IMG/VR virus record: IMGVR_UViG_3300042304_001206
Coordinates: 1 to 59,996 of that record
Length of the DNA: 59,996 nt
Strand: one strand, 5' to 3'
DNA from: a virus
Shown one piece after another: positions 1-59,996 of the stretch. A program made the translations under genes and the position numbers. The notes below the pieces were generated by a model. It made no database searches. It was not told where the DNA came from and saw nothing but the letters and a program-made list of their open reading frames with translations. Positions within the stretch are counted from its first letter, which is position 1, and every line of letters starts with the position of its first letter.

Positions 1-805
1 TTGGTACGTTTGTTGGTACGTTAGTAGGTAAAGGTGTATCAGTTGGTACGTTAGTAGGTAAAGGTGTATCAGTTGGTACGTTAGTAGGTAAAGGTGTATC
101 AGTTGGTACGTTAGTAGGTAAAGGTGTTGCCGGTAAAGGTGTTACTGTTGGTGTTGCTGTAGGTTCTGCTGTTGGTTCCGCTGTAGCTGGTAATGGTGTT
201 GCTGTAGGTTCCGCTGTTGGTATATTTGTTGGTAATGGTGTATCTGTTGGTACCGGTGTTGCCGGTATTGGTGTACTAGTTGGAATATTAGTCGGCTCTA
301 TTGTTGGTTCTGGTGTACTAGTTGGTACATCTGTTGGTACCGGTGTTGCCGGTATTGGTGTACTAGTTGGTACGTTAGTTGGTAATGGTGTATCAGTTGG
401 TACCGCTGTTGGTATATTTGTTGGTTCCGGTGTTGCTGTAGGTACTTGTGTTGGAATATCTGTCGGTGTTGGTGTATCTGTTGGTACAGGTGTTGGTATA
501 TCTGTAGGTAATGGTGTATCTGTTGGTACAGGTGTTGGTATATCTGTAGGTAATGGTGTTGGTGTGGCGGTTGCAACAATTACCGTTGGTGTCGGTGTTG
601 CGGTTGCACAAGGTATACTGAAAGTACATGTTTGACTAAAACCAGTAAAGTATAATGAGTAATCTCCCAAATAGTTATCACTAATATAATTGTATGGAAT
701 AACATGTGAACCTAAATTGATCGTTCCTCCACTACAGGGTGAAAATGTAATTGTAGCAGTTTCACCACTATAATTTGTTGTTAATATCTGAACCGTTATT
801 GACAT
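1..805 (-). CDS. Pro/Thr-repeat virion surface protein, C-terminus beyond window edge
   Basis: The frame is open from an ATG at 805 to the left edge with no stop, so at least 268 residues are seen and the C-terminus is missing. The first ~75 residues form a small domain (starts [10 protein letters not shown]; two Cys, in SPCSGG and QTCTF). The rest is a long Pro/Thr stalk of units such as [12 protein letters not shown] and PIPATPVPT. The last visible part is encoded by an almost perfect 30-nt tandem repeat. Similar stalks occur in five other genes of this window, all among virion genes, so I infer a tail-associated adhesin or stalk. It starts 12 nt after the upstream Pro/Thr gene, so the two are probably co-transcribed. 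The exact function is unknown. Confidence 0.75.
13..126. repeat. 30-nt tandem repeat encoding [10 protein letters not shown] units
   Basis: The unit beginning ttggtacgttagtaggtaaa starts at 13, 43, 73 and 103, giving almost four copies with essentially no differences. It lies inside the partial Pro/Thr gene and encodes a 10-residue unit on the minus strand. Such repeats are expected to change copy number by slippage or recombination. Confidence 0.9.
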
Positions 806-817
806 TTTATTTTTATA

Positions 818-1300
818 TTAAATTGTTGTTATTTCGTAATTTATATCACATGTTGTATCAAATGGTATTATAATATATGTAATGTCACAAGTCATATCAA
901 ATGGTACTACATTATATGTAATATCACAAGATGGTACGGATGGTGTTGGTGTTGGTGTACTAGTTGATACTGATGTTGGTTGTGGTGTACTTGTTGCCGG
1001 TAATGGTGTAGTGGTACTAGTTGGTTGTGGTGTAGGAGTACTTGTTGCCGGTAATGGTGTTTCTGTACTAGTAGGTTGTGGTGTTGGGGTATCGGTTGGA
1101 TTAGGAGTTGGTGTACTTGTTGCCGGTAATGGTGTTTCTGTATTTGTTGGTGTAGGTGTTGGTGTTTCTGTTGCCGGTAATGGTGTAGGAGTAGGTGTAT
1201 TTGTTACAACATTAGTTGGTGCGGGTGTTGGAGTTGGTGTAAACGTTCCATTGTGAATATTTGGGACTATTTTTAGTCCTCCTGTAAATTGTATTCCCAT
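818..1300 (-). CDS. small Pro/Thr-linker virion protein with C-terminal CDITY repeats
   Basis: A 160-residue protein. It has a short N-terminal segment ([18 protein letters not shown]), then about 85 residues of TPTPTP and [10 protein letters not shown] linker, then three tandem short Cys repeats at the C-terminus ([36 protein letters not shown]). The Cys repeats resemble in style the seven CNFNVDV-type repeats of the 1787-residue protein at 39987-45350. A TATTTATA element lies 7 nt upstream of the ATG and a terminator separates it from the preceding fibre gene, so it probably starts its own late transcript. Virion surface role is inferred from composition and position; there is no recognised enzymatic domain. 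Confidence 0.75.
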
Positions 1301-1307
1301 AGTACTC

Positions 1308-1315
1308 TATAAATA
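1308..1315 (-). promoter_or_regulatory. TATTTATA element, candidate late promoter
   Basis: Exact TATTTATA on the coding strand, 7 nt before the ATG at 1300 and downstream of a terminator. It is one of a set of such sites in front of virion genes. Confidence 0.55.
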
Positions 1316-1335
1316 GTTTAATTTCTTAATAAGAT

Positions 1336-1369
1336 AAAAAAAAAGGAAGATTTTTTAGGTCTTCCTTTT
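1336..1369 (-). terminator. Rho-independent terminator after collagen-like fibre gene
   Basis: A 10-bp perfect stem (AAAAGGAAGA with TCTTCCTTTT, arms 1360-1369 and 1341-1350, 9-nt loop) is followed on the minus strand by further T residues. It lies 19 nt after the stop of the 1203-residue fibre gene. Confidence 0.85.
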
Positions 1370-1387
1370 AATTTTTGTTACGTTTTT

Positions 1388-4300
1388 TTAGAACGTTCCA
1401 CCGTCTATTGTATTTGTGAATGTTAAACTACCATCTGAGGTTTTATAACCTAATATTGTAGTCACCACATCACTTGTATCTGTTGTCGGTACTTCACCAA
1501 ATATGTCGTTAGCATTTTTAAATGTAACATTTGATCTTGTACTACTTATCAAGTCATTACCGTTAGTTGATACTTTTAATGTACCTGCTACCACTGTGTT
1601 TCCTGATACCGATTCAACTGTGAATTTATCTGTATTGAATTGTAATGTTGTTCCACTATATTTCAATAAACTATCACCGATTGTGTTGTCAGAAGATGCA
1701 ATTGGGAATGTTCCACTTGTTAAACTTGTTTCACTTCCTAATGTTCCTGCGGTCGTTCCAATTACTTTACTTGAATTGTTAGAACCATCAACTGTTAACC
1801 AATCATTATTTACTGAGTCCCATAGTAAAGAACCTGATTGTCCTATTGAACCTGAATCATATCCACTAATACCTGCGTATCTTTGGAATGGTGAGTAAGC
1901 ATTTACTAAGATAATATTATCACCTAATTCAACTGTATTTGATTGAATACTTACGTTTGTTGATGAACCTAATACTTGTAAGTTTCCTGATACAAATAAA
2001 TTACCACCTAACATTGTTGCTGAACCTGAACTTACTGTTAATGAACCTGTAATTGATGTGTTAGCATTTACTTGTAGACCTGCTGCAGTTACCGATGCTG
2101 TTACCGCACCACTTGCAATCTTATCTAATTGTAATCCTGTTACACCACTTGCTGGTATATTATAAAGTCCCGCACCATCACCAATGAACGAACCTGTGAA
2201 TACAGAAGAAGTTACTGGTTGGTTAAATTTAACACTTAAGTTTGTTTCCCAAACTGATCCTGTTAAAGCGAATATACTGTCTCCTGAAGATCCTGATGTT
2301 CCTGATGAACCTGAAGAACCTGAAGAACCTGCTGATCCTGATGAACCACTAGATCCTGAAGTTCCTGCTGTTCCTGAACTACCTGATGTACCGCTTGAAC
2401 CACTTGTACCTGATGAACCATTACTACCTGAAGAACCTGATGTTCCCGCTGTTCCTGAAGAACCGCTAGATCCTGAAGTTCCTGATGAACCTGAAGAACC
2501 ACTAGTTCCTGATGAACCATTACTACCTGATGTTCCGTCAGATCCTGAAGATCCTGAAGTTCCTGATGAACCACTAGATCCTGAAGATCCTGAAGAACCA
2601 CTAGATCCTGAAGTTCCTGCAGTTCCTGATGTACCACTAGATCCTGATGAACCTGAAGTTCCTGAAGATCCTGATGAACCTGAAGAACCGCTAGAACCAC
2701 TTGTTCCTGCTGTTCCTGAAGAACCGCTAGATCCTGAAGTTCCTGATGAACCTGAAGATCCACTTGTTCCTGATGAACCATTACTACCTGATGTTCCGTC
2801 AGATCCTGAAGATCCTGAAGTTCCTGATGAACCTGCTGTACCTGAAGAACCGCTAGATCCTGATGAACCATTACTACCTGATGTTCCTGATGTACCTGAA
2901 GAACCATTACTACCACTTGTTCCTGATGTTCCGTCTGATCCTGAAGAACCTGATGTACCTGAAGTACCTGCTGTTCCTGAAGAACCTGATGTACCTGCTG
3001 AACCTGATGAACCTGATGAACCTGATGTACCCGCTGATCCTGAAGATCCTGAAGTTCCACCTGATCCACTTGTTCCTGATGAACCATTACCACCAATAGT
3101 AGCAATTACTGTACCTGTTTGTGCTTCATTAAAGTATACTTTTAAGTTATTACTATCAATAACTTCAATTTCTGTTGGTATAACAACTTTATCTGAACCG
3201 TCAAACACATTAATTGCAGGATATTTGTATCCTAAATTGTGGTTGAATGACCATGTTGTCGATGCTGAACCAATTACTAACGTTTTAGTTTGACCTGAAA
3301 CAATAACCGCGTTTTCAGCGTATATTGCGTAAGACGATGTTCCTGCGAATTGAGAATTAGAACCTGAAACATATGTGTTGAACGCTGTTTCATCTAATTT
3401 ACCCGTTCCAACTGTTACACCGTTCAACATTAATGAACCTGTGATGTTAACGGAACCTGTGAATGAATGTACATCGTCTTGTGTGTCACCAAATTTGGTT
3501 GAACCTGATTGATAAAGAACTGAAGATGATACTAATGTAATGTTTAATTCTTTCGCTGTAAGTGTACCATCAATAAATGTATCTCCATTTACTCTGAATG
3601 TTCCGTCAGATGCGATAGATGCACTTACTGAACCACTTACAATTTTATTTAATTCTAATCCTGTTACACCCGAAGCTGGAATGTTATATAAACCTGCACC
3701 GTTTCCAACAAATGAAGACGATACCACTGAAGCGGTTACCGCTCCAACAACTCTTACTGGATTTGTTGTTGACCATATTGAACCTGTTAATGCAAATAAA
3801 CTATCTCCTGAAGTACCATCACTACCTGAAGAACCACTTGTTCCTGAAGAACCACTAGATCCTGAAGTACCTGCCGTTCCTGATGAACCACTAGATCCTG
3901 AAGTTCCTGAAGATCCTGAAGTACCACTAGATCCGTTAGATCCTGATGAACCACTTGTTCCTGCAGTTCCCGATGTACCCGCCGATCCTGATGATCCTGA
4001 TGAACCATCACTACCACTAGATCCTGATGTACCTGCTGTTCCTGAAGATCCTGAAGATCCTGAAGTACCACTAGATCCGTTAGAACCTGAAGAACCACTT
4101 GTTCCTGCTGTTCCTGATGAACCACTAGATCCTGATGTTCCTGATGAACCACTAGATCCTGATGTTCCTGTTGATCCTGAAGAACCATCACTACCACTAG
4201 ATCCTGATGTACCTGCTGTTCCTGAAGATCCTGAAGATCCTGAAGTACCACTAGATCCGTTAGACCCACTAGAACCTGATGAACCATCACTACCACTTGT

Positions 4301-4999
4301 TCCTGATGTACCTGCAGTTCCTGAAGATCCTGAAGATCCTGAAGTTCCTGATGAACCGTTAGACCCACTAGAACCTGATGAACCTGAAGTTCCCGCAGTT
4401 CCTGAAGAACCACTAGATCCTGATGTACCCGCAGATCCTGATGAACCTGAAGAACCACTAGATCCTGAAGTACCAGCTGTTCCTGATGAACCACTAGATC
4501 CTGATGAACCTGAAGTTCCTGAACTATTTGATGTATATTCAGAACCGTTTATAAATAAACTTCCTGTAACATTAATTGAACCACTAACGTTAACTTGACT
4601 ACCAAACGTTGCTGTTGTACCTGTTAAATTAGTAATTGTAACACCACTGATAGTATTACCTTCAATGTTACCAACCAAATTCATGGTTGTATTACCAGCA
4701 ATACCGGTGTCTAATATATATAATTTCTTTTCGGCAGTAGCGTAGAATGGTACACCATCTAAACCTGAACCATATGTACCAGCAGCAATTGATGGTGCGT
4801 TTGCTCCTTGATAAATCTTGGATGCTGCCCTAAATGCTCCTGCAACTCCTTCATCCGATAATTCCGGAGAACCAATAAATATAAAAGGTCCTTGTAAATT
4901 ACCAATCGAACCGGTTGCGATGATTAATTCACCGTTTCTTGCCGTTGTGTTTTTGAGGGTTGATATCGAACCCCTCCTGTGTTTAATGATTTGTGCCAT
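1388..4999 (-). CDS. collagen-like tail fibre protein (1203 aa)
   Basis: Residues 1-~165 form a non-repetitive N-terminal head (starts MAQIIKHRRGSISTLKN) likely to attach to the virion. Two long blocks of Gly-x-y triplets follow, mostly GSS, GTS, GSD, GSN and GTA. They are separated by a globular block with LYNIPASGVTGLELNK and TKFGDTQDDVHSF segments, and the protein ends in a ~240-residue globular tail. Gly-x-y repeats of this kind form collagen-like trimeric rods in phage fibres. A ~90-residue block (SYAIYAENAVIV...IATIGGNG) is almost identical to one in the neighbouring 1742-residue fibre. A TATTTATA site lies 21 nt upstream. Fibre assignment is from repeats and context; the receptor is unknown. 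Confidence 0.85.
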   Translation of the reverse strand: MAQIIKHRRGSISTLKNTTARNGELIIATGSIGNLQGPFIFIGSPELSDEGVAGAFRAASKIYQGANAPSIAAGTYGSGLDGVPFYATAEKKLYILDTGIAGNTTMNLVGNIEGNTISGVTITNLTGTTATFGSQVNVSGSINVTGSLFINGSEYTSNSSGTSGSSGSSGSSGTAGTSGSSGSSGSSGSAGTSGSSGSSGTAGTSGSSGSSGSNGSSGTSGSSGSSGTAGTSGTSGSDGSSGSSGSNGSSGTSGSSGSSGTAGTSGSSGSDGSSGSTGTSGSSGSSGTSGSSGSSGTAGTSGSSGSNGSSGTSGSSGSSGTAGTSGSSGSDGSSGSSGSAGTSGTAGTSGSSGSNGSSGTSGSSGTSGSSGSSGTAGTSGSSGSSGTSGSSGSDGTSGDSLFALTGSIWSTTNPVRVVGAVTASVVSSSFVGNGAGLYNIPASGVTGLELNKIVSGSVSASIASDGTFRVNGDTFIDGTLTAKELNITLVSSSVLYQSGSTKFGDTQDDVHSFTGSVNITGSLMLNGVTVGTGKLDETAFNTYVSGSNSQFAGTSSYAIYAENAVIVSGQTKTLVIGSASTTWSFNHNLGYKYPAINVFDGSDKVVIPTEIEVIDSNNLKVYFNEAQTGTVIATIGGNGSSGTSGSGGTSGSSGSAGTSGSSGSSGSAGTSGSSGTAGTSGTSGSSGSDGTSGTSGSNGSSGTSGTSGSNGSSGSSGSSGTAGSSGTSGSSGSDGTSGSNGSSGTSGSSGSSGTSGSSGSSGTAGTSGSSGSSGSSGSSGTSGSSGSSGTSGTAGTSGSSGSSGSSGSSGSSGTSGSSGSDGTSGSNGSSGTSGSSGSSGTSGSSGSSGTAGTSGSSGSNGSSGTSGSSGTSGSSGTAGTSGSSGSSGSAGSSGSSGSSGTSGSSGDSIFALTGSVWETNLSVKFNQPVTSSVFTGSFIGDGAGLYNIPASGVTGLQLDKIASGAVTASVTAAGLQVNANTSITGSLTVSSGSATMLGGNLFVSGNLQVLGSSTNVSIQSNTVELGDNIILVNAYSPFQRYAGISGYDSGSIGQSGSLLWDSVNNDWLTVDGSNNSSKVIGTTAGTLGSETSLTSGTFPIASSDNTIGDSLLKYSGTTLQFNTDKFTVESVSGNTVVAGTLKVSTNGNDLISSTRSNVTFKNANDIFGEVPTTDTSDVVTTILGYKTSDGSLTFTNTIDGGTF

Positions 5000-5020
5000 C
5001 TACTTTGTGTTTGTTTAGTT

Positions 5021-5028
5021 TATAAATA
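5021..5028 (-). promoter_or_regulatory. TATTTATA element, candidate late promoter
   Basis: Exact TATTTATA on the coding strand, 21 nt before the ATG at 4999, in the 98-nt gap between two fibre genes. No convincing terminator hairpin was seen in that gap. Confidence 0.55.
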
Positions 5029-5097
5029 CTTAATTTTTACCAATCTTCGAGTTATTTCTATCTATTTGTAATATATTTTTATTATTAATTTGTTTTT

Positions 5098-8000
5098 TTA
5101 AAAACCACCTAAATCCAATACAATATTATTTTGTTCTTGTGTTATTACGTTTTGTCCTCCCATTGATATTGAAGCAGAGATAATTTGTGATTGAATTTGA
5201 GCTTGCATCATTGCCATTGCACCTGATATAATAAGTGATTCTCTTAATGGATCAGTTGATGTTAATGTTGTTGTTCCACGTACTGTTAAATCTCCATCAA
5301 TAATAACTGAACCTGTTGTACGTAATGAACCTGTAAAATCATGTTTATCATCTAATGTATCACCGAACTTTGTTGACCCTGATTGATAAAGTATTGAAGA
5401 TGTTACATAATCAATACGTAATTCTTTTGCTGTGATTGTACCATCAATTACTACATCTGTATTAACTTTTAATTTTCCATCAGCTAATGATGCACTTACA
5501 CTACCACTAACAATTCTATCTAAGTTAAGTCCTGTAATTCCTGATGATGGGATATTATATAATCCTGCACCATCACCTGTAAATGAACCGCTAATTGTTC
5601 CGTTATTTACAGTTAAATCACCTGTGTTAATTTCTAAATCACTATTTGTTAAATCAACAAGACCATTGAAAACATGTAAATTAGATCCACTTGTTAAATA
5701 CAATGATGAACTGTCGGTCATTATTGTATTACTATCGGTAATTCCTAATTGAGATGTAATATTTAACGATCCCGTTATTTCTACATCATTTGTTGTCGTC
5801 CATGTGCCAGGTGTTGTTTCGGCAAATAAACTATCTCCGCTAGATCCTGATGTTCCACTTGTTCCCGATGTTCCACTTGTTCCTGATGTACCTGCAGTTC
5901 CTGATGAACCTGAAGTTCCGCTTGTTCCAGCCGAACCCGATGAACCACTAGTACCTGATGAACCATTACCACCGACAGTAGCAATTACTGTACCTGTTTG
6001 AGCCTCGTTAAAATATACTTTTAAGTTATTACTATCAATAACTTCAATCTCTGTTGGGATTACTACTTTATCACTTGCATCAAATACGTTAATTGCAGGA
6101 TATTTGTATCCTAAATTGTGATTGAATGACCATGTTGTTGAAGCTGAGGATACATTTAATGTTTTAGTTTGACCTGAAACAATAACTGCGTTTTCTGCAT
6201 ATATCGCGTATGATGATGTTCCTGCAAATTGTGATGTATTTGAACCTGTATATGTGTTAAACGCCGATTCATCTAATTTACCGGTACCAATTGCTTGTCC
6301 GTTTAATGTTATTGAACCTGTTATATTAACTGAACCCGTAAAATTATGTGTATCGTCTAAAGTATCTCCGAATTTGGTGGAACCTGATGTATATAAAACT
6401 GAAGAGGTTACATAATCAATGTGTAATTCTTTCGCGGTCAAAATACCATCAACATATAATGATCCTGTAATTGATGTATTGGTGTTAATATGTAAACCAT
6501 CTAAATCAATAGATGCTGTATTACTACCACTACTAATTAAATTTAATTGTAAACCTGTAACTCCTGATGCTGGTATGTTAATTAAATTACTACCATCACC
6601 ATAAATGTAAGCTCCACTTATTATTCCACCGTCAACATATATGTTTGAACCACTCGTCATGTATAATGACGAACTATCTGTCATTATAATATTAGCATCA
6701 ACAACTCCTAATTGGGAAGTTATTGATAATGATCCAGTAATTTCTACGTCATTTGTTGTTGCCCAAACGCTACCCGTTAGAGCAAATAAACTATCCCCTG
6801 AAGTACCATCCGAACCTGAAGAACCCGATGTACCTGAAGTACCACTTGTACCTGAAGTTCCGTCTGAACCACTAGTTCCTGAAGTACCACTTGTACCATC
6901 AGAACCACTAGATCCTGAAGTACCACTTGTACCATCGCTACCTGAAGAACCTGATGTACCCGCACTACCACTTGTACCTGACGTACCATCACTACCTGAA
7001 GTACCCGCAGTTCCTGAAGAACCATCTGAACCCGATGTACCCGCAGTTCCTGAAGAACCACTAGTTCCTGATGAACCGTCTGAACCTGAAGTACCACTAG
7101 ATCCGTTTGATCCTGATGAACCACTAGTTCCTGATGAACCATCTGTACCGTCAACACCTGATATACCCGAAGTACCATCACTACCTGAAGAACCGCTAGT
7201 ACCACTAGATCCGTTCGAACCTGAAGAACCACTAGTTCCTGATGTACCATCAGAACCACTAGATCCTGAAGTACCTGAAGATCCTGATGTACCATCACTA
7301 CCACTAGAACCTGAAGATCCATCTGAACCACTTGAACCTGAAGATCCTGAAGAACCTGAAGAACCATCCGATCCACTAGATCCTGAAGAACCTGAAGATC
7401 CTGATGTACCATCACTACCACTAGATCCTGATGAACCTGATGTACCATCACTACCACTTGTTCCGGATGTCATTGCTGAGAAAGAAACTCCGTCTATTGA
7501 AAGACTACCACTTACAATATTAACTGATCCTGATATAAAAACCGAACCCGTAAACTCGTGTGTGTCGTCCGATGTATTACCAAATTTATTTGAACCTGAT
7601 GTGTAAAGAACTGATGACGTTACATAATTAATATTTAATTGTTTTGCGGTTAATATACCATCAATATACGTGTCTCCATTAACCCTGAATGTTCCATCGG
7701 ATTGAATAGACGCACTTACCGAACCACTTACTATTTGATTTAGTGCTAAATTTGTTACACCACTTGCCGGTATATTATATAATCCCGCACCATCACCAAA
7801 GAAAGCTGCAGTAACAAAACCACCATTTTCAACAATGATATTACTACCACTTGTTAATATAAGTGATGAACTGTCAGTTAAAAATAAACTTGAATCAAAT
7901 ACACCTGAACCGTTGGATACTATTAATGAACCCGTAATAGATGTGTTGGTGTTAATATTAAATCCATCTAAACTAACCGAAGCCGTATTACTACCACTTG

Positions 8001-10326
8001 TAATTTTATTTAATTCTAATCCTGTTACACCTGAAGCTGGAATATTATATAATCCCGCACCATCACCAAAGAAGGCGGCAGTAATGTAACCACCATTTTC
8101 TATAATGATATTACTACCACTATTTAAAACCATTGAACTACTATCAGTCAAATACAAGAAAGAATTAACCGCATTAGTACCTTGACTAACAGTTAATGAA
8201 CCTGTAATAGATGTATCAGTATTAATATTAAATCCATCTAAATTAATTGAAGCAGTATTACTACCACTTGTGATTTGATTTAACTGTAAACCTGTTACTC
8301 CTGATGCTGGAATATTAATTAAGTTTGAACCGTCTCCGTAGATATAGGCTCCACTTATTATTCCTCCATCTACATATATGTTTGAACCACTAGTAAGATA
8401 AAGCGATGAACTATCCGTCATTATGATATTACTATCTGTAATACCTAATTGAGAAGTTATACTTAAACTACCTGTAATTTCAATATCATTTGTTGTTGCC
8501 CATACTGAACCAGTAAGTGCAAATAAACTATCCCCTGAAGAACCATCTGATCCACTTGAACCTGAAGATCCTGATGTACCATCACTACCACTAGAACCTG
8601 AAGAACCATCCGATCCACTAGAACCTGAAGATCCTGAAGAACCTGAAGAACCATCTGAACCAGAAGAACCTGATGTACCATCACTACCACTAGAACCTGA
8701 AGAACCATCTGATCCACTTGAACCTGAAGATCCTGATGTACCATCACTACCACTTGAACCTGAAGAACCATCTGTTCCGTCAATTCCTGATATTCCTGAA
8801 GAACCTGAAGAACCATCTGAACCACTTGTACCGCTAGATCCGTTAGAACCTGATGTACCATCTGAACCACTTGTTCCTGAACTACCATTACTACCACTTG
8901 TACCATCGGAACCTGATGTTCCTGAAGTCATCGCTGAGAATGAAACTCCGTCTATTATTAAACTACCACTTGAAATATTAACTGAACCACTGATAAACAA
9001 TGAACCCGTAAACTCGTGCGTATCATCCGATGTATTACCAAATTTATTTGAACCTGATGTATAAAGAATTGAGGAACTTACATAATCAATATTTAATTGT
9101 TTTGCGGTAATAATACCATCAACATTTAACGAACCTGTAATCTGTACGTCATTTGTTGTTGCCCAAAAAGATCCTGTTTGTGCAAATAAACTATCTCCTG
9201 ATGTACCATCAGAACCACTTGTACCGCTAGATCCGTTAGAACCTGATGTACCATCAGAACCACTTGTACCTGATGTACCATCTGTTCCGTCAACTCCACT
9301 TATACCACTAGAACCTGAAGAACCGTCTGATCCGTTAGAACCTGATGTACCATCTGAACCACTTGTACCATCAGAACCTGATGTACCATCTGAACCACTA
9401 GTTCCACTTGTTCCTGCGGTTCCCGCTGAACCTGAACCTCCACCACTTGTTTGACCACCAATTAATGAACCTGTGGTATCACTAATCTTAATGTAAATTG
9501 GTAGTGGATTTGTTGCCGGTTTTACATTCGTTACATAAGATGTATTTGATGCAGTTGCATCGTAATATAATATATCACCAATTGAAAATCCTGTTAATGT
9601 TAATCCCCCTTTGATTTCACCAAATGGTTTAACTGCCATGTTTCCATCTTCAGGTTCATTTACTGACGTAACAATACCAAAAGATTTTTCAACTTGAGTT
9701 GCGTTTGTTGTGTCAACTAATTGAAATGTTCCTGTTGAATCTAAATAAACTATTTGATTAACACTATAACCTGTATTATAAACTAAATTAGTATCGTTAT
9801 TGTTGTAATATGTTGTTGTTAAATTTCTATATTGAAATTTTGCATACATGTCATTAACAAAATAGTTAATGTCAGGTAAATAAGGTTGTAACAATTGTAA
9901 TCCACTTAATATTGGATCTCCGTCATCGGATAAATAAAATAATAATCCGTTATTACCTTCGCTAGGGGTATTAAAACCACTAAATGAAGTGTCGGATAAT
10001 ATATTATATAAACCAACATCTTTTAAAACAACATCAATTTCCGTTGCACTTGTTGGTGTTGATGTACTTATAATTTTATAAGATGCGCCGTTACTACTTT
10101 GACCAAACCACATTCCTTCATTTACAAAATATGCATCATACATAAATTGATTTGGTGTAATTCTATCGTCAGAAGTGAGTGTTGCGGTTACTTGTAATGT
10201 ACAATTAAATGTATATCCATATCCATGGTAAGTACTTCCAGTATTATTATAAAATGTACTAGTAGTAATACTACCAGGTTTTATATTAGCAACTAATGTA
10301 ATTGGTAATGATTCTAATCTTGCCAT
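5098..10326 (-). CDS. giant collagen-like tail fibre protein (1742 aa)
   Basis: The N-terminal ~300 residues are non-repetitive (starts MARLESLPITLVANIKPG). Several Gly-x-y blocks (GSSGSDG and GTSGSDG types) then alternate with recurring globular modules. One module type reads ITGSLSITSQLGI, TDSSSLYLTSGSNI and GDGSNLINIPASGVTGLQLN; another reads TAKQLNIDYVSSS, KFGNTSDDTHEFTGS. The module set recurs several times, so the gene grew by internal duplication. The C-terminal ~200 residues have no Gly-x-y repeat and end in a Gln-rich segment (MAMMQAQIQSQIISASISMG). It is probably a trimeric adhesive fibre. It begins 2 nt after the previous fibre gene ends, yet has its own TATTTATA site inside that gene's 3' end. 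Confidence 0.85.
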   Translation of the reverse strand: MARLESLPITLVANIKPGSITTSTFYNNTGSTYHGYGYTFNCTLQVTATLTSDDRITPNQFMYDAYFVNEGMWFGQSSNGASYKIISTSTPTSATEIDVVLKDVGLYNILSDTSFSGFNTPSEGNNGLLFYLSDDGDPILSGLQLLQPYLPDINYFVNDMYAKFQYRNLTTTYYNNNDTNLVYNTGYSVNQIVYLDSTGTFQLVDTTNATQVEKSFGIVTSVNEPEDGNMAVKPFGEIKGGLTLTGFSIGDILYYDATASNTSYVTNVKPATNPLPIYIKISDTTGSLIGGQTSGGGSGSAGTAGTSGTSGSDGTSGSDGTSGSDGTSGSNGSDGSSGSSGISGVDGTDGTSGTSGSDGTSGSNGSSGTSGSDGTSGDSLFAQTGSFWATTNDVQITGSLNVDGIITAKQLNIDYVSSSILYTSGSNKFGNTSDDTHEFTGSLFISGSVNISSGSLIIDGVSFSAMTSGTSGSDGTSGSNGSSGTSGSDGTSGSNGSSGTSGSDGSSGSSGISGIDGTDGSSGSSGSDGTSGSSGSSGSDGSSGSSGSDGTSGSSGSDGSSGSSGSSGSSGSDGSSGSSGSDGTSGSSGSSGSDGSSGDSLFALTGSVWATTNDIEITGSLSITSQLGITDSNIIMTDSSSLYLTSGSNIYVDGGIISGAYIYGDGSNLINIPASGVTGLQLNQITSGSNTASINLDGFNINTDTSITGSLTVSQGTNAVNSFLYLTDSSSMVLNSGSNIIIENGGYITAAFFGDGAGLYNIPASGVTGLELNKITSGSNTASVSLDGFNINTNTSITGSLIVSNGSGVFDSSLFLTDSSSLILTSGSNIIVENGGFVTAAFFGDGAGLYNIPASGVTNLALNQIVSGSVSASIQSDGTFRVNGDTYIDGILTAKQLNINYVTSSVLYTSGSNKFGNTSDDTHEFTGSVFISGSVNIVSGSLSIDGVSFSAMTSGTSGSDGTSGSSGSSGSDGTSGSSGSSGSSGSDGSSGSSGSSGSSGSDGSSGSSGSDGTSGSSGTSGSSGSDGTSGTSGSSGSNGSSGTSGSSGSDGTSGISGVDGTDGSSGTSGSSGSNGSSGTSGSDGSSGTSGSSGTAGTSGSDGSSGTAGTSGSDGTSGTSGSAGTSGSSGSDGTSGTSGSSGSDGTSGTSGTSGSDGTSGTSGTSGTSGSSGSDGTSGDSLFALTGSVWATTNDVEITGSLSITSQLGVVDANIIMTDSSSLYMTSGSNIYVDGGIISGAYIYGDGSNLINIPASGVTGLQLNLISSGSNTASIDLDGLHINTNTSITGSLYVDGILTAKELHIDYVTSSVLYTSGSTKFGDTLDDTHNFTGSVNITGSITLNGQAIGTGKLDESAFNTYTGSNTSQFAGTSSYAIYAENAVIVSGQTKTLNVSSASTTWSFNHNLGYKYPAINVFDASDKVVIPTEIEVIDSNNLKVYFNEAQTGTVIATVGGNGSSGTSGSSGSAGTSGTSGSSGTAGTSGTSGTSGTSGTSGSSGDSLFAETTPGTWTTTNDVEITGSLNITSQLGITDSNTIMTDSSSLYLTSGSNLHVFNGLVDLTNSDLEINTGDLTVNNGTISGSFTGDGAGLYNIPSSGITGLNLDRIVSGSVSASLADGKLKVNTDVVIDGTITAKELRIDYVTSSILYQSGSTKFGDTLDDKHDFTGSLRTTGSVIIDGDLTVRGTTTLTSTDPLRESLIISGAMAMMQAQIQSQIISASISMGGQNVITQEQNNIVLDLGGF

Positions 10327-10328
10327 TT

Positions 10329-12029
10329 TTATATATAAATATTATTTGTAGGTACTTGCCATGTTATGTATTGTACTACCGCACCCGTACCATATATACC
10401 AGTAAATCCTGTTCCTAATGCCTTAAATGTCATTAAGGTTTTTGCTGCGTTTTGTACACAGACTGATTGGCCAGTTGATGTTCCTCCCATATTTCTACTT
10501 AAGAAATCTCCACCAATAAGTTGTGAATGTGTCATAAAATTTATTCCCCATAGTCCTAATGGATGTGTTACACTTATTTCAGTTGCACTAACTCTTGTAA
10601 ATGTCCAACCACCAGTACCTGATGTTATAGTATTACCTAGTGGGTCGGTTGCCGCAGCAAAAGGACTCGCATCTAAACTACCTGCCGAATATGTTAATTT
10701 TAAAACATACACACCTCCACCACCCGCCGCCGATGTACCTGAAGAACCTGATGTACCCGATGTTCCCGTTGCACCACTTGTACCTGATGAACCCGCAGCA
10801 CCTGAAGTACCACTAGAACCATCAACACCTGATGTTCCCGATGATCCAGCAATACCTGAAGATCCACTAGATCCTGAAGTTCCCGAAGAACCTGTCGTTC
10901 CTGAACTACCATCTGAACCACTTGTTCCTGAGGTACCCGATGAAAAACCTAAAGGTGATGTACCCGATGAACCTGAAGTTCCCGCACTACCTGATGTACC
11001 GTGTGAACCAGTTGCACCCGTTGTACCCGATGTTCCACTTGAACCTGACGTTCCTGAAGTACCACTAGTTCCTGAAGTTCCGTCTGAACCTGATGTTCCA
11101 CCACTTCCCGCAATACCTGATGTTCCACTTGATCCTGAAGAACCTGATGTACCACTTGTACCATTTGTACCTCCACCACCGCCACCAACTATAGTCACTC
11201 TAACATTACCCGCACCAATATCTGTAACGGTTGCACCACTAAATATGATTTTATCTACTCCATTAATTAATGTTGATCCGTCACCGACTTTAAGTGTTGA
11301 TGTTCCTCCTCCTTCTCCTCCACTTATTGAACTATATAAATTAATGGACCAACTATTGTGATCACTACCTCCTACATGTTCTAAAATTCTTATTATTAAT
11401 TGTGTACCTGAATAACTTACAACACGTCCTATTAAATAATTTAATATATTACTTGCAGCAATTACAAGTTGACCCGTGGTATAAGATAAATTACTATCAA
11501 CTGTGAAAGTAAGGTCTTCCCCATCGTGTTCGTCAATATCTGTAATGTATGTTGTTGATGATGTTTGATAAACATTTCCTGAAGTGCCTGATGTACCTGA
11601 AGTACCTCTTGCTCCCGATGTACCCGAAGAACCACTTGTACCGTGATTACCCGCAATACCGCTTGTTCCTGAAGAACCACTAGATCCGTTTGATCCTGAC
11701 GTTCCACTTATACCTGAAGATCCTGATGTTCCCGAAGTTCCTGAAGAACCTGTTAAACCTGAAGAACCACTTGTACCAGATGTACCACTAGTACCTCTTG
11801 CACCTGAAGATCCTGAAGATCCTGAAGATCCTGAAGTACCTGACAAACCTGAAGAACCTGATGTACCTGAAGATCCTGTGGTTAAATCAGTTAAACTTGT
11901 TCCTGAAACATATAAATTATCTGCGTAGACCGCATTTAATGGAGTTGTGGATGAACCGAGATCAATTGTGGTACCTGGTGTGACGTTTTCCGTCTCAATC
12001 TGTGTCCAATTTATTCTTTGTAGTGCCAT
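10329..12029 (-). CDS. collagen-like tail fibre protein (566 aa)
   Basis: N-terminal segment MALQRINWTQIETENVTPG... (about 50 residues), then three Gly-x-y stretches (GSSGTSG types) separated by two globular parts (around NVYQTSSTTYITDIDEHDG and GGGTSTLKVGDGSTLING). A C-terminal domain of about 110 residues contains HPLGLWGINFMTHSQLIGG and ends TWQVPTNNIYI. That C-terminal domain is unlike those of the other two fibres, so it may carry a different binding specificity. This is the first of three consecutive collagen-like genes and the most promoter-proximal. A TATTTATG site lies 19 nt upstream and a terminator precedes it, so the fibre cluster forms its own transcription unit. Confidence 0.85.
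   Translation of the reverse strand: MALQRINWTQIETENVTPGTTIDLGSSTTPLNAVYADNLYVSGTSLTDLTTGSSGTSGSSGLSGTSGSSGSSGSSGARGTSGTSGTSGSSGLTGSSGTSGTSGSSGISGTSGSNGSSGSSGTSGIAGNHGTSGSSGTSGARGTSGTSGTSGNVYQTSSTTYITDIDEHDGEDLTFTVDSNLSYTTGQLVIAASNILNYLIGRVVSYSGTQLIIRILEHVGGSDHNSWSINLYSSISGGEGGGTSTLKVGDGSTLINGVDKIIFSGATVTDIGAGNVRVTIVGGGGGGTNGTSGTSGSSGSSGTSGIAGSGGTSGSDGTSGTSGTSGTSGSSGTSGTTGATGSHGTSGSAGTSGSSGTSPLGFSSGTSGTSGSDGSSGTTGSSGTSGSSGSSGIAGSSGTSGVDGSSGTSGAAGSSGTSGATGTSGTSGSSGTSAAGGGGVYVLKLTYSAGSLDASPFAAATDPLGNTITSGTGGWTFTRVSATEISVTHPLGLWGINFMTHSQLIGGDFLSRNMGGTSTGQSVCVQNAAKTLMTFKALGTGFTGIYGTGAVVQYITWQVPTNNIYI
10334..10341 (-). promoter_or_regulatory. TATTTATA element, candidate late promoter
   Basis: Exact TATTTATA on the coding strand, 7 nt before the ATG at 10326. 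It lies inside the last codons of the preceding fibre gene. Confidence 0.5.
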
Positions 12030-12048
12030 GTAAAAGTAAAGTCTTTTA

Positions 12049-12056
12049 CATAAATA
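12049..12056 (-). promoter_or_regulatory. TATTTATG variant of the late promoter-like element
   Basis: TATTTATG on the coding strand, 19 nt before the ATG at 12029 and directly after a strong terminator. Confidence 0.45.
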
Positions 12057-12078
12057 CTTTTATTCCACTAATAGGCAT

Positions 12079-12108
12079 AAAAAAAAGGGTTTCAAACCCT
12101 TTTTTTTT
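12079..12108. terminator. bidirectional-looking Rho-independent terminator
   Basis: A8-GGGTTTCAAACCC-T8: a symmetrical hairpin with A and T tracts on either side. On the minus strand it ends the thioredoxin/glutaredoxin operon, overlapping the glutaredoxin stop region. Confidence 0.85.
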
Positions 12109-12382
12109 ATAATGTGTATTTTTTTATGATTTCAATACCTTCATCTCGATTATTAAAATCTTTTCCAGGTATAAAAACTAACCCTTCATCTGTGTTTTCT
12201 TTAGTAATATAGATAGTTGGAATTACATTTTGTTTTGTTTGTTCAACAACTTGGTTCCACACTTTTTTATTTTGACTTATCTCTATTTCATTAAATGATA
12301 TTTGTAACTCATTTAATTCTTTTTTAAGATCATGACAATGTCCACATCCGTTCATAGTAAACAATACTATATTGTTAGACAT
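12107..12382 (-). CDS. glutaredoxin-like protein
   Basis: A 91-residue thioredoxin-fold protein. Cys13-Gly-His-Cys16 lies after the first beta strand (NIVLFTMNG), followed by a helix (HDLKKELNEL) and a VIPTIYI segment carrying the usual cis-Pro. Size and the CxxC near the N-terminus fit glutaredoxins rather than thioredoxins; CGHC is the PDI-type variant. Its likely role is as an electron donor for ribonucleotide reduction or thiol repair, as in T4 (NrdC), with the phage's own class II reductase at 57565-59826 as a possible client. It starts 3 nt after the thioredoxin gene. Confidence 0.8.
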   Translation of the reverse strand: MSNNIVLFTMNGCGHCHDLKKELNELQISFNEIEISQNKKVWNQVVEQTKQNVIPTIYITKENTDEGLVFIPGKDFNNRDEGIEIIKKYTL

Positions 12383-12385
12383 ATA

Positions 12386-12691
12386 TTATAATGTATCTAA
12401 AATTTTACTATATACACTGTCAACGTTAGCCCCAACTGATCTGTTTATTAATGTATCCCCCTCGTAAATCATAATGGTAGGTACAGTATTAATACCTAAC
12501 TCCATTACAGCGTCTTGGTTTTCATCAACATTTACTTTAACAAATGTAATATCTGAATATTTGTTAGATAAGTTAGATAATCTTGGTGTTAGTGCTCTAC
12601 ATGGTGAACACCAATCGGCTGTGTACTGAACTAATAATTTTTTTCCTTCTAATTGTAATTGTGCAACTTGTGCGGATGTTACGTATTCCAT
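12386..12691 (-). CDS. trxA: thioredoxin
   Basis: A 101-residue thioredoxin with the canonical WCSPC motif at 27-31, a cis-Pro motif NTVPTI around 74-79 and the family length. It reduces disulphides in the cytoplasm. In phages it commonly supplies electrons to ribonucleotide reductase or serves as a polymerase cofactor; neither role can be shown here. It is in an operon with the AAA+ ATPase upstream (9-nt gap) and the glutaredoxin downstream. The family call is firm, the specific client is inference. Confidence 0.9.
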   Translation of the reverse strand: MEYVTSAQVAQLQLEGKKLLVQYTADWCSPCRALTPRLSNLSNKYSDITFVKVNVDENQDAVMELGINTVPTIMIYEGDTLINRSVGANVDSVYSKILDTL

Positions 12692-12700
12692 TTTATAATT

Positions 12701-13783
12701 TTAAAATCCTATTTTATTTCCTTTTGGGGATGTTTTATAGACTTCTGTGTCTATGTTATAAATATCAGCTAAAACCATACCTTCCTCAACTACTTGATTT
12801 TTTTCTAAATGTTTTAATAATTTATTGGTTTCCTCCACCGATAACTTCTCAAACTTATGTTCGGCAATTAAACGACCCTTACGAAGTAGTGCTTGATCAA
12901 TTTTCTCTCTCTTCATGTTGAAGGTTGCAATAACTTGAATATTTAAACAATCCCCCAAAATACCGTCAGTTAGATTAAGGATATTAGATACACCTGCCGG
13001 TGACCCGTTACCTTCACGATCACTAATAACTCGTTCAGCATCCTCAATTATTAAAACTGAGTTTTTGTGGTCCATCAAGAATGGTATAATAGTTGGTTCA
13101 GATAACATCTCCGCCATCGATGGTGGAATGAATAAAATATCTTTATCTTTAACCAAAGTAGTCAAATGTTTAATATAAGATGTCTTACCAGTACCAGGAT
13201 CTCCGTGAAGTAAAATTATCCCCTTATCGTTATTTTTATTCAATCTTTCAACAATAACCTCATGAATCTTATTAAAATCACTTCCATAATTTAATTCTAA
13301 ATCTGTAGGTGGAACATATAAATCGTATTCTTCAGTATCTAAATGACCCATATCACTTTTAACAAGTTGAATATTCGCTTTCTTTTTTGCAACCTCATAC
13401 TTTTTGAATACACTAAAATCAATTTGTTCTTTAATACCTCCCTTTGTTCCATCGTAAGCAAATTCAATATGGACATGATTTTCTTTTGGTTCTTTATGTC
13501 CTCTACTTGACTTATATGTTCTTACAAAAATTCCCGCAACATCATTCACAAATAAAGATTGTGTTGATGATTCATAAGTTTTAGATTTGATATTAATTTT
13601 TATAACTTCGGTGAACCCGTTCTTTTTTATTTCTTCAATAATATCAGGTTCATACAACAAACTTATATCCGTAAACTTTGATGGTAATTTGTCATACTTA
13701 ATAACATAGTATTGTTCTGTTGGTATTTCATTTCCATAAACGGTATCGTAAATGGAATAATTAATTGGTAAATTCTTATTCAT
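12701..13783 (-). CDS. AAA+ ATPase
   Basis: A 360-residue protein with an uncharacterised N-terminal half (1-~165) and a C-terminal AAA+ module. Walker A is GDPGTGKT at 194-201 and Walker B is VLIIEDAE at 243-250. A sensor-like FNMKR follows, and a KGRLIAEH segment resembles the arginine-rich end of BCS1/26S-type AAA domains. The organisation (unique N-terminal domain plus a single AAA module) matches ATPases seen in other large Bacteroidetes phages. Remodelling of a protein complex is the general expectation; the substrate is unknown. It lies between a 111-residue protein and thioredoxin in a tightly packed operon. Confidence 0.8.
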   Translation of the reverse strand: MNKNLPINYSIYDTVYGNEIPTEQYYVIKYDKLPSKFTDISLLYEPDIIEEIKKNGFTEVIKINIKSKTYESSTQSLFVNDVAGIFVRTYKSSRGHKEPKENHVHIEFAYDGTKGGIKEQIDFSVFKKYEVAKKKANIQLVKSDMGHLDTEEYDLYVPPTDLELNYGSDFNKIHEVIVERLNKNNDKGIILLHGDPGTGKTSYIKHLTTLVKDKDILFIPPSMAEMLSEPTIIPFLMDHKNSVLIIEDAERVISDREGNGSPAGVSNILNLTDGILGDCLNIQVIATFNMKREKIDQALLRKGRLIAEHKFEKLSVEETNKLLKHLEKNQVVEEGMVLADIYNIDTEVYKTSPKGNKIGF

Positions 13784-13791
13784 ATAATATT

Positions 13792-14127
13792 TTAATTAAG
13801 ACAAATTGAACCGAAATTGGAGAATTCAATAAACACCCCATTATCGTAATCAAAGTCTTCTTTTTTAAATTGTATTCCGTTTTTAAATTTTGTTTTATTA
13901 ATGACACTAATCGCCGCAATTGTTTTTCTTAATAATTCAAATTGTTCTCTGTCCAATGTTGCTGTTCCATTTTTTTCATAGTTCTTCTGTGCAATCTCAG
14001 TCATATGTTTGTAAAACAATTCTTCATCTGAATTACTTAAAAAAAATTCTTTTGCTTCTAAATTGGTTTCAAAGTAATTTTTAACCGATTGAAGATATAT
14101 TAAAACTTCAGGCGATAATTTATCCAT
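13792..14127 (-). CDS. hypothetical protein (111 aa)
   Basis: Not recognised. A soluble, mostly helical-looking protein (e.g. EVLIYLQSVKNYFETN, DREQFELLRKTIAAIS) without transmembrane segments. Its ATG overlaps the stop of the NusG-like gene (TAATG), so it is translationally coupled to it. The AAA+ gene follows 8 nt later. It may work with either neighbour. Confidence 0.7.
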   Translation of the reverse strand: MDKLSPEVLIYLQSVKNYFETNLEAKEFFLSNSDEELFYKHMTEIAQKNYEKNGTATLDREQFELLRKTIAAISVINKTKFKNGIQFKKEDFDYDNGVFIEFSNFGSICLN

Positions 14128-14651
14128 TAAGGTTTCTGTATTTGGTCCAAAGTTAACGAAACTGCAGTATTTCTTCCAAATATTTTTATTTCTACGTCAA
14201 CACGATCACCTTTTACTTCTTTAATAATACCACTAAATTCTTTGAATGGTCCTTCACATACTATAATAGATTCTCCAGTATCAAATTTTAATTTTTTACT
14301 TTCAATATGTTCTTCTAACGTATCATCTTTCAATATACGTCTAACGTCAGTATCTTTTAATAACATTGGCATCCTATCACCCATCATACCCATAATATTA
14401 GGTATTAAAGATATTACCTTCAAATCATCATTTTCTAATTGTTTAAGAGATTCAAAATAAAGATATCCACTATATAATACTTTTTCTCTAATAACTTTTT
14501 TATTTTTAACTACAACGAATTCTTTCTCAGTAGGACAAACAAATCTTACAATTTTATTTATTCTACCTAAACCAATATCTTTATTGAATTGTTCAGTTAA
14601 TGATCTTTCTTTACCGGGTAAAACTTTTACCACGTACCATGCTGTATTCAT
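14127..14651 (-). CDS. nusG: NusG-family transcription factor
   Basis: A 174-residue protein with the NusG architecture. The N-terminal NGN domain opens with AWYVVKVLPGKERSLTEQ, continues through CPTEKEFVVVKNKKVIREKVLYSGYLYFE, and is followed by the loop IPNIMGMMGD. The C-terminal KOW domain reads GPFKEFSGIIKEVKGDRVDVEI, with the conserved G-x-F...G.i..v pattern. NusG/RfaH proteins bind RNA polymerase at the clamp and alter pausing or termination. A phage copy probably redirects host polymerase, complementing the phage sigma factor at 23331-24140. It overlaps the next gene by 1 nt and starts 5 nt after the Dam-type methylase. Confidence 0.85.
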   Translation of the reverse strand: MNTAWYVVKVLPGKERSLTEQFNKDIGLGRINKIVRFVCPTEKEFVVVKNKKVIREKVLYSGYLYFESLKQLENDDLKVISLIPNIMGMMGDRMPMLLKDTDVRRILKDDTLEEHIESKKLKFDTGESIIVCEGPFKEFSGIIKEVKGDRVDVEIKIFGRNTAVSLTLDQIQKP

Positions 14652-14656
14652 GTCCT

Positions 14657-15670
14657 TTATTTTATATCCTTTAATTTATTCTTTAGTTCCGTTTCTAATT
14701 TTTTTAATCTTTTTTCTTCTTCTTTTCTTTCTTTTTCTACTTGTCTTGCCTTTTTTAAAATATCTCTTATTTTTCTTTCTTCTATCAATCTGTGTTTTTT
14801 CTCTTCTTTACCTTCAACTTGTGGAGCCTTATAATTCATAATCAATAATTCCGTTCCTTCATTTTGTGTTCCGTCTTTCTTAGCTGCGGCCGCTTTCTTA
14901 AAATTCTCGGTTCTCCATTCAAATTGATCTTTTGGAAACCATTCAACTAATTGAGGGAAATTGTAATATGATAAACTAAATTTACCTTCAATACTTTTCA
15001 TACACTCCGCTAATCTAATATGATCGTTAACATCAAAATCGTGATTAGAATAATAGTTCTCAGTTTTCCAATATGGTGGATCCATATAGAAATATGTTGT
15101 CGGTGAATCATATTGTTTTACAACATCACAAAAATCTTTGTTCTCAACAAAACTAATACGATCAATGTGTTCTCTATATTTTGGGTTCTTTAACTTATCC
15201 ATAAAAATTAAAACCTTACAACGATAGGCACCTTTATAATCTGTATATGAAGATGTTTCAGGTTTTGACCCTGAGAATACTTGTGTCAACACATACACAT
15301 ACTTACAAGTTATTTCTAAACTATTCTCTTCTGTTATAACTAATTCAGGATTAAATACTTCTTTCTGATATTGATTAAACATTTGTTCATATTCAGGTGG
15401 TGTGTCTTCAACTCCAACCGTTTGACATGGGTACGTCGATAACGCCTGATGTAAAACATCATATTGTTTCGTCCACTTCATTAAGTTTGCATTAAGACGA
15501 TTAAAGTCATTATAAACGACCGTTTTTAGATTTGGGAACTTGTCCAAATCCATATTAAAGAATACCCAAAACATACCACTAAAACCTTCTACGTATGTTT
15601 CAATATCTGTGGGTATATGTGGAACAATCCATTTACCTATTCGTGCCTTTCCTCCAATGTAACTAATCAT
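14657..15670 (-). CDS. Dam/D12-class DNA adenine N6-methyltransferase
   Basis: A 337-residue protein. Its SAM-binding motif is YIGGKARIGKWIVPHIP at 4-20 and its catalytic DPPY is at 197-200 (FYMDPPYW), in the order typical of the D12/Dam (alpha) class. VYNDFNRLNANLMK at 52-65 also matches the family. The C-terminal ~60 residues are a charged coiled coil absent from standard Dam enzymes. It probably modifies adenines in phage DNA to resist host restriction or mark phage DNA. No partner endonuclease lies beside it, so it looks like an orphan enzyme, unlike the methylase at 29087-30199. It is divergent from the plus-strand gene at 15743. Confidence 0.85.
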   Translation of the reverse strand: MISYIGGKARIGKWIVPHIPTDIETYVEGFSGMFWVFFNMDLDKFPNLKTVVYNDFNRLNANLMKWTKQYDVLHQALSTYPCQTVGVEDTPPEYEQMFNQYQKEVFNPELVITEENSLEITCKYVYVLTQVFSGSKPETSSYTDYKGAYRCKVLIFMDKLKNPKYREHIDRISFVENKDFCDVVKQYDSPTTYFYMDPPYWKTENYYSNHDFDVNDHIRLAECMKSIEGKFSLSYYNFPQLVEWFPKDQFEWRTENFKKAAAAKKDGTQNEGTELLIMNYKAPQVEGKEEKKHRLIEERKIRDILKKARQVEKERKEEEKRLKKLETELKNKLKDIK

Positions 15671-15742
15671 TAATCATTTATTTATATCAAAAAATATAAC
15701 CAAAATATTTGATAAAGAGAAATTTAAAGTATATATTTTATT
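15671..15742. promoter_or_regulatory. divergent intergenic region
   Basis: This 72-nt, nearly pure A/T region separates the minus-strand methylase from the plus-strand two-gene unit and must carry promoters for both. TATTTATA is present on the plus strand at 15679-15686; read on the minus strand this is TATAAATA. Which gene it serves cannot be decided by eye. Confidence 0.45.
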
Positions 15743-15883
15743 ATGGCTTGTAAAACATGTAAAGAAAAGGGTGACATCAAAGATGCTGGTAGTTTTGTAC
15801 CTACAGGAGTTATCGTATTTGCGATAATTTGGACCTGTTTTGGTATCTATGGTGTTTATTCTTTAATTCATAAATTTCTATGA
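15743..15883 (+). CDS. small CxxC membrane protein (46 aa)
   Basis: Begins MACKTCKEKGDIKDAG, with a Cys-x-x-Cys near the N-terminus, then one hydrophobic helix (about residues 20-41, VIVFAIIWTCFGIYGVYSLI) and ends HKFL. It would be a single-span inner-membrane protein with a small metal-binding or redox-active head. Its stop overlaps the next gene's start (ATGA), a strong sign that both are real and coupled. With the next gene it is one of only two plus-strand genes in the window. Function unknown. Confidence 0.7.
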   Translation: MACKTCKEKGDIKDAGSFVPTGVIVFAIIWTCFGIYGVYSLIHKFL

Positions 15884-16518
15884 AAAAGGGAAAATATTTT
15901 ATAGTTCTTTTTTGTAATAAAAAAAGAGTCAAAGTATTATACCGTTGTATGAAAAGAACCACCGTATATGAATATTGGAGGGAATTTAAAACACAGCGTG
16001 TACCTCCATTTCTAAAAGTACAGGGTAGTAAACGCAAACAGGAGTTAGTATATGAGATTGCTTTAATCTTCCCAAATAACCGTTGGGCAACTGCAACATA
16101 CGTTAAAGATAGTTTGGGTAGGAATACAAAAGCTAAGATTGAAGACGATAAATTTCGTATCAAAGAAATCTTACCATATTGGCAAGAAGAGTTAATCTAT
16201 GATCTTCAAACAAAGAAAAGAATCAGATATCATGAGATGGTGGATAAAATTCTACCGATAACTGAAATTACTCAAATATTCACTTTAAATAAAAATCTAT
16301 TTGTTCAGATTGAGGATGACGTTAAAATGTATGGAAATAAAAACCTTAATGACTCTGACAGATTATTTGAATTACTAAAACAGGATCTACTTAAAAAGAA
16401 AAAGACGAACTTTATGTTCGTCAAAGACATTACAACCTATCAAAGAAAACAATTATATAAATTGTTAGAGTCTAAAGGATTCAATAGACGTGAATTATTT
16501 AGACATTACTCATATTAA
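15880..16518 (+). CDS. hypothetical basic protein (212 aa)
   Basis: Not recognised. Highly basic, with many Lys/Arg and no transmembrane segment. N-terminal beta-rich part (MKKGKYFIVLFCNKKR...) and helical C-terminus (SDRLFELLKQDLLKKKK, RKQLYKLLESKGFNRR). Composition would suit nucleic-acid binding but no motif proves it. It overlaps the 46-aa gene by 4 nt (ATGA) and its last 20 nt overlap the convergent minus-strand gene at 16499. Its lone orientation suggests expression at a different time from the surrounding operons. Confidence 0.7.
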   Translation: MKKGKYFIVLFCNKKRVKVLYRCMKRTTVYEYWREFKTQRVPPFLKVQGSKRKQELVYEIALIFPNNRWATATYVKDSLGRNTKAKIEDDKFRIKEILPYWQEELIYDLQTKKRIRYHEMVDKILPITEITQIFTLNKNLFVQIEDDVKMYGNKNLNDSDRLFELLKQDLLKKKKTNFMFVKDITTYQRKQLYKLLESKGFNRRELFRHYSY

Positions 16519-16732
16519 AGATAATATCTACTTCACCTATACTAATTGTAAATGTTTCTTCTGGTTTTTCAATTCTTCTTCCGTATTTTTTTTGTATAAC
16601 ATTAAACGCAATTAAAAATTCTTCCTCTTTTAAGTTTAATACAATAGTTTTTGATTCTGTATTTGTGTTTAACTTTTCTAATAAGTCACTTATAATAGCC
16701 AATTGATTTAATAACTCACCTTTTTTTTCCAT
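16499..16732 (-). CDS. hypothetical protein (77 aa)
   Basis: Not recognised. Helical N-terminus (ELLNQLAIISDLLEKLN) followed by a beta-type segment (TKTIVLNLKEEEF, ETFTISIGEVDIIFNMS). It starts within the end of the preceding small gene (17-nt overlap) and its 3' end overlaps the convergent plus-strand gene by 20 nt. Confidence 0.55.
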   Translation of the reverse strand: MEKKGELLNQLAIISDLLEKLNTNTESKTIVLNLKEEEFLIAFNVIQKKYGRRIEKPEETFTISIGEVDIIFNMSNV

Positions 16733-16826
16733 AACCTAATATCTTTAATAATTTATCTATTATAGATACTTTCTTTTTTGGTTTAAACAACTCTTCCTTA
16801 TTAATTTTTTTTATTTCATCAATCAT
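16716..16826 (-). CDS. very small basic protein (36 aa)
   Basis: The ATG at 16826 (MIDEIKKINKEELF...) overlaps the stop of the upstream acidic-tailed protein, and the product ends ILGYGKKR. It is strongly basic. The frame is open further upstream to an ATG at 16913, giving 65 residues, but that would overlap the upstream gene by 95 nt, so the short form is preferred. Function unknown. Confidence 0.4.
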   Translation of the reverse strand: MIDEIKKINKEELFKPKKKVSIIDKLLKILGYGKKR

Positions 16827-17274
16827 CCTCGTCTTCTGTATCTCCACTTCCTTCTGATCCTTCTTCATTTCCTTGTCCAGCCAATTCAATCCCTGTTGTA
16901 ATTTCTTGTCCATAATTATCAGTTAGATTTATCTCTTTTAATTTATCTAAAGTTTCTGTTTTAAATAATTCTTGTAATTCTTTTACTTTTTGGTGGAATA
17001 ACTTTTGTTTTTCTTCTTCCTCCTTATTATATTTAAATATTTCATCCGCACACGCAAATACAACGTCGTAACCTTCTTGAGTTGCTTGTGAGATAAACGA
17101 TACTAAATTAAATTTATCGTTTTTATCCTGTACTTTTAAAGTAACAGTTCTATATGGTTTTACTATATCTTCATACTTCCAAGATAAAGGTACTTTAATG
17201 TCTAAACTAACATTATTTTGTATCTCTCTTAAAGAATGAAAGTGTGGTCTTAATGATTTTATTTCTTCAAACAC
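16819..17274 (-). CDS. hypothetical protein with acidic C-terminus (151 aa)
   Basis: Not recognised. Residues 1-~85 look globular (VSLDIKVPLSWKYEDIV, TVTLKVQDKNDKFNLV), followed by a charged helix (EEEEKQKLFHQKVKELQELF) and a Gly/Glu/Asp tail (GNEEGSEGSGDTEDEDD). Such acidic tails are seen in DNA-mimicking or chaperone-like phage proteins, but that is only compositional. It lies 4 nt after the small membrane protein gene. Confidence 0.6.
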   Translation of the reverse strand: MFEEIKSLRPHFHSLREIQNNVSLDIKVPLSWKYEDIVKPYRTVTLKVQDKNDKFNLVSFISQATQEGYDVVFACADEIFKYNKEEEEKQKLFHQKVKELQELFKTETLDKLKEINLTDNYGQEITTGIELAGQGNEEGSEGSGDTEDEDD

Positions 17275-17278
17275 GGTA

Positions 17279-17461
17279 TTAAATTAAAATGTAGGTTATT
17301 ATATATGAAGATGCCACTAATAGGATTATTTGTTCCACATTAGATAATTTCATAGGTTCAGGGTTTTCTTGAAATAATTTTACAATAAATTCAAGTAAAA
17401 ATTTTGTAAGATATAATATACTTAATACAAAAAAGAAAAGTTTAATTTGTTGCATCATCAT
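17279..17461 (-). CDS. small two-helix membrane protein (60 aa)
   Basis: Two hydrophobic helices: about residues 7-28 (LFFFVLSILYLTKFLLEFIV) and 43-60 (VEQIILLVASSYIITYIL), joined by a short polar loop. Several in-frame ATGs exist (MMMQQIK); the start may be the third. It overlaps the end of the Hc1-like gene by 20 nt. Two-span proteins of this size include holins, but it is not next to the amidase-like gene and no stronger evidence exists. Confidence 0.5.
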   Translation of the reverse strand: MMMQQIKLFFFVLSILYLTKFLLEFIVKLFQENPEPMKLSNVEQIILLVASSYIITYILI

Positions 17462-17633
17462 GTTGTTTCATTTCATCAAGGATCTCTTTTCTGTAGACTC
17501 CAATTAATTGTTTTATTTCTTGGGCGTATTTTCTTGCTCTAATAGAAGCACTTCTGTTACCCTTTCCATAAACCTTCTCCGTGTCAACTTTCATCTTCAT
17601 GAAAAGTTCGTCAATTTTTTTTAAGGTTTCCAT
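17442..17633 (-). CDS. Hc1/histone H1-like DNA-binding protein
   Basis: A 63-residue protein matching short Bacteroidetes Hc1-family proteins: an amphipathic helix (LKKIDELFMKMKVDTEKVY), the signature KGNRSASIRARKYAQEIKQL (family pattern KGN.aa.tRaRk...ei..l), then a helix with VYRKEILDEMK. The family binds DNA and condenses nucleoids. In a phage it could compact phage DNA or reshape the host nucleoid. Recognition is from the motif, not a search. It is downstream of the 151-residue gene at 17673 and precedes a small membrane protein. Confidence 0.7.
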   Translation of the reverse strand: METLKKIDELFMKMKVDTEKVYGKGNRSASIRARKYAQEIKQLIGVYRKEILDEMKQHDDATN

Positions 17634-17672
17634 ATTTTATTACGATTTTAATATCAATATATGGAAAAAAAT

Positions 17673-18128
17673 TCACTTTTTCAAGTTTTGTTCTAACAAT
17701 TTGTATAATTCCGTTAACATATCCAGTTCAGATCTGGTTTTTCGGTGAACAAAGTCAAAAAGTACATAAAAATATTCTGGTATTCTTATTGTATTTTCTA
17801 AATTCTTAGGGTAATAATAAGCCTCTAAATAGAAATTCCACATATATTCATATGCGTTACCCCTTTCTTTAAAATAAATTTTTTCTTTACTAAAACTATC
17901 CACCGCTTTATCCCAACACCATGTAAAATGGTTCATTTGATCATCGGTTGTTTTAACCGCATCGGGACCTAAATAAGTTTCTTCGATTAAATTATATAGT
18001 GAAATAAGAAAATCATAGAAAAGTTCAGTTTTTTCTCTACTAATATTGTATGCCCTATACCATACATCAATTTGTTGTTTGTAATTTTCCGAGCCAATAA
18101 ACTCTAAATAATTCTCTTTATTTTCCAT
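17673..18128 (-). CDS. hypothetical protein (151 aa)
   Basis: Not recognised. Rich in Tyr, Trp and Phe, predicted helical and soluble (e.g. YRAYNISREKTELFYDFLISLYNLI). Start chosen as the ATG at 18128 (MENKENYLEFIG); an upstream in-frame TTG at 18146 would fall inside the promoter box. A host-type TATATTTG box lies 15 nt upstream, so it may be expressed by unmodified host polymerase, i.e. early. Confidence 0.6.
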   Translation of the reverse strand: MENKENYLEFIGSENYKQQIDVWYRAYNISREKTELFYDFLISLYNLIEETYLGPDAVKTTDDQMNHFTWCWDKAVDSFSKEKIYFKERGNAYEYMWNFYLEAYYYPKNLENTIRIPEYFYVLFDFVHRKTRSELDMLTELYKLLEQNLKK

Positions 18129-18143
18129 AACTTTATTATAATA

Positions 18144-18151
18144 CAAATATA
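18144..18151 (-). promoter_or_regulatory. host-type Bacteroidetes -7 box (TATATTTG)
   Basis: Exact match to the Bacteroidetes TAnnTTTG -7 consensus, 15 nt before the ATG at 18128. The -33 TTG element is not clear. Confidence 0.5.
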
Positions 18152-18178
18152 AAGATTAATGAAAAGATTTAAAAGGTA

Positions 18179-19426
18179 TTATTGAGTTTTTTCGTTGTAT
18201 TTAAACATTTTCTTCATCTTCTCAACTTCTTCGTTGATTGATTTAGATTTAACCGGAACGGCTTGTTTGGTATATAACTCTCTACTATCCTTATCCTTTT
18301 GTCTGTCTTTAACTTGTTTTTCAATTCCTTTAGCCGTTTCAGGTGTTGGTATTACATTACCATCTTTATCTTTAGGTTCTTCTCCAAGTTTAGATCCATT
18401 AGATGGTTTAACATCTGTCTTTTCTGTTGTTGGGGCATTACCAGTTGTTGAATGTCCCTCAATTGATTTCTTTAATCTATCTTTAAATTGTTGAGATGGT
18501 TCAATATCGTAATCTAAGTTTTCTAAACCTGCGAAGTTTTTCTTAATTTCATCTTCTTGTGCTGGTGTGTTCTTTCTTGCAACCTTTTCACCTTTACCAA
18601 TTGCCTTAGGAAATTCAGGGTTATCGTTACCATCAAATTTCATTGTTGCCGCTATTTTCTTTTCAACTGCAGCAATATTAGCCTTGTTTTCTTTACCACT
18701 TTCAGTGTGTGATTTTTTAGCCGCATCTAAACCAGGTATTGATTCACTAACCATTTTAGCAATCATATTAGTTAATTCAGTTTCAGTTAAACGTATTGTC
18801 TTCTTTTTTGATTCATACATACCACCACCACATTCACACATTTCTTTACCACATTTTTCACAACTTTTCTTTTCTTCACCCATTTCATTAGGTGTTTCTT
18901 CACCTTTATCTACATAACTATGTTTTTTTCTTCTACCTCTTAACATTTCTTCAAAATCATCTCCACCTTCTTCCTCTTCTTCCATATAAGAACCACCACA
19001 CTCTTCACAGTCTTCTTCCTCTTTTACGTCATATTCTTTATCACCAACTTTAAATTCTTTATCACCTTTTAATTTAGCGGCAGCTAATGCTCCACCAAAC
19101 GCATTTCCTTCTTCCGGTTGCATTTCTGTATTTTCCATATTGTCTGTTTCTTCTAATTGATCATTCATTTCGTCTAATTTATCTAACATGTCGTGATGTG
19201 ATTCATAAACACCTTTCTCAATGATAAGTTCTTTACCTGGATGCATTTCTTTAAATTTATCCATATCATTTTCAGCCTCTTCTTGACTATTATAAGTACC
19301 TAAAGGAATTCCCTCACATTTGATGTGATACACTTCTTTATTACCTTCAGACTCTTCAATTATAGTTTTTCTAACTTCGTCAGTAACTATACTTTCTATT
19401 AGTTGTTTTATTTCACTTACTTTCAT
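18179..19426 (-). CDS. acidic hypothetical protein with LTE motifs and Cys pairs (415 aa)
   Basis: No enzymatic domain recognised. An N-terminal helix (MKVSEIKQLIESIVTDEVRK) and a central IRLTETELTNMIAKMVSES segment around residues 215-233 resemble the LTE..L...I/V motifs common in large-phage virion proteins. Two Cys clusters, CEECGG and CEKCGKEMCECGG, could bind zinc. The remainder is low-complexity Glu/Lys-rich sequence. It may be a scaffold-like or virion-associated protein. A TATTTATA site lies 5 nt upstream of the ATG, which supports late expression. The following ParB-like gene ends 2 nt before it, so they are adjacent. Confidence 0.6.
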   Translation of the reverse strand: MKVSEIKQLIESIVTDEVRKTIIEESEGNKEVYHIKCEGIPLGTYNSQEEAENDMDKFKEMHPGKELIIEKGVYESHHDMLDKLDEMNDQLEETDNMENTEMQPEEGNAFGGALAAAKLKGDKEFKVGDKEYDVKEEEDCEECGGSYMEEEEEGGDDFEEMLRGRRKKHSYVDKGEETPNEMGEEKKSCEKCGKEMCECGGGMYESKKKTIRLTETELTNMIAKMVSESIPGLDAAKKSHTESGKENKANIAAVEKKIAATMKFDGNDNPEFPKAIGKGEKVARKNTPAQEDEIKKNFAGLENLDYDIEPSQQFKDRLKKSIEGHSTTGNAPTTEKTDVKPSNGSKLGEEPKDKDGNVIPTPETAKGIEKQVKDRQKDKDSRELYTKQAVPVKSKSINEEVEKMKKMFKYNEKTQ

Positions 19427-19428
19427 AT

Positions 19429-20274
19429 CTATATAAATATATCTTTAATCTCATTTAATACGATATTTTCCACTTGTTTACGTGGTAAACCGTATGTTTT
19501 TGAGATTTCGTTTATTATTTGTTGTATTTCTTTGTCTTCATTAACGTATTCAATTGCTCCCGTATTACCTTGATTACAATAAGGAAACTTCTTACATTTC
19601 TCTTTTACCTTAACAAAAACACTATCTGGTCCTCCCCATTTAGGGAAATTCTTATCCTTGACCGCTCTACCTTTATAGATACTGTCAGGTCCGTCAATCT
19701 TCAATGGGTCTTTACGACCACCAGAGGTTGATTTACCGAACGCAGGGACATCAAATGCACCTGAAGAACTTGAATCTGTTACTTCCCCTAATTCTTGTTC
19801 GTTTGGTTCAAAATTAGGTATTTTAGATATTTTTCTTTTAATCACATCTCCATCTCCACCAAACGCCGATCCTTCAAAAGAACCTGACGAATCTGCACCT
19901 GTTTCTTTTACTTCTTCTTTCTTTTTTGTCATATCCACGACCCACAATTTGGGGTTAATACCTTTACCAATTAAACCAGCAAGTCTTGTATTACCACCTA
20001 AAAGGTCATAATCGTTCTCACCAAATTTAACTACCATTGGTATTTCAACTTCACCCTCTTTAAAATGCTTTTCAAATCTTTTTTTCTTTTCATCCTCAAG
20101 TGTATCATAATCTAAATCCACATTATTCAATACTTCTTTAATTGAATTAAAATTAGAAATTTCAAAATCTTTAGATGCTTTCTCTAACCACTTGTCCTTA
20201 CCCATCTTTTCAAATTCACGGTAACGAAGAGCCTCACTCCACTCATGTTCAAAGTTTGGTTTAGAATACTTCAT
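19429..20274 (-). CDS. ParB/Srx-fold domain protein (281 aa)
   Basis: Residues ~70-115 carry a ParB/sulfiredoxin-like core: VEIPMVVKFGENDYDLL, then GGNTRLAGLIGKGI and LWVVD. The GGNTRL motif is the conserved nucleotide-binding box of this fold. The middle is Ser/Gly-rich linker (GADSSGSFEGSAFGGDGD, VTDSSSSGAFDVPAFG) and the C-terminus is helical (EISKTYGLPRKQVENIVLNEI). ParB-like domains in phages act as DNA-binding proteins, nucleases or regulators; which applies is not visible. Its stop and start are packed against neighbours (1-nt overlap upstream). Confidence 0.6.
   Translation of the reverse strand: MKYSKPNFEHEWSEALRYREFEKMGKDKWLEKASKDFEISNFNSIKEVLNNVDLDYDTLEDEKKKRFEKHFKEGEVEIPMVVKFGENDYDLLGGNTRLAGLIGKGINPKLWVVDMTKKKEEVKETGADSSGSFEGSAFGGDGDVIKRKISKIPNFEPNEQELGEVTDSSSSGAFDVPAFGKSTSGGRKDPLKIDGPDSIYKGRAVKDKNFPKWGGPDSVFVKVKEKCKKFPYCNQGNTGAIEYVNEDKEIQQIINEISKTYGLPRKQVENIVLNEIKDIFI
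19432..19439 (-). promoter_or_regulatory. TATTTATA element, candidate late promoter
   Basis: Exact TATTTATA on the coding strand, 5 nt before the ATG at 19426, inside the end of the preceding gene. Confidence 0.5.
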
Positions 20275-20513
20275 TATTTAACAGATTTTAAAGCAGTTTC
20301 CCAAAATGATTTTCTCTGCCATAGGGTCTTGAATAATTCAACTACTACTTTGGTTGATAAATCAATTATTTTATCGTCTATCTTTTTTGTTCCTAACTCG
20401 TCTTGAATCATCTTCACAACAATCTTATGGGCCTGTGTTGTGTCCATAAAAGATTTAATCTCTTTCTTTGTGATATTCTCAATCTCTCTCTTGTCTTGAT
20501 CTGTTAGTGCCAT
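20274..20513 (-). CDS. hypothetical protein (79 aa)
   Basis: Not recognised. Entirely helical-looking (DQDKREIENITKKEIKSFM, KKIDDKIIDLSTKVVVELFK), soluble. It sits between the ParB-like gene (1-nt overlap) and the 174-residue gene (3-nt gap). Co-conservation with the ParB-like gene would suggest a partner. Confidence 0.6.
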   Translation of the reverse strand: MALTDQDKREIENITKKEIKSFMDTTQAHKIVVKMIQDELGTKKIDDKIIDLSTKVVVELFKTLWQRKSFWETALKSVK

Positions 20514-20516
20514 TTA

Positions 20517-21041
20517 TTAGTTAGTTTTTCTCTCTTGTATTAATGGATTCATTGCAGTTTCAAATGTTTCTTGAAACTTAGCTAATTTTTCTAATTCATT
20601 TGCAACGTCTTGTTCCAATTTTAACATATCAGCATTGATATATGCTCCTGACTCTTTACCCGCAATAAAAACAAAACTAATGTCTTGATCAGTTAATGAA
20701 CCATCTAATCTAACTTGATCGGGAGCAATTGTAATACCAGGAGTAAAGTCGGCAATTTGTGAAACTTGTTGTTTAAAATTATCAATTAACTGAGATATAG
20801 CTGTTTTTTCACTATCTTGTAATGTTAAGTCCGCCTCATCTGAAGAATTCATTTTAATTTCAACATCATTTACTACCATGACGTCATTCTTAAGATTTTC
20901 TTCGGATTTATCCACCTCAGGTGATTGGAATCCAACTGCCTCGTTTAATGTTCTATTTGATGCCTTTGATTCTGTTATAGTCCTAATGGTCTTTAACATA
21001 CCTTTCATTACATCGTAATCATTTTTAGTTTTCATTTGCAT
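20517..21041 (-). CDS. hypothetical protein (174 aa)
   Basis: Not recognised. Helical N-terminus and coiled C-terminus (NADMLKLEQDVANELEKLAKF), acidic middle (NDVEIKMNSSDEADLTLQDSEK). An upstream TTG at 21059 is in frame, but the ATG at 21041 (MQMKTKND) or 21035 is a better start. It overlaps the last codons of the amidase-like gene. Confidence 0.6.
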   Translation of the reverse strand: MQMKTKNDYDVMKGMLKTIRTITESKASNRTLNEAVGFQSPEVDKSEENLKNDVMVVNDVEIKMNSSDEADLTLQDSEKTAISQLIDNFKQQVSQIADFTPGITIAPDQVRLDGSLTDQDISFVFIAGKESGAYINADMLKLEQDVANELEKLAKFQETFETAMNPLIQERKTN

Positions 21042-21627
21042 TGTTAAAAAAAACCCCAAAGTTAAAGGAAGGGTTTATATCTGTATAAATACTTGAAAAA
21101 TTGGATTTACATACTATCCCTGTGAAATTTGAAGCATTTTCCAAGTATCCGTGGGATGGTACCACTTGTTTAGTTATTTTATGTTTATCACACAACTCAT
21201 TACAAAGTTCAGAAAGGGATTTTAATTGGGTTTCGGAGTATACGTCCCAAAAATAATAGTTCCTCCAATTACGGATATGTGGTTCACCTCTGTATGGGTC
21301 TCCAATCCAATTATAAAGGACACCAGTGATGGTATCTTTGTTCAACCATCCTAAGTTCTCGACGGCTATTTTGATCTGTTTTTTGTCTATCTGAGGGTCA
21401 TTAAATGTATTGGAACTATGGTCGGTATCAAACAGTTGATAAACTACACCTAATTTAGATATAACATAATGAGGGACATCTTCATATTTCCCATTTAGAC
21501 GATATTTCATTTTACTTAAAAAATCATCTAATCTTCTTTGGGTGTCGTATAGGAATATTTGCGTCTTCTTAGACTTTCTACGAGTAATATTTAAATTATC
21601 TAAAATTTCTACGTCTTGAACTAACAT
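21025..21627 (-). CDS. N-acetylmuramoyl-L-alanine amidase-like protein (candidate endolysin)
   Basis: A 200-residue protein with the Amidase_2/PGRP layout: VPHYVISKLGVVYQLFD at 51-67, VENLGWL at 89-95, a central aromatic region, and a C-terminal VVPSHGYLENASNFTGIVCKSNF. The family cleaves the amide between muramic acid and the stem peptide, requiring zinc. The first zinc His of the usual HHT motif is replaced here by LYDT around residue 27, so catalysis is uncertain or uses different ligands. It is close to signal-anchored coiled-coil proteins (23025-25985), consistent with a lysis region. It could also be a virion-associated peptidoglycan-binding protein. Confidence 0.55.
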   Translation of the reverse strand: MLVQDVEILDNLNITRRKSKKTQIFLYDTQRRLDDFLSKMKYRLNGKYEDVPHYVISKLGVVYQLFDTDHSSNTFNDPQIDKKQIKIAVENLGWLNKDTITGVLYNWIGDPYRGEPHIRNWRNYYFWDVYSETQLKSLSELCNELCDKHKITKQVVPSHGYLENASNFTGIVCKSNFSSIYTDINPSFNFGVFFNNANEN

Positions 21628-21883
21628 TTCTCGATATAACTTTTTCTCCTTGTGGTAGTGTGTTTATTTCTTCTTCGGACGTTGGTATGATTGTTTTATT
21701 ATTTTCCAAATCATATATTACTTGATTTGGGTTAGTATCATCAGATTCCCAATATAAAGTCTCCTCTTTAGAATCTGTTAATTCTAACGTTTGGATTTGC
21801 TCTTGGGGGAGTGTATTTTCTATTGTTAACGAAACCAAGTCCACCTTCAATTCCTCCAATGTCGGAGTTAGGGACTCTTCTAA
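21596..21883 (-). CDS. -1 frame extension of the 382-residue membrane protein
   Basis: This 95-codon frame begins directly at the A10 run that ends the upstream gene and reads LEESLTPTLEELKVDLV... to NVSSRRRNFR. It contains no ATG codon anywhere and its first possible start is a TTG at 21859. That argues against an independent gene and for a C-terminal extension reached by a -1 shift at the A10 tract. Its composition (Glu/Thr/Leu-rich, acidic) matches the upstream tail. A homopolymer sequencing error is the main alternative. Confidence 0.55.
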   Translation of the reverse strand, partial: LEESLTPTLEELKVDLVSLTIENTLPQEQIQTLELTDSKEETLYWESDDTNPNQVIYDLENNKTIIPTSEEEINTLPQGEKVISRNVSSRRRNFR

Positions 21884-23028
21884 TTTTTTTTTTCATCATC
21901 TTGTTCGGATGATGTGGTTTCTTTGTTTTCGTAATGTAATCCTTCGTTCCCGTTCTGACCTATAATATCCATTCGTTCATTGTCCTCATCTATTTTTAAC
22001 TCCACGACTTCCTCAGGTGTTGCAAATGGTTCAGGAACAAAACCATCAAATTCTTGTTCGGAAACTTCCAAATCCTCTTGAACTAAAATATCAAATTCAA
22101 GTGTTTCGTTATCTTGGAAAATATTCTCCGTTTCGGGTTCTATAGTGGAAAAATTTCTTTGAACTTCTTCTTCAGTGGGTTCTTCTTGTAAAATATTCTC
22201 AATTTCTTCTTCCGTAAAGAAAGGTTCTTCGTCTTCTAAACCATCCATTAATGTTTCATCCCAATCAGATACTTCATCATCCAAATCTTCTTTAATCATT
22301 GGGTTATCAAGTGGTTCATCATATAAACCCATCTCTTCGTCGTTCTTCATTATCTCTGCCAATAATTCTCCTCTTCTTTTATATTCTTCCTCCGCTTTCT
22401 TTAATTCTTCATTTGGTGGAGGTGGATTTAATAATACCTCTTCCAATTTTTTTAAATCATCTTCACTTAAATTTAATCTTACAGACTCATCAATAAAGTT
22501 TTTTAAATCTTCGGGGTTAGATTCCGATTCTTTAATTGGTGGTGTTTCATTTTCTTTTAATCTATCTTCTTCCGTAAATTTAACTAACATATGAAGAAAG
22601 GATAATGAAATGATTGGTAACATACCTCCAGCAAAAAACGCTAAGAATCTTTTATTACCTACTAAGTCAGTTGAATCTACTCCCATTAATTCTGTTAATG
22701 GTAATACTAAATCAACCCAATCCCTAAACGACTGTCCATTGATATCGATATATGTATACGCAAAAAATACATTACCTATAAACTGTATTAACGTCACAAC
22801 CGCAAATGGGAAATAAACTTTCTTACCCATGTTTGCCGAAATGGCCGCTAATGCCGATAATGCCGCAATCTCAATTCCAATTGATAAATAAACAGCCCAA
22901 CTTACTGGATTGGATATACCATACCATTTTGTTACGTGTGAAATAGAAACAATTGCAACAGTAATGATTGGAATCAAAAATGCCGCAATAATTAATGTTT
23001 TAAAATTTTGGTTTAACCAATGTTTCAT
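21880..23028 (-). CDS. multi-span membrane protein with long acidic cytoplasmic tail (382 aa)
   Basis: Four hydrophobic helices lie in the first ~170 residues: about 10-30 (FKTLIIAAFLIPIITVAIVS), 43-63 (SWAVYLSIGIEIAALSALAA), 71-93 (VYFPFAVVTLIQFIGNVFFA) and 147-170 (FLAFFAGGMLPIISLSFLHML). The remaining ~210 residues are low-complexity and rich in Glu/Asp. It ends DDEKKN at an A10 run, from which the next frame continues without a start codon, so the natural product may be about 477 residues. Function unknown; the tail could recruit phage proteins to the membrane. Its ATG overlaps the upstream gene by 4 nt. Confidence 0.7.
   Translation of the reverse strand: MKHWLNQNFKTLIIAAFLIPIITVAIVSISHVTKWYGISNPVSWAVYLSIGIEIAALSALAAISANMGKKVYFPFAVVTLIQFIGNVFFAYTYIDINGQSFRDWVDLVLPLTELMGVDSTDLVGNKRFLAFFAGGMLPIISLSFLHMLVKFTEEDRLKENETPPIKESESNPEDLKNFIDESVRLNLSEDDLKKLEEVLLNPPPPNEELKKAEEEYKRRGELLAEIMKNDEEMGLYDEPLDNPMIKEDLDDEVSDWDETLMDGLEDEEPFFTEEEIENILQEEPTEEEVQRNFSTIEPETENIFQDNETLEFDILVQEDLEVSEQEFDGFVPEPFATPEEVVELKIDEDNERMDIIGQNGNEGLHYENKETTSSEQDDEKKN
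21884..21893 (-). other. A10 homopolymer, candidate -1 frameshift or slippage site
   Basis: The minus strand reads GAT-GAA-AAA-AAA-AAT-TAG. A -1 slip on the A run (A-AAA-AAA) bypasses the TAG and enters the open 95-codon frame that follows. Confidence 0.5.
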
Positions 23029-23318
23029 TTAGATTCTTGTTCTTTTTTTAAGTTTTCTTTAACAATAAAATGTAGTTCCATTAACTGTGGCCCTCTATCT
23101 TTTTGTGTGATCCAATTATCATAAAAACCGTGAATTGCTATTTTTTCATTTTTATGTGTTGTTTTAAGACTATCAATCGTAGATACGTTTTGTTTTTGAA
23201 TTTTTTCTAATTTAGTCACTCTACTTGAATTGCTACAAGACTTAAAAAAGAAGATGACTGTTAAAAAAATCAGTACCTGTAATTTATATGTTTTTATTAA
23301 TTCGATTAACTTTTTCAT
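23025..23318 (-). CDS. membrane-anchored coiled-coil protein (97 aa)
   Basis: N-terminal hydrophobic segment at about 13-28 (LQVLIFLTVIFFFKSCSNS), followed by a helical/coiled region (RVTKLEKIQKQNVSTIDSLK) and a polar C-terminus. The FKSC sequence is close to a lipobox but has Lys at -2, so a lipoprotein is uncertain. Topology (short N-terminal anchor plus periplasmic helix) resembles inner-membrane spanin-type lysis proteins. TATTTATA lies 13 nt upstream of the ATG, within the end of the sigma factor gene. Confidence 0.55.
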   Translation of the reverse strand: MKKLIELIKTYKLQVLIFLTVIFFFKSCSNSSRVTKLEKIQKQNVSTIDSLKTTHKNEKIAIHGFYDNWITQKDRGPQLMELHFIVKENLKKEQESK

Positions 23319-23330
23319 AATATTATATTT

Positions 23331-24140
23331 TTATAAATAGTTTAATAGACCAAAACTCTCGTTTCTAAGCTTTTTAATGGCCTTATCACGTAATTGTCTA
23401 ATACGTTCTTTTGTACAACCGTATTCCTCCCCCAAGTCCTCTAAGTTTGATTCAACACCTGTTAGACCATAATATCTCTCAATAATAACTCTTTCTCTTT
23501 CATCTAAGACACTTAACATTGCTGAAACTTTTTTCTTTATTTCTTCAGGTGAGTTCATAATAGCATCAGGTCTTTCCGCTTCTTTGTTTGGAATAATATC
23601 AATTAGTTGATCTCCGTCTTCGTTTATTTCTCTATATAGACCAACACAGTATGGTAGACCACTTGACACCGGTTCTTCACTATTATTAATAAAGAAATTA
23701 TCTTCTTGACTTAATTCTTCTTTTTTAGATTTCTGTGATTCTTGAACCAAATTTGACGGAAGACGTATAGTTCTTGCGTTTTCATTTAATGATGCCATTA
23801 TTGATTGTCTAACCCACCACACAGCGTATGATATAAATTTTAATCCACTTGTTGGATCAAATCTTTCCGCCGCCTTCATTAAACCAATATTACCTTCGGA
23901 TATGATGTCCATAATATCCATCCCTTGATTTTGAAACATTTTTGCAACTGATATAACAAATCTTAAATTACCTACAACCAACTCATCGTATAAAAATTTC
24001 TTTTCATGTTTAGTAATTGTCTTATCATTAAGTCTTTCAAAAATAACCTCTTGTCTTTCATGTGATATAACAGGTATTCTACGAATGTCCTTTATGTACT
24101 GTTGTATTTCCTCGGTGTTGTTTAAGATGGATTTTTTCAT
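23331..24140 (-). CDS. sigma-70 family RNA polymerase sigma factor
   Basis: A 269-residue sigma factor. It has region 1.2 (IQQYIKDIRRIPVISHERQ at 12-30), region 2 (NLRFVISVAKMFQNQGMDIMDIISEGNIGLMKAAERFD at 58-95), the -10-recognition helix (FISYAVWWVRQSI at 102-114, close to the primary-sigma form), a region 3 remnant and the region 4 helix-turn-helix (LEDLGEEYGCTKERIRQL around 233-250). It is shorter than a host RpoD, lacking a long region 1.1, as in Bacteroidetes primary sigma. It probably directs host core polymerase to phage promoters, the obvious candidates being the TATTTATA elements listed here. Confidence 0.92.
   Translation of the reverse strand: MKKSILNNTEEIQQYIKDIRRIPVISHERQEVIFERLNDKTITKHEKKFLYDELVVGNLRFVISVAKMFQNQGMDIMDIISEGNIGLMKAAERFDPTSGLKFISYAVWWVRQSIMASLNENARTIRLPSNLVQESQKSKKEELSQEDNFFINNSEEPVSSGLPYCVGLYREINEDGDQLIDIIPNKEAERPDAIMNSPEEIKKKVSAMLSVLDERERVIIERYYGLTGVESNLEDLGEEYGCTKERIRQLRDKAIKKLRNESFGLLNYL
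23332..23339 (-). promoter_or_regulatory. TATTTATA element, candidate late promoter
   Basis: Exact TATTTATA on the coding strand, 13 nt before the ATG at 23318 and overlapping the sigma factor stop region. Confidence 0.5.
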
Positions 24141-24185
24141 GTGGTTGGTGTTTAATTGTGTATATATAAAAATAAGTAAAAAATA

Positions 24186-24641
24186 TTACTTTTCAAAATT
24201 GTCTAAGAACTTTTTTTCCTCTTCAGTTAGACTTTCAATCCCATATAGGTCAATTTTATCTAATACGTCGTCTAATTCTAATCTTTCTCGTTGTACCTCA
24301 GTATGTTTTTCGTATTCAACTTTAATCATTAATGGATCAGAGGTTGCTGGTTTAAAAATAAAATCATTAATTGTTTCAGGTAGATAAACACTAACTATAG
24401 AAGTTTTTTCAATTAGAAAATAAAATTTAACACTATCGTTTTTTGATAACAAATGTATTTCATCGGATAATACCCCGTGGTCTTCATTAGAATCAAACAT
24501 AACAATTATGTTTTGATTATTTTCAATAACATATCTAACAGTCCAAACAAATGGTGATTTACCTAATATTTCTAAACAAAAAAATTCTATATCTTGGTGG
24601 TCATCAAAAACACCATATATGAATAACAAATATGATCTCAT
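24186..24641 (-). CDS. hypothetical protein with rhomboid-type C-terminal tail motif (151 aa)
   Basis: The N-terminal ~100 residues (MRSYLLFIYGVFDDHQDIEFF...) look like a small alpha/beta domain and are unrecognised. The last ~28 residues, LDDVLDKIDLYGIESLTEEE followed by KKFLDNFEK, match the motif at the cytoplasmic C-terminus of Bacteroidetes rhomboid proteases (the DUF6576 type, from memory). No membrane segment is present, so it is not a rhomboid itself. It lies just upstream of the sigma factor gene in the direction of transcription. Function unknown. Confidence 0.6.
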   Translation of the reverse strand: MRSYLLFIYGVFDDHQDIEFFCLEILGKSPFVWTVRYVIENNQNIIVMFDSNEDHGVLSDEIHLLSKNDSVKFYFLIEKTSIVSVYLPETINDFIFKPATSDPLMIKVEYEKHTEVQRERLELDDVLDKIDLYGIESLTEEEKKFLDNFEK

Positions 24642-24647
24642 ATTAGT

Positions 24648-25295
24648 TTATTTCTTACGATTTACGTTCCAATAAACACCTCCACCAATAAACGGAACTA
24701 ATTGACCACTAGTTCCATCAGGCCCTACTTTATTTGATACTCCAATACCAATCTTATATAAATGTTTAGCATCTTTATCTTTTATAATAAAACCTAAACC
24801 AATAAGATTGATAACATTTGGTTTATCTAACTTAGCATCAATACCAAAATAATATAAATTTTTTCTTGCGTCCCCTAAGAATGTTGTATCTCTAACTACT
24901 TTTTGTTTGATATCGCTTTTAAATGAACGACCTAACACCCTACCATTTGATATGGTATCAAACACAGTTACGGTTCCAACGTTGTTTGGTAATTTAAGAA
25001 TGTCTTTCTTAAACATTTTCATTCCGATTGAATTTAAAATTGCATTGGTATCAATTGGGTTAGTTACTGTAAAAGTATCATGAACCGCATATGGAATTTG
25101 TACTTCCACAGGTATTTCTACTTCAATGGGAACTTCAATACCAACTGTATCATGAACGGGAACTTCATATCCCACCGTATCATGTATAGTAATCGTTCTA
25201 TGTGGCATAATACCTTTTGGGTTTACGAATTCCACAATAGCCACACCAATCAATAATACAATTATTATATTTCTAATGTCTAAGATGTGTTTCAT
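24648..25295 (-). CDS. membrane-anchored protein with VPIEV-type repeats (215 aa)
   Basis: One N-terminal transmembrane helix (about 9-25, NIIIVLLIGVAIVEFV). It is followed by a beta-type repetitive segment (HDTVGYEVPVHDTVGIEVP, then IEVEIPVEVQIPYAVHDT) and a ~120-residue globular C-terminus with glycine-rich strands. The extracytoplasmic part probably spans the periplasm. It lies between the coiled-coil envelope proteins and the rhomboid-tail gene, consistent with a lysis or envelope role, but nothing specific is recognised. Confidence 0.55.
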   Translation of the reverse strand: MKHILDIRNIIIVLLIGVAIVEFVNPKGIMPHRTITIHDTVGYEVPVHDTVGIEVPIEVEIPVEVQIPYAVHDTFTVTNPIDTNAILNSIGMKMFKKDILKLPNNVGTVTVFDTISNGRVLGRSFKSDIKQKVVRDTTFLGDARKNLYYFGIDAKLDKPNVINLIGLGFIIKDKDAKHLYKIGIGVSNKVGPDGTSGQLVPFIGGGVYWNVNRKK

Positions 25296-25297
25296 AT

Positions 25298-25723
25298 TTA
25301 TTTAAGAAGATATAAAGATGTCATAATTATTCCAGCAAAAGATCCAACCTTATAAAGGAATGTTTTTCTTCTTTGTCCTTTTAATTCTTTTAATAGACTT
25401 TCAGATTTTTGTCTTTCTAATCCAAATTGTTCATCTTTCTTATTGATAATCACCTCTAAATTAGAAATTTTTTGGTCTTTTAATGTATCTTTTTGTTTAA
25501 ATAAATTAATTTGTTGGTCTTTTAAACCAATGACATTATTTAATTCAACAATCTCTAATTTTGTACCATCATAACGAATTAAGTCTTGGTAAACTAATCT
25601 AGCGACTTTTGTTGATATGGTAACTTTAGTAGTGTCTAATACAATAACTTTAGTTGTATCTGTTTGTGAATAACTGCTCAAGCTCAAGATTACCAATAGT
25701 AGTAATAGCGTTAACTTTTTCAT
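25298..25723 (-). CDS. secreted coiled-coil envelope protein, spanin-like (141 aa)
   Basis: It has a clear signal peptide (MKKLTLLLLLVILSLSSYSQ, cleavage likely after the first Ser-Tyr-Ser). A TTKV-rich segment and a long coiled coil (about 60-115, LNNVIGLKDQQINLFKQKD...) follow, then a C-terminal hydrophobic segment (SFAGIIMTSLYLL). No lipobox Cys, so it is not a classical outer-membrane Rz1. Its start lies 74 nt inside the preceding coiled-coil gene in another frame, an arrangement typical of nested spanin pairs. Spanin function is an inference from topology and nesting. Confidence 0.5.
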   Translation of the reverse strand: MKKLTLLLLLVILSLSSYSQTDTTKVIVLDTTKVTISTKVARLVYQDLIRYDGTKLEIVELNNVIGLKDQQINLFKQKDTLKDQKISNLEVIINKKDEQFGLERQKSESLLKELKGQRRKTFLYKVGSFAGIIMTSLYLLK

Positions 25724-25985
25724 CTGTGTTGTTTTTAATAATAGTTATGTTTTTTGTAACGTTATCGATTTCTTTATCGACATTAACAATGTGATTATCA
25801 ACCTTTTCAATTTGATTGTCAATTTCTTTATTTGCAGTGTAAACTGAATCGATCTCCTTTTGTAAGGATTCAATTTTAGCATTATACCCTGCAACGTCGG
25901 TTTTTATACCTTGATTTTGGAATATGGTATAAGCGGCTAAACAAGCAATCAAAACTAATAGGATATTTGTTTTATCAATCTTCAT
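25650..25985 (-). CDS. signal-anchored coiled-coil protein, Rz-like inner-membrane spanin candidate (111 aa)
   Basis: N-terminal transmembrane anchor (about 7-23, NILLVLIACLAAYTIF), then an almost continuous heptad coiled coil (AKIESLQKEIDSVYTANKEI and onward to ITTIG) and a short polar end. This is the Rz (i-spanin) topology. Its 3' part overlaps the signal-peptide gene at 25298 in a different frame. TATTTATA lies 14 nt upstream and a hairpin separates it from ClpP, so this probably starts the envelope/lysis transcript. Confidence 0.55.
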   Translation of the reverse strand: MKIDKTNILLVLIACLAAYTIFQNQGIKTDVAGYNAKIESLQKEIDSVYTANKEIDNQIEKVDNHIVNVDKEIDNVTKNITIIKNNTDEKVNAITTIGNLELEQLFTNRYN

Positions 25986-25999
25986 ATTATATGTTTTAT

Positions 26000-26007
26000 T
26001 ATAAATA
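26000..26007 (-). promoter_or_regulatory. TATTTATA element, candidate late promoter
   Basis: Exact TATTTATA on the coding strand, 14 nt before the ATG at 25985 and immediately downstream of a hairpin that follows ClpP. Confidence 0.55.
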
Positions 26008-26012
26008 TGAAG

Positions 26013-26034
26013 AAAGGGGGTTTTATCCCCCTTT
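26013..26034 (-). terminator. hairpin terminator after ClpP
   Basis: AAAGGGGG and CCCCCTTT form an 8-bp stem with a 6-nt loop, 4 nt after the ClpP stop. The T tract on the minus strand is short (CCCCCTTTCTTC), so termination may be partial. Confidence 0.6.
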
Positions 26035-26038
26035 GACT

Positions 26039-26716
26039 TTATTTCTTCTTTTTACCCACAATTTCATCGATGATACCGTAGGAAAGTGCTTGTTCCGCAT
26101 CTAACCATAGGTCACGACTTGCATCGTTTTTAACTTGTTCTGCTGATTTTCCACAGTACCCACCCAATAATTCAAATAGGATGTTGTTCACTTTTCTCCA
26201 CTCAATCATACTGATTTCAGCGTCTTGGATATTTCCAACCGCTCCACCTGAAGATTGGTGTAACATTGTTTGAGAGAACCTCAACGAACCTCTTTTACCT
26301 TTGGTACCTGCACCTAATAGGACTGAACCCATTGAAGCTGCCATACCTGTATTAATAGTTCTAATGTCTGATTTGATATAATCCATTACATCTACCATAG
26401 AAAGACCTGACTTAACAGATCCACCGGGACTGTCGATGTGCATTGTAATATCGTTACTGTCGATACTGTCTAAGAACATTAACTGAGCCTGAACAATGGT
26501 GGACATATGATCGTCCACACCACCTGCAACCCAAATGATACGTTCCATCATCAAACGTGAGAACACGTCCATAACGGTTACATTTAAGGTTCGTTCCTCT
26601 AAGATGTAAGGAGTTAAACTGTTTTCTACTTTTTGGTTATAATAGTCCAATTTCAACGAACTAATACCCTTGTCTTTTGCGTAAAGACCAAACTGTTGGT
26701 AATCTTTTGGTGTCAT
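26039..26716 (-). CDS. clpP: ClpP-family serine protease
   Basis: A 225-residue ClpP fold with a complete catalytic triad by motif: Ser128 in GMAASMGS, His153 in MLHQSSGG, Asp202 in RDLWLDAEQAL. MHIDSPGGSV at 92-101 is the oxyanion-strand motif. ClpP forms a tetradecameric peptidase partnered by AAA+ unfoldases. In phages, ClpP-like proteins also act as prohead proteases, but no capsid genes are adjacent here; it follows the gp46-like gene instead. The AAA+ protein at 12701-13783 could be a partner, which is speculative. It is preceded by a host-type TATATTTG box. Confidence 0.9.
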   Translation of the reverse strand: MTPKDYQQFGLYAKDKGISSLKLDYYNQKVENSLTPYILEERTLNVTVMDVFSRLMMERIIWVAGGVDDHMSTIVQAQLMFLDSIDSNDITMHIDSPGGSVKSGLSMVDVMDYIKSDIRTINTGMAASMGSVLLGAGTKGKRGSLRFSQTMLHQSSGGAVGNIQDAEISMIEWRKVNNILFELLGGYCGKSAEQVKNDASRDLWLDAEQALSYGIIDEIVGKKKK

Positions 26717-26733
26717 AAATTTAGTTTATAGGA

Positions 26734-26741
26734 CAAATATA
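26734..26741 (-). promoter_or_regulatory. host-type Bacteroidetes -7 box (TATATTTG)
   Basis: Exact TAnnTTTG match 17 nt upstream of the ClpP ATG, in the 41-nt gap after the gp46-like gene. The same box stands 15 nt upstream of the gene at 17673-18128. No clear -33 TTG. Confidence 0.5.
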
Positions 26742-26757
26742 ATTAAGATATTCGAAA

Positions 26758-29094
26758 CTAAGAAATTTTTGTTGTAATAAAATCCACGGAAGAGACATTC
26801 TCCTCTTTTTTAATCATAATGATATTATCCGACCAGTTACGTATTAAAGAATTATGTGATATAACAAGAATATGGTCAAAATAATTTTTAATCTTTTTAA
26901 AGAACTCACCCACCATTTCAAGGTTCTCATCTGCAATCTTACCGAATACTTCATCCATTACAACTATATTGGGCTTAGGTAATGATGATATCTTGGTCAA
27001 TACACTACGAAGTGCTAATGAGGATATGGTTCTTTCATAACCAGAACCCGCATTAAGGGGTTTAACGATTCGGGTCTCAGTATCTATCATAATAAATTCA
27101 ACCTCATTCTTATCGTTTATATTCATCTCTAAAATGAAATGACAACTATCAACTAACAAACGATATAACTCCTGATTAATTAATGGAATCATATTTTTAA
27201 GAATAATTTTGGATATACCGTTTTTACCATATACAGTTAAGTATATTTTAAACACAGCGGATAATTCTTCCTCAGCTGTAATCTTTTTAATTAACTCCTC
27301 ATTAATACCAATCTTCTCATTCATGTTTGTAATGTTGTTGGTATGTTTTTCTATATTCGTATTTGTTTGTCTAATGTCTCCGTTAGCGGTTTCTATTTTA
27401 GTTTTAAGTGCAATTACTTCCGCATCAATTTTTTGATTCTCCTCAAGTTTATTTTTATTACTTTCGTAATTGTCTAATCTTTTTTGTTTACTATCAATTT
27501 CCAATTGTTTTTGTTCAACCTCTAACTCATATCTTTCTTTACGAAGTTTATTTCTTTCGTAATTTTCAAATTCAGTTTTTAATTTATCAAACCCTTCAGA
27601 TTGTTCCTTTAATAAATCAAATTGATTTTGATTTAATTCCATCTCTTTAATGATGTCTTCAATTTCCTTTTTAATCTTTTCAATTTCATCAGTATGATCT
27701 ACTTCATCTAATGCTCTATTACAAGTAGGACAAACTGTTCCTTCTTCAAATTGTTTAATTAGTTTTTCTCTTTGAGTCTTTTCATGTTTGGATACAACAT
27801 CAATTCCTTGGAGATTTGCCATTTCACCTTTTAACTCTTTGTGTTGGTCTTCGTTATAAAATTGTGACGGTTCAACAACACTAACTCCGTCGGCGTTTAT
27901 TTGACTTACATTTTTTTGAGTTAATAAAAAAATAACTTCTCTTTGTAATAAAACTAGATTGGTATTAATAAGTTCCCTATCTACGTCGTTGTTTCTTTTT
28001 AAAAATACTTCGTCTCTTTTCTTTTCTAACTTTGTTAATTCTTTTTCAAACTTACCTAATTCTTTTGTCAATCTAACAATCTCACTTTCAGAATTAGTAA
28101 TACTTTCTTTGTGTGTTTCATTATCAGATTCTAAACTAACTTTGTTATATGTGTTAGATACTAATTTCTTAGACCAATCATTATACATCTCTTTAGCAAT
28201 TTCTTCTTTTGCTTTAAGACTTTCTAATCCCATGAACTTTGTTAATATCTGTCCACGAGCTGTGGGTTTAGATTCAATAAGTTCTTCTAAGTTATAACCT
28301 GTTGTTAATATAGTTGATAAGAAATCTTCTTGTGTTCCAATTGCAGACGATATAAATGCTTCCGTCTCTCTTCTTTGTTCACCGGATAAATTTACAATGG
28401 ATCCATCTTCAGCTTTCTTAAAAAATTCTAAGTCATTCTTAACCGTGTATTCACCTGACTTACTCATCTTACGAGATGTCTTTCTCTCAATTACATAATC
28501 ATCTCCATCAATTGTAATCTCACCACGAACACTCACATCATTCTTATCGGTAAATCTATTAAAGATTTCTCCGTTAGTTTTAGTTTTAGTTGTTGTGTTG
28601 AAGAATAAGAACATTAAAAGATCTACTGATGATGTAGACTTACCACCAAAGTTCTTTGGTGTGGATTCAATTACCGTAATACCGTCCAACCCAGTAAAAT
28701 CAATAACGTTATTATCTCCGAATGATAGAAAATTAGAAAACTCCACTTTCCTAATATACCATTTATTATATCTAACTTTGTTTTCATTTAATTTATCTAT
28801 TTGGGAATTTACTTTATTATCTAATCTTTCCATTAACTCCTCCTTAATGATTATTTCATTATCGGAAAGAAAATCTTTCATCAATTTCTTTTGATATTGA
28901 TGATCTAAAATATTGTCCGACGCTTCTAAAGACTCTAAACGTGTTTGATTAACATTAGTTAAAGTTTTTGTTATTACCTGAACGGTCTTTGCATTATACT
29001 TTTTCTCAAAATAAGATTTTACCCTTCTGATTTTCTCAGGGGTGAAATTCTCAGGTACATCTTCCCAAGTTACTTTTATAAAAGGATTACTCAT
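26758..29094 (-). CDS. gp46-like recombination endonuclease subunit (SbcC/Rad50-type ATPase)
   Basis: A 778-residue SMC-type ATPase with Walker A GGKSTS at 150-155 and a long coiled coil interrupted by the zinc-hook CPTC at 455-458. A second coiled coil follows, then the ABC signature region (NAGSGYERTISSLALRS, ~685-700) and Walker B IVVMDEVFGK (~715-724). With gp47 it processes DNA ends for recombination-dependent replication and host DNA degradation. It has an extra N-terminal segment of ~110 residues before the ATPase core (KWYIRKVEFSNFLSFG at 111-126), absent from T4 gp46 (about 560 residues). It overlaps the methylase gene upstream by 8 nt. Confidence 0.92.
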   Translation of the reverse strand: MSNPFIKVTWEDVPENFTPEKIRRVKSYFEKKYNAKTVQVITKTLTNVNQTRLESLEASDNILDHQYQKKLMKDFLSDNEIIIKEELMERLDNKVNSQIDKLNENKVRYNKWYIRKVEFSNFLSFGDNNVIDFTGLDGITVIESTPKNFGGKSTSSVDLLMFLFFNTTTKTKTNGEIFNRFTDKNDVSVRGEITIDGDDYVIERKTSRKMSKSGEYTVKNDLEFFKKAEDGSIVNLSGEQRRETEAFISSAIGTQEDFLSTILTTGYNLEELIESKPTARGQILTKFMGLESLKAKEEIAKEMYNDWSKKLVSNTYNKVSLESDNETHKESITNSESEIVRLTKELGKFEKELTKLEKKRDEVFLKRNNDVDRELINTNLVLLQREVIFLLTQKNVSQINADGVSVVEPSQFYNEDQHKELKGEMANLQGIDVVSKHEKTQREKLIKQFEEGTVCPTCNRALDEVDHTDEIEKIKKEIEDIIKEMELNQNQFDLLKEQSEGFDKLKTEFENYERNKLRKERYELEVEQKQLEIDSKQKRLDNYESNKNKLEENQKIDAEVIALKTKIETANGDIRQTNTNIEKHTNNITNMNEKIGINEELIKKITAEEELSAVFKIYLTVYGKNGISKIILKNMIPLINQELYRLLVDSCHFILEMNINDKNEVEFIMIDTETRIVKPLNAGSGYERTISSLALRSVLTKISSLPKPNIVVMDEVFGKIADENLEMVGEFFKKIKNYFDHILVISHNSLIRNWSDNIIMIKKEENVSSVDFITTKIS

Positions 29095-30199
29095 TAGTTT
29101 TTATTTCATCAATGAAACCATTATTAATTAATACACCTTGTATTAAATCTGATCTTAAATTAAACGCTCCGTTTGTTGATTTAAAAGATACTTTAGACCA
29201 ATCGGTATTAGTAAGTAAATTAAAAATATTTTCTTTATTTTTTAATATGACAATACCATATCCAGTTTTTTTAGGTAATGATAAAAAATTATCATGTATC
29301 CTCATATTATCCTGACCAAAACAAGTCAATGGAAGATATATATCACATTTATCTAACATATTTTTATTTCTGGTTGTTGCAATTGTTCCTCCATTAGACA
29401 ACGAATATAATTTTATATAATCATTACATGTTCTACTATCTTTTTCAATTTTAAAACTCTTAGACCATATTTGAAATATGACATTAACCTTAACTTCTTT
29501 TCCATCGGGAAAATAAAAATGAGGATTAATGTTTGAACTATATATTAAATTCAACCCTTCTACTCTTGATTTAGTTGATCCCTTACCGTCGCTATCAAAT
29601 AGTTGTGGCAATATAAAACCAACAAAATCTGCGTAATTTGAATGATTTAAAAATCTTAAAGCCAAATTTGATCTTAATCCGAATGGTGGGTTACCTAAAA
29701 CCAAATATTTCTTATCCGTATCGGGTGACCATTTCAAATAATCTTTAATAACAATATTTTCTAAATTACTTTCAATGTCAATACCAACTCTTCTATCTTC
29801 AGGAAATAAATTATAAAAACTACCGTCCCCAACGGATGGTTCTACATATGTGTATTCTAATTCATCTACATCATGTTCTTTTAAAACCGTTTGGAAAAGA
29901 TCAAAACATAATTTGGCAGTTTCTTTTGATGTAAAGAATTGATCTTTTTCTTTTGGAGTTAATGTTGATAGATCAACAGGTATACCCAACATTTCCGATA
30001 AATCAAATTTATAATAATTGGGTACATTATCAAGATCAATCCATCTTTTTATTGTACCGTTATTAACATTGATATATTTTGATATATGTTTTATACCCTC
30101 AATCCCTAAACTAATTTTTTCTTTTTTTGTTTGTTCTTTAGTAAAAGTAATGTTAGAGTATTTTTCAATACATTTAAATAAAATATCTAAATTATCCAT
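29087..30199 (-). CDS. adenine-specific DNA methyltransferase of a restriction-modification pair
   Basis: A 370-residue protein. The N-terminal ~80 residues include a DNA-binding-like helix segment (NNGTIKRWIDLDNVPNYYKF). The SAM motif EPSVGDGSF is at 120-128 with acidic GIDIE at 139-143, and catalytic NPPFG is at 170-174, in the motif order of gamma-type N6-adenine methylases. KDQFFTSKETAKLCF just before the SAM motif is typical of this family. It overlaps by 8 nt the PD-(D/E)XK protein gene upstream, the usual layout of a type II restriction-modification system. It could protect phage DNA while the nuclease attacks other DNA. Confidence 0.85.
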   Translation of the reverse strand: MDNLDILFKCIEKYSNITFTKEQTKKEKISLGIEGIKHISKYINVNNGTIKRWIDLDNVPNYYKFDLSEMLGIPVDLSTLTPKEKDQFFTSKETAKLCFDLFQTVLKEHDVDELEYTYVEPSVGDGSFYNLFPEDRRVGIDIESNLENIVIKDYLKWSPDTDKKYLVLGNPPFGLRSNLALRFLNHSNYADFVGFILPQLFDSDGKGSTKSRVEGLNLIYSSNINPHFYFPDGKEVKVNVIFQIWSKSFKIEKDSRTCNDYIKLYSLSNGGTIATTRNKNMLDKCDIYLPLTCFGQDNMRIHDNFLSLPKKTGYGIVILKNKENIFNLLTNTDWSKVSFKSTNGAFNLRSDLIQGVLINNGFIDEIKTNE

Positions 30200-30887
30200 T
30201 AATAATTAAATGTTTTTCTAAAAATCTTTTTATTTGTTCATCTGTAGAATTATATATTTCTATTGTGTTTCCAAATCGAACTCCTTTATATAATGAACTA
30301 AGACTTAATGTTAATTTACCAACATCAGTTCTTTTTCTTATACATAATTTAACATTAAAAACTTCGTGTGTTTCAATTGGATATAATTCTGAAGGATTAA
30401 TAGATGTCATAAATATTTCATTTGGGGTGATAGACATTAATATATACTTATCACATACGTTTTCTTTAAACGTCTCATATTGAAATGTATTATTGTTTGT
30501 TCCAACTGTTGCAGTTTTAATTTCAGTCCTAACCGTTGTATTAGATTGTAATGGGTATATTTTCATATCGTAAATACCATCACCTTTATTTGTGTTTCTA
30601 TCTCCATCGTATTCAACAGTAAACGTTTTGGGGTAATTTTTAACGATTGATTCAACCATTAATTCCCCTACTTTTCCTACTGCATCTGAATTACCTAAAC
30701 TTTTTATTTTTTCGTTTTTAGACCCTACCCATTTATTGCTGGTTTTAATTTTTTCAATTGATTCTAATAAAACATTACTACAACTATTATTTTTCGATGG
30801 TGTGTCTTGTTCAATTATTTTTATTTGTTTTTCAATTTTTTGATTGTAAATCATTATATCCTCATCAGTTATTGTAATATTTGCCAT
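30192..30887 (-). CDS. PD-(D/E)XK restriction endonuclease-like protein
   Basis: A 231-residue protein with a helical N-terminus (~1-60) and a nuclease core. The core shows GKVGELMVES with Glu75, KGDGIYDMK with Asp103/Asp107, then Glu122-Ile-Lys124 (RTEIKTATVG); the spacing and order fit the PD-(D/E)XK fold. The DNA target is unknown. Its ATG-to-stop packing against the methylase (8-nt overlap) makes a type II restriction-modification pair the most economical reading. The lineage of this endonuclease was not recognised, so the call rests on motif and neighbour. Confidence 0.7.
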   Translation of the reverse strand: MANITITDEDIMIYNQKIEKQIKIIEQDTPSKNNSCSNVLLESIEKIKTSNKWVGSKNEKIKSLGNSDAVGKVGELMVESIVKNYPKTFTVEYDGDRNTNKGDGIYDMKIYPLQSNTTVRTEIKTATVGTNNNTFQYETFKENVCDKYILMSITPNEIFMTSINPSELYPIETHEVFNVKLCIRKRTDVGKLTLSLSSLYKGVRFGNTIEIYNSTDEQIKRFLEKHLIING

Positions 30888-30894
30888 TTTATTT

Positions 30895-31209
30895 TTATTT
30901 TATTCTATTTTCTTCAAAAAACTCAATTATTGAATTTAGGCACCACACCGCTCCCGATGTAAAAACAGCATCAGCAAAAAGATTCCAAAATAAATTTGTT
31001 TGGAAATAGTGATTACATAAACCACCTAACGCAAGTGACATTACCCAACCTAAGTGAAAACCCAAACATAGGGGACATGTCATAAGTTTATAAAAGAAAG
31101 AAGATTTAGTTTTTACCCATTCTCTCAAGTCTTCAAAGATTGTCGACCAAGAAATTATACACATACATCCGTAAGCGGCAAGGACCCAAAATAACATTAT
31201 CATAATCAT
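30895..31209 (-). CDS. small membrane protein with CPLC motif (104 aa)
   Basis: Hydrophobic N-terminal helix (about 3-22, IMLFWVLAAYGCMCIISW), a cytoplasmic or periplasmic loop, then YKLMTCPLCLGFHLGWVMSLALG at ~41-63 and a third hydrophobic helix (FADAVFTSGAVWCLNSIIEF, ~79-98). The CPLCLGFHLGW motif is like those in small membrane proteins (DUF1360-like, from memory) of T4-like marine phages. The ATG is ambiguous (MIMIMLF). It lies 7 nt before the endonuclease gene. Function unknown. Confidence 0.6.
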   Translation of the reverse strand: MIMIMLFWVLAAYGCMCIISWSTIFEDLREWVKTKSSFFYKLMTCPLCLGFHLGWVMSLALGGLCNHYFQTNLFWNLFADAVFTSGAVWCLNSIIEFFEENRIK

Positions 31210-31234
31210 TAAATTTTTTATTATTATAAATTAA

Positions 31235-31270
31235 AATAACCCCCATATTAATTAAAATACAGGGGTTATT
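31235..31270 (-). terminator. hairpin after the 183-residue gene
   Basis: AATAACCCC and GGGGTTATT form a 9-bp stem with an 18-nt loop just downstream of the stop at 31276. The following T/A-rich tail is weak, so it may be partial. Confidence 0.5.
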
Positions 31271-31275
31271 CTATA

Positions 31276-31827
31276 TTAAAAGTTTGTATCTAAAATGTAC
31301 ACACCATCAATTAGGTTGTACACTTCAACATCTTCTCTTTTAAATGATCTCCATTCTTCAGGTTCACCTGTGGTAATCCATTTGGTTTGGAAATTTGCAA
31401 CATGACATTTAGCGGGATTTGCAAATGTTTCAGGTCTAATTAAAATAACCTGAGAAAAATCCACATTAGTTCTAATGTAAATATTTTTATCCCATCCTTG
31501 GTTTTTTTCGGGATTCCAATATTTGGATTTCCTCCACCAAGGGATGTTTACGGTTTTAAAACCTAAACCGCTTTTGTTATTGAGGCCCTTGTTTTCATCT
31601 GAGAAGAAATCACCAGTCCAATTTTTGGAATGTTCGATTTCTATTCCCCAAATAGGGTCTTCTTTGTACAATAAATCAATACCGTACTTATTTGGATTTG
31701 CAATCATTTCAAGTTCTAATGTTTCCATTGAGAATTTAATTATTGCATTTCTTGATGAGGAATCATCGAAACCTCCCGTGTTGTAGACTCTTGGTCTACC
31801 TGTAGCCATTGTTGACATAAGATTCAT
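31276..31827 (-). CDS. hypothetical protein (183 aa), possible nuclease fold
   Basis: Not recognised with confidence. It contains YGIDLLYKEDPIWGIEIEHS around residues 48-67, an acidic-strand arrangement that recalls PD-(D/E)XK cores but has Glu-x-Glu rather than Glu-x-Lys. Trp-rich middle (NIPWWRKSKYW) and a C-terminal segment with PEEWRSFKREDVEVYNLI. Three near-N-terminal Met (MNLMSTMATG) are possible starts. It sits in the recombination/replication cluster between the membrane protein and the repeat coiled-coil gene. Confidence 0.5.
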   Translation of the reverse strand: MNLMSTMATGRPRVYNTGGFDDSSSRNAIIKFSMETLELEMIANPNKYGIDLLYKEDPIWGIEIEHSKNWTGDFFSDENKGLNNKSGLGFKTVNIPWWRKSKYWNPEKNQGWDKNIYIRTNVDFSQVILIRPETFANPAKCHVANFQTKWITTGEPEEWRSFKREDVEVYNLIDGVYILDTNF

Positions 31828-31914
31828 TTTTTTATATCATTTATTTATCATTTCTGATTATAATAAAGTATAAAGAAATTATCTCGTAAAAAAAAGTAAG
31901 TTGCCGGAAATATT

Positions 31915-32448
31915 TTATTCATCATACAGTGATCCTAAGTCACTATTTTTAAGGTATCTACCTTTACCTAATCCACTTAAAGATTTAGTTATTTTTTCCA
32001 AATCAGATTTTAATTTATCGTTTTCTTTCATCAACTTTTCTATCTCTTCGTTGTTGGTTATCTCTTTAATAACTTCCACAATTTTTTCAACAGGAACCTC
32101 TTTAATAACTTCTTTAGTTACGGTCTTGGTCTTACCCTTCTTTTCGACTACAACCTCTCTAATGACCTCTATTGGTACTTCTATTCTTACTTCCTTGATT
32201 ACCTCTTTAATAACTTCAATAGGTACCTCTACAATTTTTTCAACTTCAACAATCACTTCCTTTATTACCTCTTTTGTGACTTCGACTATTTCTTTAGTTC
32301 TATTACCATTTGGTGTCTCACCATACTTTAACAAAGAAAACCCTCTATTGAAGGTTTCTTGTGCTAACTTATCTACATTATCTATTTTATTTAATTCACA
32401 ATATTGAATAAACTCATTATCCAAGATTAACGTGCTCTTCGGTTTCAT
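31915..32448 (-). CDS. charged repeat protein, EVPIEVIKEV-type (177 aa)
   Basis: An N-terminal ~55-residue domain (MKPKSTLILDNEFIQYCELN...) is followed by imperfect repeats of V-I-K-E-V and V-P-I-E-V (about residues 58-135), then a coiled coil (NEEIEKLMKENDKLKSDLEK) and a short C-terminus. The repeats may form an extended strand or stalk. It overlaps the gp47-like gene by 32 nt at its start. The -EVPIEV- style also appears in the membrane protein at 24648. Function unknown. Confidence 0.55.
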   Translation of the reverse strand: MKPKSTLILDNEFIQYCELNKIDNVDKLAQETFNRGFSLLKYGETPNGNRTKEIVEVTKEVIKEVIVEVEKIVEVPIEVIKEVIKEVRIEVPIEVIREVVVEKKGKTKTVTKEVIKEVPVEKIVEVIKEITNNEEIEKLMKENDKLKSDLEKITKSLSGLGKGRYLKNSDLGSLYDE

Positions 32449-33241
32449 TTTCTATGTCTTTGATATCGTTTATTCTAAAGTGTAGGAACGGTTGTGTATT
32501 TTCTAAATCGTGAAATTCATATTCATTAGATTCTACATCATATACTCCATACCCATGATGTTTAACTGTCTCTCCAAAATTTTGTTGTATAAGACTACCA
32601 ACCATTATTGCATGACCTCCATTTGGTAATGTGAACTGTTGTCTCTTGTGAATATCACCACATAACAATAAATCTAAATCAACAAAGTTTAATTGATCAT
32701 ACGCATCTTCAAACTCATAACCTAAGTCTGTCGATAACCCCATAATCGGTCCATGGAACAGTCCAACCGTTAATAAACCTTCTTGTTTTGTAAATTCAGG
32801 TCTTACGTTGTGTTGATATAATGAATAAACAACCCATTGAACGCTACCATCGGTATCAACATAATCACCACTATCTTTTAGGTATGTGATGTGTTGATTG
32901 TCTAATAATTGAACGACTGGTGTTATACTATCCATACGTTGTGTATTATTCTCCAAGAAGTCGTGATTACCTGGTATTATTACAACCTTACCAAAACGAG
33001 TTAACTCTTTTAAAAACCAACTCGTTAATAGTAATTGTTCATTTGAAATATTAATTTTTTGATGTGCGATATCACCCGCAACAACAATTCTAATTTCGTT
33101 ATGTGATATATTTTCATCTGCCCATTCTAAAAATTTTACACTTAATTCATTTAATAATATTTCGAATTGTTCTCTATACAAATCATGCATTTGAATTGTA
33201 CGAATATGTAAATCAGCAATATGAATTATCTTTTTGACCAT
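32417..33241 (-). CDS. gp47-like recombination endonuclease subunit (SbcD/Mre11-type)
   Basis: A 274-residue metallophosphoesterase with all the Mre11 motifs: IHIADLHIRT at 6-15 (D-x-H), VVAGDIAHQK (G-D-x-x-H), IPGNHDFLE (G-N-H-D), LFHGPIMG and LLCGDIHKRQ (G-D-x-H), then GHAIMVGSLIQQNFGE. It is the nuclease partner of the gp46-like ATPase. In T4 the genes are adjacent; here five genes lie between, including the restriction-modification pair. It overlaps the exonuclease gene upstream by 16 nt. Confidence 0.92.
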   Translation of the reverse strand: MVKKIIHIADLHIRTIQMHDLYREQFEILLNELSVKFLEWADENISHNEIRIVVAGDIAHQKINISNEQLLLTSWFLKELTRFGKVVIIPGNHDFLENNTQRMDSITPVVQLLDNQHITYLKDSGDYVDTDGSVQWVVYSLYQHNVRPEFTKQEGLLTVGLFHGPIMGLSTDLGYEFEDAYDQLNFVDLDLLLCGDIHKRQQFTLPNGGHAIMVGSLIQQNFGETVKHHGYGVYDVESNEYEFHDLENTQPFLHFRINDIKDIENETEEHVNLG

Positions 33242-34095
33242 CTTGAAATATATTTTGATAAATCCATTTGTAGGATTGCGTTGTTAATTTGATGTGGAAC
33301 TTTATATTCAACAAATGTTGCGTCGTCTTTTAATAATACAACTACATTACCTAATAATTTAGTATCGTTATATTTTGTTCCTTCCAACATCTTACGCAAC
33401 AATCGACCATATAATGGTAATTGTAAATAATAATGACCTAAAGCATTATCATGATAATTGTTAAATGGTGGATATAATCTACCCGTGTAATGATGAACTT
33501 CAAAGTTCTTTGGTTGGTTTGTTTTCCAATCTGTAATAACAAATCCAAATCCATCCTTCTCTTTGTTTTGCATTAACCATACTTTATCTGGTTGTCCTGT
33601 GTATTGTTCAATTGGGTCTCCTAATACAATTTCTGTATCCAACAAGACTCCACCACGTTCTAACATTAAATCAAGAAATTGTTTTCCTGCAATAATCATG
33701 TTATCACTCTTACGTTGTTGTTCTTCATTAATTTCAAATATTGGTTGTCTAACTTCTTTGTAGTTATCGAAACGACCAATTAATTCAGATTCTAATTCAA
33801 AGTGAACACGGCTACCCATATTAGTTGATAAATCACCAGCTTGTTTCCATTCGGCAAGTAATTGTGCTTGACCTTCAGGATCTCCTTTAGACATCTTAAG
33901 TGCCATACCGTCAGCATCAAATGGTTTATGAAATTTCTTTACAATTTTTGATACTGACGGGAAGTTCTTTTTAATTTCACCATCAACATCTTTCATATAG
34001 TAGATGTGTTCTTCTTCTATAAATGTTAATTCTAATTCTTGTCTTCTTTTTTCTAATAAGTCATTTATCTCTAATGAGATGTCTTTTAAATTCAT
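33226..34095 (-). CDS. RecB/Cas4-type PD-(D/E)XK exonuclease
   Basis: A 289-residue nuclease: GSRVHFELE with His98, Glu155 in LLDTEIVLG, GQPDKVW with Asp170, ITDWKTNQ with Asp189 and Lys191, and a C-terminal YYLQLPLYGRLL-like helix. This H-D-D-K order marks the RecB/AddB/Cas4 nuclease family. The N-terminal part (FPSVSKIVKKFHKPFD) is a family feature. It probably degrades or processes DNA ends together with the gp46/47-like complex. Packed against primase (1-nt gap) and gp47 (overlap). Confidence 0.8.
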   Translation of the reverse strand: MNLKDISLEINDLLEKRRQELELTFIEEEHIYYMKDVDGEIKKNFPSVSKIVKKFHKPFDADGMALKMSKGDPEGQAQLLAEWKQAGDLSTNMGSRVHFELESELIGRFDNYKEVRQPIFEINEEQQRKSDNMIIAGKQFLDLMLERGGVLLDTEIVLGDPIEQYTGQPDKVWLMQNKEKDGFGFVITDWKTNQPKNFEVHHYTGRLYPPFNNYHDNALGHYYLQLPLYGRLLRKMLEGTKYNDTKLLGNVVVLLKDDATFVEYKVPHQINNAILQMDLSKYISRWSKR

Positions 34096-34096
34096 T

Positions 34097-35038
34097 CTAA
34101 TCTATTTGTTTCATTTTATATTCACTTAAGTTTCCCTGTAAATCGGCAATATCTTTATCCCCTTCTAATCTTATACTCCACACTTTCCCCATTAGTTTTC
34201 CACAATTCAATCTATGGTATAATCTTTCTTGATCATTCCACGCATCAGGATCTAGTACTATAACTATTTTTTTTGCATTATTGTAGAGTTTCATAAATAA
34301 ATGTTCACTCATAAACTTTCCCAACATTGGAATTGCATTGGGAATAAAGATGCTATCAAACGCACCTTCCACAATGTATATTGGTTCATCCCAATTAATT
34401 AAATGCTCATTGAAAATAATAATCTCCTTTTGTGCTTCGGGGTTCATGTATTTTCTCTTTGTCTTTTGTAAATAAGAACGAGCAATGAAATACGTTAATC
34501 TTTTATTCTCATCATAGGATGGAATTATAATTCTACTCTCATATGGTCCACTATAACAAAATCCAATATTATAAATTTGTAACATCAAATCAGTGATGTT
34601 TCTTTTTTTAATGTAATTGTATGCCTGCTTGTATTGTGGGGTCATCTTTAAACCCATACTAGCATCTTTAAATGGAATAAACTCTTTAGGTAATTTTACA
34701 GGTTTGTATGTTCTTGCAGCAATCTCCTCATCATCTTCAGGTTTTAATAAAAGATATTTCTTTAATTGTTTTGGATTACCAAACTTCTTAATTAACTTAT
34801 AGATTGATCCGTGGGTATTATGTGTCTCAGCACATACCCAACATTTATAAACACCATATTTGTAATTGATTTCAAGGTTTCCCTTACCGTCTCCTTTATC
34901 TAATCCTTTAATTTCATGTGAACACACAGGACAATCAAAGGACACTTGGTACCTATAATCATTATGATTTTTATAGTCACCAAATATATCTTCTAAAATA
35001 TCAAATACGGCAGAATAGTCTACTTCTTGGGTGTTCAT
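34097..35038 (-). CDS. DNA primase, gp61/DnaG-type
   Basis: A 313-residue primase. Its zinc ribbon has CPVC at 36-39 and CWVC at 66-69 with a following His. The TOPRIM region has YIVEGAFDSIF (~219-229) and IVIVLDPDAWN (~260-270). It synthesises RNA primers for lagging-strand replication with the phage helicase (not in this window). I chose ATG 35038 (MNTQEVDYSA) over an upstream in-frame start at 35110, because the extra 24 residues are hydrophobic, unlike any primase N-terminus, and coincide with a structured terminator element. That element is a possible regulator of this gene. Confidence 0.9.
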   Translation of the reverse strand: MNTQEVDYSAVFDILEDIFGDYKNHNDYRYQVSFDCPVCSHEIKGLDKGDGKGNLEINYKYGVYKCWVCAETHNTHGSIYKLIKKFGNPKQLKKYLLLKPEDDEEIAARTYKPVKLPKEFIPFKDASMGLKMTPQYKQAYNYIKKRNITDLMLQIYNIGFCYSGPYESRIIIPSYDENKRLTYFIARSYLQKTKRKYMNPEAQKEIIIFNEHLINWDEPIYIVEGAFDSIFIPNAIPMLGKFMSEHLFMKLYNNAKKIVIVLDPDAWNDQERLYHRLNCGKLMGKVWSIRLEGDKDIADLQGNLSEYKMKQID

Positions 35039-35065
35039 GATTATAATATAATAAAAAAGTATGAT

Positions 35066-35101
35066 AAAAAAAAATGGGAGCCGGACACCACGCCGACTCC
35101 C
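35066..35101 (-). terminator. strong terminator between RuvC-like and primase genes
   Basis: GC-rich stem GGGAG-x-CGG / CCG-x-CTCCC (35076-35101) followed on the minus strand by AT9. It lies 28 nt before the primase ATG, so it either ends the RuvC-side or ncRNA transcript or acts as an attenuator for primase. Confidence 0.85.
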
Positions 35102-35135
35102 TCCAACCAAACTTGTATTTCTACAAGTCCCGTCC
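35066..35135 (-). ncRNA. candidate structured RNA with GAAA-tetraloop hairpin and intrinsic terminator
   Basis: On the minus strand, an exact TATTTATA element is followed 3 nt later by GGACGGG. Next comes a perfect 7-bp hairpin closed by a GAAA tetraloop (ACTTGTA-GAAA-TACAAGT, 35111-35128), a 9-nt linker and the GC-rich terminator stem with a T9 tail. The whole unit is about 70 nt and far more GC-rich than its surroundings. The 5' GGAC could pair with GTCC in the terminator loop. It could be a phage small RNA or a terminator-type leader for primase. Confidence 0.55.
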
Positions 35136-35138
35136 TAA

Positions 35139-35146
35139 TATAAATA
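35139..35146 (-). promoter_or_regulatory. TATTTATA element upstream of structured RNA
   Basis: Exact TATTTATA on the minus strand, ending 3 nt before the GGACGGG 5' end of the candidate RNA. There is no start codon close by, so this copy argues for a promoter rather than a translation signal. Confidence 0.55.
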
Positions 35147-35190
35147 TATCTTTTACAGCTCGTAAAGTAAAACTTTAGTTGCCGAATATT

Positions 35191-35799
35191 TTAAGATGTT
35201 TGTTTGTTCATGTTAACATAACCAATAACGCAACATGCCGCATCGGCCATGTCATAATTTTCTTTTTTAAGATTACCCGTTTTACCGTATAACCAATTGA
35301 TATCAGGACATACATTATTAACGTGTTCCCAAATGACGTGTTTCTTATCAATATCTCTTGGGTATCCACCAAATAAAACGTTACGTCCTTTATCATTTGG
35401 ACCAACCAAATCAGGGAAAGCAAATTTTCTTGAGTTATACGTGGAAATAAATGTTGGTAATACTCCTAGCACATCATAACAGTTCTTAAGTATCAATGTA
35501 TTATAACGTAATAATGTTCCTATAGTATAAATGTTATTTGACTGCAACAATGGTTCTTCAATAATAACACGAAGAATTCCCATGTCTTTATAACTTTCCA
35601 AATGTTTTTTAAATGCGTCGGCCTTTTTAATTAATTCCTCAATCTTATCTTCTGGTTGTGGTTTAATTTTTGGTGAAAAATGTGTTAGTTCTAATAATTT
35701 AGAACCCGTCATATCAAATAAAGCAAAGCCGATCGTCTTCGTGGAAATATCAAGACCGAGAATCTTTGGTTTGTTTTTGAAATTAATATCTATACTCAT
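35191..35799 (-). CDS. RuvC-like Holliday junction resolvase
   Basis: A 202-residue RNase H-fold nuclease with ILGLDISTKTIGFAL (Asp17), RVIIEEPLL (Glu81/Glu82) and a C-terminal NYDMADAACCVIGY (Asp183 and Asp186), the acidic set of the RuvC family. It would cut branched DNA during recombination and packaging, the role of T4 gp49 (an unrelated fold). It lies upstream of primase, separated by the structured RNA/terminator. Confidence 0.85.
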   Translation of the reverse strand: MSIDINFKNKPKILGLDISTKTIGFALFDMTGSKLLELTHFSPKIKPQPEDKIEELIKKADAFKKHLESYKDMGILRVIIEEPLLQSNNIYTIGTLLRYNTLILKNCYDVLGVLPTFISTYNSRKFAFPDLVGPNDKGRNVLFGGYPRDIDKKHVIWEHVNNVCPDINWLYGKTGNLKKENYDMADAACCVIGYVNMNKQTS

Positions 35800-35838
35800 A
35801 GAGTAAAAATTAAATCAAATTAACTGAATAGTAAAGCT

Positions 35839-37953
35839 TTAGAAATCTAATTTAATTGCGAAAACTTGAGTTCCTGTTCTTTTAATTGGTGTAGATGTTT
35901 TAGCAATCACTAACGGTTCTTTTAATGAATCTAATAATGCGACTTCGGTAATATATGTGGGAGTTGTTCCGGTTGTTGGATATGTTGGGTTTTGTGATGT
36001 TAAGAATTGAGTAGATGGTAAGTTTATTAACATATTCATTTCTTCAATATCGGTTGCTCTTACTAATCTAATACTGCCAGGGAACGGTTGTTCGTCACCA
36101 AATTGTGGTTGTGTTGTTGATCCCGTTGTATTCCACAAATAATCAGTTGTTACATCTGACATATGGTCTTCTAAATCAAAAGACGTTCCACCAGTGTAAT
36201 CACTTTTTGTAATTGTAAACGTATAGTTAACCAAATTTGTTGGATCAATATATCCACTAGTATATCCTGATATCTTTGATGTTATATCAATTTTTATCCA
36301 TTTGGAAGTAGTTGGTGTTGTTCCTGTTTGTACTAAGGCGTAAAATTTATTAGCAATAAATCCGTCTTTAATACCGCTTGGGGTAGTGTACATATTTGGA
36401 AATGCTCCTGTATTAAATTTAAATGTTAATTGTGAAGGGGTTCCGTTCCCTGTTATTTTATTAAAATAATTGCATGGTAATGCATTTAATGTAGATCCAC
36501 TAGTACTTGTATCTCCAAACATATATGTAAACCAAACAGTATCTCCTGTGGTTGGTAGTAAGGAATTAATTGCCGTTCCGTCACTTGGTACCGATCCCAA
36601 TTTAGGTGATGGTAATGTATATCGTCTATTAGATCTATAATCTAACATCGCCACCAACTCTTGATCGTCGAATACAACTATTTTGTTATTAATAAAAACT
36701 TTACCTACTTTATTAGTTTGTTCGTCTAACAAATATCTAAATTTTAATTCAAATCTAGACCCTGTTGTTCCTGAAAATGGTTTAATGTAATAATCAACAG
36801 TGTCCATTGTAAATAACGCACCTAATGTTATTCCTGTATTTCTATGATAATTAATAAATGGTATGTAAATTTCAAAATAGTCACTATCAGTTTTATTATA
36901 GTCTCTATCATCTGTATCTAAATCACCAAATAATGTAATACTTTCACCTGTAGTTCCCGTTAATGAACTTATATAATCATCATATTTAAAAAATCTTTCA
37001 GGATCATTTGTAACATCTCCAAGTTCAGAATAATGTATAATTGCAATACACCTTTGTTCTGACGGTAAAACTTCAACTAATTCATCGAATGAATTTTTAA
37101 ATGTAGTTCCTGTTATAGTTGTTCCTACAAAATTTGTAAATGTTTGTCCTGATTTTGTATATCCTAATAATTGTTTTGTTGAAACATATTGATTACTATT
37201 ATAACCACTTAAACTTTCATCTAAATCATTTGTTGGGTAATCTGCCCCGATTGGTTTGTCCGACCATACTGTATTTAATCTCCATGAATTAAGTTGTTGT
37301 GTATAATCAATTGGGTTAAATATGTCAGTTGTTGGTGATTCGTCGAAATATTCATTTAATACTACTTGTACATTACCTGTTAGTCCTGTTAAATTAGGGA
37401 GTTTACGATCTAGTGTTAATGTATTATCTGTTTTTGATACTACCTTATAGATCATACTATTTGTTTGTCCCGTAATTGTTGTACTTGAAAAACCATCTAA
37501 AACTACTGTTATAAAATCATTTGGTTTAAAATTCGTACCATCCACCACAACCAGACTTGTTGTTCCACTTAGTTTACTATATGTTAATGGTTGTGGTGTT
37601 GTTTTTACTGTTGGTGCGGTTGAATACATAGATACAAATCCAGCACTACCCATTTCATTTCTTAAAGTTGTAGTTGAACTATTACTAATTGGTGTTCCGT
37701 ATGTTGTTGAAGTTAGGGTATCACTACCTAAAGAATACGGATATTTAACACCTGATTCATTATCAAATGGAGCAAAAACTTTTTGTTGTCCTGTTGTTCC
37801 TGTTAAACCACTAAAAATTGTATCGTAATCAAATTCAGAATCTCCTATTTGAAAGAATTCAATATTGAAAGTACCTTTGGCAATAGCCTTTCTACCCTCG
37901 TTTGTTATTCGGGCCGTTAAATATTCCGCGTGATTACTGTTTAAAAAACTCAT
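35839..37953 (-). CDS. virion structural protein (704 aa)
   Basis: Begins MSFLNSNHAEYLTARITNEG and contains AIAKGTFNIEFFQIGDSEFDY, a segment I associate with large-phage baseplate/tail structural proteins. The rest is beta-rich and Thr/Gly-rich with many TGTTG turns, typical of the virion proteins in this block. No enzymatic motif. It is the last gene of the tail module before the DNA metabolism genes and is preceded by TATTTATA 4 nt before its ATG. Confidence 0.65.
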   Translation of the reverse strand: MSFLNSNHAEYLTARITNEGRKAIAKGTFNIEFFQIGDSEFDYDTIFSGLTGTTGQQKVFAPFDNESGVKYPYSLGSDTLTSTTYGTPISNSSTTTLRNEMGSAGFVSMYSTAPTVKTTPQPLTYSKLSGTTSLVVVDGTNFKPNDFITVVLDGFSSTTITGQTNSMIYKVVSKTDNTLTLDRKLPNLTGLTGNVQVVLNEYFDESPTTDIFNPIDYTQQLNSWRLNTVWSDKPIGADYPTNDLDESLSGYNSNQYVSTKQLLGYTKSGQTFTNFVGTTITGTTFKNSFDELVEVLPSEQRCIAIIHYSELGDVTNDPERFFKYDDYISSLTGTTGESITLFGDLDTDDRDYNKTDSDYFEIYIPFINYHRNTGITLGALFTMDTVDYYIKPFSGTTGSRFELKFRYLLDEQTNKVGKVFINNKIVVFDDQELVAMLDYRSNRRYTLPSPKLGSVPSDGTAINSLLPTTGDTVWFTYMFGDTSTSGSTLNALPCNYFNKITGNGTPSQLTFKFNTGAFPNMYTTPSGIKDGFIANKFYALVQTGTTPTTSKWIKIDITSKISGYTSGYIDPTNLVNYTFTITKSDYTGGTSFDLEDHMSDVTTDYLWNTTGSTTQPQFGDEQPFPGSIRLVRATDIEEMNMLINLPSTQFLTSQNPTYPTTGTTPTYITEVALLDSLKEPLVIAKTSTPIKRTGTQVFAIKLDF

Positions 37954-37957
37954 ATGT

Positions 37958-37965
37958 TATAAATA
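37958..37965 (-). promoter_or_regulatory. TATTTATA element, candidate late promoter
   Basis: Exact TATTTATA on the coding strand, only 4 nt before the ATG at 37953; used as a -10 it would give a leaderless or near-leaderless mRNA. Confidence 0.55.
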
Positions 37966-37978
37966 TCTTTATTTTATT

Positions 37979-39298
37979 TTAATCACAAGGACAAGTTACG
38001 TTTGTAAATGATGAGAAGTATATTGCTGATGGATAGTTTGTTGCCATATAAGCACTATCTTTATTCGTGTCTATTCTTGAACAACATTCACTATTTATCG
38101 TCACAAAACTTAAATTACCCGCACTATAATCTACATAATATATTGCTGTTAAATCACATCTCTCATACACATCATATGTTTGCGGTGTAGGAGTTGGTGG
38201 TAAAGGGGTTGAAGTTGGTGGTGCTCCTGAACAAGCTGTACAAGCTGTTTGTGCTGTTCCTGTTTGTGCCGAACCATCTCTCATAAATTCTCTTTCATCC
38301 GTACCATCAGAAACCCAAAACGTGTCATTAACTATCATATCACCATATACGTTACCATACATTGTGGAAGATAAACCTTTTACTTTTGTTAAATTACATA
38401 AAGACGTACCTACAACCGTAATATTAACATTACTATATTCACCACCAGTACATGCTGTTGGTCCGTTAACTAAACTAACATAACCACTAAACGTAGTTTC
38501 AAATGGAGTTGGTTGTGGTGTTGCAGTTGCCGGTAAAGGAGTTGGTGTTGTAGGACAACTACAAGATGTTGCACTATAATTTATAAATGAAATAGTTGCA
38601 CCAACTTGGGATAATGAACCATATTGCAAACAATCGTTTATTACTTGTGGTCCAATACCAAATGTTAAATAAATTGTCTCACCGCAACAATCAATATATC
38701 TAATATCACCAGCACTATCAACTTCAAATCCTACAGATATTACACACTCAGGTGTTGGGGTTGGGGTTACAGTTGCCGGTAATGGGGTTACAGTTGCCGG
38801 TAATGGGGTTACAGTTGCTGGTAATGGGGTTACAGTTGCTGGTAATGGGGTTACAGTTGCTGGTAATGGGGTTACTGTTGCCGGTAATGGTGTTACTGTT
38901 GGTGTATTTGTGGGAGTTGCCGTTGGTACAACTGTTGGTGTGGGAGTTGGTGTGGGAGTTGGTGTAGTCGGCATTCTTATTGTTAAATTATTATAATCAA
39001 CACATTCAACACATATAACAGGGTCACCATCTTTTCCATTAAATTCTGATGGTACCACTCTAATTGTTTTTATTCCCTCCGGAACAACTACATATGTACC
39101 ATTTAAACTTGATCTTGGAATATTGGAATATCCAACTAAAGGAAAATATTTTGACGAGTCAGATCCTGAAAGGGATCCTGTACATAAAGATCCTGAATTA
39201 TTAGTACAATCATCTAAACTACCTGTACAAGCATATAAATCAACATTTAATATTGATACACCTAAAGTAAATCCTGTTAATCGTATTGTATATGACAT
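37979..39298 (-). CDS. modular Pro/Thr-linked virion protein (439 aa)
   Basis: An N-terminal beta domain (~1-105, MSYTIRLTGFTLGVSILNVD...) is followed by a Pro/Thr stalk with six exact PLPATVT units. Next comes a Cys-rich domain (CVISVGFEVDSAGDIRYID...GIGPQVINDC) whose close relative sits in the protein at 47718. A second linker leads to a domain (FSGYVSLVNGPTACTGGEYS...) resembling one in the 1787-residue protein, then a C-terminal Cys domain (YDVYERCDLTAIYYVD). Even numbers of Cys suggest disulphides or metal. Probably a tail-tip or fibre adhesin; TATTTATA lies 5 nt upstream. Confidence 0.75.
   Translation of the reverse strand: MSYTIRLTGFTLGVSILNVDLYACTGSLDDCTNNSGSLCTGSLSGSDSSKYFPLVGYSNIPRSSLNGTYVVVPEGIKTIRVVPSEFNGKDGDPVICVECVDYNNLTIRMPTTPTPTPTPTPTVVPTATPTNTPTVTPLPATVTPLPATVTPLPATVTPLPATVTPLPATVTPLPATVTPTPTPECVISVGFEVDSAGDIRYIDCCGETIYLTFGIGPQVINDCLQYGSLSQVGATISFINYSATSCSCPTTPTPLPATATPQPTPFETTFSGYVSLVNGPTACTGGEYSNVNITVVGTSLCNLTKVKGLSSTMYGNVYGDMIVNDTFWVSDGTDEREFMRDGSAQTGTAQTACTACSGAPPTSTPLPPTPTPQTYDVYERCDLTAIYYVDYSAGNLSFVTINSECCSRIDTNKDSAYMATNYPSAIYFSSFTNVTCPCD
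38763..38888. repeat. 21-nt tandem repeat, six copies, encoding VTPLPAT
   Basis: Unit ggggttacagttgccggtaat repeated six times with c/t changes only, inside the stalk of the 439-residue protein. Comparable units occur at about 40711-40795. Confidence 0.9.
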
Positions 39299-39303
39299 AT
39301 TTC

Positions 39304-39311
39304 TATAAATA
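39304..39311 (-). promoter_or_regulatory. TATTTATA element, candidate late promoter
   Basis: Exact TATTTATA on the coding strand, 5 nt before the ATG at 39298, just downstream of a terminator. Confidence 0.55.
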
Positions 39312-39333
39312 GTATTATATACAATTTAAACAA

Positions 39334-39359
39334 AAAACCCCTTAAAATAAAGGGGTTTT
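39334..39359 (-). terminator. Rho-independent terminator
   Basis: AAAACCCCTT/AAGGGGTTTT stem with a 6-nt loop and T tail on the minus strand, between the 185-residue gene and the 439-residue gene. Confidence 0.85.
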
Positions 39360-39381
39360 AATATTGTTTTGTTTTTAAATT

Positions 39382-39939
39382 TTATGTTGAGCAAACATTA
39401 ATGTTCGTTACAAATCCACTTGCTGAAATTTGTCCTGTATATGTTGCAAATCCACCGGTTCTATAATAAGCGTGATATTCATCCTCTCCACCATAACCAC
39501 TTGTTAAACCAGCATCAGTAAAGAATTGTTCTACATTGGCTGCATTATTTGTTGCTGCAAATACTTCAGTTAAGGGACTTTGAGGTTCTCCACCACTACC
39601 AGTAATAGCAGCACAAGCCTGTCCAATATTCGATTGTGTAACTGATGTTCCTAATTGATATGAATATGATGTTACTACAGGTGTTGGACTCGGAGTAGGT
39701 GTTGGGGTTGCGGTTTCCGGCGGCCACGGGATTGTATTAGTACAAGTACCTGTACTTGCAATTGTTCCCCCTGTTATAGCATCATTAATACCGGTAATTG
39801 TATGACCTGTTGTTAATTGGGCTTTTGTAATACCAGAGGCTAATTCTGATACAACGTTAGCATTTGTTGTTCCTGAAATATTAAACGGACCCGCCGAAGT
39901 TCCTGACGATCCCGATGTTAATGTAAATGTTACTGTCAT
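39382..39939 (-). CDS. small modular virion protein with Pro/Thr linker (185 aa)
   Basis: The N-terminal domain (~1-72, MTVTFTLTSGSSGTSAGPFN...) is followed by a short TPTPTPSPTP linker. The ~95-residue C-terminal domain (SYSYQLGTSVTQSNIGQAC..., NVEQFFTDAGLTSGY, ending NINVCST) is clearly related to the C-terminal domain of the 1787-residue protein ([40 protein letters not shown]). Two flanking Cys are conserved between them. So the domain has been copied between neighbours. TATTTATA lies 16 nt upstream, and a terminator follows it. Confidence 0.75.
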   Translation of the reverse strand: MTVTFTLTSGSSGTSAGPFNISGTTNANVVSELASGITKAQLTTGHTITGINDAITGGTIASTGTCTNTIPWPPETATPTPTPSPTPVVTSYSYQLGTSVTQSNIGQACAAITGSGGEPQSPLTEVFAATNNAANVEQFFTDAGLTSGYGGEDEYHAYYRTGGFATYTGQISASGFVTNINVCST

Positions 39940-39955
39940 ATTATTTGTTTCTTTT

Positions 39956-39963
39956 TATAAATA
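39956..39963 (-). promoter_or_regulatory. TATTTATA element, candidate late promoter
   Basis: Exact TATTTATA on the coding strand, 16 nt before the ATG at 39939, in the short gap after the 1787-residue gene. Confidence 0.55.
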
Positions 39964-39986
39964 TCTGTTTATTTTGTTTTATTTTA

Positions 39987-42900
39987 TTAAGGTGCTTCTG
40001 CACAGAATGATTTATTGGATACTATTCCGGTATACGAAATGTTTCCTGAATATGGTGTGGCTCCTACACTATTTAAAGAAAACGCATGTGTTTCGTTCTC
40101 ACCAGTATAAGTAGTTACTAAATTAGGATCTAAAAAGAATTGTTCTACATTAAATGGTTGATCTGCTGTTGCATATACTGTAGTGTAGAAATCCATACCG
40201 AAATTATCACAAGCCATACTCGATGATGTATAAGATGGTCCTAATTGATAAGCATATGATGTTGCAGGTGGTGGTGTATTAGTTGGTGTTGGTGTTGCCT
40301 CCTCCGGTACAGGTGTTGCTGTTGCTGGTAATGGTGTTGCGGGTATTGGTGTTGCTGTTGCTGGTAATGGTGTCGCCGTTGCCGGTACAGGTGTTGCCGT
40401 TGCAGGTAATGGCGTTGGTGTTGGACAACTTACACAACCCTCTTGTGGATAAGCTCTATTTGTTGATCCCGATTTTTGATAATATCTTGATTGTCCGAAT
40501 CCTTCACTTAACCAAAAATACCCGTTTGGATCGATTTCTGCTTGAATAATACCACCTTCTATATAACTATTTGCGTCACACATTGTTCCATAAAATCCAT
40601 TAAATTGGTATGCAAAATATGGTGTAAAACTTCCACCATTACATGCATCATAACCACTATCTAAACTAATATAAGCGGTAAACGATGTTGCAGGTATTGG
40701 TGTTGCTGTTGCTGGTAATGGTGTCACAGTTGCTGGTAATGGTGTCACAGTTGCTGGTAATGGTGTCACAGTTGCTGGTAATGGTGTTGGTGTATTAGTT
40801 GCAGGTTGAGCACATAATGAACTACAACTTGTAACACCTAATGCAAACATAGTTGTTAATAAAGCAATCTGTGGAGTTGTTGAATTAACGACCTGAAATA
40901 TATAACCTGTTTCAGGGTCTAATCTAAACCTTGCGTTTAACACTAATTCTATATCATTAGCAATAACAATAGTTTCAACATATTCACAACTACCATTTTG
41001 TAAACATTGATATCTATCCGCCTCATAATAGAAATTAGGGTCAGGTGTTGGTGTTACTGTTGGTACATTAGTTGGTATATTGGTTGGTATATTGGTTGGT
41101 ATATTGGTTGGTACGTTAGTTGGTATATTGGTTGGTTCTGGTGTATTAGTTGGAACCGCCGTTGGTATTGCCGTTGGTACGTTAGTTGGTACATTAGTTG
41201 GTATATTGGTTGGTATATTGGTTGGTACTGCTGTTGGTACGTTAGTTGGTAATGGTGTTGGTGTGCTGTAGATAACATCAACATCAACATTAAAGTTACA
41301 ATCTGGCGTTGGAGTTGGAGTTGGTGTTGTAGTGTTAGTAGGTGTTGGGGTTGGTGTATTTGTTGCTGGTAATGGTGTAGGGGTTGGTGTATTTGTTGCG
41401 GATTCCGGTAATGGTGTTGGAGTATTTGTATTTGTTGGTGTAGGAGTTGGTGTACTATAGATAACATCAACATCAACATTAAAATTACAATCTGGTGTTG
41501 GAGTTGCGGTATTTGTTGGTGTTGGAGTTGCGGTATTTGTTGGTGTTGGAGTTGGGGTACTATAGATAACATCAACATCAACATTAAAATTACAATCTGG
41601 TGTTGGTGTAGGTGTTGCAGTGTTAGTAGGTGTAGGAGTTGGTGTACTATATACGACTAAGACATCAACATTAAAGTTACAATCTGGTGTTGGGGTTGGT
41701 GTTGCAGTGGATGTTGGGGTTGGTGTTGGGGTACTATAAAATATTTCTACGTCAACAGCAAACTCACAATTTGGTGTGGCTGTTGGGGTTGGTGTTGGAG
41801 TTGGAGTGCTAGTAACAACTAAAACATCGACTAAGAAATTACAATTTGGTGTTGGGGTTGGAGTAGGTGTTGGGGTGCTAGTAACAACTAAAACATCGAC
41901 TAAGAAATTACAATTTGGTGTTGGGGTTGGAGTAGGTGTATTTGTTGCAGGTGATGCAGTTACTGTTGGTGTTGGGGTGGAAGGTAATGGTGTTGCAGTT
42001 GCAGGTAATGGTGTTGGTGTTGGTGAAGGAGTTGTGGTAGGTGTTGCGGTTGGTGTTGGTGTGTTTGTTGGAGTTGGTGTTGGTCCTGGCTCATATATCG
42101 CTAATCCTCCACTAAATCTACAATCTTTTACATCATTTTGACCAATTGACACATATCCATAATCTAAATAATTTTTTACTGTACAATCATTTGGGCCATA
42201 TTTGTAAGACGTAAATTTAATTTTTTCACGTCCTTCATTATCTATGAAAATTTCATATGATAGTATTTTTTGTTTTGTTGTTCCCGTAATTGATGAATTA
42301 CCAATTTCAGTTCCATATTGTGTATTTTTACCTTCTCCATCTATAGTTGATCCAGAATAGGTGTTAATATATGTAATTGTATTTTGTATCGCCCTTTTCC
42401 ACAATATTTTTAATTGTGTGTCGTATGATAAATCATTATAATCTACAAGATCATTAGTGGTACCTCCACTATATAAATTAATACTAACACCATCCGTTGT
42501 TATAGTATTGTCATTATTAATTATTGTTGTTCCAGTTAATGAGGTGGCACCACTTATTAAAACATATGTACATCCCGTTACATTTGTATTCCAAGTATCT
42601 GTCTTCCAAGTACCTGTAGTTTCATAAAGACGAGTATATATTGTACCTGATGTTGGATTACTTGTATTATTGTTTGAACTTTTTAATACTCTAAAATTAA
42701 TACTTTCTGAATCGTAAATAGTATGGGTTGAACCAGATGATATAATTTCATCAAACGAATCTTTATTTAATGCAGATATATTACCTGGATCTGTCATACC
42801 AGAATAAACTTTACCGTCAATTTCAAATACCGGATAAAGTTTAACATAACCGTCAAATTTCGTTTCTCCAGATTCATCATTTTCAATACTAAATCCAAGC

Positions 42901-45350
42901 TCATTGTCCGCCTGTTTTATTAAATAACCAAAATAACTTGTATATCCTGTTGGTATTTCTAAATCAAAATTAATATGGTCTTCCGTTTCTGTAGGTTGGC
43001 ATCCATATCTATATTGATATTTTGATCTACCAAAAATATTATTTGAAATTAAATTACCTCCAGTCCATAAAGTTGTTGCAGGAATAATTTGATCAATAAC
43101 ACTTGTCCAATAAGGACTCATTTTTTCAATAAACAAATTAACATCGGGAAAACTATATGGTGTGAAATCTGTATGTGATATGTAATCTTGATAGATGTCC
43201 TCTAATGTAATATAATTCTTCTTATATTTTATTAAATTAGAATTTTTAATTTGTTGATGTATCATTAAATCAACATACTCAGCAAATGTTACTCCTGTTT
43301 GTGGTGTTAAACTATTTGTACCGAATGTTGTACCTGTTGTACCAAAGTCTCTTGATTTACGATATATGTCATAATCAACCGCTTGTGCTGACGATAAATA
43401 AACTTCAATATTTTTTCTATTTAATAATAAACCAGAATTATCATTAAGATTTTCTGTTTGATTGTTATCGATAATATTTTTTAATTTATATCCTGAGTCT
43501 AATCCTGGCAATTTTCTATAAACGTCAAAATAATCTTCACCATATGTGTATGCACTATTTTTAGTAACAATATTTTTAGTTCTTCCTGTTACCGTTGAAT
43601 TATCGATATCAATCACTAATGGTGATTTATGATCTGTAGTATTATCATACCAACCAGATCCTTTTTGGAAAAAATATTCTGTTGATCCCGTAATTCCTTT
43701 AGGTAATAACGTATCTCCATTAACGGGATAATTTTCAGAATTAAATGTTGTTGTACCTGTAGTTATACCAGTATAATATCTATATGGAAGATATGTTACA
43801 CCATTAATAGTTCCACCTGTTGGTAAGAATATTCCTGTTTTGTAAATTTTAGTTCCCGATATAACATCATAAATGTCACCTTTTAAATCAAATGATTTAG
43901 GTAAAGATATTACCTTGTAAACGTATTGATTAATTTTAATCATTGGTTCGGGTGCACCTAAAAATCTTAAAAAGAATTCTAAAGATTGTCTTGTACCTTT
44001 TGATTTATAAATGTAAGCCAAGTTAACTAACAACCTTCTATAAAATTCATATTCGGCATCTATTAAAGACGTTCCCGATACTAATCCAGAATATTGTTGT
44101 GATGTCTTAGTGTATAATAATTCATCTAAACCTTTCTCATCAATTAAGTTAATTGTATCTAATCCTAAAGTATTCGCTAAATTCTTTAACAATACATCGG
44201 GTACGTTATTAATACCGTCATAACTTACATTTCTCATGTAAGCAATATTATCTATGTATTTTTTTACACTATCAAAACTTTGTCCATATAATTGAAATAA
44301 TGATTCGGCCTTTTTATCGGGACTATCAAATTCAAACAATTGAGGTGATGTTAAAAACCTAACAAATAAGTTAGATTTATAATCATCAATTTCATCTGCT
44401 ATGTTACTTAAATTTGTTAAATAACTATCATATTCTAAACCTGTAATTTTAATGTTCCAATCTTCCTTATCGGATAACGGCCAACTATAATTTACTGAAA
44501 TTAATTCGGTTTTTGTTTCATCAAAACTATCTCTTGGAACTTTGAAACTTGAGGTGTACTTTGGAAAACTATCTCTATTTAATAAACTTTCCTCTAAATC
44601 ATCTAAACCTTTAAAGAACTCTTCAATAACACCATCATTTGGTTTAATTAATATATTTTCAGAAAACCCCGTTAAGTTACCAAATGGTTTACCACTTACC
44701 TTTAATGAAATTATATTATCACTATTAGGTTCAATATATGAAATTACATCATAGGTTTTTCCACTTATTGAAATTAAATAATTTTTAAAAGAAGTGTAAA
44801 AATCTCTGTTTTTATTAATTGAAGGTAATATGGTATTACTTTTCGGTGTGACCATAACAATCGAAAATGGATTGTATAGTTTACTATATTCAACTTGAAA
44901 CTGAGTGGTATTACTTATATTATCGTATGTAATATTATTAGCGGTAAAATTCGTTACTTTAATTAAACTATTAGAATCAATCAAAATAGCCGCCGGAAAA
45001 TTATTAATTATATTAGTTGTCGCAACACCTAGTCTACTTTTTAATGATCCAAATAAAGATTTAGCGGCATCATTTTTAGAACCTTTAAATTTTATTTCTT
45101 TATTTTTACTTGCGGTACCACTCGTAGTTGTACTTGAAGTTTGTCCTTTTAAATCATCTAATGTTAAAAAATTAGAAAACGGATTTGTTTTAAAATTCTT
45201 TGTATCTCTTTGTATTACCTCACTATCTAACGCAAAGTTCGTATTAGTCAACTGACCGGTACCCGTGGTAATTTGATTACCAACTAGGTTGTCACTGAAT
45301 GTATCGGCACCACTTGCAGCTTGACTTGGAATTTTACGTAATTTTGCCAT
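39987..45350 (-). CDS. giant baseplate/tail protein with Pro/Thr stalk and repeated Cys beads (1787 aa)
   Basis: The N-terminal ~1080 residues are globular. A segment near 350-470 ([39 protein letters not shown]) resembles baseplate proteins of the P2 gpI/T4-type tail family, so this part probably docks to the baseplate. A stalk follows in which seven short beads of the form C-N-F-N-V-D-V-x-V-x-Y-S are spaced by TPTPTPTNT linkers. Then come [10 protein letters not shown] repeats, a beta domain with [15 protein letters not shown], a domain related to one at 37979, PLPAT repeats, and a C-terminal domain shared with the 185-residue protein. Start overlaps the upstream gene's end. Confidence 0.75.
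40711..40795. repeat. 21-nt tandem repeat encoding PLPATVT units
   Basis: About four copies of ggtaatggtgtcacagttgct inside the stalk-coding part of the 1787-residue gene; boundaries approximate. Confidence 0.75.
41806..41939. repeat. 69-nt direct repeat encoding a [12 protein letters not shown] bead and linker
   Basis: Two copies start at 41806 and 41875 and are identical over about 65 nt, pointing to a recent duplication of one Cys bead with its Pro/Thr linker. Confidence 0.85.
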
Positions 45351-46261
45351 TAGATATTAGTGATTGTATCAAAGTTTAAAGTTTCATCAATATCATTACG
45401 GTTTTCTCTAACCTCATATAGAGTTTCGTTAAAGTCGTCTTTAATTTCAAATAAGTTATATTGTTTATAGATGTTATTATCTTTATCGTAAATTGTGTAA
45501 ATACCTGGAGTAACCGCCTTAGTTTGATTACCGTAAAGGGCATTTGCAAGTGTTGACGCATCATGTTCAACCATATCAATTTCGATAGTTGTTGGGTTCA
45601 TATATGTATTTGATAAAATAACCATTTGACCTGGACTACCGATAAATGGAACCGTGTTTGGTTTATTCGATGGTGCTGACGATGGTGTAATTGTTAAAAA
45701 CATAAAGTTTGTTGCACCTTCACTATATTGATATCTTACCGACTTTTGTGTTGAACTATTTAGATTCGCAGTAACAGGTGTACAATAAAAAGAAGATGTA
45801 ACAATTTTATAGAAATTTGGTGTTTTTTGTTTGTTATTAGAATTTATATATTCAATCCTATATCCCACTAAACCTTGTGGTGTAAATTTATTTCTATCTT
45901 CAGACTTAACATTTGATAAATCCAAGATTAGTCCTCTTACTGATGGTAATGATGCTAAAACACCACAATCCATAATTGTTGTTCTAATTTGTTTTGGTCT
46001 GATATGAAGTGTGTATATTCCTAAATCGGGAAAATCTACCGCATTTAATTTAAGGTTATATAAACCTCCTAAAATTTCCACACCGCTTTCTCCACCGGTA
46101 TTTCCGTTGTGTAAAATTGGTGTTAAAACCTGATTTGGTGTTAACTTTTTTAAGGTTGTTATTGACGTCGAGATTCTATTTGGTGCATAATGATATAGAA
46201 TTTCTACATCATCAGGTGATATATCCGCCGGTCTAACTATTCCATATGATCCTACTGCCAT
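45350..46261 (-). CDS. virion structural protein (303 aa)
   Basis: Begins [20 protein letters not shown], a beta-rich sequence with no catalytic motif and a charged C-terminus ([18 protein letters not shown]). It lies between the unknown 475-residue protein and the baseplate giant, overlapping the latter by 1 nt, so it is probably part of the baseplate or tail. TATTTATA lies 10 nt upstream. A specific T4 counterpart could not be assigned. Confidence 0.65.
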
Positions 46262-46271
46262 ATTCTTTTAT

Positions 46272-46279
46272 TATAAATA
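46272..46279 (-). promoter_or_regulatory. TATTTATA element, candidate late promoter
   Basis: Exact TATTTATA on the coding strand, 10 nt before the ATG at 46261. Confidence 0.55.
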
Positions 46280-46285
46280 TAAATC

Positions 46286-47713
46286 TTATTGTTTTTTAAC
46301 TTTAAAAAATCCATTTCCATAAACATCTAACTCACTCATGTTGTCAATTTCACCCAATCTTAGGTTAACCTCCATGACACCTTGACGTCCTCTTTCCACA
46401 AAAATGTCAGAATATACTGTTGGGTCATCTATAAAACCTAAAAAATGTTCGTTTCTTGTTAACATATGATTTATTACGTATTCTGTGTCATATTGAGTTG
46501 TGTTTCCGATTGTTGTAAGGTATGGAACGGTGTTTATTGTATTTCCCGTTATTTCATATGTGTAACCACTAGTTGGTCCAAATCTATAGTTTGGAACACT
46601 ACCCGTGATCATTGTATATCCATCTGCTAAGTCCATATAATATAAACTTCCGCTGTCATTAGGTAAAGTGTAACCAGAGTATAGTGAACCTGAAAATAAA
46701 CCTGTTGTGTAAGATGATGTACTCACGGTACTTTCACCATATTTTCGTAATTCACCTATTCTACTAATACCTATTGCCATAAATTTAAATGGCTTGGTGG
46801 GTGTTGCAGTATATCCTGTGTTAGAATAATCATAATCATTTAAATAATTTTGATAGTTACTTCCTGTGTAATAAATGTTACCAGGTAGGGTAAAACCGGT
46901 GGAGGTTCCTAATACATTATCTATTGTAACACCTGTTGATATTGTTATATTTTTTATTATTTTTTCTTTATTCCAAGGAGAATCTAATGATAATGTTAAT
47001 GTATAACTACCCGTTGTATTTCCCGTTACCGTTGGATATGTGTGTCCCGAATTTGGGAAATTAGAATATAATACTCCACTATTAACAGTTAACCCTGATG
47101 TATATCCATCTCCCCAATCAATTGTAAATTCTTGATCAACAATTTTTCTTAATTTATTTGGGTTTACCGTATTATAAACCGTAACAACTGAACCTGATTG
47201 TTTATAAGTAAAATTTATTAATTGTTCGACCTGTTCAATATTACCATCAAAGGATGACATTACACCCATTTCATCCGCACTTGCTTCAAGTGCAATTGGT
47301 ACTACATATTCATAACCCGTAAATCCCGTATATAAATTCCAATTATCTCCATCCCATTTATAATATTTCCCCTTTGTATTATTAATTGCAGTTTGTTCAA
47401 CTTCTTTCCAATATACACTACCAGATGGTATGTTATTTAAATTACTACCTGTTAATGATTGATACGTTTTACCACTATAAAATAAAACAACGCTTCCTGT
47501 GTATGTAATATCGGGATACCATTTTATGTCACGTACCAAATGTAAACTACCTGTCTCATTTGAAGATGGTACCATACCATCTATTGGGACTGATGCGCTA
47601 TACCAAGATTTCCAATCATTTATTTCTGTATCAAACCAAAAAGTACCAGTTTCTGAATGTAAATTAACATCAGGTATTTGTCTTTTTAATATGGTATATT
47701 CGTTCTTTTTCAT
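46286..47713 (-). CDS. virion structural protein (475 aa)
   Basis: Beta-rich, with many Thr/Gly/Ser/Tyr residues (YTGSVVLFYSGKTYQSLTG, TGNTTGSYTLTLSLDSPW). One stretch (DQEFTIDWGDGYTSGL...GHTYPTVTG) has the W-G-D-G and H-x-Y pattern of PKD-type beta sandwich domains. The C-terminus (VFVERGRQGVMEVNLRLGEI-like) is conserved-looking. Probably a tail/baseplate component with an adhesive PKD-like domain. No TATTTATA upstream; it is likely co-transcribed with the gene at 47718. Confidence 0.6.
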   Translation of the reverse strand: MKKNEYTILKRQIPDVNLHSETGTFWFDTEINDWKSWYSASVPIDGMVPSSNETGSLHLVRDIKWYPDITYTGSVVLFYSGKTYQSLTGSNLNNIPSGSVYWKEVEQTAINNTKGKYYKWDGDNWNLYTGFTGYEYVVPIALEASADEMGVMSSFDGNIEQVEQLINFTYKQSGSVVTVYNTVNPNKLRKIVDQEFTIDWGDGYTSGLTVNSGVLYSNFPNSGHTYPTVTGNTTGSYTLTLSLDSPWNKEKIIKNITISTGVTIDNVLGTSTGFTLPGNIYYTGSNYQNYLNDYDYSNTGYTATPTKPFKFMAIGISRIGELRKYGESTVSTSSYTTGLFSGSLYSGYTLPNDSGSLYYMDLADGYTMITGSVPNYRFGPTSGYTYEITGNTINTVPYLTTIGNTTQYDTEYVINHMLTRNEHFLGFIDDPTVYSDIFVERGRQGVMEVNLRLGEIDNMSELDVYGNGFFKVKKQ

Positions 47714-47717
47714 TTTA

Positions 47718-49523
47718 TTATATTACATCAAATGTTATACTTGCATATTTTCCATTATCATATGAACTTGTTATTGTGAAATTATAAACTCCTTCACCCA
47801 ATGTTACATATTGTGTACTGTCAGGTGCTGTTAAAGCTGGCGATGTGGCATTTAAAAATATATCACCAGCAACAAAACCACTATTCGAACCACCACTTGT
47901 TGTTCCACCAAAAACATTTAAAGTAACTTTTACACTATAACTAGCATATACTGTTAACGTTCCTACCGCATAACCATTATTAGAATATCCTGCATTTGTT
48001 GATCCTGTCACACTATATGGTAAAGGAGTTGGTGTATTTGTTGGTGGTAAAGGAGTTGGTGTTGCGGTTATTGGTCCTGCTGTTGGGGTTTCTGTTGGTG
48101 GTAAAGGAGTTGGTGTATTTGTTGGTGGTAAAGGAGTTGGGGTTGGGGTTGGTGCACATGATATTTCACCATAAAACACGGATGAAATTGATGCAATTAC
48201 TCCTGATAATGAATTATTTTGAATACAATCATTAATTACTTGTGGTCCAATACCAAATGTCTCGATAACTTCGGTACCCTCACAATTAAAATATCTAACA
48301 GTTCCACCAAAATCAACATCAAAACTTACTGACGTTACACAAGGACTTTCTGTAGGTGTTGGGGTTATTGTAGGAATTACTGTGGCCACAGGTGTAGGTG
48401 TTGAAGTTGGGAAAGGTGTTGACGTTGGTCTAGGTGTCGCCGTAACTCCACCGATAGGTGTTGGAGTTGGGGTTGATACTGGTAATAATACTCCACCTCC
48501 TTTTTCGTAGAATGTTATACTATCAGTCGTTGTATAACCTGTGCCTATTCTACCTAACTTTGTTGTTCCCGTATATCTATATATTTGATACGTTCTTTCA
48601 TAATGATCAAAATCAATTTGATAATACATATCTTTTTCTTCTGTTATATTATAACTTGTTGTTTGACCTGAATTTATAAAATCTAATATCTCACCTCTAT
48701 CCGCATTGAAAAATTTTGCCGTCATGAAAAATGTATTCATTCCATGATAAAAATTTCTATTATAGGTTATTTGATTTGGTATTGTAAATGTTTGACCTGT
48801 CCAACCAATTAACGTTGTTCCTGTTGTTGGTATATTAACTTGTGTTATTTCATTATTTTCATTTGTAAATAATATAGTTTGTATTGTAGTTCCAGTTCCA
48901 AAAACATATTGATCTAATGTTGTTGTTCCGCTTAAATTTGTGTCGGTTAAAACACTCTCATTATCAAACCAAAACAAATACATGTTTTCTTTGTTTCGAT
49001 AATTTGAACCCGTAAAAACAGGTACATATATGTTATACCCATAGTTACTACCTGTATGAAAATATTTTTCACCTAAGGGTAATGCTAAATTTTTAGAATT
49101 TATTAATCTTCTATTTTGTCTTGTCGGTGGCTCACATGTTAAAACATAATTTGTTATACTACCAGGTGTTTTATAAAACTCTAACCTAAAAAAACTTTCA
49201 ATTGACTGTTTTGTCATCAACTGATTTTCTTGTGTTGATATACCTACAGGATTATAATCTAAAACATAATTTGGTGTATCTCCACTTGAAAAATAAAATT
49301 GAAACCATATATCTGTTTGTGACATTGTAATACCACTGGTTGTTTTATCATATGGTTTATGAATGTATCTAACTGTTTCATAATTTTTAGATGGATTAAT
49401 AATATCTTTTAAAATCTCATCTTCAAAATCGGCAAGATTATCCTGCCAACCTAAATCTGTTCTAAAATTTTGTTCACTATTAACTACAATATTTAAATTG
49501 TTACTATTTTTTAAAATTTCCAT
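47718..49523 (-). CDS. virion protein with Pro/Thr linker and shared Cys domain (601 aa)
   Basis: The N-terminal ~345 residues are globular (MEILKNSNNLNIVVNSEQ...). A Pro/Thr linker leads to the Cys domain CVTSVSFDVDFGGTVRYFNC...TFGIGPQVINDC, closely related to the domain at about 38540-38750 in the 439-residue protein. Another PT linker ([13 protein letters not shown]) follows, and a C-terminal ~95-residue domain (NAGYSNNGYAVGTLTVYASY...) resembles a small lectin-like sandwich. Likely attached to the baseplate through its N-terminus. It overlaps the upstream gene's stop by 1 nt. Confidence 0.7.
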   Translation of the reverse strand: MEILKNSNNLNIVVNSEQNFRTDLGWQDNLADFEDEILKDIINPSKNYETVRYIHKPYDKTTSGITMSQTDIWFQFYFSSGDTPNYVLDYNPVGISTQENQLMTKQSIESFFRLEFYKTPGSITNYVLTCEPPTRQNRRLINSKNLALPLGEKYFHTGSNYGYNIYVPVFTGSNYRNKENMYLFWFDNESVLTDTNLSGTTTLDQYVFGTGTTIQTILFTNENNEITQVNIPTTGTTLIGWTGQTFTIPNQITYNRNFYHGMNTFFMTAKFFNADRGEILDFINSGQTTSYNITEEKDMYYQIDFDHYERTYQIYRYTGTTKLGRIGTGYTTTDSITFYEKGGGVLLPVSTPTPTPIGGVTATPRPTSTPFPTSTPTPVATVIPTITPTPTESPCVTSVSFDVDFGGTVRYFNCEGTEVIETFGIGPQVINDCIQNNSLSGVIASISSVFYGEISCAPTPTPTPLPPTNTPTPLPPTETPTAGPITATPTPLPPTNTPTPLPYSVTGSTNAGYSNNGYAVGTLTVYASYSVKVTLNVFGGTTSGGSNSGFVAGDIFLNATSPALTAPDSTQYVTLGEGVYNFTITSSYDNGKYASITFDVI

Positions 49524-51397
49524 TAACAGTTAGTTTTATTTTTATAATTATTAAAACTATTAAATTCATCAGATTTATTTGTGTATGATTTTTCATTTCT
49601 TAAATAGAAATTAATATCACTTACAACATAGTGTGTATTATTCATATATGGAAATCTTGTTCCATTACCATCTTGATCCACAAATCCATGATCATATAAA
49701 TCTCTCCATTTCCATAATTTATCATCATTATCATAAATTGCATTTTCAGGTAAATTGATTAAATCATTTGTTTTTGAATTTTCAATATATGGTGATAACT
49801 CTCTTAGTTTAACTCTGTAGTGAGGTTGGTAATAATACCCAACAGTATTTCCTGTTGTTGCTCCCAAATAAAAACTATCTTGATCTTGTCTGTGATAAAA
49901 TAATCTATTACTTTCACCTACTGTTGTTCCAGAAAAAATTGTTTTGTGTGAAAATTTATGAAACGCCTCACTAATAATTCTTTCTTTTAATTCTTTTCTA
50001 TTGTATTCAACGAAAGCACCTGTAAGACCTGTGGTTCCTACCGGTATAGTTGTTCCACCAGTAAATGTTACACCCGTATAATTGTAGGTACTACCTAATA
50101 TTGTATTTGTTTTACCACTGAACGTTTGTGTTAATCCTGTCATTGCCTTTTCAACCGATGTTGTTCCACTAAATTGATTATCCAACCAATTATCATGAAA
50201 ATTAAATTTAAATCCTACTTTTGGTGGATAATCAAATAATCCGTTACCGTTTTTTAAAATTATACTTATATAAACTTCTGTTGGTGTGTAACCCAAATTA
50301 TTAGTTATTCCCGTTAATGAGAATGTTTCTTTAAAATCAAATAATACAGATTCTTGTCGATTTCTTTCTACTAATATATCATTTTCTTGTAGTGGATTTT
50401 CAAATAATATTTTTCTTTCATCTTCAAAAATTGATGATTCAAAACCAACTTTATCCATAATATATTGTTGGTCTCCTGTTAATGTTTTATGTTTATGAAC
50501 ATAATATTGTGACGTTGTTCCTGAAATATTTTTAATGTCTAAACATCTTTTACCTAAAACAAATGTTACTCCACTCAAAGTGTGTTCCGTTGTAAATTCA
50601 CTTTTAAATAAATTAACAACATAATTTTCGGAATTGTAAATTTCATTACCAACACTATCAATATAAAAAATTTTACTATTAACTGATAATCCACTTAACA
50701 TCGTTGATCCGGATAATATGATATACTCCCCTTGTGACATTCCGTGTTCAATAGGTGATGTTAATGTATAATAATTTCCATTATCTTCAACTCTAAATGG
50801 TATTCCATCTTTCGCCTCAAAAGAATATGTCATATTTCCATTGGTGTCTCCAGATAGTGTATACTTTATTGGGAATGTTGAATCTTGTCCGTTCACATAA
50901 CTTAAATATAAATTCCAATTTTTATAAGGAGCGTCGATTGATGTTGTGATGGTATGACCGGTGTATCTTCCAAATGGTGTTCCGTCAAATAAATCAATTT
51001 TTGGTATTACATTTGTTGTTCCTAATGTGGATCCAGATGAAGGGGTTGTCCTTTCTCGTAAAACATCATTTCTTAAAAACGCAAATTCGTTATATGGTAC
51101 AAATCCTAAATCATTTCCTGTTCCGTCACCACATAAATAAAAGTTTCTTAATAATGGAATATAATCAGTAAAACCATTATACATGTTTCTAAAAACCATT
51201 TTTAATTTACCATATATTTTATAGTTAAAACTTTGGTTTCTTTCGTCATCAAATAATTCGGTTAGATTTAACATTATATTTCTATCACCTTCTCTCATCA
51301 ATGTCTCATCATTATCTAATTTAACATTAAGATTAAGATCCTGTTCATCGGCCTTAAAATATCTTTTACTCGGTAATAAAATTTCTTTCTTTTTCAT
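49523..51397 (-). CDS. virion structural protein (624 aa)
   Basis: No enzymatic motif. Begins MKKKEILLPSKRYFKADEQD, then a long beta-rich sequence with many TGVT and SGTT turns (e.g. LTGAFVEYNRKELKERIISE near the middle). Position between the 1205-residue protein and the 601-residue Pro/Thr protein, in one operon, suggests a baseplate or tail component. I cannot match it to a specific T4 protein. Confidence 0.6.
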   Translation of the reverse strand: MKKKEILLPSKRYFKADEQDLNLNVKLDNDETLMREGDRNIMLNLTELFDDERNQSFNYKIYGKLKMVFRNMYNGFTDYIPLLRNFYLCGDGTGNDLGFVPYNEFAFLRNDVLRERTTPSSGSTLGTTNVIPKIDLFDGTPFGRYTGHTITTSIDAPYKNWNLYLSYVNGQDSTFPIKYTLSGDTNGNMTYSFEAKDGIPFRVEDNGNYYTLTSPIEHGMSQGEYIILSGSTMLSGLSVNSKIFYIDSVGNEIYNSENYVVNLFKSEFTTEHTLSGVTFVLGKRCLDIKNISGTTSQYYVHKHKTLTGDQQYIMDKVGFESSIFEDERKILFENPLQENDILVERNRQESVLFDFKETFSLTGITNNLGYTPTEVYISIILKNGNGLFDYPPKVGFKFNFHDNWLDNQFSGTTSVEKAMTGLTQTFSGKTNTILGSTYNYTGVTFTGGTTIPVGTTGLTGAFVEYNRKELKERIISEAFHKFSHKTIFSGTTVGESNRLFYHRQDQDSFYLGATTGNTVGYYYQPHYRVKLRELSPYIENSKTNDLINLPENAIYDNDDKLWKWRDLYDHGFVDQDGNGTRFPYMNNTHYVVSDINFYLRNEKSYTNKSDEFNSFNNYKNKTNC

Positions 51398-51410
51398 TTT
51401 TTAGTTTTTA

Positions 51411-54400
51411 TTAAGGAACTTGGTTTTCACATTCAAGTAAATTAAATGCCCCTTTAGGACCAAATAAATCTACAAACTTATCCATTCCCGTTTTACCCGC
51501 CATCAGTCCAAAATAAAAATGAAATGGTGTCGAAAGGATTTGTCTATTTCCACTGTAATAATCAATTGTTGGTCTTATGATATAATCAATTGAACTACTC
51601 CAAAATTGTGAGTGCCAACCATTTGTTATTGTAATACCTTGATATGTTGAGTTACCAGATACTGGACCAACTCTAGTATATAATGTTCCACCTGTTGGTG
51701 CCTTAGTATATTGTCCCGACCCTCCAGATAATAATTGATTTGTAAACCCTGTTACGTGTAAATAAGTAAAACCAGGATATTCTAAACCATAGTCCTCGCT
51801 ACTATCAAAAGGATTTTCATCAAGATCAACAATATCAAAATCAATTTGATCTGTACCATCTCCATTTATTGTTAAACCACTAAAAGTATAAGTCATTGGT
51901 AATAACAAATATTTGTCTGACGAATCATTTGGTGCTCCATTAATATTATAAGCGTATGTCATTCCTTGTAAAGGTTGTAATTCAACAGAACTATAATCCC
52001 AAGATTGACTATCTTTATATTCATTGTATGGACCAAATCCCGTACCTCCCTTATCCCACAAATAAAACGGTACTTTTTGTGAAGATCCATAAGTATCTGA
52101 ATCCCAACCCAATCTTCCCGGCTCATTTAAACATGCTCTAATTCTTTCACCATCTTCTTTGAGATCGAAAGTAACCGGTAATGGTCCATATTGTGAGTTT
52201 CCGTTTTTAAAAACTTCAGGATAAATCTCAGGATCTAACTTATTGAATTGATATGCAAGATATTTTGAATTTTCTAAATCAAATCCTTCTATACCGGCTT
52301 CATTATTAATAGATAATAATTGTAGAATATCTCCATCTAAAATTTGTCTTAGACCTATTTTATTTTGAAATCCTTTGTTGGTAAAAAACATATCTAAATT
52401 TCCGAGAGCTCCTCCGACATCCATTCTATAATTAATTGCTAATCCAAGTAAATCTCCAATGTCTTGATATGAGGTAGGTCCAATACTTCTTGATACAGAA
52501 CAATTTGGATCTAATCTTTTATCAATACATATTTCTTTAATAAATTCATCTCTTGGTCCTAAATCTACAAATGTCGTAGGGTGATTTAATTCATTAGGTA
52601 TAAAATTACCATTTTTAAATTTAGCTGATCTATAATAAAATTTATTAATTCCGTTACCTACGAATCTTACTAATGTCCTACAATATCTTATTAATTTTTC
52701 ATTATTACTACTTATAGCTCTAGTAACTCCTTTAGCTTTAAATTGTAAAAAATATAGTGATCCAGATAACCAGTTATCAATAAAACCATAATTAACGACT
52801 CCACCACAAAACATTTTACCCACTCGTTTTCTTCTATAATATTCCCTCAATATACCTGATAATCTTGCTGGAGTTTGAGTACCTGGAATGATATAAAAAA
52901 CTCCGTTTGCAAACTCACTTCTTGCACTTGGGGTTGCATATCCTCCATTATAATTCCAATCTTCACAACTGAAATCTCTAATACCTGATACGAATGGATT
53001 ACCTGATTGATATGGATAATATGATTCAGGTACATTTTTTTCTCCACCATAAATTGCTGTAGAGATTAATATATTACCTGCACTTAATTCTGTTTTTAAT
53101 TGTGCATTAGTTTGAACATATTTTCTTCCTATATTTTCTGGTAAAAGTGTAGCATTATAACCGCAACCCTTAAATTCACTCGTATTACTATTATTCGTAA
53201 CAAAATACCCTGTCACCAAATTATCATCATATAATGTATCGTAATAACCACAACTACTATTTCCACTATAAGATATACCAGAACCATTTCCACCGCCAAT
53301 AGTGGAACTTTCATCTGAACATTCGACGCATTCAGGATAATTAATTAAACTTAATTTTGTTTGATTATTAATAACAAATTCTGTAAGTCTTGACCTTAAA
53401 CCTCTATTCCTTTTTGCCGAAATAGTAATTAATGCTTCAACTATGGTATTTAAAATAAAAATTGTAAAATTTAAAAATTGTAATGTTAAAAATTTAATAA
53501 CAAAATCCAACACTAATAAAAAATCGGCAATTAATAATGGAAATGTATAATTCTTTATACCAAAATTTGATGGTGGTGTTAGTTTATCTCCACAATCTTC
53601 TTCTTCACTTGGAATTGTGTCATTTATATTAGCGAAACCGACTTGTCCAATTAAATTTGTACCGTTATATCTCTGTTGAAATGACGATACTGTATAGACT
53701 TTATTATATGTGAATCTGTAAAAATAATCTTGTGGATAATATTCGCCTCCATCATTATTTAAAATTAATGGTAAAGCCTCAGATGGATAATCACTTAGAC
53801 TTGTTGAGAACGCGTATGATTTATCATTTGGAACATCATAAGAAAATCCACCTAACGTTTCGGTTAATTGATACTCTCTTATGTTTGGTAACAAATAATC
53901 AGCATTAAATCTAACTCTCGTTAAATCATTATCATTCATGTTAATTCTAAATCTATAACATCCTGATGTTGGAATACCTCTATTAATATCATTAGTTATT
54001 TCATTCTCACCAAATTCATTTGTAATTACATAGTCCATGTTCATGATAACCGGTAATACAAATCCACCGTCATCGGGTATGTCCTCATTTATATTAACAA
54101 CTTCTAAACGTGGGTAATTGTTATCATCTTTTTGAGGTGTAAATCTAATAGCCTCAATCTTACCTGACTTAGCAACTAAATCACATTTTCTTCCCATTTT
54201 TCTTCTTGGGGTACAAGCTTTATTAATTGCATTTTTACTACTGTCAGTAAAAATACCACCAATTACATATGCTTTAGGTTGAATATTAACTCCGTTTTCT
54301 GTTAAGTCAAAATCTGTTCTTGTAATACCAATCTCACATAAAGATTCATTTCCCCAAAAAGGATAAACTTGGATGATTTTATTTATACTAACAATTTGTG

Positions 54401-55028
54401 GTAAAGAGTCTAAATCTTCAGATTCTTTAAATGAGAATTTGTTTTTAAATCCATCGACATTTATTCCTTGTCTAATAAAATCATATGGTCTTAAAGAGAA
54501 ACAACCGACATCAGATAAGTCAGCATCCATATGTATTGTTTGTGCACCAATAGGTACACCCCAAATCATAAAATCACCCGCACTATTTGTTTTAACTGTG
54601 TATTTGTAATATTTCTCATATACCTCTAAAACTTCTTCTCTCTCTAAAATATTAGTTTGATCGGGAAACGTCCCCGTTTTTGCATGTCCACTATGTTGTT
54701 GTCTTGATGGTAATAAGTTATAACGATAATTATTTTCGTCTCTGTCAGTAACTTCCTTATATGGGTAAAGAGTAGAAATTACAGGATCCTTTTCATCTTC
54801 TATTGTTAATGGTACAAATATTGATACTCTTACATTACCAAGTCCAAAACCATTGTTTGCAGTAACTCTACCACAGACAACTCCGTAATCAGAGCACATC
54901 GAAGTGTAAATCTCTTTTTGACTGAATTTTAAAGATAAAATCTCTAAAACGTCAAAATCTTGTTTTAACTCAACTGTAATTTTTTGGTCAACCCCAATAT
55001 TGGTCGAAATTCTATGCTTTTGTATCAT
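51411..55028 (-). CDS. large baseplate/tail protein with carboxypeptidase-regulatory-like domain and hydrophobic segment (1205 aa)
   Basis: Residues ~40-185 contain GVVCGRVTANNGFGLGNVRVSIFVPL and later AGDFMIWGVPIGAQTIHMDAD, the pattern of a carboxypeptidase regulatory-like (transthyretin-type) beta domain. A long hydrophobic stretch around residues 495-540 (LLIADFLLVLDFVIKFLTLQ onwards) is unusual for a baseplate protein and could insert into a membrane. Many Cys occur, e.g. PECVECSDE. It follows the gp6-like gene, so it may be a large wedge or tail-tip protein. A TATTTATT site lies 6 nt upstream. Confidence 0.65.
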   Translation of the reverse strand: MIQKHRISTNIGVDQKITVELKQDFDVLEILSLKFSQKEIYTSMCSDYGVVCGRVTANNGFGLGNVRVSIFVPLTIEDEKDPVISTLYPYKEVTDRDENNYRYNLLPSRQQHSGHAKTGTFPDQTNILEREEVLEVYEKYYKYTVKTNSAGDFMIWGVPIGAQTIHMDADLSDVGCFSLRPYDFIRQGINVDGFKNKFSFKESEDLDSLPQIVSINKIIQVYPFWGNESLCEIGITRTDFDLTENGVNIQPKAYVIGGIFTDSSKNAINKACTPRRKMGRKCDLVAKSGKIEAIRFTPQKDDNNYPRLEVVNINEDIPDDGGFVLPVIMNMDYVITNEFGENEITNDINRGIPTSGCYRFRINMNDNDLTRVRFNADYLLPNIREYQLTETLGGFSYDVPNDKSYAFSTSLSDYPSEALPLILNNDGGEYYPQDYFYRFTYNKVYTVSSFQQRYNGTNLIGQVGFANINDTIPSEEEDCGDKLTPPSNFGIKNYTFPLLIADFLLVLDFVIKFLTLQFLNFTIFILNTIVEALITISAKRNRGLRSRLTEFVINNQTKLSLINYPECVECSDESSTIGGGNGSGISYSGNSSCGYYDTLYDDNLVTGYFVTNNSNTSEFKGCGYNATLLPENIGRKYVQTNAQLKTELSAGNILISTAIYGGEKNVPESYYPYQSGNPFVSGIRDFSCEDWNYNGGYATPSARSEFANGVFYIIPGTQTPARLSGILREYYRRKRVGKMFCGGVVNYGFIDNWLSGSLYFLQFKAKGVTRAISSNNEKLIRYCRTLVRFVGNGINKFYYRSAKFKNGNFIPNELNHPTTFVDLGPRDEFIKEICIDKRLDPNCSVSRSIGPTSYQDIGDLLGLAINYRMDVGGALGNLDMFFTNKGFQNKIGLRQILDGDILQLLSINNEAGIEGFDLENSKYLAYQFNKLDPEIYPEVFKNGNSQYGPLPVTFDLKEDGERIRACLNEPGRLGWDSDTYGSSQKVPFYLWDKGGTGFGPYNEYKDSQSWDYSSVELQPLQGMTYAYNINGAPNDSSDKYLLLPMTYTFSGLTINGDGTDQIDFDIVDLDENPFDSSEDYGLEYPGFTYLHVTGFTNQLLSGGSGQYTKAPTGGTLYTRVGPVSGNSTYQGITITNGWHSQFWSSSIDYIIRPTIDYYSGNRQILSTPFHFYFGLMAGKTGMDKFVDLFGPKGAFNLLECENQVP

Positions 55029-55034
55029 TCTTAT

Positions 55035-55042
55035 AATAAATA
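55035..55042 (-). promoter_or_regulatory. TATTTATT variant of the late promoter-like element
   Basis: TATTTATT on the coding strand, 6 nt before the ATG at 55028, in the 55-nt gap after the gp6-like gene. Confidence 0.45.
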
Positions 55043-55083
55043 GAAACTATGTGATTTTCTATATATTATAACGAAAAAACATT

Positions 55084-56913
55084 TTAAAATGTAGCCGTTC
55101 CTAATGTTTTAACCCTAACTTTAATATCTTTATTTGGGAATCTAATTTGGAAGATTTGATTTGACTTCATAAAGATCATATTATCGGACTGATTTATCAA
55201 TCTAGTGTTTTGATCTGTTGTTTGTGATGGTTCTGCGGATGAATATTCACCACCTATTTTACTGTAAACTCTGGTCTCAATTACATTTATCACACCTGAT
55301 ACACTACCTACGATTTTGTTTAAAGCACCGATAAACAAAGGATCACCCATTTTACGTTTTTCTATTGCAAAATGTTCAATTGTATCCTGAATTACCGTTT
55401 GTATAATATCTGTTTGATTTGCGTTTTTATCTATGTTTAAATCAATTTCTAACCCCATATCGATGACTTCACCACTTACAATATCCAAATAGTCATTAAT
55501 CATTTTATATTCCGTAAGATAGGTTAAAATGTTTGATTTTAATGTATATGAAACAGTATCGGTTAAATTACCTTGGTCATCGTATGATAATAATTTAATT
55601 CTAATCTTATTATCTTCCTCCATAACATTAACCTTCGCAGGTGCTCCATATGTTGATGGCATCGTTTCAATTAATGATTTATAATCATTTAATGTTACCG
55701 CTCTATTTTGTGCTGCAAAGTTATATGAAACCATATTACGAATTTCTTCGATTGTTGGTTGATCTGCACCACCTACTGCAGGTGTTATATTATTAACTCT
55801 AAGTGATTGTACCACACCAGTATTCTTTGCTGGTACAGGTCCTGAAACTATAAATTCAACATCATCTACGTTTGTAATTACATTCACCCCTAAGTTACTA
55901 TCTTTACCACCACCCACACGATATTGTACAAATAATGTTGTATTAATTTTTGGTGTAGTTCCTAATGATAGATTATTTAAATAACTCGCCAAATTAACTT
56001 TCAATTGTCCTGTCATATAGTTATCCAAATTGTCTAATGGATTAACTGTACCCGAACCAAATGTTAATGAAAAATAACCTTCAGGTGTATATTCTGTTAT
56101 GAATTTATTATTTACAGGTAAAAATGTTCCTGCAGTAAAATTATTTGTATCTGATACAGATGTTGGGTCTGGTACAAATACTTTGTCTTGAATTAATGAT
56201 TTAACCTCATACCACTTATTTGTGATATTAGAAAATTCATTTGATGTTGGATTACTTGTAAAAGTTGTACCGTCCTTATGAATAACAGATGTTACTCCTA
56301 ATACGTTTTGTTCAGGTAAGTATAATTTTAAGAAAGGTTTTTGATCCGCTTGGTTTATAACTCTTCTATAAATTTTTGTTATACCATTTACAACTGGTTC
56401 TCTTTTTGTAATTGTATAAGATATTAATCTATTATTTACATCAAAATTTGGTATTTTTAATCTATTAGGTTCTCCTTTTTTATTAAATGGAACCGAAAAA
56501 TCAATATCATCAATTGTTTCAAAAACTTGACCTCCACCTGAAACTTGTGCTCCACTTTTTAATATACCCAAATATCTAACATCTTCTTTATCTCCTCTTA
56601 CATCTACAGTAATTGAGAAATCACATAACGCTACTGATGGTCTAACACCTGGTAATCTAATACCATATGTTTTTGCGATATGATATAATGATTGTCTTTG
56701 TTGTGCAAAATCCAACATAGTTTCCTGCCAAACTCTATCAATATGAAAATGTAAATTATCCGCAACCGCGGCATTAATATCTAATAATACCGAATAAATC
56801 GATGCGTCGTTAAAATTTTTAACTAAATCAGGATAGTAATTTTTAGTTAATGTTACTAATTCATTTCTTAATCCCTGAAAATCTCTTGTTGCGTATGATA
56901 TCTGTTTACTCAT
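55084..56913 (-). CDS. baseplate wedge protein, T4 gp6/baseplate J-like
   Basis: A 609-residue protein with the gp6/J layout: N-terminal YATRDFQGLRNELVTLTKNYYP, then NDASIYSVLLDINAAVADNLHFHID (docking helices), the central beta region, and VTLNDYKSLIETMPSTYGAPAKVNV, the J-family motif, near residues 406-430. gp6 forms the inner baseplate ring that holds sheath and fibres. It directly follows the gp25-like gene (1-nt gap), the standard contractile-tail order. No signal or transmembrane segment. Confidence 0.9.
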   Translation of the reverse strand: MSKQISYATRDFQGLRNELVTLTKNYYPDLVKNFNDASIYSVLLDINAAVADNLHFHIDRVWQETMLDFAQQRQSLYHIAKTYGIRLPGVRPSVALCDFSITVDVRGDKEDVRYLGILKSGAQVSGGGQVFETIDDIDFSVPFNKKGEPNRLKIPNFDVNNRLISYTITKREPVVNGITKIYRRVINQADQKPFLKLYLPEQNVLGVTSVIHKDGTTFTSNPTSNEFSNITNKWYEVKSLIQDKVFVPDPTSVSDTNNFTAGTFLPVNNKFITEYTPEGYFSLTFGSGTVNPLDNLDNYMTGQLKVNLASYLNNLSLGTTPKINTTLFVQYRVGGGKDSNLGVNVITNVDDVEFIVSGPVPAKNTGVVQSLRVNNITPAVGGADQPTIEEIRNMVSYNFAAQNRAVTLNDYKSLIETMPSTYGAPAKVNVMEEDNKIRIKLLSYDDQGNLTDTVSYTLKSNILTYLTEYKMINDYLDIVSGEVIDMGLEIDLNIDKNANQTDIIQTVIQDTIEHFAIEKRKMGDPLFIGALNKIVGSVSGVINVIETRVYSKIGGEYSSAEPSQTTDQNTRLINQSDNMIFMKSNQIFQIRFPNKDIKVRVKTLGTATF

Positions 56914-56914
56914 C

Positions 56915-57367
56915 TTATATGTTTAAAATTATAAAGTCGGAAGTTGAAAATGACCCGTTATTAACTGTATATTCTATTTTAACTACCGCCGTATATGGTT
57001 TTGTCGATTCATCAGAAACCCTAAATAATCTTTCATCTTCATCTTGTGCGATACTTCTTTGTCGATTTGGATCGTCTTCCGCTGATGTTATAGATATATT
57101 TGTAATATCTAAGTTTGGTATGAATTTTTTAACTCCTTCTCTGATTTCTTCTTCAATTAAATTATATGTAATTGCGTCATTTTGATCGAAAATGTATTGA
57201 TATATTCTTGTTCCAAAATCAGGTAAGTAATATCTACTACCTTTTCTTGTTAAAATAAGGTGTATAAGATTGGCTCTAATCTCCTTTTCAGGGATTTCAG
57301 TCATATTAAGATAATCTCCTTTGGGGCTATCTCTAAATGGATAATCAATACCGTACGTTACTGCCAT
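56915..57367 (-). CDS. baseplate wedge protein, T4 gp25-like
   Basis: A 150-residue gp25/lysozyme-like wedge protein: YGIDYPFRDSPKGDYLNM near the N-terminus, EIRANLIHLILTRKGSRYYLPDFGTRI at ~25-51 (conserved R-G-x-R-x-x-x-P-x-x-G), and helix LIEEEIREGVKKFIP. It caps the sheath initiation ring. I chose ATG 57367 (MAVTYGI) over an in-frame TTG at 57373. A TATTTATT element lies 4 nt upstream, so this probably begins the baseplate transcript. Confidence 0.9.
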   Translation of the reverse strand: MAVTYGIDYPFRDSPKGDYLNMTEIPEKEIRANLIHLILTRKGSRYYLPDFGTRIYQYIFDQNDAITYNLIEEEIREGVKKFIPNLDITNISITSAEDDPNRQRSIAQDEDERLFRVSDESTKPYTAVVKIEYTVNNGSFSTSDFIILNI

Positions 57368-57371
57368 ATTC

Positions 57372-57379
57372 AATAAATA
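57372..57379 (-). promoter_or_regulatory. TATTTATT variant of the late promoter-like element
   Basis: TATTTATT on the coding strand, 4 nt before the gp25-like ATG at 57367. Confidence 0.45.
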
Positions 57380-57397
57380 TAGATAAACCTAAAATGG

Positions 57398-57565
57398 TTA
57401 TGTATCCTCTTTTATTTTTGAGTTCCCTTTTATAATATGTGGGGGGTCATAAGGACAATTTGCACATCCATTGGAACAACAATACCCTCGTTTCTGTAAA
57501 AACAAAGAAGTCAGGACCATAAGCCCCGACTTCTCATCTATGTAATAATCTACTCCTTCTACCAT
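57398..57565 (-). CDS. small Cys-rich protein, DUF5522-like (55 aa)
   Basis: Short gene whose ATG overlaps the ribonucleotide reductase stop (TAATG). It reads MVEGVDYYIDEKSGLMVLTS..., then LQKRGYCCSNGCANCPYD, then a basic tail ending KIKEDT. The YY.....G..V.T...L.RGYCC..GC..CPY pattern matches the short DUF5522 family that is common in Bacteroidetes (from memory). The four-Cys cluster probably binds metal. Function unknown; tight coupling to the reductase suggests a supporting role. Confidence 0.75.
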   Translation of the reverse strand: MVEGVDYYIDEKSGLMVLTSLFLQKRGYCCSNGCANCPYDPPHIIKGNSKIKEDT

Positions 57566-59826
57566 TAGATACTTGTTACGTCACATTGTGCTCCACTACA
57601 AGCCTGAGCAGCATAGTCAGAAATACTCTTGTATTCTGGTTTATTCAAAATTTCACCGAAGTTTACTTCTTTGAATTGACGAGTAATAGTTTCCCACTTA
57701 TAGAATAAATGAACGTCTTTTAAACAATAAACCATTTTCTTCATATCTCCTTTAAAGTAATTCTTAGCAAACTTTTTGGCTCTTGATAACCAATATTCTT
57801 TTAATAAAACTTGTTCTCTTGTTCCTGTTAATAAAATACTTCTATCGAGTAATGTGTCACAAGCCAACCATAAGTTTTGATTAAAGTAATGTAAACCATC
57901 AATAATTAAACCTGACGCTAATAATGATCCTTTACCATATGTTTCAATAACTTCATTTAAATTCAATACTGATGTAAATGGTGCTTGATTGAAATCTTTG
58001 TCTCCGTAATCTGACATGAAACTAACAGCGGTAAATAAATCTCTTTGTTCCCAAATATAATCAACAATTGCATCTTTATCATCAATAATAACTGTACAAG
58101 ATGTATTATGATTTACCGGCATGTAAGCACATAACTCAGGATTAGTTCCCGCATTTACCCAATGTTTTTGAACCAACTTAATTAACTCAAGGTGTTTAAT
58201 ACCTTTCATATCCTTTTTGAATAAACCAACTTTTGGATTTTCAACTGGAACAAATACAACGTAATCTGATTTAGTTGAAGACCATACACTTTCTTCTAAT
58301 AAGAATCCCATGTTTTCTTCCAACCATTTTGCAGTATTACTTTCTTTATTCAACTGCATGATACGGAAATACTTCTCAGAGTGTTCAGGATGAATACCTG
58401 ACGCAGTTCCTAACACAACTGATGCATTACCTGAAGGTTTTACACACGTAGTTCTTGCCGCTTGGTTAATTCCAATTACCGCCGCTAATTCTTTATTAGC
58501 ATCTTTTACAGCTTGTGCTCCTTCTTCTAATAATTCAGCATTAAATAATTTAGGATTATTCATCCAACCTGTAATACTAACACCTAACAAAGCTTCTCTT
58601 TCAAAGATCGCTTTACTTGTTTCACCTAAATAAGGGAAATTAGTATATCCCGCTTGTAATGTTCCTAAGAAAGAAGCATCTTTACAAGCCTTTAAAAACT
58701 TTTCTTTTGTTGTTGCCTTCTCAGCATTGATCTCGGTTAAATTACAACCTTGAATACCGAACTTAGATTTGTTGTCTTTAACATATTGTTCAACTTCATC
58801 ATATTTGATTTTACCAAAATCAATTGTATCTAATACAGGGATTTTCATAATCTCAAAACATGGATTAAACATATCAAACCAACTGTTCGCAAAAACAAAA
58901 CCAATATCATTTGCTCCGTCATTTAATTGTACCAAGTAATTGAATTGTTCTTTAACAACTTCACTTCTCAATAAAATAACTGAGTTATTACTACGACCTC
59001 TTTGTGGGTTTTCAATTCTCCAATTACCTGTCTTAGCGTGGATCATCTCATCATCATTAGGATCAACAATCATATTCAAAGCTGAACGTCTAACTCCTCC
59101 CGATAATACAGCATCCGCTGAATGACAAATAATATCAAACGCTAAAATAGGACGAATTTTTTCTCCTTCATTAGTTAACCACTTTTCAATTAAAGATTCT
59201 ATTTTTTCTAAAGATTGTTTTAAACCATCAGGACCAGGTGCTTTAAAACCACCGCTGATGAATGAACCTTTCTCACGAATTAAAGAATAATCTAATTTAA
59301 CTTCATAACCTGCATATTCAGGGAATGGTTGTTCGTCAACAAAGTAAGATGATAACAATACACCCAATGCGTTTGCCCAACCTTCAATTGAATCTTCAAT
59401 ATAAAAAGTTTTAGTTCCTAAAGTTCTTTTTTGTATTCTACTTAAATTATTTACAAAAGGAGTTAATAATCCTCCACCAAATCCACAACCAGATAATGCC
59501 AAGTAAAAAATCTCTTGAAATACTCTATTACGAGCAATGTGTCCTGATGTACAGTTAAACATTCTCGTGTTATGTTTCATAATTTGTTCGTGTCTGTATT
59601 GTAAGTTTCTTTGTGAAGCTAATACAGCTTGATCTTTCATACTCTCAACGGCAGATTGTAAATATGGTTCAATTGCCTCAGCATAATCTACATATTTTTT
59701 TCTGTGTCCGTCAATTATGTTCTCACATGCGTCTTCCCACGTTTCATATCTTTTTTCATCTTCCTTCCATTTGAAATAATCTGAGTGTAACTTTAAGTCA
59801 CTCAGAAATTTTTTACCTTTCTGCAT
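57565..59826 (-). CDS. nrdJ: adenosylcobalamin-dependent (class II) ribonucleotide reductase, monomeric type
   Basis: A 753-residue reductase close in length to the monomeric Lactobacillus-type enzyme. Motifs: RMFNCTSG at 89-95 (conserved Cys), LSGCGFGGG at 111-119, CHSADAVLSGGVRRSA at 234-249, active-site NPCFEIMK at 321-328, KPSGNASVVLG in the second half, and the redox-active C-terminal Cys pair ACSGAQC at 742-748. It converts ribonucleotides to deoxynucleotides using coenzyme B12, so it works with or without oxygen and depends on host cobalamin. Thioredoxin and glutaredoxin at 12107-12691 are candidate reductants. No beta subunit is needed. Confidence 0.9.
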   Translation of the reverse strand: MQKGKKFLSDLKLHSDYFKWKEDEKRYETWEDACENIIDGHRKKYVDYAEAIEPYLQSAVESMKDQAVLASQRNLQYRHEQIMKHNTRMFNCTSGHIARNRVFQEIFYLALSGCGFGGGLLTPFVNNLSRIQKRTLGTKTFYIEDSIEGWANALGVLLSSYFVDEQPFPEYAGYEVKLDYSLIREKGSFISGGFKAPGPDGLKQSLEKIESLIEKWLTNEGEKIRPILAFDIICHSADAVLSGGVRRSALNMIVDPNDDEMIHAKTGNWRIENPQRGRSNNSVILLRSEVVKEQFNYLVQLNDGANDIGFVFANSWFDMFNPCFEIMKIPVLDTIDFGKIKYDEVEQYVKDNKSKFGIQGCNLTEINAEKATTKEKFLKACKDASFLGTLQAGYTNFPYLGETSKAIFEREALLGVSITGWMNNPKLFNAELLEEGAQAVKDANKELAAVIGINQAARTTCVKPSGNASVVLGTASGIHPEHSEKYFRIMQLNKESNTAKWLEENMGFLLEESVWSSTKSDYVVFVPVENPKVGLFKKDMKGIKHLELIKLVQKHWVNAGTNPELCAYMPVNHNTSCTVIIDDKDAIVDYIWEQRDLFTAVSFMSDYGDKDFNQAPFTSVLNLNEVIETYGKGSLLASGLIIDGLHYFNQNLWLACDTLLDRSILLTGTREQVLLKEYWLSRAKKFAKNYFKGDMKKMVYCLKDVHLFYKWETITRQFKEVNFGEILNKPEYKSISDYAAQACSGAQCDVTSI

Positions 59827-59859
59827 TTGTTCTTTTTTCTTTTATGTTTGTTTTATTAA

Positions 59860-59996
59860 TTACTTTCCGGCCACTTGTTGTCTCCTTTTAAATGCTTCCG
59901 CCGCTCTATTAGCATTTATCTGAACTTTTTGTTCTTCGTGTCCCAATAATGTATTTTGAGACTCTGTATCAATAAGAAGAAACTCGTTATTGAATT
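59860..59996 (-). CDS. C-terminal 44 residues of an unidentified protein
   Basis: Open frame entering from the right edge and stopping at 59860 (TAA). It reads FNNEFLLIDTESQNTLLGHE and ends with a basic helix (NRAAEAFKRRQQVAGK). Too little is visible for identification. It precedes the reductase by 33 nt of A-rich sequence with no Shine-Dalgarno. Confidence 0.7.
   Translation of the reverse strand, partial: FNNEFLLIDTESQNTLLGHEEQKVQINANRAAEAFKRRQQVAGK

Follow-up and report, generated by a model that had tools for sequence, protein, structure and literature searches.

A recurrent AT-rich element as a candidate late promoter in phages that mostly encode a gp55-like sigma factor

An 8-bp AT-rich element, TATTTATA, recurs directly 5' of virion genes in a 59,996-nt stretch of viral DNA (IMG/VR record IMGVR_UViG_3300042304_001206; the whole stretch is the window) and in its relatives. 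Judged from sequence, it very probably switches on virion genes late in infection. We propose that it acts as late promoter in a lineage related to T4, opened by a gp55-like sigma factor, with transcription starting 4–7 nt downstream; we give this reading a probability of about 0.82. The element would occupy positions of roughly −13 to −6 relative to the start of transcription, as does T4's TATAAATA, with T for A at −10 and −9. It would be opened by the host core RNA polymerase together with the phage's own gp55-like sigma factor, and transcription would start ~4–7 nt past TATTTAT; where the ATG is 4–8 nt away the mRNA would be leaderless or nearly so, and the other genes would receive leaders of ~5 nt or more. 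That the element is a late promoter had been put forward in an earlier note on this DNA; position, strand, gene class, conservation in orthologs and spacing all back this.

The element in the window

The window contains 16 exact copies of TATTTATA, of which 14 are on the coding (minus) strand and the other 2 on the plus strand, against 14.95 in dinucleotide shuffles; therefore, window-wide enrichment is absent. The enrichment is positional, that is, on the coding strand and directly 5' of genes: 10 of the 14 minus-strand copies are 4–21 nt upstream of an ATG, and one more (35139) precedes a small RNA. Using a longest-ATG ORF script without a trained gene finder to call genes, we find TATTTATA within 50 nt upstream of 10 of the 51 called genes (shuffle mean 0.9, maximum 3 in 60 shuffles); the earlier note's estimate of less than one chance copy upstream of genes is borne out, and the enrichment over shuffled controls that it proposed as a check is present. 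TATTTATA is also the most frequent 8-mer when the 60-nt upstream regions of the 50 minus-strand genes are taken together. An expectation-maximisation motif search (16-nt width) returned blurred consensus words in AT-rich spacers and was dropped; the analysis relied instead on the ranking of exact words and on a table of single substitutions.

Every copy listed in the earlier note is present, and its variants TATTTATG and TATTTATT are real; it did not list the minus-strand copies within genes at 4550, 12757 and 21084 or the plus-strand copies at 15679 and 54380. The sites and associated features, all on the minus strand, are as follows (distances are to the ATG; ortholog counts are upstream regions with the motif).

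1308..1315, minus: TATTTATA, 7 nt to 818-1300 (Pro/Thr-rich protein); no usable ortholog upstreams
5021..5028, minus: TATTTATA, 21 nt to 1388-4999 (fibre-like by eye); orthologs 2/2
10334..10341, minus: TATTTATA, 7 nt to 5098-10326 (fibre-like by eye); no usable ortholog upstreams
12049..12056, minus: variant TATTTATG, 19 nt to 10329-12029; TATTTAT in orthologs 2/2
19432..19439, minus: TATTTATA, 5 nt to 18179-19426 (no PHROG match); orthologs 14/14
23332..23339, minus: TATTTATA, 13 nt to 23025-23318 (membrane protein by eye); orthologs 4/4
23331..24140, minus: sigma-70-like factor with regions 2 and 4, the motif reader proposed in the earlier note
26000..26007, minus: TATTTATA, 14 nt to 25650-25985; orthologs 11/11
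35139..35146, minus: TATTTATA, heads the small RNA; TATTTAT in 8/12 relatives
35066..35136, minus: conserved small RNA of ~70 nt (12 aligned sequences)
37958..37965, minus: TATTTATA, 4 nt to 35839-37953 (tail/baseplate-like by eye, no PHROG match); orthologs 3/4
39304..39311, minus: TATTTATA, 5 nt to 37979-39298 (Pro/Thr-rich); no usable ortholog upstreams
39956..39963, minus: TATTTATA, 16 nt to 39382-39939; orthologs 2/2
46272..46279, minus: TATTTATA, 10 nt to 45350-46261 (no PHROG match); orthologs 21/25
55035..55042, minus: variant TATTTATT, 6 nt to 51411-55028 (no PHROG match); TATTTAT in orthologs 39/40
57372..57379, minus: variant TATTTATT, 5 nt (counted from the last base of TATTTAT) to 56915-57367 (ATG at 57367; gp25-like baseplate wedge); TATTTAT in orthologs 29/29

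Two genes contain a copy within their 3' ends: 10329-12029 (the copy at 10334..10341) and the sigma-70-like gene (that at 23332..23339). Terminator-like hairpins stand upstream of the variant at 12049..12056 and of the copy at 39304..39311; one upstream of 26000..26007 was seen by eye only, the hairpin script giving it no score.

Enrichment and conservation in relatives

In four long records, TATTTAT[AT] is found within 50 nt upstream of 36 of 209 genes (G001; shuffle mean 8.1), 74 of 400 (G003; 16.4), 58 of 354 (G004; 10.8) and 38 of 175 (G009; 4.4), and TATTTAT ranks first of all 7-mers in the 80 nt upstream in all four; G001 includes the window's own sequence, so these two are not independent. 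TATTTATA is also enriched in 68 non-redundant relatives and in the cultured Flavobacterium phage immuto. In Microcystis phage Mel-JY01 the motif is enriched at 60 nt upstream (13 vs 2.5) and unenriched at 40 nt (4 vs 2.2). The huge phage LR756508 encodes a gp55-like protein, yet the motif occurs 0 times against 0.5 expected in the part of its sequence that was read (150 of 484 kb).

The signal is specific. Over 1138 pooled starts, TATTTATA occurs at 142 (22.2 expected) and T4's TATAAATA is at chance (23 vs 25.6 expected); T at −6 (53 vs 18.3) is the one frequent single-base change of TATTTATA, the rest reaching at most 17 each. The consensus of this 8-bp coding-strand element is [A/C/G]TATTTAT[A, sometimes T]. 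The motif is retained in 127 of 133 ortholog upstreams, compared with 12 of 300 control-gene upstreams, in a test whose motif genes were chosen because the motif is present in the window. Hits were excluded from this test if they exceeded 97% identity, started far from the N-terminus or lacked an ATG; identical upstreams were merged, and for 3 of the 13 motif genes no ortholog was usable.

A recurrent word of this kind might also mark a site of RNA processing or result from the composition of AT-rich spacers: the regions upstream of the motif genes are ~75% AT, and the window-wide copy number is at chance. However, the reverse complement of TATTTATA is unenriched, the orthologs keep the motif while their flanks diverge, and terminator-like hairpins are commoner just 5' of the motif (same direction in 5/5 genomes, p 0.014–0.065); we regard such an origin as very improbable.

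Genes preceded by the element

TATTTATA prefers virion genes, and replication genes are passed over. In G001, the motif is within 60 nt upstream of 7/10 late genes and 0/18 others (p=1e-4; 5/10 vs 0/18 at 32 nt and 7/10 vs 2/18 at 150 nt), with sheath, gp46 and ribonucleotide reductase among the labels set by eye without a database hit. In immuto, for which the classes are those of its GenBank annotation, entered by hand, the counts at 60 nt are 9/21 late and 2/46 other genes (p=2.5e-4). In a PHROG scan of 20 further G001 motif genes, 12 have no match, 3 match only families of unknown function, 4 match head/connector families and 1 matches a ribosomal protein S21-like host-takeover family; for most of these genes, therefore, location is all that marks them as late. 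Some late genes, several in number, have no motif copy of their own. The GroES and PhoH genes of immuto do have one.

Spacing to the start codon

Across 193 sites in the four long records, which have orthologs in common so that not all sites are independent, the distance from TATTTAT to the ATG is 0–3 nt in 2, 4–8 nt in 85, 9–10 nt in 1 and at least 11 nt in 105. These two spacing classes would fit a mixture of leaderless and short-leader mRNAs. The earlier note had expected leaderless or near-leaderless mRNAs; geometry agrees for the 4–8 nt class only, and mRNAs of the second class would carry leaders at least ~5 nt long. The spacing rule (4–8 or at least 11 nt to the ATG) could aid the finding of late genes in metagenomic contigs.

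Proximity to start codons also invites a reading of TATTTATA as an AU-rich translation-initiation element for hosts that do without Shine-Dalgarno sequences, with no promoter function. Bacteroidota translation relies on A-rich leaders, according to passages of PMC6847099, and control A2T5 words are in mild excess 3–6 nt before the ATG, although some of the 20 control words in the spacing test overlap the motif. However, the spacing ranges from 4 to >20 nt, one copy heads an RNA without an ORF, and replication genes are passed over; in Mel-JY01, 15 of 22 motif sites are 28–44 nt upstream of the start, with purine-rich, Shine-Dalgarno-like stretches (identified by eye) in between. We therefore consider a translation element highly unlikely and retain the late promoter.

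The small RNA

The ORF-less RNA headed by the 35139 copy has the layout AGGACGGGAC, hairpin 1, GTTTGGTTGG, a terminator hairpin with a GGTGGTGT loop and a T run. The earlier note had described a structured RNA here; it is both conserved and covarying, with both partners of 13 of the 20 predicted pairs changed together in one or more of the 12 aligned sequences, and has no Rfam match at the gathering threshold. The element that precedes it in 12 relatives is TATTTAT in 8, TATTTAA in 2 and TACTTAT in 2; in 7 of the 8 with TATTTAT, the conserved start of the RNA is 3–6 nt past the element.

The sigma factor proposed to read the element

The earlier note assigned the motif to the sigma-70-like factor at 23331-24140. 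All 10 long records examined carry its gene (7 of these were found via that gene), including G009, a 154 kb fragment that has the motif and in which a gp55-like gene is undetected; the 211-kb G002 and the 35-kb G010 have no gp55-like match either. However, immuto and Mel-JY01 contain both the motif and a gp55-like gene, with no Sigma70_r4 match at E≤1 and no relative of the window's protein (best E 0.48 and 4.2). A sigma factor with region 4 should also leave a −35 trace, and none is seen: over the 193 aligned sites, conservation is ≤0.15 bits everywhere upstream of the base adjoining the core, A or T being weakly preferred ~8 and ~15 nt upstream, and a search for a Bacteroidota −33 TTTG partner or a −35 partner of TATTTATA found none. 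A late promoter read by the sigma-70-like factor is thus unlikely; the earlier assignment is probably wrong, the gp55-like protein is the better candidate, and the window's sigma-70-like factor probably serves another promoter class.

The gp55-like gene lies outside the window and is found in most long relatives (169460-170161 in G001). The top PDB match of its product is gp55 (7d7c; E 9e-4 and 5e-4), a remote similarity only, and it matches a PHROG late sigma family (E 1e-4); PHROG_234 matches 4 of 5 records (Mel-JY01 is the exception) and also hits 7 of 14 control genomes, and the Sigma70_r2 match falls below the family cut-off. The protein resembles T4 gp55 weakly, and its fold model is poor (pLDDT 61). 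All 50 structural matches listed are, by title, sigma factors or sigma-bearing polymerase complexes (Z up to 8.2, middling for helical models by the tool's own scale); T4 gp55 is absent among those listed, and Foldseek gives no match at E≤0.001. In an alignment, the group's sigma factor differs at the positions that match T4's base pockets.

Where the gp55-like gene ends and its neighbour follows, TATTTAT is found in 19 of 19 representatives (taken from 77 extracted proteins; 80 loci) and in 63 of 63 immuto-type loci (66 of 80 were retained as non-redundant, 63 with a usable gp55 end; these are even less independent than the 193 spacing sites). The neighbour, a 126-aa helical protein, has no PDB or PHROG match to gp33; nothing beyond place, size and helices favors it as gp33.

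The gp55-like protein has ~50 additional C-terminal residues compared with T4 gp55. Profile comparison gives p ~0.1 for the C-terminal part alone and 9e-4 (global) or 8e-3 (local) for the whole protein, so that identity of this domain as a sigma region 4 is only suggested. The T4-type clamp families PF02916 and PF09116 and the beta-clamp family PF02767 are detected in 0 of 5 motif-bearing records; T4 hits PF09116, and a divergent clamp could be missed. Tentatively, these phages may be a widespread Bacteroidota T4-related lineage with a one-piece gp55-like sigma factor whose C-terminal domain replaces gp33, no T4-type clamp and, owing to a TATTTATA element very near the start codon, leaderless mRNAs for a large class of virion genes.

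Comparison with known promoters

Like the late promoters of T4 (gp55/gp33/gp45), TATTTATA is a lone AT-rich element at the −10 place, without a −35 element, before virion genes, and a gp55-like sigma factor is encoded in most genomes of the present group. T4 late promoters are active late and start transcription 6 nt past the 8-mer. The systems differ in sequence (TATAAATA in T4; A to T at −10 and −9 here) and in spacing, the ATG being 14–28 nt past TATAAATA in 12 of 59 T4 genes and often 4–8 nt past TATTTAT in the present phages; TATTTATA precedes 5 of the same 59 genes (this control covered 50 of 169 kb). They differ also in that the T4-type clamp is undetected, gp33 is unmatched and the sigma factor is longer. 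The earlier note held that the motif, as the reverse complement of the T4 signal, is not simply that signal. The sequence does differ; however, read in the same direction, the motif departs from TATAAATA at two central positions, where AA has become TT, and the genomes mostly encode a gp55-like late sigma factor, so that it is best seen as a T4-signal variant. The reverse complementarity is probably incidental; that the motif might simply be T4's signal on the opposite strand was considered and discarded, coding-strand TATAAATA being near or below chance in jumbo relatives.

Drift from the consensus has a parallel in the T4 relative Aeromonas phage Aeh1, whose late promoter is given as CTAAATA in portions of PMC1524935 and PMC2988020; Aeh1 changes −13/−12, whereas the present motif changes −10/−9 and keeps −12 and −8. 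The Bacteroidota housekeeping promoter, as outlined in sections of PMC6847099, has a −7 TAnnTTTG with the start 4–5 nt downstream. It shares with TATTTATA a TTT core just 5' of the start; TATTTATA, however, has neither the fixed TA two bases before TTT nor the final G, and serves a different gene set. In G003 and G004, TAHHTTTG shows enrichment upstream of other genes; in immuto it is unenriched (6/182, shuffle 4.8), though the host of this phage is Flavobacterium sp. LMO8. Giant phage AR9 likewise has a late promoter class, described in extracts of PMC5312081 as AACA-N6-TA/G with leaders of 26–491 nt; both this sequence and the multisubunit RNA polymerases that AR9 encodes set it apart.

A T4-type late signal with two changed central bases may thus be paired with a sigma factor altered at base-pocket positions; because signal and sigma factor are both altered, promoter specificity is testable. 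The group may also offer a natural case for a question posed in part of PMC2988020, that is, why no fused late sigma factor is known. The element provides a handle, at the level of mechanism, on late gene expression in a common and almost uncultured phage group: matching stretches number at least about 600 each for two baseplate genes and the immuto-type gp55.

Source fragment and gene content

The window matches, gene for gene and on the same strand, positions ~57,924–117,979 of a 217-kb relative record, G001 (IMGVR_UViG_3300042895_001344). The minus strand carries 50 of the 51 genes called in its 59,996 bases, among them those for gp6- and gp25-type baseplate wedge proteins, ClpP, a NusG-like protein and a sigma-70-like factor that has both region 2 and region 4; among the remaining G001 genes are those for the portal, large terminase, head protease, tail tube, Ad2 adaptor, DnaB, UvsX, a UvsW-type helicase (type assigned by eye) and a DNA polymerase. 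We take the phage for a large T4-related myovirus. Several tail-region proteins (window 818–12029 and 37979–49523) contain long Thr-Ser-Gly (TSGSSG) and Pro/Thr (TPTPLPAT) repeats.

A positional motif upstream of genes

The 8-mer TATTTATA, with the core word TATTTAT, occurs in the window at chance level (16 copies vs 14.95 in shuffles). The coding strand holds 14 of them, 10 lying 4–21 nt before an ATG, and the 50 nt upstream of the 51 called genes hold 10 copies vs 0.9 in shuffled controls; the enrichment anticipated in an earlier note, which had proposed a late promoter, is thus borne out, and it extends to related phages. In four long relative records, TATTTAT[AT] precedes 36 of 209 genes in G001 (shuffle mean 8.1), 74/400 in G003 (16.4), 58/354 in G004 (10.8) and 38/175 in G009 (4.4), and TATTTAT ranks first among upstream 7-mers in all four; the T4 late promoter element, TATAAATA, is close to its shuffle mean in each. 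At 929 gene starts of 68 relatives, non-redundant with the window and among themselves, TATTTATA (82 vs 20.9 expected), TATTTATT (104 vs 21.5) and CTATTTAT (61 vs 4.4) are enriched and TATAAATA is not (10 vs 20.9). Pooling 1138 starts gives 142 copies of TATTTATA vs 22.2 expected; T at the last position (53 vs 18.3) is its sole frequent single-base change, the others occurring at most 17 times each. The motif is real and positional.

One minus-strand copy (window 21084–21091) is inside the coding end of 21025–21627, 42 nt before 20517–21041; in the relatives, copies peak at this distance (13 copies), a peak not traced to that gene and perhaps reflecting only protein conservation.

We compared orthologs of 13 motif genes (those with the motif upstream) and 23 control genes of the window. 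The 40 nt before the start contain TATTTAT in 127 of 133 distinct upstream sequences of the former and in 12 of 300 of the latter; because the motif genes were picked for carrying the motif in the window, this comparison speaks to conservation rather than discovery. The NusG-like gene (window 14127–14651, minus strand), which has TATTTAT upstream in 8 of 12 relatives and lacks it in the window, accounts for eight of the 12 control cases. Sequence comparison indicates that the motif is under selection. An inverted repeat, TAGAAA...TTTCTA (window 55035–55070, minus strand), overlaps the promoter of 51411–55028, is present in many of the relatives compared and is possibly an operator.

Association with virion genes

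Within 60 nt upstream, the motif is found in 7 of 10 G001 genes labelled virion (gp25-like wedge, tail tube, sheath, Ad2, protease, portal and terminase) vs 0 of 18 labelled otherwise. Two of the three motif-less virion genes abut an upstream gene, from which they may be read through. In the cultured Flavobacterium phage immuto, the motif precedes 9 of 21 virion-class genes (including terminase, portal gp20, sheath, tail completion, hub and tape measure) vs 2 of 46 others, that is, GroES and PhoH. Compared with PHROG, 20 other motif genes gave 12 with no family, three in families of unknown function, four head/connector and one S21-like. The motif thereby appears, from gene labels, to mark late genes.

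Candidate reader and likeness to the T4 late promoter

In the same orientation, TATAAATA and TATTTATA differ only at −10 and −9; we read TATTTATA, from this alignment, as a T4-like late signal with two bases changed. The two elements also share the absence of a −35 partner: 193 aligned sites have no conserved upstream block, only weak A/T preferences, and T4 late promoters are described as having no −35 element (excerpt of PMC2988020).

The sigma-70-like factor at 23331–24140, named as the reader in the earlier note, is present in 10 of 10 long records examined, seven of which were found through this gene. A second, T4 gp55-like sigma is encoded outside the window (G001 169460–170161) and in seven of eight further long records; it has no match in the 211-kb relative G002, and in G009, where the motif is present, it was not detected in the 154-kb fragment, which favors the sigma-70-like factor. 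The top PDB match of the gp55-like protein is T4 gp55, it matches the PHROG late sigma family, and all 50 structural matches listed for its model have titles that name a sigma factor or a polymerase complex containing one. Relatives of it are encoded by immuto and by the Microcystis phage Mel-JY01, both of which use the motif (immuto, 23/220 vs 2.7; Mel-JY01, 13/232 vs 2.5 within 60 nt upstream, but only 4 vs 2.2 within 40 nt) and neither of which has a Sigma70_r4 match in its whole record. In these two phages the motif therefore tracks the gp55-like gene rather than the sigma-70-like one, and they do not support the earlier assignment. Immuto-type contigs (972 starts) have 100 copies of TATTTATA vs 14.6 and 26 of TATAAATA vs 20.7, and in 63 of 63 the gp55-like gene has TATTTAT at its end. 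Against a gp55-like reader counts the huge phage LR756508, which has the gene and, over the 150 kb examined, no motif. We favor the reading that the gp55-like sigma would recognize the motif.

In the T4 structure, adenines −12, −9 and −8 are reported to insert into pockets of gp55, lined by Y97, N13/H95 and T99 (excerpt of PMC7892883). Eleven aligned gp55 proteins all retain Y97; N13 and T99 are identical in five T4-, vibrio-, pseudomonas- and cyanophage-type proteins, and the six new-group proteins have E/Q and G/Q/S at these positions. LR756508 has the new-group residues, yet the motif is absent from the stretch tested, so the pocket change is a hint, not proof, for the base change.

A search of five motif-bearing records gave no T4-type clamp, and gp33 was not identified when the helical protein adjacent to the gp55-like gene was compared with PDB and PHROGs. 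The gp55-like protein is longer by ~50 residues at its C-terminus, and this extension may replace gp33; profile comparison of this part is suggestive only. The helical protein (126 aa, G001:170176–170556), whose gene comes after the gp55-like one and is separated from it by TATTTAT in 19 of 19 representatives, is possibly a gp33 counterpart or a tail gene.

No description of a TATTTATA-type phage motif was found in the literature searched (most subscription journals and all bioRxiv preprints lie outside it), nor, in the same scope, any such motif under late promoters with Flavobacterium, Bacteroidetes, leaderless or gp55/gp33. What appears to be new here is a probable late promoter of the T4 type in which both core and setting have changed.

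Spacing and leader length

At 193 sites in the four records, the stretch between TATTTAT and the ATG is 0–3 nt long in two, 4–8 nt in 85, 9–10 nt in one and at least 11 nt in 105; other A2T5 words are found at 0–3 nt in 128 of 856 cases and at 9–10 nt in 52 (binomial shortage of motif sites, 1.6e-11 and 7.5e-5, ortholog sites not being independent). The 155 sites of immuto-type loci, many of them orthologs, divide into 4 (0–3 nt), 70 (4–6 nt), 2 (7–9 nt) and 79 (at least 10 nt). The T4 late element is placed at −13 to −6 (excerpt of PMC1524935). With this geometry, the first transcribed base would be ~6 nt after TATTTAT; an ATG 4–6 nt after it would be the 5' end of a leaderless mRNA, ATGs nearer than 4 nt would be lost from the mRNA, and 3–4-nt leaders would seem to be disfavored.

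The motif copy at 35139 provides a second estimate of the transcription start:

Window 35066–35136, minus strand: small RNA of ~70 nt, conserved and covarying, with a probable late-type promoter at 35139, upstream of the primase gene

Its first conserved bases, AGGACGGGAC, are 3–6 nt after TATTTAT in seven of the eight relatives that keep the exact word; four of the 12 relatives have TATTTAA or TACTTAT instead. The RNA has two hairpins and a terminator end, 13 of 20 predicted pairs are changed on both sides among 12 sequences, and Rfam gave no match at the gathering threshold.

Mel-JY01 infects a cyanobacterium, and 15 of its 22 motif sites are 28–44 nt from the ATG, with Shine-Dalgarno-like stretches (by eye) between them, as would be expected if leader length tracks the host's mode of translation start. 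Of the leaders predicted for the host Flavobacterium johnsoniae, 87% are reported to exceed 10 nt (excerpt of PMC6847099), which would make short leaders a trait of the phage.

Host and a second motif

The host is probably a member of the Bacteroidota; among cultured phages, a Flavobacterium phage gives the best match to the gp55-like protein. TAHHTTTG, the −7 element of Bacteroidota, is enriched upstream of TATTTAT-less genes in G003 (34/324 vs 11.8 in shuffles) and G004 (48/294 vs 9.4) and more weakly in G001 (13/173 vs 5.5) and G009 (13/136 vs 4.8); because it is not enriched in immuto (6/182 vs 4.8), it is a modest argument for the host. Immuto and the immuto-type contigs have a second, strongly enriched upstream motif around TTTAGGTATCAATAAT, perhaps an early promoter or leader element; TTTAGGTA occurs 68 times vs 3.4 in the contigs and 16 vs 0.5 in immuto.
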